NCBI GenBank assembly: GCA_945873105.1
Contig: CAMCBW010000051.1
Coordinates: forward strand, 1 to 37,515
DNA: 37,515 nucleotides
From: Tangfeifania diversioriginum
GTDB taxonomy: Bacteria; Bacteroidota; Bacteroidia; Bacteroidales; Prolixibacteraceae
Direction of reading: 5' to 3'
Shown here: positions 1 through 37,515 of the stretch, piece after piece
How positions within the stretch are numbered: the stretch's first letter is position 1
How the letters are laid out: every line of letters starts with the position of its first letter
The notes under the pieces: generated by a model
The model's input: the letters and a program-made list of their open reading frames with translations, nothing else
Databases searched by the model: none
What the model was told of the DNA's origin: nothing
Position numbers and translations under genes: made by a program

Positions 1-195
1 TCCCTTCGGCTTCGCTCAGGGACCGCGACTTGATAGTTAACGTTACAGACGATTGAGCATCCCTTCGGCTTCGCTCAGGGACCGCGACTTGATAGTTAAC
101 GTTACAGACGATTGAGCATCCCTTCGGCTTCGCTCAGGGACCGCGACTTGATAGTTAACCTTTCAGACGATTGAGCATCCCTTCGGCTTCGCTCA
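1..195. repeat. 59-bp tandem repeat array, about 3.3 copies
   Basis: Copies begin at 1, 60 and 119, and a partial fourth copy runs from 178 to about 195, where it breaks off into unrelated sequence. The period is exactly 59 bp. Copies one and two are identical; copy three has a small change around 159-162 (the ACGTTAC stretch becomes CCTTTC). Each copy starts with the G+C-rich word CCCTTCGGCTTCGCTCAGGG, whose ends CCCT and AGGG can pair, and also contains the palindrome GTTAAC. The array is cut by the window edge, so the true copy number is unknown. It lies downstream of the his operon and codes for nothing recognisable. Confidence 0.9.
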
Positions 196-272
196 ATGAT
201 TGACCCTATTTCCATTTGGCTTGACCGCTCGTCTCGCTGTGCCTCTGTCTTTTCGTCTTTCCCTTTCGGCCG

Positions 273-1121
273 TCACAATACCGGCCGGGCAATCATCACT
301 CCGGTAGTTTTCTTACTTTTGGTGAGGTATTGCGCAAAAGGTTCAGTACTGACAACCACCTTCATGATGGAGGAGGAGGCATGAAGCAGATAAATGCGCC
401 CCTCTTTCTTGAGTAGAATGCCCACATGTGAAACATCAATGCCTGGGATTGAGGTCGTAAGTGTAACAATATCACCATCCTTGACCAGATTTTCAATGGA
501 TTCAAATTGGGTTGAAGGGATGTAGAAGAATTTTTGGGCAGAGACTTTCTCCTCCATTGCCTTAATTTTCGCGGTAGAAGCCGGATCATTGATCAGTTGA
601 GGATACTCTTTGGGGTGGTTGCTCATGAAGTTGAGTGTAACAGGAAGAACTTTTCCGCCCATTTGGGCAGCCATGGATTGTACATGGTTTCGGGATTCAT
701 TGTCGGAGATCCATTCGCTGAAGTAGTGGAGCCTGCTGGCATAACCGTCCAAAACTCCCCCACGGTAACGAATACCTTCCAGCTCTGTACAAAATGTGGC
801 CAGATTTGCATTGTCGCTCTTGATCGTTCTGGCAAGAGCCAGGCAATTCTCGGCAAAAGTGGTGCAGTCGAGCTCATGAAGATTGATAACCAACTTCTCC
901 TCTTTTGTCCTATCCAATGTTTTTGCTACATAAGGAGTATTCAGGAAATCAAGTCCGATTCTAAGTACCAGATCCCCAATGGGCAGGGCACGATCTTTGG
1001 AGAAAGTGTCCAGCTTGCGCTGAATCAATGCCCTATCCGCAGAGGAAATTGCCGAATCAGTTGCCTTTGATAAGACAACTACAGAAAAAAGCATTAGGAG
1101 TAAAAAGGAAATTCGATGCAT
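273..1121 (-). CDS. DUF1460 family secreted amidase-like protein
   Basis: This 282-residue protein starts with a hydrophobic signal peptide (about residues 1-20). It matches the DUF1460 family, which has an NlpC/P60-like papain fold and contains N-acetylmuramoyl-L-alanine amidase-like members in Bacteroidota. The probable catalytic Cys is C86 in the motif LDCTTFAENCLAL. The probable His is H232 in the segment DGDIVTLTTSIPGIDVSHVG, and H247 (LLHASSS) is a further conserved-looking His. The likely role is periplasmic cleavage of cell-wall peptides. It is the last gene of the histidine cluster, 82 nt after hisIE, with a purine-rich repeat in that gap. Nothing links it to histidine synthesis, so co-transcription looks incidental. 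The ATG start gives a clean signal peptide. Family assignment is from motif recognition; activity is inferred. Confidence 0.82.
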   Translation of the reverse strand: MHRISFLLLMLFSVVVLSKATDSAISSADRALIQRKLDTFSKDRALPIGDLVLRIGLDFLNTPYVAKTLDRTKEEKLVINLHELDCTTFAENCLALARTIKSDNANLATFCTELEGIRYRGGVLDGYASRLHYFSEWISDNESRNHVQSMAAQMGGKVLPVTLNFMSNHPKEYPQLINDPASTAKIKAMEEKVSAQKFFYIPSTQFESIENLVKDGDIVTLTTSIPGIDVSHVGILLKKEGRIYLLHASSSIMKVVVSTEPFAQYLTKSKKTTGVMIARPVL

Positions 1122-1167
1122 CCTGTTTTATTATTACTGTTTTAAACCTATTTTATCTTTTTTAGCC

Positions 1168-1202
1168 ACTCTATCTCCAAGTCCCTCCGTCTCTCCGTCA
1201 TT
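1168..1202. repeat. Single-arm degenerate tandem array after hisIE
   Basis: On the his coding strand (minus), a purine-rich run of GGGACTT/GGAGAGAC-like units begins just after the hisIE stop codon at 1204-1206. It belongs to the same vocabulary as the arrays at 1883-1917, 5714-5744 and 26763-26803. No complementary second arm is visible before DUF1460. Confidence 0.55.
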
Positions 1203-1203
1203 C

Positions 1204-1803
1204 TTATTTGTGTCGCTTCTTCAACTCCGTGGCAAGATCGGAGATTGAGTATCCCTTGTGTGAAAGCAATACCATCAAATGGTAGAGCAAATCTGAGGCT
1301 TCATACAAAAGGCGTTCGTCGTTGTTGGCCATGGCTTCAATGACCGTCTCGACTGCTTCTTCCCCCACTTTTTGGGCAATTTTTGCAGTGCCCGACTCAA
1401 ACAGGGAGGTGGTATAGGAACCCTCCGGCATCTCCTTTTTCCTTTTTGCAATAAAATCCTGCAAAGTTTTCAGAAAATAGAAGTCGTCTTTGGGATTGGC
1501 CTCTTCCCAGCATGTATCGGCCCCGGTATGACAAACCGGCCCTACCGGGATTACCTTGATCAACAGGGAATCCTGGTCACAATCGGAGCTGACAGACACC
1601 ACTTTTAAAAAATTTCCGGATTCTTCTCCCTTGGTCCACAGGCGTTTCCGGGTACGGCTGTAAAAAGTTACGTGGCCGTCCAGAACAGTTTTGTTGTAGG
1701 CCTCTTCGTTCATAAACCCCAGCATGAGCACCTTGTTGGTGTGCTGATCCTGGATAATGGCCGGTATCAGACCTGTTGACTCTTTGTTGAAATTGATATA
1801 CAT
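1204..1803 (-). CDS. hisIE: Bifunctional phosphoribosyl-AMP cyclohydrolase / phosphoribosyl-ATP pyrophosphatase
   Basis: The protein catalyses steps 2 and 3 of histidine biosynthesis: hydrolysis of PR-ATP to PR-AMP and opening of the adenine ring to give ProFAR. The 199 residues have the standard fused layout. The N-terminal HisI domain (about 1-105) shows LWTKGEESGN, the metal-binding DCDQD at 74-78 and CHTGADTC at 91-98. The C-terminal HisE domain (about 108-195) shows KVGEEAVE at 145-152 and the helix YEASDLLYHL. All expected metal ligands are present, so both activities should be intact. It is the last his gene, 149 nt after hisF; that gap contains two different short tandem arrays. Confidence 0.97.
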   Translation of the reverse strand: MYINFNKESTGLIPAIIQDQHTNKVLMLGFMNEEAYNKTVLDGHVTFYSRTRKRLWTKGEESGNFLKVVSVSSDCDQDSLLIKVIPVGPVCHTGADTCWEEANPKDDFYFLKTLQDFIAKRKKEMPEGSYTTSLFESGTAKIAQKVGEEAVETVIEAMANNDERLLYEASDLLYHLMVLLSHKGYSISDLATELKKRHK

Positions 1804-1811
1804 CGAAAATA

Positions 1812-1836
1812 AATTACGAATTACAAATTACAAATT
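1812..1836. repeat. AATTACR tandem units before the hisIE start
   Basis: Three consecutive 7-bp units of the form AATTAC(G/A), followed by AATTG, lie directly upstream of the hisIE start codon. Similar words occur immediately before the tlpA start (4783-4797) and before the S37 peptidase gene (26912-26938, ATTCGTG/AATTCGTGT). This suggests a recurring pre-start module. Confidence 0.55.
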
Positions 1837-1882
1837 GTTTGAAAGAGAGATACTTAACACTAAGTAGGCTTATGGCCTTCAG

Positions 1883-1917
1883 GTCCCTCAGTCCCTAAGT
1901 CCCTAAGTCCCTCAGTC
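1883..1917. repeat. GTCCCTMA 8-bp tandem array after hisF
   Basis: Four exact-length 8-bp units GTCCCT(C/A)A lie at 1883, 1891, 1899 and 1907, followed by GTC. Read on the coding (minus) strand they are purine-rich (T-K-AGGGAC), starting about 35 nt after the hisF stop codon. The same word is used after hisB (5714-5744) and after the DUF493 gene (26763-26803). Confidence 0.8.
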
Positions 1918-1952
1918 TGTACCTGTGTTGCTCTTTTCTTACTGTTCAACCA

Positions 1953-2705
1953 TTACCTGACACAAATCCCGGCATTGCGAAGATAACTTTTTAAATCCGG
2001 AATGGCGATCTCTCCGAAGTGGAAAATACTGGCAGCCAGTCCTGCATCCGCCTTGCCAAGTGTGAACATTTCGGAAAAGTGCTCCATGGTGCCTGCTCCA
2101 CCTGATGCAATCAAGGGAATAGTCAGCAGTTCAGAGAGATGTGCCAATGCTTCGTTGGCAAAGCCATTTTTGGTGCCGTCGTGGTTCATGGAGGTAAAGA
2201 GTATCTCCCCGGCACCGCGGTTTTCAGCCTCTTTGGCCCAGGAGAAGAGCTCCTTCCCGGTAGGAATTCTACCTCCATGCATGGTGGCTTCCCAGTGGTT
2301 GTTCTCCTCTTTTGCATCGATGGCAACTACCACAAACTGACTTCCAAAATGAAGTGCCAGGTCGTCGATGAGCCGTGGGTTTTTGATGGCAGATGAGTTG
2401 ATGGAGATTTTATCCGCCCCGGCGGAGAGCAATGCATCTGCATCTTTTAGCTCACTGATGCCACCACCTACCGTAAATGGAATGTTGAGGTTGAAGGCAA
2501 TCCGTTTCACCAGTTCCACGAAGGTCTTTCTTCCTTCGTGGGTAGCAGTGATATCCAGGAAGACCAGTTCGTCGGCGCCCTGTTCCGAATATTGCCTGCC
2601 CAATTCGACAGGGTCTCCTACTTCGCGGATATTGACAAAGTTGATTCCCTTGACGGTTTGACCGTTTCGGATGTCGAGGCAGGGTATGATTCTTTTGCTT
2701 AACAT
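1953..2705 (-). CDS. hisF: Imidazole glycerol phosphate synthase cyclase subunit
   Basis: HisF uses ammonia delivered by HisH to convert PRFAR to imidazole glycerol phosphate and AICAR. The 250-residue protein is a full-length (beta/alpha)8 barrel. The two catalytic aspartates are in place: D11 in the opening strand (IIPCLDI) and D130 in VVVAIDAK. The phosphate-binding glycines are seen as FTVGGGI (77-83) and LIASGGAG. The gene starts 12 nt after hisA, which fits co-translation in the hisH-hisA-hisF block. AICAR made here needs 10-formyl-THF to re-enter purine synthesis, which is the only metabolic link to the purU gene in the same operon. Confidence 0.98.
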
Positions 2706-2717
2706 GATTGAACCAAT

Positions 2718-3455
2718 TTAAGGAAGATGAATGGTGTTGATTCGGCCTAACTCTTCGAGGGTAACCTTCCCTTCGTAGATGGCCTTGCCAACGATAACAG
2801 CAGGAATGCCAATCTTTTCCAGGTCGAGAATATCCTGAAGTGATCCCACTCCACCGCTGGCAATCAAAAAGATCCCGGGATTGTTTTGCAATATCTCTTG
2901 GTAGAGTTCGAGGGAGGGACCTGTGAGCATGCCGTCCCTGCTGATGTCGGTACTGATAACCTGGTCAATTCCCTTCGTCATCCACTGCTGGATAAAGGTG
3001 AAGATGTCGAGTCCGGTCTCTTCGGTCCAGCCGCTAACGGCTATTTTCCGGTCGGCAGCATCGGCGCCAAGGATGATCCGATCCGAGCCATAGGTCTCGA
3101 TCCATTTCCGCATGACTGCGGGTGTTTTGACAGCCACACTTCCACCGGTGATCATGTCTGCACCGGCTTCAAAGGCAATATCCAGGTCTCTGTCACTCTT
3201 CAATCCACCGCCAAAGTCGATGGTAAGGGTAGTGTGAAGCGCAATATTTTCCAGTACCTTATGGTTGACAATGTGGTGCGCTTTGGCACCATCAAGGTCG
3301 ACCAGGTGCAGGCGCTGAAGACCATATGCCTCGAACATTTTGGCTACTTCGAGCGGATCCTCATTGTAGATTGTTTTCCTGCTGTAGTCGCCTTGGCTAA
3401 GTCTGACACATTTTCCATCGATGATGTCAATGGCGGGTATAATTTCGATGCTCAT
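2718..3455 (-). CDS. hisA: ProFAR isomerase (HisA)
   Basis: HisA catalyses the Amadori isomerisation of ProFAR to PRFAR. The open frame extends upstream, but the family start is [19 protein letters not shown], so I place the start at 3455, giving 245 residues, the usual length. The catalytic pair is D10 (PAIDI) and D132 (LGADAAD). DFGGGLKSD (80-88) and LIASGGVGS are phosphate-binding loops. The start codon overlaps the hisH stop as ATGA, so translation of the two is probably coupled. The 62 extra upstream codons are antisense-looking sequence inside hisH and are rejected. Confidence 0.97.
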
Positions 3456-4063
3456 GGTTGAAAAGATAGTTGAAGGAAATTCTCGAGGATCCGGGCTCCG
3501 ACTTTGCCGCTTTTTTCCGGGTGAAACTGTACTGCATAAAAATTGTCTCTTTGAAGGGCTGCGCTGAAGGGGGAAGGATAACTGCACAGAGCAGCAGTGT
3601 CTTTCCCTACAGTGGCATAGTAGGAGTGCACAAAGTAGCAATACTGATCTTCCAGGGTTTGGTCGAACAGGTTACTCTTCAGATTGGAAATGGTATTCCA
3701 CCCCATATGAGGAACCTTCATGGCCGGCAAAAGATCCTGTTGCAATTTGAATTTTTTTATGGTCTCCTCAAAAATACCCAGGCAGGTTACATCCCCCTCC
3801 TCTGAATGACGGCACATCAGCTGCAGACCCAGACAAATGCCTAGAACAGGCTGTTTAAGTTCAGCAATCAGTTGGTCGAGCCGGTGATTTTTCAGATATG
3901 CCATGGTGGTAGAAGCTTCTCCGACTCCCGGAAAGATGACCCTGTCGGCTGACCTGATTTCTGCAGGGTCTGCAGTCACCGAGGCCTCCACCCCGAGCCT
4001 TTTCAAGGCATAATCCACCGATTGTATATTCCCTGCGTTGTATTTGATGATGGCAACTTTCAT
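3452..4063 (-). CDS. hisH: Imidazole glycerol phosphate synthase glutaminase subunit
   Basis: HisH hydrolyses glutamine and channels ammonia to HisF. The 203-residue class-I glutamine amidotransferase has the complete triad: nucleophile C77 in [11 protein letters not shown]181 and E183 in VQFHPEKSG. The oxyanion loop appears as FPGVGEAS (44-51). It overlaps hisA by 4 bp (ATGA). Upstream, 155 nt separate it from the tlpA-like gene, and that gap is filled by an inverted tandem-array element. Confidence 0.98.
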
Positions 4064-4075
4064 GACTGAAATTTA

Positions 4076-4210
4076 TTGTTTGAAATGTTTGAAGGGTTTA
4101 AAATGGTTAAAGGGTTAATGCTTAATATCAATCTGTTAGCTGAATAAATTTATTGATAGCAATAACTTTTCAAACACTTCAAACAAAAAAAACATTTCAA
4201 ACCTTTTTTT
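4076..4210. repeat. Inverted tandem-array element A (GTTTGAA word), tlpA-hisH gap
   Basis: The left arm (about 4076-4116) is built of GTTTGAAATG/GTTTGAAGGG/GTTTAAAATG-like 9-10-bp units. The right arm (about 4164-4210) is its approximate reverse complement, with TTTCAAACACTTCAAAC and CATTTCAAACC. About 47 bp of non-repetitive core lies between. The right arm begins about 10 nt beyond the tlpA stop codon on the coding strand. The same word is used at 28307-28401, 24 kb away. Confidence 0.8.
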
Positions 4211-4218
4211 TAAGATTG

Positions 4219-4782
4219 TTATTTGAGTAAATTGTCGATGACCTTGACCATCTCTGCAAACTCCTCTTCCTTGTAAAGGCGTGTCAGACACACGATCTTG
4301 CCGTTCTTATCTACGATAATGTTACGGGTTACGCCAGCCTTCTTCTCTGCAAACAGGTTGAAGATGCTGCCACCTGGATCGAGTGCCAGCGGGTAGGTCA
4401 CTTTGATATCCTCCTGAAATTTTTTCACTTTTTCGAGTGGTTCGTCCAGATCCACCCCTATCAGGAGAAAGTTCCTGTTGTTCTTGTGTTTTTGCCAGAT
4501 ATCCCTTTCAATGAAGGGCATCTCTTTCCGGCAGACGCTGCACCAGCTGGCGGTAAATTGCAACATCACCACTTTGCCTTTGAAATCGGCTGAAGAAACA
4601 GTCTTCCCATTGATCAGGGTCGTTGAGAATGCAGGTACCTGGTCTCCCAATTTAACGATATAGCCATATTCCGCGGGGACCTCCTTTACGGGGTTTTGGG
4701 CGAAAGAAGCGTGTAAGAGGAGAAACGGAGAAGAGAGAAACAGGGCAACGAAGAGGATTCCCAAAAGAACTTTTCTTTTCAT
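4219..4782 (-). CDS. TlpA-like periplasmic thiol-disulfide oxidoreductase
   Basis: This 187-residue protein begins with a signal peptide (about 1-28, likely cut after SFA). A thioredoxin-fold domain of the TlpA/ResA/AhpC-TSA type follows. The redox-active pair is C81 and C84 in SWCSVCRKEMPF. Other fold marks are VMLQFTASW before the active site and NIIVDKNGKIV near the C terminus. It should act in the cell envelope, probably reducing or transferring disulfides, as in cytochrome c maturation or thiol stress; the target cannot be told from sequence. It starts 15 nt after purU and lies inside the histidine operon, with no evident role in that pathway. Confidence 0.85.
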   Translation of the reverse strand: MKRKVLLGILFVALFLSSPFLLLHASFAQNPVKEVPAEYGYIVKLGDQVPAFSTTLINGKTVSSADFKGKVVMLQFTASWCSVCRKEMPFIERDIWQKHKNNRNFLLIGVDLDEPLEKVKKFQEDIKVTYPLALDPGGSIFNLFAEKKAGVTRNIIVDKNGKIVCLTRLYKEEEFAEMVKVIDNLLK

Positions 4783-4797
4783 GTAATTCGTAATTTT

Positions 4798-5670
4798 TCA
4801 ATTAAATATGATCGTTCGGTTGTTGAAGACCAGGATCTTGCGTTGGAGATGTTTGTAGACTGCTTCACTGAGGACGATTTTTTCGAGGTCACGGCCTTTG
4901 CGGACGAGGCTCTCAATGCTGTCGACATGTGAGATTCGCACAACATCCTGGGCAATAATTGGACCGGCATCCAGGTCTGCGGTCACGTAATGGCTGGTGG
5001 CACCAATGATCTTTACCCCGCGTTCATGTGCCGCATGGTAGGGTTTTGCTCCGGCAAAGGCCGGCAGGAAGGAGTGGTGGATGTTGATGATCTGGTTGGG
5101 GAAGTTGGAGACAAATTTGTCGCTTAAAACCTGCATGTAGCGCCCCAGGACAATCAAATCTATCTTTTTCTCCTTCAGGAGTGTGATCTCCTTGATCTCT
5201 TGTTCCTCCTTGTTGGCACCATTTTTGGGGAAGCAGTAAAACTCTATTCCAAAGCGTTCTGCAATTGGTTTCAGGTCATTGTGGTTACTGACAATGACAG
5301 GAATATCCACAACCCACTCTGCCGCCATGTATCTTGCAAGGATATCGAACATGCAATGTGACATTTTTGAGACGAAGAGCGCCATCCTTGGTCGCTCATT
5401 GGAGAAATGCAAGGTAAACTGCAGGTTGAATTTTTTGGCAAAGAGCGTTTCGAAATATTCCGCAATCTTCTCCTTGGGGATGGCAAAAAGGTCGAGTTCC
5501 CACTCAACCCTCATGAAAAAGATCGATTCGGCCCGGTCTACATTCTGATCAAGGTAGATGATATTGCCCTTGTTTTCGTTCAGGAATTGGGTAACAGCAG
5601 CAAGGATTCCTTTTTGGTCCGGACAGTGGATCAAGAGGATCGCGGTTTCTTTGGTCGAAGGTGTATACAT
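4798..5670 (-). CDS. purU: Formyltetrahydrofolate deformylase
   Basis: PurU hydrolyses 10-formyl-THF to formate and THF. The 290 residues show an N-terminal ACT regulatory domain (about 8-85, ILLIHCPDQKGILAAVTQFL) and a C-terminal formyltransferase-fold hydrolase. The catalytic region reads NIHHSFLPAFAGAKPYHAA (196-214) with H199, and D234 in ADLDAGPIIAQ. All signature residues of PurU are present and the length is typical. It sits between hisB (79 nt upstream) and the tlpA-like gene (15 nt downstream), inside the his operon. A link is possible because histidine synthesis releases AICAR, whose recycling consumes 10-formyl-THF, but this is inference. Confidence 0.95.
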   Translation of the reverse strand: MYTPSTKETAILLIHCPDQKGILAAVTQFLNENKGNIIYLDQNVDRAESIFFMRVEWELDLFAIPKEKIAEYFETLFAKKFNLQFTLHFSNERPRMALFVSKMSHCMFDILARYMAAEWVVDIPVIVSNHNDLKPIAERFGIEFYCFPKNGANKEEQEIKEITLLKEKKIDLIVLGRYMQVLSDKFVSNFPNQIINIHHSFLPAFAGAKPYHAAHERGVKIIGATSHYVTADLDAGPIIAQDVVRISHVDSIESLVRKGRDLEKIVLSEAVYKHLQRKILVFNNRTIIFN

Positions 5671-5675
5671 ATTTT

Positions 5676-5747
5676 AAAGATTTTCGATTTTAGATTTAAG
5701 GAGTCGGGATCTCCATGTCCCTTAGTCTCCCAGTCCCTAAGTCTTTC
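5676..5747. repeat. hisB-purU spacer: AGGGACT array plus AATCTAAAATCGAAAA box
   Basis: On the coding strand, a purine-rich array of ACTTAGGGACTGGGAGACT-type units (5744 down to 5714) begins about 6 nt after the hisB stop. Closer to purU is the box AATCTAAAATCGAAAA (plus-strand complement at 5681-5696). Exactly the same 16-nt box occurs on the other strand of the window at 26953-26968, again just upstream of a start codon and again downstream of a GGGACTAAG array. Confidence 0.7.
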
Positions 5748-5749
5748 AT

Positions 5750-6874
5750 TTACAGTGTTCCCTTTGAACTTGGAAGCGAATCCTGGAAAGGATCCTTCCT
5801 GATTGCCATCTTGATGGATCGGGCAAAAGCCTTGAAGATCCCCTCTATCTTGTGGTGTTCGTTGGTCCCTTCGGCCCAGATATTCAGGTTACAGCGGGCA
5901 GCATCCGAAAATGATTTGAAGAAGTGGTGGAAAAGTTCAGTGGGCACATCTCCGACATACTCACGCTGAAATTCCGCCTCCCATACCAGCCAGGGACGTC
6001 CACCGAAGTCGAGTGCCACCTGGGCCAGACAATCGTCCATTGGCAGACAATAGCCATATCGCTCGATGCCTCTTTTGTTGCCCAACGCTTTCAGGACTAC
6101 CTCACCCAGCGCTATGGCAGTATCTTCGACGGTATGGTGTTCATCCACCTGCAGGTCACCAATTACCTGAACAGTGAGGTCGCAGCCGGAGTGGGTTGAT
6201 ATTTGTTGCAACATATGGTCGAAAAAGTGAAGTCCGGTCGAAATCCTGCCAATGCCACTGCCGGCCAGGTTAATTTCCACAAAGATGTTGGTCTCCTTGG
6301 TCTCCCTTTTGACAGATGCTTTACGTTCAATTTCGGTAAGAAAAATAAAAATCTCCTCCCAACTCTCTGAGACCATTGCACAGGAGGCAGAGAGGTTGCT
6401 ATCGATCAGATCATCGGCACGCGTTTCAGGAGCAAAATATATTGCCTTGGAGCCCAGGTTTTTGGCCATCTGTACATCGGTCAGGCGGTCACCAATGACG
6501 AATGAATTGGCCAGATCGTAGGATCCATCCAGGTATTCCTGCAAGAGACCGATTTCAGGTTTTCTTGTTGGTGCCATATCTTCCGGGAAAGAGCAGTCGA
6601 TGAAGATGCGTTTAAAGGAGATACCCTCATTCTCAAAGGCTTTGAGAACTTTGCCCTGCACCAGGTGAAAAGCCTCTTCAGGATAAGATTCTGTCCCCAT
6701 GCCATCCTGGTTGGAGACCATCACCAATTCGTAATCAAGGTTCTTGGCGATCGCATGAAGGTTTCTGAAGACTCCGGGCAGATACTCCAGTTTCTCAAGA
6801 TTGTCTACCTGGAAATCTTCAGGTGGTTCGACGATTAAGGTGCCGTCGCGGTCAATAAAGAGGACCTTTTTCAT
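5750..6874 (-). CDS. hisB: Bifunctional histidinol-phosphatase / imidazoleglycerol-phosphate dehydratase
   Basis: The protein carries out steps 7 and 9 of histidine synthesis. The N-terminal HAD phosphatase (about 1-165) has FIDRDGTL with D8 and D10 and the HAD motif [16 protein letters not shown]. The C-terminal IGP dehydratase (about 190-374) has two metal-binding histidine motifs, [10 protein letters not shown] and [10 protein letters not shown], and the family segment GLHFFDHML. At 374 residues it is slightly longer than the E. coli fusion. It lies between hisC (157 nt upstream, with a palindromic array element) and purU (79 nt downstream). Confidence 0.97.
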
Positions 6875-6890
6875 TCAGTTAAGAGTTGTT

Positions 6891-7031
6891 TAATTCGACA
6901 ATTTGCTACTTTGACAATTCGACAATGATTGGTGTATCAGTAAGGTGGAAATTAATGATAATCTGCTATTTCTATTTATCATAACAATTTTTCCATCACA
7001 CCAATTGTCGAATTGTCGAATCATCACATTT
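6891..7031. repeat. Inverted tandem-array element B (AATTCGACA word), hisC-hisB gap
   Basis: The left arm (6891-6934) contains AATTCGACAATTTG and CAATTCGACAATGATTGGTG. The right arm (about 6997-7022) is CACCAATTGTCGAATTGTCG, the reverse complement of the left-arm core. The spacer core is about 60 bp. A second word, CACATTTTCACATTTTCC, borders the right arm and runs into the last codons of hisC. Confidence 0.8.
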
Positions 7032-8081
7032 TCACATTTTCCAATTTCCAATTTCTTTCAGGGCTTCTATCAGTAGTTGGTTTTCACCCTCAGTGCCAAC
7101 AGTAATACGAAGTGCTTCGCCACAGAGGGCCACTTTCGATCGGTCACGGACTATGATCTGTCTGTCGACCAGTGCCAGGTAGATTTTTTTGGCGGATGTT
7201 GTTTGGACCAGGATAAAATTGGCATCACTGGGATATATCTTTAGAACAACTGGTAATTTGGAAAGTTCAGTGATAAGTTTCTTTTTTTGCAGGAGGATGG
7301 TTTCGACCCAACTCTCTTTCTGATCGGGGAATTGAAGCATTTCGACTGCCTTTTCCTGTGTGAGGAGATTGATGTTGTAGGGGTATTTGATTTTGCTGAG
7401 AATGGAGATGATTTCTGGAGAGGCAAATGCCATTCCAAGGCGGATTCCGGCCAATCCCCAGGCTTTGGAGAGGGTCTGCAACAATACCAGGTTGGGGAAT
7501 TGGTTTAAAACGTTGATCAATGATTTTTCCGGACAAAAGTCGATATAGGCTTCGTCCAATACCACCAATCCATTGAATTCAGTCACGATCCGAACGGCTT
7601 CAGTCTGATCCAGTGCATTCCCGGTAGGATTATTTGGGGAGCAAAGAAAGATCATTTTGGAATTTGAGTCTGTGGCTGCCAGTACTTTTCCGGCATTCAG
7701 ACTGAAATCTTCTTCCAGAAGTACCTCCCGGTAGGAAATGTTGTTGATGTCGGCTGCGACACGGTACATGCCGTAGGTGGGTGAGATGGCCACAACATTG
7801 TCAATGCCTGGTTCGCAAAAAGCCCTGAATAGCAAGTCGATCGGTTCATCGCTGCCATTGCCCAGAAAGATGGAGGGGGTTGAAACACCTTTGAGTTGGC
7901 TGAGTCTAATCTTCAATTCCAGCTGTCGTGGATCAGGATAGCGGTTCCAGGGTGCGTTGAAGGGATTTTCGTTGGCATCCAGGAAAACAGAGGCTTCCCC
8001 TGTGAATTCATCCCTGGCACTGGAATAGGGCTGCAGACTGCTAATGTTCTTTCTGGTAATATTTTGTAGATTAAAATTCAT
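7032..8081 (-). CDS. hisC: Histidinol-phosphate aminotransferase
   Basis: HisC is a PLP fold-type I aminotransferase converting imidazole acetol phosphate and glutamate to histidinol phosphate. The 349 residues show the PLP-binding lysine K206 in TLSKAWGLAGIRLG, the aspartate region VLDEAYIDF (174-182), NNPTGN (150-155) and the C-terminal substrate-binding arginine in ALRITVG. The last residues, EIGNWKM, are encoded by repeat-like DNA (GGAAATTGGAAAATGTGA on the coding strand), so the stop codon itself lies in a tandem array of the neighbouring repeat element. Catalytic parts are unaffected. It is 182 nt after hisD. Confidence 0.97.
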   Translation of the reverse strand: MNFNLQNITRKNISSLQPYSSARDEFTGEASVFLDANENPFNAPWNRYPDPRQLELKIRLSQLKGVSTPSIFLGNGSDEPIDLLFRAFCEPGIDNVVAISPTYGMYRVAADINNISYREVLLEEDFSLNAGKVLAATDSNSKMIFLCSPNNPTGNALDQTEAVRIVTEFNGLVVLDEAYIDFCPEKSLINVLNQFPNLVLLQTLSKAWGLAGIRLGMAFASPEIISILSKIKYPYNINLLTQEKAVEMLQFPDQKESWVETILLQKKKLITELSKLPVVLKIYPSDANFILVQTTSAKKIYLALVDRQIIVRDRSKVALCGEALRITVGTEGENQLLIEALKEIGNWKM

Positions 8082-8099
8082 GCTTTGTCATAATTATAA

Positions 8100-8264
8100 T
8101 TGGGAAATGTGGAAATGTGGAAATGTGAAAATTTGGAAATGTGAAAATTTGGAAATTAAGAACGCCATTGCGTTGATTTACTAGGTTTTAAGTTGAAATA
8201 TTTACTTGATTCTTGCATCTGCTCTTTTTAATTTTCATATTTCCACATTTCCACATTTCCACAT
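8100..8264. repeat. Inverted tandem-array element C (GGAAATGT word), hisD-hisC gap
   Basis: The left arm (8100-8157) is a run of GGAAATGT and GAAAATTT 8-bp units. The right arm (about 8228-8264) is the reverse complement, TTCCACATTTCCACATTTCC. A core of about 70 bp (8158-8227) separates them. The right arm touches the hisD stop codon: on the coding strand it reads TAA followed at once by TGTGGAAATGTGG. This occupies the whole gap between the two genes. The same word recurs at 26322-26463. Confidence 0.88.
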
Positions 8265-9541
8265 TATTTTTTGATTCTGATGGTGACGGCATTCCTGTGA
8301 GCTTGCAGTAGTTCCGCTTCTGCCATGGTTTCGATAACCGGCCCCAGTTGCTGCAGACCAGCTTCTGAGATTTCCTGGTAGGTAATTTTCTTGCAAAAAC
8401 TCTCCAGGTTGAGGCCGCTTACTGCTCGAGCCCAGCCATTGGTGGGCAGGGTGTGGTTGGTACCTGAAGCGTAATCTCCCGCACTTTCCGGGGTATAGTG
8501 GCCGATGAAGACGGAGCCTGCATTCCTGACATGTTCTGCCAGTTGGGGCGCATTTTCAGTCTGAAGGATCAGGTGTTCGGGAGCGTAGAGGTTGATCAGC
8601 TCCATCACCACTTCCATGGAACTGAGCAGTACCATCCGGCTGTTGGAGAGGGCGGCAGCAGCTGTCTCCTTGCGGGGAAGTTGTTCCAGCTGTTTCGCCA
8701 GTTCTTCCGAGACTCTTTCGATCAAAGTGGCTTCTGTGGTGAGAAATAGCACCTGGCTATCAGGCCCATGTTCGGCTTGAGAAAGCAGATCGGAGGCCAC
8801 AAAAGCAGGATTGGCTGATCGATCGGCAACTACCGCCAATTCAGAAGGACCTGCCGGCATATCTATCGCACAGGTGTTGAGGGAAACATATTGTTTGGCA
8901 GCAGTTACCCATGCGTTCCCCGGGCCAAATATCTTGTCTACTTTTGGAACAGATTCAGTTCCATAGGCCATGGCCCCGATGGCCTGAATTCCGCCAATTT
9001 TGAATACTTTGGTTACTTTGCAAAGGTTGGCGGCAAAGAGAATCGCCGGATGAACCTTCCCCTCAGCGTTGGGAGGAGAACAGAGGATAACCTCCCTGCA
9101 ACCCGCTATCATCGCCGGTAAGGCAAGCATTAGTACCGTGGAGAAGAGGGGAGCGGAACCACCGGGAATGTACAAACCTACTTTGTCGATGGCTACACTT
9201 TTTTGCCAGCATCTTACTCCCGGATAGGTCTCAATGACCTTGACAGCTGTTTGTTGCCCCTCGTGAAAAGTCCGTATGTTGGTAGCCGCTGAAACGATAG
9301 CCTGGGCCAGGGCAGGTGAGATTTTGGATTCAGCTTGTGCCAGATCAGTTTCGGTAACCTGAAGCTGTTCGGGCTGGGTTTTGTCGAATTTGGAAGTAAA
9401 CTCCCTGACGGCTTCATCTCCCCGCTTACGAATGGCCTGCATGACCTCCTCCACTACCGCCTGTTTGTCAGAATAATCAGTGGTAGCCCTGACAATTAGT
9501 GAGTTCCAACTTTCTTGGGGGGGGTATCGGAAGACTTTCAT
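8264..9541 (-). CDS. hisD: Histidinol dehydrogenase
   Basis: HisD performs the last two oxidations, histidinol to histidine, using NAD+ and a zinc ion. The 425-residue protein has all family landmarks: VGLYIPGGSAPLFSTVLM, the IFGPGNAWVTAAKQ loop, IDMPAGPSE, the zinc-site region LLSQAEHGPDSQ, APEHLIL with the catalytic Glu-His pair, and GDYASGTNHTLPT. It starts 9 nt after hisG, so the two form the tight head of the operon. Downstream, the stop codon abuts a palindromic array. Confidence 0.98.
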   Translation of the reverse strand: MKVFRYPPQESWNSLIVRATTDYSDKQAVVEEVMQAIRKRGDEAVREFTSKFDKTQPEQLQVTETDLAQAESKISPALAQAIVSAATNIRTFHEGQQTAVKVIETYPGVRCWQKSVAIDKVGLYIPGGSAPLFSTVLMLALPAMIAGCREVILCSPPNAEGKVHPAILFAANLCKVTKVFKIGGIQAIGAMAYGTESVPKVDKIFGPGNAWVTAAKQYVSLNTCAIDMPAGPSELAVVADRSANPAFVASDLLSQAEHGPDSQVLFLTTEATLIERVSEELAKQLEQLPRKETAAAALSNSRMVLLSSMEVVMELINLYAPEHLILQTENAPQLAEHVRNAGSVFIGHYTPESAGDYASGTNHTLPTNGWARAVSGLNLESFCKKITYQEISEAGLQQLGPVIETMAEAELLQAHRNAVTIRIKK

Positions 9542-9550
9542 AATGCCTGG

Positions 9551-10411
9551 TTAAAAAATAATTTTCTCGATGGGCAAAACCAGAATTCCCTCCGCCCCGT
9601 TCCTTTTCAGGTTGCCGATCACCTCCCAGAATTCAGATTCGGTGATGACCGAGTGAAGGGAGCTCCAGCCTGGTTTGGCCAGCGGCATCAGGGTAGGGGA
9701 GGTCATGCCGGGGAGCACCTTGATGATCTGCTCCATCTTTTCGTTGGGGGCATTGAGTAGAATGTATTTTTTCCCTTTGCCGTTTTCTACCGATTCAATC
9801 CGGAAGATCAACTCATCCAGAATGGCTTGTTTTTCCTTGGAGAGCGCAGGATCAGCGATCATCACTGCCTCAGATTTCATCACCACTTCAACCTCCTTCA
9901 AACGGTTGCTGACCAAAGTGCTTCCTGAACTTACGATGTCAAAAATGGCATCTGACAATCCAATTCCGGGTGCAATCTCCACAGATCCTGCAATAAAGTG
10001 AATATCCGAATGGATGTTGTTTTGATTCAGGTACTCCTTCAGGATTGCTGGGTAGGAGGTGGCTATTTTTTTGCCTTCGAACCATTGCACTCCTGGATAG
10101 GCCAGGTCTTTGGGTATTGCCAGGGATAGACGGCATTTGCTGAAGCCGAGGTATTTGATCACCTCTACCAGTTTTTTCTGTTCCTCCATCTCGTTTTTAC
10201 CAACGATCCCAACATCGGCTACACCATCCGCGACACACTGTGGAATATCGTCATCCCGCAGGTACAATACCTCCAATGGGAAATTTTTTGCAGAGGAGAT
10301 GAGTCTCCTTTTCCCGTCAATCAGTTTTATTCCTGTCTCTTCGAGGAGCAGAAGAGACTCTTCATTTAATCGCCCTTTGGTCTGTATGGCAATGCGCAAG
10401 GTTGTTTCCAT
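9551..10411 (-). CDS. hisG: ATP phosphoribosyltransferase, long form
   Basis: HisG catalyses the first, committed step, joining ATP and PRPP to PR-ATP. I start it at the ATG at 10411 (METTLRIAIQTKGRL), giving 286 residues. A longer frame would need a TTG inside the terminator hairpin and adds unrelated residues. The length and the C-terminal segment (about 210-286, with LLNAPNEKMEQIIKVLPGM) mark it as the long form, with the regulatory domain that binds histidine and needs no HisZ. The PRPP-binding motif is FDIVSSGSTLVSNRL. It follows the leader-peptide attenuator; the hairpin T-tract ends only a few nt before the start. Confidence 0.96.
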   Translation of the reverse strand: METTLRIAIQTKGRLNEESLLLLEETGIKLIDGKRRLISSAKNFPLEVLYLRDDDIPQCVADGVADVGIVGKNEMEEQKKLVEVIKYLGFSKCRLSLAIPKDLAYPGVQWFEGKKIATSYPAILKEYLNQNNIHSDIHFIAGSVEIAPGIGLSDAIFDIVSSGSTLVSNRLKEVEVVMKSEAVMIADPALSKEKQAILDELIFRIESVENGKGKKYILLNAPNEKMEQIIKVLPGMTSPTLMPLAKPGWSSLHSVITESEFWEVIGNLKRNGAEGILVLPIEKIIF

Positions 10412-10427
10412 GTAATTTAAAATAAGA

Positions 10428-10456
10428 GCAGGCTTACCTTTTCGTGGTAAGCCTGC
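10428..10456 (-). terminator. his operon attenuator terminator hairpin
   Basis: The arms GCAGGCTTACC (minus strand, 10456 to 10446) and GGTAAGCCTGC (10438 to 10428) form a perfect 11-bp stem with a 7-nt loop, ACGAAAA. The U-rich tail TCTTATTTT follows. It lies between the His-rich leader peptide and hisG. A competing segment, GGTAAGCT (10501 to 10494), directly after the leader stop codon, can pair with GGCTTACC of the first arm (7 Watson-Crick pairs plus one G-U), giving an antiterminator. Confidence 0.85.
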
Positions 10457-10493
10457 CAATGAATTGTTCTATATTTTTAGAATGATCAACTCC

Positions 10494-10501
10494 AGCTTAC
10501 C
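10494..10501 (-). promoter_or_regulatory. Antiterminator segment of the his leader
   Basis: GGTAAGCT on the minus strand is the same word as the 3' arm of the attenuator hairpin (GGTAAGCC), and begins at the base after the leader TAA. A ribosome releasing at that stop codon would cover it and let the terminator form. A ribosome waiting at the His codons 13-20 nt upstream would leave it free to pair with the terminator's first arm. Confidence 0.7.
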
Positions 10502-10549
10502 TTATGGCAAGAGATGGTGATGGCCGGTAGGAAGGTTGATCGATTTCAT
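10502..10549 (-). CDS. hisL: Histidine operon leader peptide (attenuation)
   Basis: This short gene encodes the 15-residue peptide MKSINLPTGHHHLLP. Three consecutive His codons (CAT CAC CAT) occupy 10522-10514. The stop codon is directly followed by the antiterminator segment, and the terminator hairpin lies 46 nt further on, ahead of hisG. This is the arrangement of classical His-codon attenuation: scarcity of charged tRNA-His stalls the ribosome at HHH, the antiterminator forms, and the operon is read. The symbol hisL is by analogy with enterobacterial leaders; the sequence itself is not similar to them. Only one in-frame ATG is possible. No confident promoter was found; TATCATTG at 10572-10565 is a weak -7 candidate. 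Confidence 0.85.
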   Translation of the reverse strand: MKSINLPTGHHHLLP

Positions 10550-10623
10550 TTTATAATCTTTCTGCAATGATAGGTAAAAAAATGATAGGTATGAAGTGTA
10601 AATGTGAATTATTTGTTACCAAA

Positions 10624-10740
10624 GCAAGTGACTAAAGTGACTATAGTGAGCTAAAGTGACTAAAGTATATTGCTGCGAGCCTGATTTGCTTTTAACCATA
10701 ACTTGCCTGACTTTCGTCATTTTAGTCACTCTGGTCAATT
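10624..10740. repeat. Inverted tandem-array element D (AGTGACTAA word)
   Basis: The left arm (about 10626-10668) repeats AGTGACTAA/AGTGACTAT/GTGAGCTAA. The right arm (about 10707-10740) reads GTCATTTTAGTCACTCTGGTC, the reverse complement with a few changes. The core is about 40 bp. This is the only one of the inverted elements that lies in a divergent gap and not after a stop codon. Confidence 0.75.
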
Positions 10741-10974
10741 GTTTTTTCAATGATAATCCTGTTTTGAGTCCGAAAATAAAGCAGGCCAAGGCGATCGTTA
10801 GCTAAGTTTTTTGCGGCACGATTTATGGTTTTTTGGTCCGTAAATAATTGTTTTTATAGCCATGAAATAATTCATTTTCGCGCTATCTAAGTTGAAATTT
10901 CCAGGACAAATGGATCAGATCTTGAATAAAGGACTAAAGGGTCTTAATTAAATTATATTTCTACTGAATTTTTC

Positions 10975-10982
10975 TATTTTTG
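10975..10982 (+). promoter_or_regulatory. Candidate -7 promoter element (TATTTTTG)
   Basis: The sequence TATTTTTG is a full match to the Bacteroidota TAnnTTTG -7 consensus and lies 31 nt before the Rrf2-like remnant. No TTG is present at the ideal -33 distance, so it is only a candidate. If functional it would also transcribe the GNAT gene. Confidence 0.35.
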
Positions 10983-11012
10983 AGAAGCGATTCACAAAGA
11001 AACCTGCCAATT

Positions 11013-11132
11013 GTGTTTAAAAAAGAGACTGAATATGCATTAAGGGGAGTGGTTTACATTCAGATACTGGCCCAGAATACGCTGGACAAAACACTGGTGT
11101 TTTCGAGGGATTCACTGGAAACGAGAGTATAA
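11013..11132 (+). pseudogene. Truncated Rrf2-family regulator (N-terminal remnant)
   Basis: A GTG-started frame of 39 codons reads VFKKETEYALRGVVYIQ followed by unrelated residues to a stop at 11130-11132. The first 17-20 residues closely resemble the start of Bacteroidota Rrf2-family winged-helix regulators (FKKETEYALRGLVYIQ type, recognised from memory). The recognition helix and the Cys-containing C-terminal half are missing, and no continuation appears in the other frames. I read it as a gene truncated by an internal deletion. An alternative is a short functional peptide. It ends 6 nt before the GNAT start. Confidence 0.5.
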
Positions 11133-11138
11133 GACTGT

Positions 11139-11603
11139 ATGATAACTTTGAATCGATCCAATTCGGACAATCCTGACTTTCACCACCTTGTTGCCGAACT
11201 TGACGCTGATTTGAAAATCAGGGATGGGGAGGATCACCCGTTTTACAGTCAGTTTAACAAGATAGACCGAATTAAATATGTTGTCGTAGCCTATGACAAG
11301 GATGAAACACCCATCGCTTGCGGGGCCATTAAAGCGTATTCTACTGAGATGATGGAGATCAAACGGATGTATGTTTTGCCGGACCGACGCGGATGTGGAA
11401 TTGCATCTGCCATCCTCAAAGCGTTGGAAAAGTGGATCATGGAATTAGGCTTTGAAGCATGCCTGCTGGAGACAGGTATCAAACAACCGGAAGCGATTCG
11501 TTTGTACCAAAAAAACGGATACCAGGTCATCCAGAATTACGGACCCTACGAAAATGTCGAGAGTAGCGTCTGTTTTATGAAAAAACTAACAATTTGCGAA
11601 TAG
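11139..11603 (+). CDS. GNAT family N-acetyltransferase
   Basis: This is a 154-residue single-domain GNAT acetyltransferase. The acetyl-CoA pyrophosphate-binding loop is seen at RRGCGIASAIL (about 87-97), preceded by the beta-strand MEIKRMYVLPD. The C-terminal part, LLETGIKQPEAIRLYQKNGYQVIQNYGPY, matches small-molecule or amino-acid acetylating GNATs of Bacteroidota. The acceptor substrate cannot be told. It begins 6 nt after the Rrf2-like remnant, so it may once have been that regulator's partner. About 75 nt separate it from the large surface-protein gene. Confidence 0.88.
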   Translation: MITLNRSNSDNPDFHHLVAELDADLKIRDGEDHPFYSQFNKIDRIKYVVVAYDKDETPIACGAIKAYSTEMMEIKRMYVLPDRRGCGIASAILKALEKWIMELGFEACLLETGIKQPEAIRLYQKNGYQVIQNYGPYENVESSVCFMKKLTICE

Positions 11604-11677
11604 GGATTTCAGCTATTTCGGAATAAAGCGGTACATTTAAAAAATCAAGATTTACGCCAATCCCTTATTTTTTTGGA

Positions 11678-14600
11678 ATGATACGCCTTTGTTTGATCCT
11701 AGTATTCTCGGTAATCATTTGTCAAGTTTTACCTGCACAGACTACTGTAAAGGGTTCTGTAACCGATTTCTCCAATGTACCAATTCCATTTGCAGCAGTC
11801 TATCTATCGAAGACCACCATTGGTACCATGTCTGGGAGCGACGGATCCTATACGCTGAACATCCCGCAGGAGGGTGAATATGAATTGATCTCCTCATTCA
11901 TCGGATACAAGTCTGCTTCCAGACGAATAACTGCTGAAGGCAAGTTGCAGGTTGTCAACATAAAGATGGCGGAAAGCCCTGTTATGCTGGAGGAAATAAC
12001 GGTAAAATCCAAAGATAGGAGCAGGGAACAGAATCTTACACTCTTTAACAAACTGTTTCTTGGTGAGACGGTCAATGCCTTGAATTGTAAAATCCTAAAT
12101 CCGGAGGACCTGTACCTGTATAGGGAGACCGGATCCCAGCAGTTGCGGGGATACTCCCGGAAATCCCTCCGAATTGAGAACAGAGGACTGGGTTACACCA
12201 TTGTTTATGACCTTACTGATTTTACCTACAATGAACAAAAAGGTCTGCTGAATTATACCGGCAGCAACTATTTCGTTCCACTGACCGGCAATGTGAAATT
12301 CACAAAAAAATGGGAGCGGAATAGGCTGGCTGCCTACTTTGGCTCACGCACCCATTTTCTAAGATCGATTTACCTGGATTCACTGGGGCGAGAAAATTTT
12401 CAACTCTTCCAGTGCGAAGTGAATCCGACAGGAAAAGACACAGTGAGAACTATTCCAATTCGGGAAGAGAACCTGCGGTTGACAAGAAATGCCAAATTTA
12501 TGACCCTATTTTCAGCCAAACCAATCATTGTTAGCTATTTGGATACCAAGGAGGAACTCTATTCCGGCCTTTTCGGATTTCAAATCCAGCGGTTTAAAAC
12601 GACATTGGATTTTTCAGACACCCTGACTGTCTATCCAAATGGGTTTTTCCCTAACCCATACAACGTTACCTGGAACGGAGCAATGGCGAATGAGCGGGTT
12701 GCGGATATGTTGCCTTTTGATTTTTCCCCCAATGGAAACAAGGTAACACCGGTGATTTCCGTACAAAAAAGCGAACCTGTCTTGACCATTTCTTCGGTTG
12801 AACAATTTTTGTCAGACCGGCAAAAGGCTTCCTGCCGGGATCATCTCTTTGTGCATCTCGATAGAAATATTTACAAACCAGGAGATACTCTCTTTTTCCA
12901 AGCCTACATCAGAGACCGGTTCACTGGGAATTTTGAAGCAAAAAGCAATTCCATGTACACTTTTCTATCCAATGAGAAAAAAGTGCTGGTGGATAGTTCA
13001 AGGTTTAAAATCAACAATGCAACCGTATCCGGTTGGATTCCAATTCCTGTAGATGCTGCGGTGGGTAAATACCATTTTTCTGCCTTCACCAGTCAAATGC
13101 AGAATGGCGATCCTTTGGAAGCTTTTCAATTGGATCTCTACGTAAAAGGATTAAACAGTAAAAAAGTAGCCATTGCAAGGGATACCATCCAGCCGTCCGG
13201 AGATCTGCAAATAGACCTGCGATTTTTGCCCGAAGGCGGGACTTTTGTACAGGGTGTTGAACAGCGGGTCGGCTTCAATGCGACCAATCCCAAAGGAGAT
13301 CCGGTCGCCATCGAAGGCCTGCTGAAAAATAGTGCCGGAACCATTCTGGATACCATCCAATCCGACACCTTCGGACCTGGCAGTTTTCGCTGTTTGGCAA
13401 GACCGGGTCTTTATGTAGAGGTTACCAGGGGAGCCGGAACCAATAAAATTTGGCCATTGCCTGATCCAAGCCTTTCGGGGATAACCCTGAGCGTGAAACC
13501 TGCCGGAAACAATGCGTTTGCAGTGGAGATACAGTCAAATATCTATGGCAGTGAAAATGTCTCTGTTTCAGGGAGCCTGAACATGGTTCAGTTCTTCTCC
13601 CGGGATTTCAAGCTGGACAGGAAACAGCAATTCGTGGTAGAGACGGGAACTCTCCCGTGCGGGGTAGCCAATATCACCCTTTTTGACAAGGAGCTTAAAC
13701 CTGTAGCGGAGCGTCTGGTTTTTATCAATCCTGAAAAACGGCTCCATTTTAACATTCTTCCCGATAAGGCAATCGCCCCCCCGAGTCAGGAGACAGAACT
13801 GGAAATCCTTGTAACCGATGGTGCCGGCAAGCCATCTGAGGGCTTCTTTTCGATCGCGGTTACAGATTCTATTGGGGGAATTGCCTCCAATCTGTTTGCC
13901 CCCGGGATTGAATATACTTATCTCTATCACCCCAGTTTCCCAGGCAACCTGCCATCGGCGGTGCTTGCAAGAGGAGTGGAAAATCTTACTGAGGCAGAAC
14001 GGGATCTGCTGCTGATGATCTATGGGTGGACCAAGATTAATTGGAATTTGAAAGAGCTTAAGTCAGATACCACAAGAATGGTCAATTATGACCTTTTAAA
14101 GCTAAGGGTGCTTTATGCCAACAAAAAGAAGCGTGAAGGTCAAAGTCTTGATTTAATTTCACTGGAAGATGTAGCCAAAAGGCAGTTGGTAACTGACAAT
14201 CTTGGGGAAATATCACTACCGTTGGATTCACTCTCAGAAGCAACCCGTTCAGTGATTATCATGCCAGATGTAATGAGTAAGAACAAGGCAACCGGTGCCA
14301 TGTTCGCCATTCCTTACAATGAACAATTCGTCAAAAGTGAAAAATTGTTTGTCAGGCAACCATTGCTTTCAAGTTTATCGCAAATTGCTGAAACTCCGGA
14401 ACAGCACGTTGCCATGGAAGAGAAGACCATTGAGATTGCTGAGGTAACCGTGATTGGGCACCAGAGCGAGCGGATCTATCACGATGAGTACGAAAAAATG
14501 TACCAGGCAAACAATGTAAAAAGTCTTGATTACGAGCAGCTTTGGTCGTCCTCTACCCTGGAGGATGCCATTCGTAAAATTACCTATCCATTTATGATTA

Positions 14601-15139
14601 CGCCAAATTTTATCTACCTGAAATCTACCCGATCAATTTTAAAGGGCCCCATTCCTGCGCTCATCGTGCTGGATGGAATGCCAATCATCGACCAGGGTTG
14701 GCCGAGGGTCAATACGATTCCACCGGCTGAGATCACTTCACTGACCATTCTTGAAAGTAAAAATGGGTTTATCAGGTATGGCGAAGTGGCCCAGGGAGGG
14801 GTGATCTTTGTCAACACCCGTAGTTCCAATCCGAACCTGGTTAAAAATCGGACCAAATGGATGGCACAGAACAGCAGTGACAAGATGATGGTTCCAATCA
14901 GCATTTACCGTCCGGAGGTAGAATTTTATAATCCGACCAAGGTTGAGCTTGCCTATAATCCACTGCTACAAAACCGTGCAACGATCTTTTGGCAGTCTGA
15001 ACTCTATTTTGGCGGGAAAGATCCTGTAAAAATCAAAATCCCCAACCTGAAGCATACCGGGCCGGTGGTAATCACCGTCAATGGAGTGTCGGTTGACAAT
15101 CTGGTAGGGAGTGGGAGAGGGAGGTATATTGTGCAGTAA
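11678..15139 (+). CDS. Large surface protein: CarboxypepD-reg, MG2-like and TonB-plug domains
   Basis: The 1153-residue protein has a signal peptide (1-20, PA-Q cleavage). It then has a carboxypeptidase-regulatory-like beta-sandwich (about 21-105, VKGSVTDFSNVPIPFAAVYL), a long middle region, and an MG2/alpha-2-macroglobulin-like segment near 388-480 (HLDRNIYKPGDTLFFQAYIRD). Near 928-1045 comes a TonB-receptor plug-like domain containing ALIVLDGMPI and IRYGEVAQGGVIFVNT. It ends about 100 residues later with no room for a 22-strand barrel. Such plug-without-barrel proteins occur in Bacteroidota, but their function is not settled. It probably lies in the periplasm or at the outer membrane. It is not beside a SusD homologue, so I do not call it a SusC importer. 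Confidence 0.75.
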   Translation: MIRLCLILVFSVIICQVLPAQTTVKGSVTDFSNVPIPFAAVYLSKTTIGTMSGSDGSYTLNIPQEGEYELISSFIGYKSASRRITAEGKLQVVNIKMAESPVMLEEITVKSKDRSREQNLTLFNKLFLGETVNALNCKILNPEDLYLYRETGSQQLRGYSRKSLRIENRGLGYTIVYDLTDFTYNEQKGLLNYTGSNYFVPLTGNVKFTKKWERNRLAAYFGSRTHFLRSIYLDSLGRENFQLFQCEVNPTGKDTVRTIPIREENLRLTRNAKFMTLFSAKPIIVSYLDTKEELYSGLFGFQIQRFKTTLDFSDTLTVYPNGFFPNPYNVTWNGAMANERVADMLPFDFSPNGNKVTPVISVQKSEPVLTISSVEQFLSDRQKASCRDHLFVHLDRNIYKPGDTLFFQAYIRDRFTGNFEAKSNSMYTFLSNEKKVLVDSSRFKINNATVSGWIPIPVDAAVGKYHFSAFTSQMQNGDPLEAFQLDLYVKGLNSKKVAIARDTIQPSGDLQIDLRFLPEGGTFVQGVEQRVGFNATNPKGDPVAIEGLLKNSAGTILDTIQSDTFGPGSFRCLARPGLYVEVTRGAGTNKIWPLPDPSLSGITLSVKPAGNNAFAVEIQSNIYGSENVSVSGSLNMVQFFSRDFKLDRKQQFVVETGTLPCGVANITLFDKELKPVAERLVFINPEKRLHFNILPDKAIAPPSQETELEILVTDGAGKPSEGFFSIAVTDSIGGIASNLFAPGIEYTYLYHPSFPGNLPSAVLARGVENLTEAERDLLLMIYGWTKINWNLKELKSDTTRMVNYDLLKLRVLYANKKKREGQSLDLISLEDVAKRQLVTDNLGEISLPLDSLSEATRSVIIMPDVMSKNKATGAMFAIPYNEQFVKSEKLFVRQPLLSSLSQIAETPEQHVAMEEKTIEIAEVTVIGHQSERIYHDEYEKMYQANNVKSLDYEQLWSSSTLEDAIRKITYPFMITPNFIYLKSTRSILKGPIPALIVLDGMPIIDQGWPRVNTIPPAEITSLTILESKNGFIRYGEVAQGGVIFVNTRSSNPNLVKNRTKWMAQNSSDKMMVPISIYRPEVEFYNPTKVELAYNPLLQNRATIFWQSELYFGGKDPVKIKIPNLKHTGPVVITVNGVSVDNLVGSGRGRYIVQ

Positions 15140-15195
15140 TTGAACTTAAGTTAATAGTTGTTTTCAAAACTGTTACTTAAAAGGCTCATAATGAA

Positions 15196-15606
15196 ATGAA
15201 AAGATACAATTCAAAGATCGGTTTTGGCATCACCTTTTTTATAGCAGCAGTGCTGGGTATAGCAACTTTGGCAATGGGACTAACCGGAGCCTGGCCGGGA
15301 CTTATTATCATTATTATTGTTGCAGGATTTATAGTTTATGTATTTCGGACTACTTATTACCTGATCGAAGGCAATCAGTTGATTGTCAAAAGCGGATTCA
15401 TGGTTGACAAAACAATTGCAATCGAAAAGGTCTCTAAAATAGTTGAGACCAATAATCCTTTGAGTGCGCCGGCTACCTCGCTTGACCGGCTGGCCATCTA
15501 TTACAACGAAAGGGATTGGATCATGATCTCTCCAAAAGACAAGGAGGGATTTATTCTCCATATGACGGCTATTCATGATAAGATTGTTGTATTCAGAAAA
15601 AGGTAA
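15196..15606 (+). CDS. Small membrane protein with bacterial PH domain
   Basis: The 136 residues contain two adjacent membrane helices (about 8-29 and 34-51). A compact domain follows: YLIEGNQLIVKSGFMVDKTIAIEKVSKIVETNNPLSAPATSLDRLAIYY in part, ending with MISPKDKEGFI. The strand pattern and the NPLSAPATSLDRL / SPKDKEGF motifs fit the bacterial pleckstrin-homology family formerly called DUF1200. The role is unknown. It follows the large surface protein by about 56 nt on the same strand and may be co-transcribed. An ATG 5 nt upstream is immediately closed by TGA, so 15196 is the start. Confidence 0.75.
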   Translation: MKRYNSKIGFGITFFIAAVLGIATLAMGLTGAWPGLIIIIIVAGFIVYVFRTTYYLIEGNQLIVKSGFMVDKTIAIEKVSKIVETNNPLSAPATSLDRLAIYYNERDWIMISPKDKEGFILHMTAIHDKIVVFRKR

Positions 15607-15721
15607 ATCAATTCATTGGCTATAGAATAGCGGGTTCATTTTTCAGTAGGCTTAAACATGGATTTTTTTGCCGGGATTTATTGTCAGCATGGTTGATTCC
15701 AAAATTGTTAATTTTGAGAAT

Positions 15722-16066
15722 ATGGAAATTCTAAAGTACAAACTAATTTCAACAGACTTGGATCAGTTGGTCAATTACCTGGCTGACCATCTCCCATTTG
15801 ATTATGAGAACCATGGTCGTGATATGTCAGTTTTGGCTCAAGAGGAGTATCATTTGCGAAGCACCTCTACGCAACTGAATATGGTCATTGCCAAGAGACA
15901 GGAGGAATACATTTTAGTCGATATCATGGGCAGTGCGGGTGGATCAGGAATGTTTAACAGTGATTTTGGTACCGAAATGGGATATCTGAAAACGGCTTTT
16001 GCCGTGCTGGAGCGGTTTGTTGAGGAACATGGCTACGACATCGAGGAGTTGGAGAAAATGGATTAA
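15722..16066 (+). CDS. Hypothetical protein
   Basis: I do not recognise this protein with confidence. From the ATG at 15722 it has 114 residues (MEILKYKLISTDLDQLVNYL onward). Alternative starts are the ATG at 15689 (125 residues) and a TTG at 15668. It has no signal peptide or membrane segment, so it should be cytoplasmic. The glycine-rich segment DIMGSAGGSGMFNSDFGTEMGYLKTAF resembles the GSGGG-x-F pattern I associate with DUF6054-type proteins, but the match is weak. The C terminus is acidic. It lies between the PH-domain gene and the nitronate monooxygenase gene on the same strand. Confidence 0.6.
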   Translation: MEILKYKLISTDLDQLVNYLADHLPFDYENHGRDMSVLAQEEYHLRSTSTQLNMVIAKRQEEYILVDIMGSAGGSGMFNSDFGTEMGYLKTAFAVLERFVEEHGYDIEELEKMD

Positions 16067-16223
16067 AATTGTTTTTCAATCGGTTGGCAGGGATAACAAA
16101 GTGTTGTAAATATTCGTTGTAACCGTTTTGAAGCAAGAAGTATTGGATAGAAGGTAGTTCCAGTTATTTGGCATATTCAAATATTATATGGATATTTCGC
16201 CAACTATTAACTAAAATCACAAC

Positions 16224-17312
16224 ATGTCAAATCCTGTGATGCCGATTTTGGAGATTGGCGGTCTGAAAATTTGTCCCCCAATTATCCAGGGCGGAATGGG
16301 TGTACGTGTTTCGGGAGCAAACCTTGCTTCTGCCGTAGCCAATGAGGGTTGCGCTGGTATCATTGCCAGTGTTGGACTGGGGGAGTATGAGAATCTGTCG
16401 GCTTCAAAGTTTGTCTCCATCAACAACGATGCACTAAGATCGGTGATCCGGAAAGCACGTGCGCAATCCAAAGGTGTTATTGGGGTAAATGTAATGGTGG
16501 TTCTCTCCAATTACGAGGAGCTGGTAAGAATCTGTGTGGAGGAAAAAGTGGACATGATCATCAGTGGTTCCGGTCTTCCGCTTGATCTTCCCAAGCAGAC
16601 AGCCGGATCTGATATTAAGCTGATTCCAATTGTTTCCTCTGCCAGGGCTTTCAACATCATTTACAAAAAGTGGAAGCAGAACTACAACAAAGTGCCTGAT
16701 GCGGTTGTACTCGAAGGACCGCTGGCCGGAGGTCACCTGGGATTCTCTTACGATGATATTAACAACAACACTGCAAAATCACTGGAAGAGCTGGTCAAGG
16801 AGCTTGTAGCCTATGTCGATACCCTGGAGGAGAAAATTCCGGTAATTGCTGCCGGTGGGATCTACGATGGAAAGGATATTGCCAGATTCCTGGAGATTGG
16901 GGCCTCTGGTGTTCAGATGGCAACCAGATTTGTATGCACCGATGAATGTGATGTTCACGATGATTTCAAGCAAGCCTACCTTACTGCCAAAAAAGAGGAC
17001 ATTGCCATTATCAACAGTCCGGTAGGCCTACCGGGAAGGGTGATCCGCAATGAGTTTACGCAACGGGTTTTCAGGGGAGAGACCATTCCATTCAAGTGTC
17101 CGCACCACTGTTTGAGATCCTGCAATCCCCGCACCGCGCCCTATTGCATTGCCAAAGTTTTGGGCGATGCATCCAAGGGTAAACTGCTCAATTCATTTGT
17201 ATTTGCCGGGGCAAATGCCTATCGATGCACAGAAATCGTATCCGTAAAAACCTTGGTGGATGAATTGAAAAAGGAGTTGGTTGAATGCCTTGCTAACGGC
17301 ATAGAAGCATAG
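16224..17312 (+). CDS. Nitronate monooxygenase family flavoprotein
   Basis: This 362-residue TIM-barrel flavoprotein belongs to the nitronate monooxygenase / 2-nitropropane dioxygenase superfamily, which also contains the enoyl-ACP reductase FabK. Visible FMN-binding features are IIQGGMGVRVSGANLA near the N terminus, GVNVMVVLSNY, the GGHLGF motif carrying the likely catalytic His, VIAAGGIYDG and GVQMATRFVCTDEC. The C terminus has a Cys-rich segment, CPHHCLRSCNPRTAPYC, typical of the anaerobe-rich subgroup. Either nitronate oxidation or an enoyl-reductase role is possible; no fatty-acid genes are nearby. The gene ends 164 nt before the convergent secreted-protein gene. Confidence 0.85.
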   Translation: MSNPVMPILEIGGLKICPPIIQGGMGVRVSGANLASAVANEGCAGIIASVGLGEYENLSASKFVSINNDALRSVIRKARAQSKGVIGVNVMVVLSNYEELVRICVEEKVDMIISGSGLPLDLPKQTAGSDIKLIPIVSSARAFNIIYKKWKQNYNKVPDAVVLEGPLAGGHLGFSYDDINNNTAKSLEELVKELVAYVDTLEEKIPVIAAGGIYDGKDIARFLEIGASGVQMATRFVCTDECDVHDDFKQAYLTAKKEDIAIINSPVGLPGRVIRNEFTQRVFRGETIPFKCPHHCLRSCNPRTAPYCIAKVLGDASKGKLLNSFVFAGANAYRCTEIVSVKTLVDELKKELVECLANGIEA

Positions 17313-17476
17313 CAACAGCATCTCAACAGCATTTAAGCAAAATAGGTACATTCATTCTCAATAGTTAGTTAAATGAAATACTGTCATTTACGAATGAGAT
17401 ATGTGTTTGCCAGACCTGTAAATTTTTATACCGACAAAGTAACCTTGAATTACTCCGTAAGTGTATAGACATACTA

Positions 17477-18235
17477 TTAACCAAACATACTTTCGATGGT
17501 TAAGTCGGTTACCTGAATGGTGATAATGGAGCCCATTACCTTGGCATAAGTGTAGTTAATCATGTAATCGTAGTCTTTTTCAGCATATTGGTCTACAGCC
17601 CCGCCTTCCTCTTTGGCACTGATCATGGTATTGAAAGCAGGTAAAAATTTTGCGGTTCGCTCCTCTGCATTGCGTACATTCTTTACATTGTTCTTGCTGT
17701 TGATGGCTTTTAGAAAACCTCCGCTGTAGGTTGCCTTGAGACTGGTGCATTGCTTGCCCAGATCCAGGAAGGTGGTTTTGATGGTCCCAAAGTTGGGAGC
17801 CTTGCTGGGAATTCCCTTGGTAACAGAGCGAACAAATTCGGCATTGCCCCGTGTCCCGAATTCGACTCCCAACAGGTATCCCTTGGATTTGGATTTGTAA
17901 ACTGTCCCATTCATTCCAAATTCCTCCTGTGATTCAACAAAACCCTGGCTTTTCATTTTTGCCAGAAATGCCTCTTTGGTTAAGCCGGTCATTGCCCTAA
18001 TCTCAGATACTGAGTTTTTTACTTCTGGTGCGAGTGGCTTGGCAGGGCCTGCGGAAGGAGATTCAGAGGCGGCACTTTTGCCTCCTGTCGTCTTGGAAAC
18101 CTCCTTCTTGGTCGCTTTGTTGATGGCATCCTTGGTCTTGTTAAAGACCCCTTTGACTCCCTGGGCATCCACATTGGTATGGCACATAGCTATTAGTAGC
18201 ATGGAGGCAAAAAGGACTTTCAGGTAATTTTTCAT
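17477..18235 (-). CDS. Secreted hypothetical protein
   Basis: From the ATG at 18235 this is a 252-residue protein with a clear signal peptide (about 1-24, NVDA-Q). A longer version would need a TTG two codons upstream. A Lys/Ser/Ala-rich low-complexity linker (about 30-72) follows, then a globular region of about 175 residues with no motif I recognise (start AMTGLTKEAFLAKMKSQGF). It is probably periplasmic or surface-exposed. It is a single-gene unit on the minus strand, facing the nitronate monooxygenase gene. No function is proposed. Confidence 0.7.
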   Translation of the reverse strand: MKNYLKVLFASMLLIAMCHTNVDAQGVKGVFNKTKDAINKATKKEVSKTTGGKSAASESPSAGPAKPLAPEVKNSVSEIRAMTGLTKEAFLAKMKSQGFVESQEEFGMNGTVYKSKSKGYLLGVEFGTRGNAEFVRSVTKGIPSKAPNFGTIKTTFLDLGKQCTSLKATYSGGFLKAINSKNNVKNVRNAEERTAKFLPAFNTMISAKEEGGAVDQYAEKDYDYMINYTYAKVMGSIITIQVTDLTIESMFG

Positions 18236-18364
18236 GGTCAATCAGATTTTAATGGTAATGGTTCTTAACTTTATTGTTTTATGTATCAGTTTTACAATGG
18301 TTGAATGGTTGCTATGTCTTGCCGCCGTTCGGTCATGCTATTCGTATTCATCGACTGGATAAAA

Positions 18365-18403
18365 ATTAAGCCCCATAAAACGTTTCATCTTATGGGGCTT
18401 AAT
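18365..18403 (-). terminator. Rho-independent terminator of grpE-dnaJ
   Basis: A perfect 14-bp stem, ATTAAGCCCCATAA with TTATGGGGCTTAAT, encloses an 11-nt loop. On the minus strand it is followed by TTTTTATCC, so it points away from dnaJ, 150 nt beyond its stop. The rest of the 318-bp gap (18236-18553) shows no gene. It includes the upstream region of the secreted hypothetical protein, where I find no convincing -33/-7 promoter. Confidence 0.75.
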
Positions 18404-18553
18404 GGCAGATTATGGTGCGATTGTTTGCGCTTTTGTTGGTATCTGTTTAAAACTTCATATTTGGCTGAAACATGAATTTACGAATATAACAATTAATTAG
18501 TCGATTTTTAAAATTGAAACTTATTTTTTCCTGTAAAATTCGAGGATTAAGGA

Positions 18554-19699
18554 TTATTCAAACATCCCTTTTACCCTGTCGAAGAAATTTCGCTCTTTGG
18601 TCTCTTCAGGTACTTGAAAATTAGGTAATTGTTGCAGTTTTTCAAGCTGTTTTCTCTCTTCTGAGGTCAGTTTCTGCGGAACCCAGGCATGTATTTTTAC
18701 CAAAAGGTCGCCCTTCCCATAGCCGTTTACATCCGGAATTCCTTTTCCGCGGAGGCGCAGGATTTTTTCAGGTTGGGTGCCGGCTTCAATCTTCACCTTG
18801 ACTTTTCCGTCGATGGTAGGAATCTCAGCAGTGAGGCCCAGTGCCAAATCAGGAAATGATAGGAAAAGGTTGTATATAAGGTCGTTTTCATCACGAATGA
18901 GTTCTGAATGCTCCTCTTCAGCAATCAGGACGAGCAGATCTCCGGGAACTCCACCACGTCGGGCGGCGTTGCCTTTGCCTCCTACGGAAAGTTGCATTCC
19001 TTCACCGACACCTGCAGGAATTTTTACAGTTACCACCTCTTCTCCCTGAACAAGTCCCTCCCCATAACACTTTTCACACTTTTGGGTAATGATCTTTCCT
19101 TCTCCACTGCAGGTTGGGCAGGTGGAAGACTGCTGGATCTGTCCAAAGATGGAGTTGCTGATTCTGGTTACCTGTCCGCTGCCTTTGCAAGTACTGCAGG
19201 TGGCATGTCCTCCGCTTCCCTTTGCACCACTTCCGTTACAAGTGTCGCAGGCGATGTATTTCTTGACTTTTAGTTTTTTCTCACAACCGTTGGCTACTTC
19301 ACTGAGATTCAAAGTTACTTTGATCCTAAGATTAGATCCCCGGTTGACCCGCTGTCCGCGGGAACCACCTCCACCAAATCCGCTAAATCCAAAACCGCCA
19401 CCTCCAAAGATATCCCCAAAGGAAGAGAAGATATCCTCCATGGTCATGTGCTGTCCCCCAAAGCCTCCCTGGTTACCCATACCGGCATGGCCAAACTGGT
19501 CGTATCGCTGTTTCTTTTCCGGACTGCTCAATATCTCGTAAGCTTCCGCAGCCTCTTTGAACTTTTCTTCAGAGGCTTTGTCACCCGGGTTTTTATCCGG
19601 ATGGAATTGAATGGCTTTCTGACGGTAGGCTTTTTTTATCTCCTCCGCAGTTGCATTTTTGGAGACACCCAGCACTTCGTAATAATCTCTTTTTGACAT
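18554..19699 (-). CDS. dnaJ: Molecular chaperone DnaJ
   Basis: This 381-residue class-I J-protein is the co-chaperone that stimulates DnaK ATPase and delivers substrates. It has a J domain (about 4-70) with HPD at 33-35, and a Gly/Phe-rich linker (about 75-120, [14 protein letters not shown]). Four zinc-binding CxxCxGxG repeats follow ([32 protein letters not shown]), then the C-terminal substrate-binding domains. All four repeats are intact. It starts 32 nt after grpE and shares its promoter; dnaK is not in the window. Confidence 0.98.
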
Positions 19700-19731
19700 T
19701 CTTGAATTTTTAACAGTTGGAGGCTGGATAT

Positions 19732-20340
19732 TTATTCACCAATTACTACTTTGGCGTATCTTATTACTTTGTCATTCAGTAGGTAGCCTTTCTGAACTAC
19801 CTCAACAATTTTACCTTTTAACTCCTCTGTGGGAGCGGGAATCTTGGTGATGGCTTCATGGTGATCGGTATCCAGCACCAACCCTTTGGCCTCCATTTCC
19901 ACGACGCCATTTTGCCTGGTAAAATCTTTGAATTTATTGTATATCAATTGTATGCCTTCTTTTGTTGTTTCCAGATTGTCTGAATTTTCGATGGCATACA
20001 TGGCTCGCTCAAAATCATCCATAACAGGCAAAAGATTAACGATGACTGATTCTGATGCATTCTTCATCAGATCCATCTTCTCCTTGAGGGTGCGTTTGCG
20101 AAAGTTGTCAAATTCGGCAGACAGCCTGAGATACTTGTCGTTTGCAGCAGCAAGACCGGCCGTAAGCTCAGCCACCCTGGTCTCCAGTTCATGCTCTTTG
20201 TCGACTACTTCAGTGATATCTTCTTCGGCGACAGGAGTTTCATTTTCAGACTTTTGTGAAGAATGGTCCTGATGCCTATCGTGATCTTTCACAGCTCCAT
20301 TGCTGTTTTTTTTGTGGTCTTCTTTTTTTCTTGTCATCAT
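19732..20340 (-). CDS. grpE: Nucleotide exchange factor GrpE
   Basis: GrpE releases ADP from DnaK. The 202 residues comprise a charged, poorly ordered N terminus (about 1-45, Lys/Glu/Asp/His-rich), a long coiled coil (about 48-105, [20 protein letters not shown]) and the C-terminal beta domain ending [18 protein letters not shown]. Family hallmarks include [10 protein letters not shown] and [11 protein letters not shown]. Two ATGs are adjacent at the start (MM). It forms an operon with dnaJ. The 105-nt upstream gap has a dyad motif but no CIRCE element. Confidence 0.97.
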
Positions 20341-20397
20341 ACATCAATAATTCAGTACATTTCACTTCTTCAAAAAGCTTGCCATTGGAATCATTTC

Positions 20398-20410
20398 GGA
20401 CATTTTGGCA
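20398..20410 (-). promoter_or_regulatory. Candidate stress-regulation dyad upstream of grpE
   Basis: On the minus strand the sequence TGCCA-AAA-TGTCC lies about 60 nt before the grpE start. It is close to a TGNCA-N3-TGNCA dyad. Fifteen nt further upstream a TACCTTTT could serve as the -7 element, placing the dyad near the transcript start. There is no CIRCE-type inverted repeat. The assignment rests on symmetry and position only. Confidence 0.3.
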
Positions 20411-20445
20411 CCAAAAAAAGGTAAAAACTGACAGCCTTACCTACG

Positions 20446-21750
20446 TTATTCTCTTTTGATTTTAGCACCGATGGCGTTCAACCGAAGATCGATGTGCTCA
20501 TATCCCCGGTCGATTTGATCGATGTTATCGATCACAGAGGTGCCTTTGGCTGAAAGGGCCGCAATCAGCAGCGCAACGCCGGCACGGATATCCGGGGAGG
20601 TCATTCGGGTTGCCCGCAGGGGATGTGAACGGTCCAATCCAATGATGGTGGCCCTGTGAGGATCGCAAAGGATGATTTTGGAACCCATGTCGATCAGCCT
20701 GTCTACGAAGAAGAGACGGCTTTCAAACATTTTTTGGTGGATCAGCACACTCCCCCTTGCCTGCGTGGCAACTACCAGGAATATACTGAGCAGATCAGGG
20801 GTTAATCCGGGCCAGGGTGCATCTGCAATGGTCATGATAGAGCCATCGATGAAAGAGTCTATCTCATAGTGCTCCTGTACAGGTATCCGTATATCATCTC
20901 CCATCCTGATCAGTTCTATGCCCATTTTGCGGAAGGAATCGGGAATGATGCCCAATTGTTCGTAACCGACATTTTTAAGCAGCAGGTCAGAGGAGGTCAT
21001 GGCTGCCAATCCAATAAAGCTTCCAACCTCAATCATATCCGGTAGCAGCCGGTGCGTGCAGCCATTGAGTGAGGTTACGCCATGGATGTGCAGTAAATTG
21101 GAGCCTACCCCATCGATCCTGGCACCCATACGGATCAGCATATGGCACAACTGCTGGACATAGGGCTCACAGGCAGCATTGTAGATGGTGGTGGTTCCCT
21201 CTGCCAGGACGGCTGCCATGATCAGGTTTGCAGTTCCGGTTACGGAGGCTTCATCCAACAAGATATAGCAGCCTTTTAATTTTTTGGCTTCAACCCTGAA
21301 AAGGGCATTTTCTGCATCAAAAATAAATTGGGCTCCCAGGGATTCGAATCCACGGAAGTGGGTATCCAGTCTGCGTCGCCCGATTTTATCCCCTCCGGGT
21401 TGCGGAATGGTGCCTTTGCCAAACCGGGCGAGCATGGGTCCGATGATCATGATCGATCCGCGCAGTGCTGCCGCTTGTAGGAAAAATTTGGGGGAATTGA
21501 GTGTTTCTACATCGACTTCGCCGGCACAAAAGGTGTAGGTACCCTTTTTGAGCCTTTCAACAGCCACCCCCATGCTTTGCAGAATCTCAATCAGTTTGAT
21601 CACATCACTGATTTCAGGAATATTGGAGAGTGTAACGGTTTGCGGGGTAAGCAATGTTGCACAAATTACCTGAAGGGCTTCATTCTTTGCACCCTGGGGA
21701 GTCAGTTCTCCTACAAGACTATTCCCTCCTTCAATGATGAATCTTGCCAT
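20446..21750 (-). CDS. murA: UDP-N-acetylglucosamine 1-carboxyvinyltransferase, Asp-type active site
   Basis: MurA makes the first committed step of peptidoglycan synthesis, transferring enolpyruvate from PEP to UDP-GlcNAc. The 434-residue protein covers both inverse alpha/beta domains, with the conserved N-terminal lysine K22 (QGAKNEAL). In the active-site loop the usual Cys (E. coli C115, PGGC) is replaced by D121 in PQPGGDKIGRRRLDTHF. A Cys-to-Asp change here is established in mycobacterial and chlamydial MurA; it keeps activity but abolishes the covalent target of fosfomycin. It starts 15 nt after DUF4290 and precedes grpE by 105 nt. Confidence 0.96.
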   Translation of the reverse strand: MARFIIEGGNSLVGELTPQGAKNEALQVICATLLTPQTVTLSNIPEISDVIKLIEILQSMGVAVERLKKGTYTFCAGEVDVETLNSPKFFLQAAALRGSIMIIGPMLARFGKGTIPQPGGDKIGRRRLDTHFRGFESLGAQFIFDAENALFRVEAKKLKGCYILLDEASVTGTANLIMAAVLAEGTTTIYNAACEPYVQQLCHMLIRMGARIDGVGSNLLHIHGVTSLNGCTHRLLPDMIEVGSFIGLAAMTSSDLLLKNVGYEQLGIIPDSFRKMGIELIRMGDDIRIPVQEHYEIDSFIDGSIMTIADAPWPGLTPDLLSIFLVVATQARGSVLIHQKMFESRLFFVDRLIDMGSKIILCDPHRATIIGLDRSHPLRATRMTSPDIRAGVALLIAALSAKGTSVIDNIDQIDRGYEHIDLRLNAIGAKIKRE

Positions 21751-21765
21751 GACATCAGGAGAGGG

Positions 21766-22380
21766 CTACTTGTGTTTCCGGTTTTGACCGGCACCAACTT
21801 TCGCTTTTTTCTTCTGGATTTTGATGATATCTGTCACCTCCTGAAGGTGCAAATCTTCCCTTACCTTGAGTCTGCCCCTTGAGATCAGCTTCAAATCGTC
21901 AAATATCTTCTCATCTTCCACCATATCCTTGTTCCAGGTCAGGTAAGATTTCTTCATTTGATTGGCCAACTGCTCAGTATTCACCTCTTTGGCCGGATTT
22001 TCATCTTCCATTTTGGCAATGTTGTCGATCAGTTGTTCCATGATCTTCCCATAGTGGCGAAAACGAATATCCGACTGGTTGTAGGGAATATGCTTGGGTT
22101 TTTCGGTGAAAGTTTCAGGTACGGGAGGAGTATAGGGATAATCTATGTCGAGTTTGAAATCGGACATAATGGCAATGTGGTCCCAAAGCTTGTGTTTGAA
22201 ATCGTTGATGTCACGCAGATAGGGATACATCATCCCCATGATGTCAATGATCGATTTTACGGCAAGATTGCGCTCCTCACGGTCTTCAATCTTGAGAACA
22301 TGTTCGACCATCTTGTGAAGTGCCCTGCCATATTCCGGCAGCTTCATCTTGGTGCGCTGGGTGTTGTAATCTTTGAACAT
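21766..22380 (-). CDS. DUF4290 family protein
   Basis: This is a 204-residue protein of the Bacteroidota-specific DUF4290 family. Recognisable segments are YNTQRTKMKLPEYGRALHKM, MMYPYLRDINDFKHKLWDHIAIM and HYGKIMEQLI. I use the ATG at 22380; an upstream TTG would add four residues. The C-terminal tail is strongly basic (KKKAKVGAGQNRKHK), which could bind nucleic acid. It lies 15 nt before murA and is probably co-transcribed with it. Function is unknown. Confidence 0.9.
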   Translation of the reverse strand: MFKDYNTQRTKMKLPEYGRALHKMVEHVLKIEDREERNLAVKSIIDIMGMMYPYLRDINDFKHKLWDHIAIMSDFKLDIDYPYTPPVPETFTEKPKHIPYNQSDIRFRHYGKIMEQLIDNIAKMEDENPAKEVNTEQLANQMKKSYLTWNKDMVEDEKIFDDLKLISRGRLKVREDLHLQEVTDIIKIQKKKAKVGAGQNRKHK

Positions 22381-22474
22381 CGTGAATTTCAATTAAGTGC
22401 TCTTTTTGGAGCTATTTGTTTCTATCGGGCAAAGGTATACAATTAGCCGTTCATATCAAACCCGATTAACAGGA

Positions 22475-24796
22475 CTATTCTGATACAATCTTTAATTTGG
22501 CAAATTTTAACAGTAGTTGCTTCTCACCGGCATTTGCGAAGAAGACTTTTGCTTTTTTCTCGGGCATATCCCCCTCCAGGTCGACGATCTTTCCCCTGCC
22601 GAATCGCTGGTGTTCCACAAACATTCCAATTTGAAGGGAATTGGGATCATCCGATTCGAAAGGCTCGCCGGGTAATGTCTCATTCCCTTTTCTGTAATTG
22701 GCACCCAAGGTGCCTGAAGGTTTCGGTGGAATTAAACCAGTCCGTTCCCCTGTAGTGCGGTTGGACTTTGTGAAACCGCCATGGGTATCTGTTGGTTCAT
22801 TCGATATTCCGTGTTGAAAGAAACGACTGCCCTGAACATCCAGGTAGCGCGGATCTATCTCGCCGATAAAGCGGCTTGGATGACAGAATTCAGTCTTGCC
22901 CCACTTGAAACGCTGCTGGGCAAACGAAAGAAAAGCTTGGTTCCGTGAGCGGGTAAGGGCCACGTAAAAAAGCCTGCGTTCCTCTTCCAATTCTGGCAAA
23001 GTCAGGGTTCCGGAGAATCCGGATGGGAAAAGATTCTCTTCCAGGCCTACAACAAACACATTGTTGAATTCCAGTCCTTTGGAGGAGTGAACAGTCATCA
23101 GGGTTACCTTGTCATGGTCTTCCGATTTCTCATTGTCCTGGTCGGTCAACAGGGAGACCTCCTCCAGGAAATTGGCCAGCAGTGCCGAATGACCCTCTTC
23201 AATGGCATCAATGGTAAACTGCTGGATGGCATTCAGCAACTCCTGGGTGTTTTCATACCTGCTAATGTTTTCTGGTGATTTATCCTGGTAAAGTTCCGAC
23301 AAAATGCCTGTCTCTGTGGCAATTCGCTGGGCCATTTCAAAGGCTTCCATGGTGAAGGAACGATCCGAAAAGGAGTCCACCAGGGTGATAAATTCCGTTA
23401 CCTTTTTGGCAGCCCCACCGTTGAGGCCTGCTCTTTGCAACATCAGTGGATCCGATGCCACGGCAAACATACTGGTATTGTTTTGTGCCGAATACTCTTC
23501 CAGTTTTCCGAGTGTTGTTGCACCAATACCCCTTGCAGGATAGTTGATGACCCTTTTGAAAGATTCGTCATCCTTCTGGTTGATCACCAGCCTGAAGTAG
23601 GCCAGGAGATCCTTGATCTCTTTCCGCTGGTAAAAGGAGAGGCCTCCGTAAATCTTGTAGGGGATGTTACGTTTGCGCAACACCTCTTCAAATACCCGGG
23701 ATTGCGCGTTTGTCCGGTACAAGATCGCGAAATCTGCATAATTGTCGTGTTCTGACATCCGTTTCTGAAAAATCTCATTGACCACCAGAAAACCCTCCTC
23801 CTGGTCGTTCAGCGCGTTGAGGACCTTAATTTTTGCACCGGTATCGTTTTCGCTGAACACTGTCTTCTGCAGTTGGTTCTTGTTTTTGGCGATCAGGCTG
23901 TTCGCCGCATTGACAATGGTCTGCGTGGAGCGGTAATTTTGTTCCAGCTTGTAAACATTGAAGTCGGGATAGTCGTTTTTAAAGTTGAGGATATTTTCGA
24001 TGCGGGCTCCCCTGAAGGAGTAGATGCTCTGCGCATCATCCCCGACAACACTCAGGTTGTGGTGCAGTTCTGCCAGTCTCTTGACAATCAGGTACTGCGA
24101 GTAATTGGTGTCCTGGTACTCATCCACCAGTATGTATCGGAAGAGATGCTGGTATTTCTGCAGGGTCTCGGGAAAACGTTTGAACAGGATATTGGTCATC
24201 AGCAGAAGATCGTCAAAATCCATAGCACCCGCATTTTTGCAGCGTCTTACATACTCTTCATAGATTTCGCCTGTTTTTGGGATACGTGCGGCCTGATCGG
24301 ATTCACGAACAGTTTCGTTTTGCCGGTATCCAACCGGCAGCACCAGGTTGTTCTTGGCGGCTGAGATCCGTCCCATGATCAGGGATGGTTTGTAGGTATT
24401 CTCTTCCAGTGCCATGCTTTTGATGATGGTCCTGAGCAGGCTTTTGGAATCCTGGGTATCGTAGATGGTAAAGGTGGAGGGATAATCGATCAGCGTCGCC
24501 TCAGCTCTGAGGATTCTTGAGAAGATGGAGTGGAAGGTACCCATCCACAGGTATTTGGAAACCTGCGGTCCTACCACACCGGCAATCCGCTCTTTCATCT
24601 CCCTGGCTGCCTTGTTGGTGAAAGTCAAAGCCAAAATGGAGGAGGGGGGAATTTTGTTCTGCAGCAAATGAGCGATCCGGTAGGTAAGTACCCTGGTCTT
24701 GCCTGAACCCGCACCGGCGATGATCAGGGAAGGACCTTCGTAATTCTTTACTGCCTCTTGCTGGGCTTCATTCAGATTGTCGAGATAGTTCGCCAA
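22475..24796 (-). CDS. UvrD/PcrA-type superfamily 1 DNA helicase
   Basis: This is an ATP-dependent 3'-5' helicase of the UvrD/PcrA family, acting in excision repair and removal of RecA or stalled complexes. I place the start at the TTG at 24796 (MANYLDNLNEAQQEAV), giving 773 residues. An earlier TTG (24826) overlaps the likely -7 promoter element and adds ten residues not expected in the family. Motifs in order: Walker A GAGSGKT (28-34), TFTNKAAREM, DEYQDT (225-230), QNYRST, TVHSSKGLEF and LFYVALTR. The C-terminal Tudor-like tail, GMFVEHQRFGRGKIVDLEGD, matches PcrA/UvrD. uvrB lies about 10 kb away. Confidence 0.93.
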   Translation of the reverse strand: MANYLDNLNEAQQEAVKNYEGPSLIIAGAGSGKTRVLTYRIAHLLQNKIPPSSILALTFTNKAAREMKERIAGVVGPQVSKYLWMGTFHSIFSRILRAEATLIDYPSTFTIYDTQDSKSLLRTIIKSMALEENTYKPSLIMGRISAAKNNLVLPVGYRQNETVRESDQAARIPKTGEIYEEYVRRCKNAGAMDFDDLLLMTNILFKRFPETLQKYQHLFRYILVDEYQDTNYSQYLIVKRLAELHHNLSVVGDDAQSIYSFRGARIENILNFKNDYPDFNVYKLEQNYRSTQTIVNAANSLIAKNKNQLQKTVFSENDTGAKIKVLNALNDQEEGFLVVNEIFQKRMSEHDNYADFAILYRTNAQSRVFEEVLRKRNIPYKIYGGLSFYQRKEIKDLLAYFRLVINQKDDESFKRVINYPARGIGATTLGKLEEYSAQNNTSMFAVASDPLMLQRAGLNGGAAKKVTEFITLVDSFSDRSFTMEAFEMAQRIATETGILSELYQDKSPENISRYENTQELLNAIQQFTIDAIEEGHSALLANFLEEVSLLTDQDNEKSEDHDKVTLMTVHSSKGLEFNNVFVVGLEENLFPSGFSGTLTLPELEEERRLFYVALTRSRNQAFLSFAQQRFKWGKTEFCHPSRFIGEIDPRYLDVQGSRFFQHGISNEPTDTHGGFTKSNRTTGERTGLIPPKPSGTLGANYRKGNETLPGEPFESDDPNSLQIGMFVEHQRFGRGKIVDLEGDMPEKKAKVFFANAGEKQLLLKFAKLKIVSE

Positions 24797-24823
24797 AATG
24801 GAAAATTTATGGTTGTTGTGCTG

Positions 24824-24831
24824 CAAAGATA
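24824..24831 (-). promoter_or_regulatory. Candidate -7 promoter element of the UvrD/PcrA gene
   Basis: TATCTTTG on the minus strand is an exact TAnnTTTG match and is followed by the typical CAGCA. Transcription would begin about 20 nt before the TTG at 24796. The -33 TTG is not at the ideal distance. This site decides the start choice for the helicase. Confidence 0.5.
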
Positions 24832-24866
24832 CGTCCGTTGGGGAATCAATTGTCAGAATATGCCAA

Positions 24867-24900
24867 TAACTTTTCCAAAGTTTTGAATTTGGAAAAGTTA
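24867..24900. repeat. 13-bp perfect hairpin in the divergent helicase/T9SS gap
   Basis: The stem TAACTTTTCCAAA pairs perfectly with TTTGGAAAAGTTA across an 8-nt loop. A partial third copy, ACTTTGAAAAGTTAG, lies about 20 nt to the right. It sits between two divergent promoters, so it may be an operator or an RNA hairpin in one leader. It has no T-tract. Confidence 0.6.
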
Positions 24901-24957
24901 GTAACGCAAGAGTTTAGTACTTTGAAAAGTTAGCAGCTAAATCGAACAAAATTATGC

Positions 24958-24987
24958 TTGGTCAGGCCGGATAGTTGTTTAAATTTG
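24958..24987 (+). promoter_or_regulatory. Bacteroidota -33/-7 promoter for the T9SS-sorted protein gene
   Basis: TTG at 24958-24960, a 19-nt spacer and TAAATTTG at 24980-24987 match the TTG-N19-TAnnTTTG consensus exactly. The start codon is at 25023, leaving a short leader of about 30 nt. Confidence 0.6.
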
Positions 24988-25022
24988 TAAGCTGGTTGGT
25001 ATACCTCTTTCAAGACACGCAC

Positions 25023-26321
25023 ATGAGATTTTTAGCTTTTTTGGTCCTGTTGGTTTGGTTGACTGTTTTTTCCTCCATGGAGAAGCTGCAAGCGCAGTCA
25101 CTCGCCCCGGGGAATGCCAACAAGCAGGAAACTACGGCCTATCCAACCTTTCCCATCAATGATCCGATCTACTTTTTTTGTACTCAACAGGGGGTCAATG
25201 CTGCCTCATTGACAGCAAAATCAGCTGGTACGACGGTCTCCTTTCTTTGGGAAAAATATGATCCCCAGACTTTGAAATTTCAAATTTTTTCGAACGAGGC
25301 AGCCCCCGTTTCTACCATCAGCAATCTGACAGATGGTTGCTACAGAGTTACTTTTGCGGAGAGCGGACAGAGTTTTCAATACCGGGCCTGGGTAATGAAT
25401 GGCTGGCTAGCGCCGGTTGCAGCCATTTCGCAGTCCACCTGCACGGTTTTGAAGCTGACTTCGGCTGTTACAGGGGCATCCTACCAATATTTTGACCTCA
25501 CCACCGGCAAGCCGGTTCAGCTGAACCCTGACTACAAATACCGCTGGTACTCCGGAGCCACCTATTTCACGGCACTGCAAAACCCAACCATTGCACCACC
25601 ACCCTCCAAAAATATTGTTTACAAGGTCGAGGTCACCGACCGTTCAGGATGTATGAGAAGCTCCCAGGTAGATTATACTTCACCGGTTCCCATTGCCAAT
25701 TTTTCCTGGAGTACACCCCAGCAAAATGATCCGCAGTATGTATTTCCCCAGGCACCCGCAAACATTGACTTCAAGAATCTGAGCGAAAACAGTGATCCAG
25801 GCAAGTATGAATGGTACCTCTTCAAGGAGAAGGAGATTCTCGCCGCAATGGGGAGCGGAACCGCTGCCATCGACTCCTTTCAGGATGTATTGTACGATGA
25901 AAACCCACTTTACACCTATTACCTCTCCGGTAAATACAAGGTCAAGCTGGTGGCTTCAAAAACCGTTCAGTCGCTGACCTGCCGCGATACCTTCTATCTC
26001 CCCGATTACATCATCGTGGATACCTCCCTTGTAAAGGTGGCCCCGGTTTTTACCCCTAACGGGGATGGTGTCAATGACAAACTGATTTTGAAGACCAGGT
26101 CACTCGAAACTTTAAGCTTTACTGTATTGAATCGTTGGGGGAAGGTGGTACATCAGTTTTCCTCCAATAATTACATTCCCGATGAGTCGGAATTTGCTGC
26201 CTGGGATGGCACTGTAAACGGAAAACTGTGCGCACCTGGCGTCTATTTTTATGTGGTGGATGCCCGAGGAAGGGATGGGGAGCGACGGCGATCGAAGGGG
26301 TTTGTGGAAATGATCTGGTAA
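25023..26321 (+). CDS. Secreted protein with gliding-motility-associated (T9SS type B) C-terminal domain
   Basis: From the ATG at 25023 this is a 432-residue protein. It has a signal peptide (about 1-25, LQAQS), a central region with PKD/Ig-like beta strands (for example YKVEVTDRSGCMRSSQVDY and PANIDFKNLSENSDPGKYEW), and a C-terminal CHU_C domain (about 342-432). The latter starts at VAPVFTPNGDGVNDKLILK and ends with GVYFYVVDARGRDGERRRSKGFVEMIW. This domain is an established type IX secretion sorting signal, so the protein should be exported across the outer membrane and attached or released. Residues upstream of the ATG are not needed. Its stop codon abuts a palindromic repeat. Confidence 0.88.
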   Translation: MRFLAFLVLLVWLTVFSSMEKLQAQSLAPGNANKQETTAYPTFPINDPIYFFCTQQGVNAASLTAKSAGTTVSFLWEKYDPQTLKFQIFSNEAAPVSTISNLTDGCYRVTFAESGQSFQYRAWVMNGWLAPVAAISQSTCTVLKLTSAVTGASYQYFDLTTGKPVQLNPDYKYRWYSGATYFTALQNPTIAPPPSKNIVYKVEVTDRSGCMRSSQVDYTSPVPIANFSWSTPQQNDPQYVFPQAPANIDFKNLSENSDPGKYEWYLFKEKEILAAMGSGTAAIDSFQDVLYDENPLYTYYLSGKYKVKLVASKTVQSLTCRDTFYLPDYIIVDTSLVKVAPVFTPNGDGVNDKLILKTRSLETLSFTVLNRWGKVVHQFSSNNYIPDESEFAAWDGTVNGKLCAPGVYFYVVDARGRDGERRRSKGFVEMIW

Positions 26322-26463
26322 TGTGAAAGTTGGGAAATGTGAAAATGTGAAAATGAGGTTTTTGTGAAAGTGGAATTATCGTTTCTTATTTGCTTAGGTT
26401 TAGAGCTGAATAGTTGAGTGTAGCGCAATTTCCACATTTTCACATTTCCCAATTTTCACATTC
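26322..26463. repeat. Inverted tandem-array element E (GGAAATGTGAAA word)
   Basis: The left arm (26319-26359) reads AATGTGAAAGTTGGG then AATGTGAAAATGTGAAAATG. The right arm (26429-26463) is its reverse complement, TTTCCACATTTTCACATTTCC then AATTTTCACATTC, with about four mismatches over 38 bp. A core of about 69 bp lies between. The left arm begins exactly at the TAA of the T9SS protein gene, and the right arm ends 20 nt before the next start. Confidence 0.88.
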
Positions 26464-26483
26464 TTTAAATAGTTAACTAATTT

Positions 26484-26753
26484 ATGGATAAAGAACTAGA
26501 AAATGCCAGAAGCATACTCTGGGCCCAGCAACAGTGGCCGGGGATCTATTTCTTCAAGTTTATCGTGCCCAATGACAAGGATAAATTGGAACTGGTCAGA
26601 AAATTGTTCCAATTTGAGGATCAGATAACCTATCGAACCTCCAAGGACATCCGGTTTATTTCACTTTCCTGCAAGCAGGAGATGAAGAACCCGGATGAGG
26701 TGCTGGCAATCTATCAAAAAGCCGGGGAGATTGAAGGGGTGATTTCGCTTTGA
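26484..26753 (+). CDS. DUF493 family protein
   Basis: This small 89-residue protein is of the DUF493 (YbeD-like) family, which has an ACT-like ferredoxin fold. The recognised pattern is WPGIYFFKFIVPNDKDKLELVRKLF followed by a basic/serine strand (TSKDIRFISLSCKQEMKNPDEVLAIYQKA) and a closing VISL strand. A regulatory, ligand- or protein-binding role is assumed in the family, with no enzymatic residues. The gene is bracketed on both sides by inverted-array elements E and H, so it looks like an independent cassette. Confidence 0.85.
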   Translation: MDKELENARSILWAQQQWPGIYFFKFIVPNDKDKLELVRKLFQFEDQITYRTSKDIRFISLSCKQEMKNPDEVLAIYQKAGEIEGVISL

Positions 26754-26759
26754 GAAGGT

Positions 26760-26968
26760 CTATGGGACTAAGGGACCAAGGGACTGGGAGACATAGGGAC
26801 TAAGAAGACCTGGAGCGTGTTGCATTGGAAGTTTGTAGGTTTCATAGAGCGTTATGAAGGAAAACTAATGCAGATTTAATGCTCTCCCCAAGTCTCCCAA
26901 TCTTTCCTGATAAATTCGTGCAATTCGTGTAATTTGTGGTTTGGAGGGGTTTAATCTAAAATCGAAAA
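26760..26968. repeat. Composite repeat region H between DUF493 and S37 peptidase
   Basis: A purine-rich array (26763-26803) of GGGACTAAG/GGGACCAAG/GGGACTGGGAGACATA units follows the DUF493 stop by about 10 nt. A partial reverse-complement arm, CTCCCCAAGTCTCCCAATC, lies at about 26883-26901. Next come ATTCGTGCAATTCGTGTAATT units (26914-26935) and the box AATCTAAAATCGAAAA (26953-26968), ending 10 nt before the next start codon. No gene is visible in this 225-bp gap. Confidence 0.7.
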
Positions 26969-26978
26969 CAGTTAAGAA

Positions 26979-28286
26979 ATGAATCATACCAGTTTTAAAT
27001 CATCGTGGGGGCGTTTGGCCCTTTTGCTACTATTATTTCTTGCATTTCAGTCGCTTGTTGCGCAATCTCTGCAGGTGCGGATCAAGGCATTGCCCGGTAT
27101 CATCTCGGTAGAGAAGTTGGAGCAAAATGGCTTCTTCAGTGAAGCCTATGTTGTCAATGTCAAACAGCCAATCGACCATATGCATCCTGATAAGGGGAGT
27201 TTTTCGCAACGGGTATTTGTTTCGCACCTGGCCTATGACCGTCCTGTCGTTTTCATCACCGAGGGTTATGGCGGCGGTTATGCAGCAAGCAGCAGGCACC
27301 TGAATGAGCTTTGCCCCTTGCTGAAAGCCAATCAGCTCTTTGTCGAGCACCGCTATTTTGGGAAATCGATTCCTGAAGTTGTCGATTGGGCCGACTTGAC
27401 TGTAGAGAATGCAGCCGCAGATCAGCACCATGTAGTGGAACTTTTCAAAAGTATCTACAACCAGAAGTGGGTGAGTACGGGCATTAGCAAGGGAGGGGAG
27501 ACTGCCCTCTACCACCGGACACTTTATCCGGATGATGTAGCAGTTACAGTGCCTTATGTGGCTCCCCTTAACTTCGCCGTAGAGGAGCAACGGCATCCCC
27601 ATTTTATTGAAAAAGAGGTTGCTACCAAAAAGGAGCGCAAAATGGTAAAAGAGTTTCAAATGGAGGTGTTGAAACGAAAGGATCAATTGATGCCGCTGTT
27701 CGAAAAACTTTGCAAAGAGAAAAAATATCAGTTTAAAGCTCCTGTAAGAGAGATCTATGACTATTCAGTCCTGGAGTTTTCCTTCTCTTTCTGGCAGTGG
27801 GGCCATTCGGTGAAAGAGATTCCTCTCTTGACTTCGACCGACAAGGAGATTTTTGATTATTTCCAAAAGGTAAGCTCCTGCAGTTATTTTGACATCGAAA
27901 GCGGAAAGGCCAACATGCCATTCTTTGTACAGGCACACCGGCAACTTGGTTATTACGCATACAATCCAAAACCCTTTAAAAAGGTGATAGAAACCAAAGA
28001 TATGCGTGGTTACATCGAAAAATTGTTTTTGGAGAAGGCGCAGGTTTTTCCACACGATCCGTCCATGAGCAAGCTGAACGACGAGTATCTGAAGAGCTCA
28101 GCTACCAATGTCCTGCTGATTTATGGCGGAATCGACCCATGGTCAGCATCTGCGGCTACAGGGGGAAAGAACCCAGGGGTAGTAAAGTTTGTACAACCGG
28201 GAGGCAGCCACAAAACCCGCATCTCCACCATGCCAGAGCCCATGAAACAACAAGCGATCGATACACTTAACGAGTGGCTAAAGTAG
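26979..28286 (+). CDS. Secreted S37-type (PS-10) serine peptidase
   Basis: This 435-residue alpha/beta-hydrolase peptidase begins with a signal peptide (about 1-29, LVAQS). It matches the S37 / PS-10 family, known for tripeptidyl aminopeptidases of Streptomyces. The probable triad is S170 in STGISKGGETALYH, D386 in YGGIDPWSAS and H411 in QPGGSHKTR. An oxyanion-type loop is seen at TEGYGGGYAAS (95-105), and VEHRYFGKS is a further family mark. It likely trims peptides in the periplasm or outside the cell. It converges on ovoA with a palindromic element between the two stops. Confidence 0.88.
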   Translation: MNHTSFKSSWGRLALLLLLFLAFQSLVAQSLQVRIKALPGIISVEKLEQNGFFSEAYVVNVKQPIDHMHPDKGSFSQRVFVSHLAYDRPVVFITEGYGGGYAASSRHLNELCPLLKANQLFVEHRYFGKSIPEVVDWADLTVENAAADQHHVVELFKSIYNQKWVSTGISKGGETALYHRTLYPDDVAVTVPYVAPLNFAVEEQRHPHFIEKEVATKKERKMVKEFQMEVLKRKDQLMPLFEKLCKEKKYQFKAPVREIYDYSVLEFSFSFWQWGHSVKEIPLLTSTDKEIFDYFQKVSSCSYFDIESGKANMPFFVQAHRQLGYYAYNPKPFKKVIETKDMRGYIEKLFLEKAQVFPHDPSMSKLNDEYLKSSATNVLLIYGGIDPWSASAATGGKNPGVVKFVQPGGSHKTRISTMPEPMKQQAIDTLNEWLK

Positions 28287-28306
28287 AATATTTCAGCAAG
28301 TAGGTA

Positions 28307-28401
28307 TTTGTTTGAAGGGTTTGAAATGTTTAAAAGTTTGAAATGTTGTGGCTGCTAACACTTCAAACCACACAAACATTTCAAACCCTTCAAACAATTT
28401 T
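28307..28401. repeat. Inverted tandem-array element F (GTTTGAA word), convergent S37/ovoA gap
   Basis: The left arm (28307-28350) reads TTTGTTTGAAGGGTTTGAAA, then TGTTTAAAAGTTTGAAATG. The right arm (28357-28401) is the reverse complement, with TTTGAAATGTTTG and GTTTGAAGGG recognisable. The core is only about 6-10 bp, so the whole forms a near-continuous hairpin of over 40 bp per arm. Its position between two converging genes would suit a bidirectional terminator. The word is the same as in element A (4076-4210). Confidence 0.88.
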
Positions 28402-28405
28402 GCTT

Positions 28406-30514
28406 TTACCGCTTCTTCCAGACCGACACCTCTATCTGTTTTAAAATGGATTTCCGTTTGTTGACCCTGAAAACGGAAGGCAGGGTTGTCGTTTGTCCAG
28501 TTTTGGTAAAGTGCTCTTTCAACAATTCTTCCAGTGTTTCCATCCCGCGTACAGGTTCAGCGGAGCTTCGGTAACCACCCAGCCAGTTTTCGGGTTTTGT
28601 GTACTTTTCGTCCCAGTCCCAGGCGGTTGCCACAACCAGGATTCCACCATCGTTCATCCGGCGGTAAAGTTGTGATAGTAGCTCTTTGGGCTGATAGATC
28701 CGGTCGACGATGTCATTCAGGAGTACCAGGTCATATCCGCTGAAGACATTCTTCAGGTTGCTAAAATCGGATTGCAGGAATTTAACCTTTCCGACGAGTG
28801 GTTTCAAGTCGAAATCATCCAGGGTTACCTGGCGGTAATCGCACACTTCACCCTCTTCCGGGAAGGTGTAGTTGAACCGTCCCTGTTCCTGAAGCTGTGA
28901 CGCAATGCGTATGGTTCTTGCAGAAAGATCCACTCCTGTGACATTTTGAAAAGTACGGGCCAGCTCCCAGCTACTTCGGCCGGTCTTGCAACCCATGTCC
29001 AGTGCGCAGCGCTGATATCCGTCAACGGACACATTGGAGCAGAAATCAGCAATTGCTTTTTGGAAATTTGGGATGCCTTCCGAATTGGCGCCGTAATGCG
29101 TTTCGCAATATTGGATGACCTCCGGATCTGTTTCATAGCCTTGGTCTTTGATGACAACTTCCTGGTAAGAGGATACATAGCGGAATCCGGCATGCTGGTA
29201 GAAGTGCCTTCTGAAGGCATACCTGGAATTGCGGATGGCTTCGTTTCCTGTTGAAATCCAGGATCCTCCCTTGATCATGTTGTGCCGCAGATCGAAGGTT
29301 GGGGTAGAGAAATCATCGTAGGAGGGATGAATCTTGAACCCTTCGTATCCAGAGATGGGTGTTTCGGTCCACTGCCAGACATTGCCAACCAGATCGTAAT
29401 ACTCGCCAAAGGCAAAGTGATTTACCGGACAGGGGCTTTGGTAATGCTCGAGATTGATGTTGCCGGGGGCTTTTTCCCACTCGGGCACATCAGGTATATT
29501 GGCCCGATCGCGGAGCAGATACCACTCCTCTTCGGTCATCAGCCGGATGGGCAATCCTGTTTTTTCGGCTTTCCAGTTGCAAAAGGCTTTGGCTTCCAGG
29601 TAATTGACTTCAACCGGCCAGTTCCAGGGCATCTCTACCTCTTCAAAAACCAATCTTAATTTGAAATTGTCCCCTTGTTTGCGCCAGAAAACGGGATGTT
29701 CTGCCTTGGCAAAATTCCTCCAGCGCCATCCCTCTTCTGTCCAGAAATGTTCGGTTTGATAACCCTTGTTGTGGATGAATTCAAGATATTCTCCGTTGGA
29801 GCACAACATGGAGGCGGCTTCGAAAGGTTCAATAACAGCCTGGTGAATGCCATATTCATTGTCCCAACCGTAAAGGGAATCCTCAAATTTCTTGCCCAGT
29901 TTAATGGTGCCTCCGTTTGCTTTGATCAGTTTGTTGGCTGGTGCCGGTGCGGCCAAATTGCAGGTTTTCCAACCGTTGATCGGTTTTAGGTATTCCAGTG
30001 GAAGCTGGCGAATGAGGACAGAAGAGGTTTCGATGTGGATCCTGGAGTGTTCGATACCCATCAGGATGATCCAGATGGGATCCTCCCAGCGTATGGGCAA
30101 CTGGATGGGCAGCGTCTCAATCAAATGGACCACCGTTTCAAATACCTGATCCCGGTAGGCTTTTACCTCCTCTACGGAAGGCCATTTGTAATTGCTTTGG
30201 TTGAGGTCGTCCCACGACATTTCATCTACCCCGATGGCAAACATGGATTCAAACCTGGGATTGATCCTATCTTCCAATATTTTGGAAATCACAAGTTTGT
30301 TGATGTAAAATGCAGCGGTGTGGCCATAATAGAAGATCAGGGGGTGGCGCAGGGGATCAGCGGTCCGGTACATTCCGTCTGTGTCAGCAAATACCTCAAA
30401 CAGGTGTTCATCCAGACGGTAACTATTCTTGAAATAGGTGAGGATTTCAGCCCTTTTTTGTTCGGGGTTTCCAGAGTCCAATAGGATGGTTCTGGTTAGG
30501 AAACGGGGATCCAT
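28406..30514 (-). CDS. ovoA: 5-histidylcysteine sulfoxide synthase / 4-mercaptohistidine N-methyltransferase
   Basis: OvoA is the key enzyme of ovothiol A synthesis, an iron-dependent oxidative coupling of Cys and His followed, through its methyltransferase domain, by N-methylation. I start it at MDPRFLTRTI (30514), giving 702 residues; the longer frame runs into the upstream gene. The order is a DinB-like domain with iron ligands H65 (YYGHTAAFY), H156 and H160 plus E162 (HSRIHIE), and a FGE-sulfatase domain (about 195-450, with GNVWQWTE and GGSWISTGNEAIRNS). The SAM methyltransferase follows (about 500-702, LDMGCKTGRSSWELA). The layout is typical of OvoA. The lyase OvoB that cleaves the sulfoxide is not in the window. 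Confidence 0.93.
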   Translation of the reverse strand: MDPRFLTRTILLDSGNPEQKRAEILTYFKNSYRLDEHLFEVFADTDGMYRTADPLRHPLIFYYGHTAAFYINKLVISKILEDRINPRFESMFAIGVDEMSWDDLNQSNYKWPSVEEVKAYRDQVFETVVHLIETLPIQLPIRWEDPIWIILMGIEHSRIHIETSSVLIRQLPLEYLKPINGWKTCNLAAPAPANKLIKANGGTIKLGKKFEDSLYGWDNEYGIHQAVIEPFEAASMLCSNGEYLEFIHNKGYQTEHFWTEEGWRWRNFAKAEHPVFWRKQGDNFKLRLVFEEVEMPWNWPVEVNYLEAKAFCNWKAEKTGLPIRLMTEEEWYLLRDRANIPDVPEWEKAPGNINLEHYQSPCPVNHFAFGEYYDLVGNVWQWTETPISGYEGFKIHPSYDDFSTPTFDLRHNMIKGGSWISTGNEAIRNSRYAFRRHFYQHAGFRYVSSYQEVVIKDQGYETDPEVIQYCETHYGANSEGIPNFQKAIADFCSNVSVDGYQRCALDMGCKTGRSSWELARTFQNVTGVDLSARTIRIASQLQEQGRFNYTFPEEGEVCDYRQVTLDDFDLKPLVGKVKFLQSDFSNLKNVFSGYDLVLLNDIVDRIYQPKELLSQLYRRMNDGGILVVATAWDWDEKYTKPENWLGGYRSSAEPVRGMETLEELLKEHFTKTGQTTTLPSVFRVNKRKSILKQIEVSVWKKR

Positions 30515-30533
30515 ATACTTAAGATAAAAGGAT

Positions 30534-31067
30534 TTATAAATATTTTCCGACCTCTTTTTTAAGGTCCGACAAGGCCAATGCCACCGGAGCGGGATTTTCT
30601 CCCATATAATTGACAAAGATCTTTTTGCTGAGTTCATAAGCTGAACCATCTGGATCCACCTCTTCTGCCGACCTGTTGATCAGCACGATGAGCTTCTCCT
30701 TGGCTCCCTTGATCGTTTCCCAAAGCAGGGGTGAAACATAGATTTGCTGGGAGAGGTTGTGCTCATATTCCTGCCTGATCGTTGTAAGCAATAATTTGTG
30801 GTATTGGGCTGCAGACAAATCCTGTGGGGACTGCCTGACCAGCATCGATTCGGGGGAAATTCTTTCGAGAAAAAGCGTCAGTCGTTCGTAGGACTGTAGT
30901 TTTATGGGGGTCATCTCTTTGGCATGCAGTACTTTGAATTCAAATTCCCTTCTGCGCTTGTCATTTTCGAGCATGTCGTGAAAGAGGAAATAGGCTGTAA
31001 TAAAAACGATCAAAGCCGGCAGGACAATTTTCAGAATTTCATAAAATCCGTTGATATCGTTGGCCAT
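30534..31067 (-). CDS. DUF7935-like membrane-anchored protein
   Basis: This is a 177-residue protein with one N-terminal membrane helix (about 10-30, ILKIVLPALIVFITAYFLF). A charged, helical cytoplasmic domain follows. The segments TPIKLQSYERLTLFLERISPESML, QEYEHNLSQQIYVSP and WETIKGAKEKLIVLINRSAEEV match a widespread Bacteroidota family of unknown function that I recall as DUF7935. It lies 19 nt upstream of ovoA and 48 nt downstream of the small membrane-protein gene, so the three are probably one operon. Confidence 0.75.
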   Translation of the reverse strand: MANDINGFYEILKIVLPALIVFITAYFLFHDMLENDKRRREFEFKVLHAKEMTPIKLQSYERLTLFLERISPESMLVRQSPQDLSAAQYHKLLLTTIRQEYEHNLSQQIYVSPLLWETIKGAKEKLIVLINRSAEEVDPDGSAYELSKKIFVNYMGENPAPVALALSDLKKEVGKYL

Positions 31068-31115
31068 AGATTGTCTTATTTAATTGTATATATGTTGGAT
31101 AAGTACGTTGAACTT

Positions 31116-31508
31116 TTACTTGGGTTTCTGCAGCAGTCCGTAGAATTGAAAAAATTGAATCGAGAAGAAAAAAATCGTGAGCACTGCCAAAAGCAGGTAT
31201 CTTCTTTTTTTGAAATAGAAAAAAAGAAGGGAGGCAAGTGCCAAAAAAGCACCGGCAACATTGAGCCATCCGGAAGCAATGAGCAATTCTGCCGTCTCTT
31301 TCAAAGGAGCATTGTCCACAAATTGGGCTGCATTAATTTGAAACAGATTGCAAAAGAGGGAGAACAAACCGGTAGCCATCAGTACCCCCCATCCGGAATA
31401 GGTGAAGCCGGCTTTTTTGTCCACAAATCCTATGATAACCAATGCTATGCCAATGAAAATTCCCCAGGATGGGATGAGCATTGGAAGATAAAGTTCAGAA
31501 CTCTGCAT
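31116..31508 (-). CDS. Small multi-pass membrane protein
   Basis: This is a 130-residue, very hydrophobic protein with about four membrane helices (near 8-27, 38-57, 76-98 and 103-123) and short basic loops (FFYFKKRRYLLLA). There is no motif I recognise. It is the first gene of the likely operon with the DUF7935-like gene and ovoA. No function is proposed. Confidence 0.65.
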   Translation of the reverse strand: MQSSELYLPMLIPSWGIFIGIALVIIGFVDKKAGFTYSGWGVLMATGLFSLFCNLFQINAAQFVDNAPLKETAELLIASGWLNVAGAFLALASLLFFYFKKRRYLLLAVLTIFFFSIQFFQFYGLLQKPK

Positions 31509-31638
31509 GACGTAATCAGATTAAATTGATGGCTGATTTTGAAGATGCAAATTAGCAAAATATAGTGGATGATGTTGATCCATTTCCCTTGAAAATGAAG
31601 ATTACAGTTTTATATACTGCTGTTGAGGGCTAATTCAT

Positions 31639-31646
31639 TATTTTTG
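31639..31646 (+). promoter_or_regulatory. Candidate -7 promoter element before the HAD gene
   Basis: TATTTTTG is an exact match to TAnnTTTG, 20 nt before the ATG at 31667. No TTG is found at the ideal -33 position, so confidence is modest. Confidence 0.4.
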
Positions 31647-31666
31647 CTGAAAATTAAATATTGCCG

Positions 31667-32266
31667 ATGTTGACAAAACAAGTTTTATCTGTTGATCCAA
31701 GGGCCAAGGGTCTGATATTTGACATTGATGGCACCATTTCTGATACCATGTCTATTCATTTGCTGGCCTACCAGCAGACTGCCGCAGAGTATGGTTTTGA
31801 GATCACATCAGAAGTTTTCTACAGCATGGCCGGGGTTCCTGCTTATCAGACCAGTTTGAAGCTGAAGGAGAAATTCAAAATAGATTTTGATCCTCAGGTA
31901 TTTGCAGATAGAAAAGAGTACTATTTTCTCCAGAATATTCACAAGGCAGCAGCCATTCAACCCGTGATTAAAATTATTGAGGAGTACGCCGGAAAGTTGC
32001 CCATGGCTTGTGGCACCGGTGGTACCCGGTTTTATGCCAACAAGACCCTGGAGCTGGCAGGTGTCAGGAATCATTTCGAACACATTGTTACGGCGGAGGA
32101 TGTGGAAAACCACAAGCCTCATCCGGATACTTTTTTGCGGGCAGCCGAATTGATTGGTGTCGATCCGGAATATTGCCAGGTTTTTGAAGATAGTCCGCTG
32201 GGTATCCAGGCCGCTGAAACTGCAGGGATGATTGCCACGGATATTACACCTTTCTTGCAAGGTTAA
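31667..32266 (+). CDS. HAD-superfamily phosphatase, beta-phosphoglucomutase/YqaB-like
   Basis: From the ATG at 31667 this is a 199-residue HAD subfamily IA hydrolase. Motif I is FDIDGTISDT with D19 and D21. The threonine/serine motif II region is ACGTGGT, the lysine lies in NHKPHPDTF and motif III is FEDSPLGIQAA. The helical cap (about 33-100) and DTMSIH after motif I resemble YqaB-type fructose-1-phosphate or sugar-phosphate phosphatases. The substrate is a guess. The stop codon TAA lies inside the first unit of repeat element G, so the last Gly codon belongs to the array. Confidence 0.87.
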   Translation: MLTKQVLSVDPRAKGLIFDIDGTISDTMSIHLLAYQQTAAEYGFEITSEVFYSMAGVPAYQTSLKLKEKFKIDFDPQVFADRKEYYFLQNIHKAAAIQPVIKIIEEYAGKLPMACGTGGTRFYANKTLELAGVRNHFEHIVTAEDVENHKPHPDTFLRAAELIGVDPEYCQVFEDSPLGIQAAETAGMIATDITPFLQG

Positions 32267-32417
32267 AGGATAAAGGATAAAGGTTAAAGGTTAAAGGGAA
32301 GAAAACTACAATCAGTGTCTTTGAGGGTATATGTATTAATTTTTCAAGTTAATTTAAGTACATCATGTGGGGCTCACTTTAACCTTTAACCTTTATCCTT
32401 TAACCTTTATCCCTCTT
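32259..32417. repeat. Inverted tandem-array element G (AAAGGTT/AAAGGAT word)
   Basis: The left arm (32259-32301) is built of 7-bp units AAAGGTT and AAAGGAT. The right arm (32378-32417) is the reverse complement, TTTAACCTTTAACCTTTATCC. A core of about 76 bp separates them. The HAD stop codon lies in the first unit, and uvrB begins 18 nt after the right arm, so the element fills the whole gap. Confidence 0.9.
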
Positions 32418-32434
32418 TTAATGAAATATTAAGC

Positions 32435-34462
32435 ATGCAATTCAAAATTACCGCAGACTTCATTCCTACTGGAGACCAACCTCAGGCCATTGAACAGCTG
32501 AGTGCTGGCATTTTGTCCGGTGTGCCCTACCAGACCCTTTTGGGGGTTACAGGATCCGGCAAGACCTTTACGGTGGCCAATGTGATAGAGAGCGTTCAGA
32601 AGCCAACGCTCATCCTGAGTCACAACAAGACCCTGGCCGCCCAGTTGTATGGGGAGATGAAGCAATTTTTCCCTGAGAATGCGGTACAGTATTTTGTCTC
32701 CTACTACGATTACTACCAGCCCGAAGCCTATTTGCCAACGACGGATACCTTCATAGAGAAGGATCTTGCCATCAACAAGGAGATAGAGAAGTTAAGGTTG
32801 GCTGCCACCTCTTCCCTTTTGTCCGGAAGAAGGGACATTGTGGTGGTCTCTTCTGTCTCCTGTATTTACGGTATTGGCAATCCGGAGGACTTTCATGCCA
32901 ACGTTACCCATATCAAGGTGGGAGAGCAGTTGGGCAGGAATGTAATGCTCCGCAAGCTGGTGGATGCCATGTATGCAAGGACCGATGCTGATTTTCAGCG
33001 GGGAAATTTCAGGGTGAAGGGAGATACTGTCGATATTTTTCCGGCCTACGCGGATGATGCAGTTCGGATACAATTCTTCGGCGATGAGATAGAGGAGATT
33101 TCTACCTTCAATCCTGAAAGTGGAGCTTTTCTGCAGCTTCATGACCACTATTCGATCTATCCTGCCAATATTTTTGTTACCACGAAGGAACGTACCAAGG
33201 CCGCCATCAGTCAGATCCAGGATGACCTGGTCCGTCAGATAGACTTCTTCAAGAATTCCGGAAAGTTTTCTGAGGCAAAAAGGATCGAAGACCGCGTAAA
33301 CTATGATCTGGAGATGATCCGTGAGCTCGGATATTGTCCTGGTATAGAGAATTATTCCCGATATTTTGATGGCAGAACAGCCGGTTCTAGACCTTTCTGT
33401 CTGCTCGATTTTTTTCCGGATGATTTTCTGATGATCATCGATGAGAGCCACGTTACCATGCCACAGATCAGGGCGATGTACGGGGGCGACCGTTCGAGGA
33501 AGACTACCCTGGTGGATTATGGGTTCAGGTTGCCAGCGGCCATTGACAACCGGCCTTTGAAATTCGATGAGTTTGAGGATATTGCCCGGCAAATAATTTT
33601 TGTAAGCGCCACGCCGGCCGATTATGAGTTGCAAAAGAGTGAGGGAGTCATCGTTGAGCAGATCATCCGGCCAACCGGTTTGCTGGATCCAATCATCGAA
33701 GTGAGACCGGCGCACAACCAGATTGACGATTTGATTCACGAAATCCATCTTCGGATCGAAAAGAACGAGCGTATTTTGGTAACAACACTTACCAAGCGGA
33801 TGGCCGAAGAGCTCTCCAAATATTTTGACCGGATCAACATCAAGTGCCGCTACATCCACTCGGATGTGGATACCATGGAGCGGGTGGAGATCATGGAAGA
33901 GCTCCGAAAGGGCGGATTCGATGTACTGGTGGGGATCAACCTCTTGCGGGAAGGGCTCGATCTTCCCGAAGTTTCGCTGGTAGCCATACTGGATGCTGAC
34001 AAGGAGGGATTCCTCCGTTCTGAACGATCCCTCACCCAGACTGCCGGGCGAGCTGCCCGGAATCTGAATGGGAGGGTGCTGATGTATGCAGACAAGATCA
34101 CGGATTCCATGCAGCGCACCATCGATTCTTCCAACTACCGACGAAACAAACAGCATGCATACAACCTGGCCAATGGAATCACACCTACGGCCATCATCAA
34201 ACCAACCAGGGAGATCATCGGATTGGAGTACCGACCTGCCAAGGGTGGCATAGCCAAGGCTTACATTCCACCTGAAACTGTTGATTATGCTGCCGATCCG
34301 GTTCTTGCCTACCTGAAACCAGAAGCCCTCGAGCAAGCCATTCTGAAGACTAAGAAAGAGATGGAAAAGGCGGCCAAAGAGTTGGATTTTATTGAGGCTG
34401 CCCGATTAAGGGATGAGATGTTTGCGATGCAGAAACTTTTAAAGGAGCGTAAGAATGGATAA
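32435..34462 (+). CDS. uvrB: Excinuclease ABC subunit B
   Basis: UvrB is the damage-verifying helicase of nucleotide excision repair. It is loaded by UvrA and incised with UvrC. The 675-residue protein has Walker A GVTGSGKTFT with K43, the damage-probing beta-hairpin (YYDYYQPEAYLP), Walker B IIDESHVTMPQ, and helicase motifs VSATPADYEL, GINLLREGLDLPEV and QTAGRAARN. The C-terminal UVR domain (about 635-672, AAKELDFIEAARLRDEMF) contacts UvrC. Its stop codon lies inside the next gene (8-bp overlap with the HD-domain gene), implying coupled translation. Confidence 0.98.
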   Translation: MQFKITADFIPTGDQPQAIEQLSAGILSGVPYQTLLGVTGSGKTFTVANVIESVQKPTLILSHNKTLAAQLYGEMKQFFPENAVQYFVSYYDYYQPEAYLPTTDTFIEKDLAINKEIEKLRLAATSSLLSGRRDIVVVSSVSCIYGIGNPEDFHANVTHIKVGEQLGRNVMLRKLVDAMYARTDADFQRGNFRVKGDTVDIFPAYADDAVRIQFFGDEIEEISTFNPESGAFLQLHDHYSIYPANIFVTTKERTKAAISQIQDDLVRQIDFFKNSGKFSEAKRIEDRVNYDLEMIRELGYCPGIENYSRYFDGRTAGSRPFCLLDFFPDDFLMIIDESHVTMPQIRAMYGGDRSRKTTLVDYGFRLPAAIDNRPLKFDEFEDIARQIIFVSATPADYELQKSEGVIVEQIIRPTGLLDPIIEVRPAHNQIDDLIHEIHLRIEKNERILVTTLTKRMAEELSKYFDRINIKCRYIHSDVDTMERVEIMEELRKGGFDVLVGINLLREGLDLPEVSLVAILDADKEGFLRSERSLTQTAGRAARNLNGRVLMYADKITDSMQRTIDSSNYRRNKQHAYNLANGITPTAIIKPTREIIGLEYRPAKGGIAKAYIPPETVDYAADPVLAYLKPEALEQAILKTKKEMEKAAKELDFIEAARLRDEMFAMQKLLKERKNG

Positions 34463-34973
34463 GTTGGTAGCATTGGCCTTGCGGGAGATGATCCGGCACA
34501 ACAGGGGTGACCAAAAAAGAGTGGAGCATTCGGTGAAAGTCTTTGGTTATGCCCAAATACTGGGAAGGCTTGAAGGTCTAAGCATTGATAACCAGTATGT
34601 ACTGGAGCTTACAGCAGCTCTTCACGACATCGGAATACATGTTGCAGAACTGAAATTTGGTTATTGCAATGGTCAGCTTCAGGAACTGGAAGGTCCACCG
34701 GTTGCCCGGGAAATATTGGAAGCAATCGGGGTGAGTGCGGAAGTTGTTGACCGGGTTTGCTTTATTGTAGGCAAACACCATACCTTCTCTGCCATTGATG
34801 GAATTGATTTTCAATTGCTGGTGGAGGCGGATTTTCTGGTGAATTCCGTGGAGGAGGCGGTATCTCCGGAAGGGGTCAGGAGGTTTGTGGAGGCAAACTT
34901 CAAGACAGAAAGCGGGCGGATGTTGATCTTGGACTTATTCCCATTGAACTTTCCCAGCAGGTTTCTTTTTTAA
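34455..34973 (+). CDS. HD-domain phosphohydrolase
   Basis: This 172-residue HD-superfamily protein has metal-ligand candidates H25 (VEHSVKVFGYA), the H57-D58 pair in ALHDIGIH, further histidines in GKHHTF, and a C-terminal Asp in LVEADFLVN. The family hydrolyses phosphoester or nucleotide substrates; the particular substrate is unknown. It overlaps uvrB by 8 bp, so it is translated with it, which suggests a link to DNA repair or nucleotide salvage. About 270 nt of largely non-coding DNA follows. Confidence 0.85.
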   Translation: MDKLVALALREMIRHNRGDQKRVEHSVKVFGYAQILGRLEGLSIDNQYVLELTAALHDIGIHVAELKFGYCNGQLQELEGPPVAREILEAIGVSAEVVDRVCFIVGKHHTFSAIDGIDFQLLVEADFLVNSVEEAVSPEGVRRFVEANFKTESGRMLILDLFPLNFPSRFLF

Positions 34974-35042
34974 TTTTGGTTTATGTTAAATCTCGAAAGC
35001 TTTTAAACAATTTGGGGTCAAATCTGTTATTTTAACAATAAG

Positions 35043-35147
35043 TTATCCAGCTCCTTCCAATTGTTGTATTTTATTCATTGCAGTCCATGCTTCATTGAGT
35101 GAGACATCTGGTAACTTATTTTGTTCCGCCACAAGGTGATGCTTTAG
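35043..35147 (-). pseudogene. Possible C-terminal fragment of a transposase
   Basis: On the minus strand a startless 34-codon frame runs LKHHLVAEQNKLPDVSLNEAWTAMNKIQQLEGAG in two halves to a stop at 35045-35043. It is bounded upstream by TGA. Its composition looks coding-like and the pattern resembles the tail of DDE transposases, but I cannot name a family. The rest of the 34974-35242 gap shows nothing else I can support, apart from a weak TTG-N21-TAATTTTT promoter-like pair just before the kinase gene. Confidence 0.25.
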
Positions 35148-35242
35148 TCACGCAATCAAACAGTGAATGTGGAACATCTGTTCCGTATATCCAACTGGGG
35201 AGGTTGAGTGGTGAGTTAGTTGATTTTTAATTTTTGTATGCA

Positions 35243-37366
35243 ATGGGATCTGAAAAATCAAGACTATTCGGCAAACTAAAATTTGAATACAACATAGCAT
35301 TTTTATACCTGCTGTTGGGTTTCCTATGGATTGTCTTCTCCGATAAGGCTCTCGACTTTCTGGTGCCGGACGATACTCTGCTAACGAAATTCCAAACCTG
35401 GAAAGGCACGTTTTACGTCGTGGTGACCGCCTTGATACTATACTTCCTGGTAAGAAGACATATAAGCAAGCTCAACAAAGCCGAATTTCAGAGAATTGAA
35501 GGAGAGAATAAATACAAGGCGCTTTTCCTCGAAAATCTTTCTGTCATGATGATCATTGATCCCAAAGATGGCAGAATTGTGGATGCAAATCAGGCTGCTT
35601 GCGATTATCATGGCTGGAGCCATCTGGATTTGTGCAGGTTGAAAATCTTTGACATCAACCCAGGTCCAGTGGAAGAGATTGAGGAAATAATGAATGATAC
35701 CGGATTGAAGAACCAGAATCAGATGATCTCCCAGCACAGGTTGGCAAGTGGCGAACTCAGGGACGTGGAGGTGTTTTATGGGCCTATTACATTCGGAGAC
35801 ACAGTATTGCTTTATGTTATACTCCACGATATAACTGACAAGTTAAAGGCGGAAGAGCAGAACAGGCTATTGAACCTGGCAATTCAACAGAGTTCAACCA
35901 TCGTGCTCATTGCTGATTCCAACGCCAAGGTTGAATACATCAATCCTGCTTTTAGTGCCATAACCGGTTATGGTCAGGAGGAGGTGATTGGTCAGGCTTC
36001 ATGGACTTTCTACTCGGGCGAACATCCAGCTGAATTCAGGAAACAGGTCTTTGAAATGGTTAGGAGAGGGAAGAATTGGTCGGGAGAATTTCTTAATCGG
36101 AAGAAAAATGGCGGGTTGTACTGGGTAAATGCAAGTATCTCCCCACTGATGAATGAGGCTGGCCATATTACGCATTTGGTGGTGATTGCAGAAGATATAA
36201 CCACCAGGAGAAAAATGTTGGAGGAGTTGATTGAGGCCAAGGAGAAGGCGGAAGCCAGTGACAAGCTGAAGACTGCCTTTATGAACAATATTTCCCATGA
36301 AATCAGAACTCCATTGAATGCAATCCAGGGTTTTGCCCCTTTGATTATTGACCCGATGCTGAGCCTGAAAGAAAAACAGGAATTAATCAAGATACTAAAT
36401 TCCAGTAGCAATCGACTGATTCAGACCATCACAAATTATGTTGACATCGCACTGATTACCACCTCCAATATAAAGGTAGTCAAATATGATTTTCGTCTGG
36501 AGGGAGTGCAAAGAGAGGTGTATGAACAGTTTCAGCCCAGGTGTAACGAAAAGAAAATCAGCCTGATTTTCGATGTGCCGGAATATCTACGCAAGTCGGT
36601 CCTTCATTCTGATCAAGGGATGATCTTGAAAATATTATGGCACCTGATGGACAATGCCGTCAAATTTACCGATAAGGGTACCGTATCATTTGGCATTTCA
36701 TGTACGCTTGACAATTGTACATTTATTGTCAGTGATACCGGTGCAGGAATTTGTATAGCGTCGCTTTCAAAGATTTTTGATCATTTTGTCCAGGAGGATA
36801 ATTCAATTACAAGAGTCTATGAAGGGAGTGGCCTTGGACTCTCAATTGTCAATGGCCTGGTTAATTTGCTGGGAGGTAAAATTGATTTAGTCTCGGAGAA
36901 GGGAGTTGGCAGTACTTTTTCATTTACTGTCCCCATGACAGCACAATCACCCGGTCCAAAAGAAAATGAAGCACCAATGGCCGAAACAACAGAACTGGGA
37001 CGACCCCTGGTTCTGGTGGCCGAGGATGAAGATTCCAACTACCGGTTAATGGAAATCATCCTGAAAAAGCAGTTTGACCTTGTCAGGGCTGAAAATGGTT
37101 TGGAAGCAGTGAAAATTTGTCAATCCACGGCTGGACTTCACATGGTACTCATGGACATGAAGATGCCCGTGATGAATGGATACGAAGCGACGAGGTTAAT
37201 CCGGCAATTTAACAAGGATATCTACATTGTTGCCCAAACTGCCTATGGCCTAATTGGAGACAGGGAGAATGCCATTGAGGCAGGTTGCAATGAGTATATC
37301 CTAAAACCAATAGGCAAGCAAAGATTACTGGACCTGGTGACAAATAGGGGGGGAGCACAGCCATAA
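35243..37366 (+). CDS. Hybrid PAS sensor histidine kinase with receiver domain
   Basis: From the ATG at 35243 this is a 707-residue membrane-bound hybrid kinase. It has two N-terminal helices (about 17-33 and 54-71) around a short periplasmic loop. Two PAS domains follow (about 92-200 and 212-322; the second has AITGYGQEEVIGQ). HisKA carries phospho-acceptor H352 in NNISHEIRTPLNA. HATPase_c has N471 (LMDNAVKFTD), DTGAGI and GSGLGLSIV. A receiver domain (about 588-705) has D638 (LMDMKMPVMNG) and K688. The signal is unknown; two PAS domains suggest small-molecule or redox sensing. No response-regulator output gene is in the window. A terminator follows directly. Confidence 0.94.
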   Translation: MGSEKSRLFGKLKFEYNIAFLYLLLGFLWIVFSDKALDFLVPDDTLLTKFQTWKGTFYVVVTALILYFLVRRHISKLNKAEFQRIEGENKYKALFLENLSVMMIIDPKDGRIVDANQAACDYHGWSHLDLCRLKIFDINPGPVEEIEEIMNDTGLKNQNQMISQHRLASGELRDVEVFYGPITFGDTVLLYVILHDITDKLKAEEQNRLLNLAIQQSSTIVLIADSNAKVEYINPAFSAITGYGQEEVIGQASWTFYSGEHPAEFRKQVFEMVRRGKNWSGEFLNRKKNGGLYWVNASISPLMNEAGHITHLVVIAEDITTRRKMLEELIEAKEKAEASDKLKTAFMNNISHEIRTPLNAIQGFAPLIIDPMLSLKEKQELIKILNSSSNRLIQTITNYVDIALITTSNIKVVKYDFRLEGVQREVYEQFQPRCNEKKISLIFDVPEYLRKSVLHSDQGMILKILWHLMDNAVKFTDKGTVSFGISCTLDNCTFIVSDTGAGICIASLSKIFDHFVQEDNSITRVYEGSGLGLSIVNGLVNLLGGKIDLVSEKGVGSTFSFTVPMTAQSPGPKENEAPMAETTELGRPLVLVAEDEDSNYRLMEIILKKQFDLVRAENGLEAVKICQSTAGLHMVLMDMKMPVMNGYEATRLIRQFNKDIYIVAQTAYGLIGDRENAIEAGCNEYILKPIGKQRLLDLVTNRGGAQP

Positions 37367-37370
37367 AAAA

Positions 37371-37403
37371 AGAGGCTGTCTGAAAAGGCAGCCTCTCTTT
37401 TTT
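37371..37403 (+). terminator. Rho-independent terminator after the hybrid kinase
   Basis: The 10-bp stem AGAGGCTGTC with GGCAGCCTCT (one T-G wobble) and 6-nt loop TGAAAA is followed by CTTTTTT and preceded by a run of A. It starts 5 nt past the kinase stop and could work in both directions. Confidence 0.88.
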
Positions 37404-37482
37404 ATTGACAAGTAGCTGAAAATTGATATTAATTGAAAATCATTGACCACTCATGGCTATAATTGAGTATAGAGTCAAAGAT

Positions 37483-37514
37483 TTGGTTTTTAATGGTTGA
37501 TTTTGCTACTTTTA
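37483..37514 (+). promoter_or_regulatory. Candidate -33/-7 promoter at the window end
   Basis: TTG at 37483-37485, a 21-nt spacer and TACTTTTA at 37507-37514 fit the Bacteroidota consensus with one mismatch at the final position. It would serve a gene beyond the window. No gene is visible between 37404 and 37515. Confidence 0.4.
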
Positions 37515-37515
37515 A

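Follow-up and report, generated by a model that had tools for sequence, protein, structure and literature searches.

Inverted arrays of short tandem words between genes of Tangfeifania diversioriginum as possible palindromic elements

A puzzling feature of the window analyzed here, a stretch of 37,515 nucleotides from Tangfeifania diversioriginum, is that eleven of its intergenic gaps appear to hold arrays of degenerate 7-10-bp words, ten of them beginning near a stop codon and eight followed by the same array inverted. The question is whether these arrays are real and what kind of DNA could have placed them there. Each locus was compared with dinucleotide shuffles of its own gap, 100 for inversion and 200 for tandem repetition, and the arrays are given below with putative gene names (his genes, purU, thioredoxin-like, uvrB-like).

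1181..1199, minus strand: single F13/F6 array (coding-strand word GACGGAGGGAC), 4 nt past the hisIE stop; tandem score 8.5, reached by 3/200 shuffles, marginal
1883..1917, minus strand: single F6 array (GGGACTTA on the coding strand), 35 nt past the hisF stop; tandem score 22.0, 0/200 shuffles
4077..4116, plus strand: F3 arm (TGTTTGAAA), adjoining the hisH start; inverted score 22, 0/100 shuffles
4164..4206, minus strand: inverted F3 arm, with the stop codon of thioredoxin-like gene 4219-4782 at a distance of 12 nt
5679..5744, minus strand: F6 array past the hisB stop and F8 array (GATTTTCGATTTTAG) at the purU-like start; the words differ, so there is no palindrome
6900..6926, plus strand: F7 arm (AATTCGACA), close to the hisB start; inverted score 17, 0/100 shuffles
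7004..7030, minus strand: inverted F7 arm, adjoining the hisC stop
8103..8157, plus strand: F2 arm (GGAAATGT), close to the hisC start; tandem score 29.5 and inverted score 29, matched by no shuffle
8230..8265, minus strand: inverted F2 arm, extending to the hisD stop
10621..10666, plus strand: F1 arm (AGTGACTAA) in a divergent gap, upstream of hisG; inverted score 20, 0/100 shuffles
10701..10745, minus strand: inverted F1 arm, partner of 10621..10666
26320..26355, plus strand: F2 arm (TAATGTGAA), starting at the TAA that ends gene 24975-26321; inverted score 29, 0/100 shuffles
26428..26462, minus strand: inverted F2 arm, ending 21 nt ahead of the next start codon
26757..26805, plus strand: F6 array, 3 nt past the stop of gene 26484-26753; tandem score 12.5, 0/200 shuffles
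26885-26902: possible weak second arm of locus 26760; inverted score 12, reached by 1/100 shuffles
28308..28347, plus strand: F3 arm in a convergent gap, past the stop of gene 26979-28286; inverted score 27, 0/100 shuffles
28357..28397, minus strand: inverted F3 arm, adjoining the stop of gene 28406-30649
32259..32299, plus strand: F4 arm (AAGGTTA), with the TAA stop of gene 31661-32266 within its first words; tandem score 27.0 and inverted score 33, matched by no shuffle
32374..32412, minus strand: inverted F4 arm, upstream of the uvrB-like gene 32435-34462

The final codons of hisC and its stop, beside the F7 arm at 7004..7030, are themselves F2-like words.

Seven of the eight palindromes proposed by the sequence-only reading (4076, 6891, 8100, 10624, 26322, 28307 and 32259) have an inverted score above that of every shuffle; at the eighth, 26760, the array stands and the second arm is weak. 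Tandem repetition exceeds all 200 shuffles at eight of the eleven loci (1883, 5714, 8100, 10624, 26322, 26760, 28307 and 32259) and is marginal at 1168 (3/200), 4076 (3/200) and 6891 (1/200). The array at 5714 is present, but its top-scoring tandem is a second word, GATTTTCGATTTTAG (5679-5700), rather than the GGGACTAA type assigned to it. At ten of the eleven loci the array either overlaps a stop codon or is separated from it by 0-35 nt, the exception being the divergent gap at 10624. The same features recur well outside the window, in gaps defined with our own ORF caller. Across 637,515 bases of the genome a tandem score of at least 14 is reached in 35 of 279 gaps, compared with 0.2 expected by shuffling, and in 0 of 1500 coding chunks; an inverted score of at least 18 is reached in 40 of 253 gaps and in no shuffle, and inverted pairs occur in 45 of the 253 gaps versus 1.5 in shuffles. 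Extended to 1.03 Mb, a non-random 19% of the genome made up of its first contigs in order, the sample contains an inverted pair in 72 of 410 gaps. Stop codon and array are a median 11.5 nt apart (n = 116), array and start codon a median 47.5 nt (n = 92), and the array overlaps the stop codon in 21 of 116 cases.

The arrays had been described as having a different word at each locus. Instead, the words form families with tens of copies each that are reused throughout the genome. Within the window itself AAATGTGG is shared by 8100 and 26322, GTTTGAA by 4076 and 28307, and the GGGACTAA/GACGGAG word type by four loci (1168, 1883, 5714 and 26760). Eleven families, drawn up by eye from the same data on which they were tried, cover 54 of the 72 inverted gaps, at least two of the 54 being other hairpins on inspection (L091 1181, placed under F1, and L089 17287, placed under F4). 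Exact patterns match 97 times for F1, 116 for F2 and 34 for F9 across the whole genome, pattern counts that miss divergent words, and the reversed-pattern controls for these three families give 0 matches. By eye, many of the words lack any run of three or more G. A purely local origin, in which each locus separately gains its words by replication slippage and its second arm by template switching at a quasi-palindrome, would explain why the number and order of units differ between arms, and slippage would account for long runs such as the 14 F7 units found in G007; heptamer bias is ascribed to polymerase slippage in passages of two earlier reports (PMC4692102, PMC4679880). However, the same words stand at tens of loci per genome, and F1 words occur in contigs labeled as other phyla, a recurrence for which local slippage alone is insufficient. 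The local origin is already disfavored by this shared vocabulary, and we judge it very unlikely.

The layout of the arms is highly regular. Left and right arms belong to the same family in 38 of 44 gaps, where 9.0 are expected and 5000 shuffles reach at most 18, and the G-rich arm is on the left and the C-rich arm on the right in 44 of 45 gaps; the loci have terminal inverted repeats around a core, as MITEs do. Unpaired arrays in co-directional gaps lie on the stop side in 57 cases and on the start side in 34, with G exceeding C on the coding strand in 47/57 of the former and 7/32 of the latter (Fisher p = 2e-8), a skew that array-free gaps do not show. The G-rich strand mostly points outward from the gene, unpaired arrays included. 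Every one of the three frames meets a stop within 32 nt on the sense strand of 22/61 arrays and on the antisense strand of 5/61 (17:0 discordant, p = 1.5e-5; shuffle value 0.16). Word arrays are enriched in convergent gaps (22/45) relative to co-directional ones (72/365), and divergent gaps hold them in 10/57 cases; with a stricter tandem score the divergent and co-directional figures are 3/44 and 24/203. In four F2 copies the core measures exactly 26 nt and has the scaffold GATCSC-N6-CAAATG-N7-A, and GGACTCC stands near the beginning of the core in several F1 and F4 copies, whereas F1 cores and long F2 cores are mostly unlike between loci. A common core motif suggested by the relatives, GAAGAACGC, was set aside, being present at only 3 intergenic places (9 overall) in the 1.03-Mb sample.

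Orthologous gaps were also compared among sister species. The gap 25077-26484 is nearly empty in two genomes (G001, 12 bp; G005, 22 bp) and filled in four others, by an F2 palindrome in G000, by F8 and F12 in G002, by a one-armed F2 in G006 and by F7/F15 in G007, all four filled alleles starting no more than 3 nt from the TAA stop. The gap 28406-30534 measures 19 bp in G000, and holds an F11 palindrome in G002 and a reverse-oriented F11 palindrome in G004. The hisF-hisA spacer is 7-14 bp long in six genomes, while that of G002 reaches 330 bp and, on inspection by eye, contains CACAGAG sequence. Where G000 has an F1 palindrome in a gap of 207 bp, four sisters have only 18-45 bp. A second F1 palindrome occupies one homologous site in five genomes, and F4 arms like those at 32259, as well as GTGAGCCCC and GAACGC inner ends, are found again in sister species. 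Since orthologous gaps may be empty, hold the same family or hold another, the palindromes come and go as units, which is the presence and absence among relatives that is characteristic of MITEs. No target-site duplication stood out when filled and empty pairs were viewed by eye. Array densities in G002 to G007 were taken from selected regions and carry an upward bias.

With just over even confidence, we propose that the loci are copies or eroded remains of small non-autonomous, MITE/REP-like palindromic elements whose arms are word arrays. In this plan a core of about 5-170 bp separates a G-rich word array from its inverted counterpart, each arm being about 25-60 bp long and built of 7-10-bp words, and at least eleven such families coexist in the genome. 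Whole palindromes are gained or lost per gap, and a sister gap may carry a different family. The elements would move by transposition or copy-insertion through some mobilizing factor, and slippage may afterward lengthen or shorten the arms and erode one of them. Placement at gene ends may in part be a survival filter, an insert directly past a stop codon presumably doing little harm; given outward G-rich words with stops in many frames, even an insert that cuts off the last codons would still end the reading frame soon. The evidence for a survival filter acting on promoter regions is not clear, divergent gaps being about as rich in arrays as co-directional ones. Besides the negative results for a mobilizing gene and for a target-site duplication, further observations sit uneasily with the element model: the unlike F1 and long F2 cores are odd for recent copies of one element, the common single arms must be explained by erosion, and a convergent gap of G001 in which the two sides have different words is not produced by a single insertion.

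That G001 gap keeps the outward layout despite its different words, as expected if words were added to ends rather than inserted with an element. Under such a scheme DNA breaks between genes, G-rich words are added to the 3' ends in the manner of telomerase and the ends are rejoined, leaving outward arms on either side of the old spacer. It would account for the outward rule in most unpaired arrays and for the F12 pair of G002 that surrounds an F3 remnant, the reverse of what inserting F12 into an F3 palindrome would give and so a further point against the element model. It would also suit the fact that F1, F2 and F9, three unrelated words, are abundant within the genus, while 33 other relatives nearly lack them. 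Against it, fixed 26-nt cores with a conserved scaffold are not expected of rejoined ends, and gap 28406-30534 of G002 has kept spacer sequence next to a compact palindrome. A profile search of this genome with PF00078 (RVT_1) gave 0 matches, which counts against a reverse transcriptase as the writer. We consider end addition unlikely.

The sequence-only reading had held that both arms of a locus were written together or co-corrected, possibly under selection for mRNA 3' hairpins. The family agreement between arms bears out the common origin, but co-correction finds no support: on average the left and right arms of one species score 27.0 against each other, and the left arm of one species scores 26.1 against the right arm of another at the same locus (24 cases at seven loci, p = 0.35), the own-arm match being the higher in 12 of the 24. 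The power of this comparison is limited because the words are alike, and the two F1 loci by themselves lean toward their own arms (27.2 versus 24.1 and 32.7 versus 28.7). A mirrored order of word variants within loci is not claimed, since the own partner is the best match at 4/12 F1, 4/12 F2, 0/5 F3 and 3/6 F4 loci.

If selection on mRNA pairing maintained the palindromes as terminators or as hairpins that protect 3' ends, their location past stop codons and their enrichment in convergent gaps would follow, and two convergent gaps fit such a role by eye: in 27075-28406 the word palindrome of other species is replaced in G005 by a hairpin of classic terminator-like form, and in the L091 gap after 8228 the same is true of G001. 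The replacement of terminators hinted at by these two gaps is not borne out in the own-genome sample, where arrays and terminator-like hairpins are not mutually exclusive (convergent gaps: 3/20 with an array, 2/23 without; p = 0.65). Arm mismatches on the mRNA strand of 52 co-directional loci comprise 59 G-U against 63 A-C (p = 0.79) and 162 others, a count that leaves out loci with arms above 70 nt or little tandem structure and for which the tRNA control (10 tRNAs, 3 G-U, 1 A-C) is too small to calibrate; convergent loci give 13 G-U and 12 A-C. There is thus no excess of G-U over A-C and no clear co-evolution of the arms across species, which argues against mRNA-hairpin selection. Furthermore, palindromes lie within the his operon, where termination would do harm, and in divergent gaps. 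We regard an RNA-level function as rather improbable.

Among described repeats, there is a close likeness to the GGGAATC and GGGGA(C/T)T heptamers of Xanthomonas and Nostoc described by Rehm et al. 2015 (PMC4692102). These are short tandem words, intergenic, some over a stop codon and of varying length among relatives, and their layout is also seen here: a sense G-rich array past the stop, an antisense G-rich array before the start, and inverted pairs, with 70 and 75 inverted convergent heptamer pairs in two Xanthomonas genomes and few inverted pairs in Nostoc. A one-word precedent therefore exists in GGGAATC. As described there, however, each organism has one G-quadruplex word type and the repeats are under-represented between divergent ORFs, whereas here one genome has at least eleven words, mostly without G-runs, the arrays are not clearly depleted in divergent gaps, and the words are replaced at orthologous gaps and shared with other-phylum contigs. 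The TAACTGA direct repeats, patchy in gamma-proteobacteria, cyanobacteria and Bacteroidetes, resemble our arrays as intergenic heptamers with stops in all frames; in MacGregor 2015 (PMC4679880) they are one word, direct (with one indirect repeat in that genome) and mostly just upstream of starts. The BrickBuilt MITE of Porphyromonas gingivalis is likewise dispersed, intergenic and non-autonomous with inverted ends and internal tandem units, but there 23-nt units lie between small inverted ends (PMC4596501), while here 7-10-bp units build the inverted arms. Cyanobacterial heptanucleotides, mentioned in PMC4692102, are alike in being tandem heptamers, a likeness of description rather than of sequence. 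The multi-word vocabulary, the word turnover and the wide sharing appear to be new, and a literature search for six of the word strings themselves gave no relevant match. Tandem heptanucleotides of cyanobacteria are known in Calothrix by the name STRR.

The wide sharing concerns F1, arrays of which, built of mixed 9- and 10-bp units, also occur in contigs labeled as seven non-Bacteroidota phyla; the labels are unchecked record titles, mostly of metagenome-assembled genomes, and 80 of 111 stretches were examined. Inverted partner words follow within 300 bp downstream in 20/80 of these arrays and upstream in 0/80, the same order as here. The search for F1 inner ends required GTT, so that only the bases after GTT count as evidence. 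Two of the 80 (L162 and L210) lie in GC-rich surroundings and resemble chance matches or a different repeat. Phage records queried with one F2 locus gave no match, and in viral contigs the F2 pattern occurs 0 times and the F1 pattern in 3 stretches. The presence of the F1 word in contigs labeled as other phyla suggests an undescribed way of spread for such DNA. A single trans-acting system, patchy across several phyla, might write or insert outward G-rich 7-10-bp words at broken or inserted intergenic DNA in a telomere-like manner, with a vocabulary that varies by genome (G001 having its own) and a constant layout; this we think quite unlikely.

If the element model is right, much of the intergenic spacer would be a turnover zone of many palindromic families, an unnamed class of which one word, F1, reaches contigs labeled as seven phyla outside Bacteroidota. 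It would unite scattered reports (GGGAATC, TAACTGA and cyanobacterial heptamers) as one phenomenon governed by a polarity rule. What moves or writes the repeats then becomes testable, because one and the same gap can be had from sister species in both empty and filled form.

REP/BIME elements are GC-rich hairpins adjoining RAYT genes, and the present loci resemble them as dispersed intergenic palindromes. That our palindromes are classical REP/BIME elements moved by RAYT (Y1, PF01797) transposases would agree with the six Y1_Tnp genes of this genome, but we hold it to be highly improbable. Inspected by eye, the six 3.3-kb Y1 loci have adjacent gaps that carry other repeats, mostly GC-rich hairpins, and no F1-F4 or F6-F9 word array was seen in the gaps adjoining these genes; searches with PF01797 and PF00078 identified no mobilizing gene for the word palindromes. 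A minor word is the exception among the Y1 flanks, so that some word family may be linked to these genes: short AATAAGGT words lie on both sides of the gene at L260, and at L258 a palindrome of CTTGGTG words lies one gene away.

The arrays of short repeat words (7-10 bp) that the sequence-only reading had placed between genes were confirmed in the window, contig C51 of the 5.36-Mb, 99-contig source genome, both on re-reading of the sequence and by a shuffle test. Seven of the eight palindromes it had claimed, each an array followed by a core and an inverted array, outscore every one of 100 shuffles of the same gap, and the one at 26760 is borderline; the three further loci lack an inverted partner, as had been described. 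In a sample of 637,515 bases, a tandem score of at least 14 is reached in 35 of 279 gaps, where 0.2 would be expected, and in none of 1500 coding chunks. The tandem periods in these gaps are 7 (15 gaps), 8 (16), 9 (3) and 12 (1). An inverted score of at least 16 is found in 72 of 410 gaps across 1,034,343 bases of the source genome; in a smaller sample, inverted gaps numbered 45 of 253 compared with 1.5 in shuffles.

The idea that each locus has its own word has to be abandoned. The words belong to families that are reused, and 54 of the 72 inverted gaps can be placed in eleven of them; the other 18 hold no family word, some being ordinary hairpins or other repeats. The intergenic 9-mers with the strongest over-representation are mostly family words. 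With two mismatches at most, the F2 pattern occurs 316 times in the whole genome and its reversed pattern 8 times, and the exact patterns of F1, F2 and F9 occur 97, 116 and 34 times, with 0 for the reversed controls.

Word families at inverted loci of the source genome. The counts include L091 1181 (under F1) and L089 17287 (under F4), which are other hairpins on inspection.
F1, AGTGCCTAA: 12 inverted loci
F2, AAATGTGG: 12 inverted loci
F4, AAAGGAT: 6 inverted loci
F3, GTTTGAAA: 5 inverted loci
F11: 5 inverted loci
F12: 5 inverted loci
F9: 4 inverted loci
F10: 2 inverted loci
F5, F7 and F8: 1 inverted locus each

The median distance from stop codon to array is 11.5 nt (n=116) and from array to start codon 47.5 nt (n=92), and 21 of the 116 arrays overlap the stop codon. 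Array words form the final codons of some genes, including hisC in the window, where what we take to be a his operon lies on the minus strand. Arrays occupy 22 of the 45 gaps between convergent genes, 72 of the 365 co-directional gaps and 10 of the 57 divergent ones, so that convergent gaps are enriched and divergent gaps are not clearly poorer. At the stop side and the start side alike, the G-rich strand usually faces away from the gene. Where an array in a co-directional gap has no partner, the coding strand has more G than C in 47 of 57 arrays close to a stop, versus 7 of 32 close to a start (p=2e-8, leaving out two ties); there is little skew in array-free gaps (1406 G vs 1262 C after stops, 1371 vs 1447 before starts). 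In 44 of 45 gaps the G-rich arm is the left one and the C-rich arm the right one. Both arms carry the same family in 38 of 44 gaps, with 9.0 expected, and the arms are therefore usually of one origin. Of 61 arrays, 22 have a stop in every reading frame within 32 nt on the sense strand and 5 on the antisense strand; the value in shuffles is 0.16.

Orthologous gaps were compared across seven genomes of the same genus (G001-G007), not every gap being present in all. Behind the gene at 24975-26321, G001 and G005 have gaps of 12 and 22 bp, respectively, and the source genome, G002, G006 and G007 have four different inserts, each of which begins no more than 3 nt from the stop codon. The gap compared at 28406-30534 is 19 bp in the source genome and contains F11 palindromes, in opposite orientations, in two sisters. 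The hisF-hisA gap (six genomes) and the hisA-hisH gap (four genomes) measure 0-14 bp except in G002, where they reach 330 and 264 bp and contain sequence of the CACAGAG type. Further palindromes occur in more than one genome: an F4 palindrome before a uvrB-like gene is common to sister species, an F2 palindrome between hisD and hisC is present in four genomes, and an F1 palindrome at one divergent gap in five. Because orthologous gaps are empty, differently filled or shared, turnover of the word family at a fixed gap is directly observed; since the empty alleles are short, its direction would be gain rather than loss. The hairpin at L091 1181-1388 and its orthologs, of the ACCTAAAGTGC...GCACTTTAGGT type, is retained in six genomes, where it follows a short ORF absent from the gene calls (MPSGKKRKRHKMATHKRKKRLRKNRHKKKK by manual translation), and is conserved in sequence, whereas the word palindromes are not.

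We favor the view that the loci are non-autonomous palindromic elements with word-array arms. The palindromes would have inserted as whole units and later been altered by slippage and arm loss, and their position at gene ends may partly reflect a survival filter, aided by stop codons within the words, although this should not be leaned on too far because the rate in divergent gaps is near equal. How the elements would move, and that an enzyme moves them, is what we infer. A rival model, in which G-rich words are added to the 3' ends at an intergenic break and the ends are then rejoined, fits better than unit insertion with one gap that has different words on its two sides, both outward, and with a nested pair lying outside an older remnant.

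Two explanations offered earlier for the palindromic elements fared poorly. Selection for mRNA hairpins is not borne out by the arm mismatches on the mRNA strand, which number 59 G-U, 63 A-C and 162 other at 52 co-directional loci. Nor is co-correction of the arms: in 24 cases at seven loci, own-species arms are no closer than cross-species arms of the same locus (27.0 vs 26.1, p=0.35), although the two F1 loci taken alone lean the opposite way, toward own-species likeness. Replacement of terminator-like hairpins by arrays was also considered and rejected, there being no mutual exclusion of the two. RVT_1 had no match in the source genome. The six PF01797 genes (L255-L260), Y1 transposase genes of RAYT-like type, are bordered by other repeats, the neighboring gaps having differing repeat families that are mostly GC-rich hairpins; minor words adjoin one of them, L260, where short AATAAGGT / ACCTTATT words flank both sides.

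F1, F2 and F9 were each searched in 41 genomes, and within the genus they occur in 7, 6 and 7 of 8 genomes, respectively. G001 has none of the three and carries arrays built from different words (5 in 79,719 bases), placed outward in the gaps read. Among the 33 other family and order genomes, matches were found only in G022 (F1, 3) and G026 (F9, 2). Thirteen family genomes from other genera yielded 9 arrays in 318,792 bases, some simple or coding-like, compared with 95 in 1,034,343 bases of the source genome and 0 in 217,515 bases of shuffled control. F1 occurs in 2 of 198 genomes drawn from the class, the source genome included. Across 84,980 species genomes, a scan found at least 111 stretches of exact F1 array, and 41 of the 80 listed have non-Bacteroidota titles.

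Non-Bacteroidota F1 matches, by record title as given, among 80 listed of at least 111. Anammoxibacter and Phycisphaerae titles are placed under Planctomycetota.
Desulfobacterota/Deltaproteobacteria: 26
Planctomycetota: 6
Pseudomonadota: 3
Chlorobiota: 2
Poribacteria, Calditrichia, Nitrospirae and Acidobacteria: one each

Two of these, L162 (Pseudomonadota) and L210 (Acidobacteria), resemble chance hits; with these set aside, seven phyla are left by title among the matches listed. Mixed 9- and 10-bp F1 units recur at the listed loci of other genomes, and inverted partner words lie within 300 bp downstream of 20 of the 80 listed arrays and upstream of none. At the listed loci, 49 array ends are AGTT or GTT, the GTT being imposed by the search, and the bases that follow are weakly alike. 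A Desulfobulbaceae contig (L146) has CACAGAG/CTCTGTG words of F12 type between its F1 arms, and family nesting may thus exist outside Bacteroidota as well. Three viral contigs (L252-L254) contain an F1 word array and could be inter-host carriers or misassigned host DNA.

The same layout is described for one G-quadruplex heptamer in Xanthomonas, together with similar Nostoc heptamers that form few inverted pairs, and that paper reports generally no link of heptamers to mobile elements (Rehm et al. 2015, PMC4692102). The Xanthomonas repeat consists of one word, whereas the source genome uses a multi-word vocabulary in a like layout. For a vocabulary of this kind we found no paper in the literature searched, which covered few subscription papers. 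Two other papers describe TAACTGA direct repeats in several phyla (MacGregor 2015, PMC4679880) and BrickBuilt, a MITE with internal tandem units (PMC4596501).

Other repeats are present in the source genome. Window positions 1-195, at the contig end, hold a tandem array of 59-bp units (TCCCTTCGGCTTCGCTCAGGGACC...; 3.3 copies, 98% alike), which a palindromic sequence at L086 12711 (TCGGCTTCGCTC) resembles. One family of 240-260-bp palindromic elements (L084 4314, L085 15308, L110 15827 and L114 259), carries CACAGAG words around a GCGATTTTC centre; its copies are 62-81% alike between loci, in either orientation, and it looks like a true MITE.
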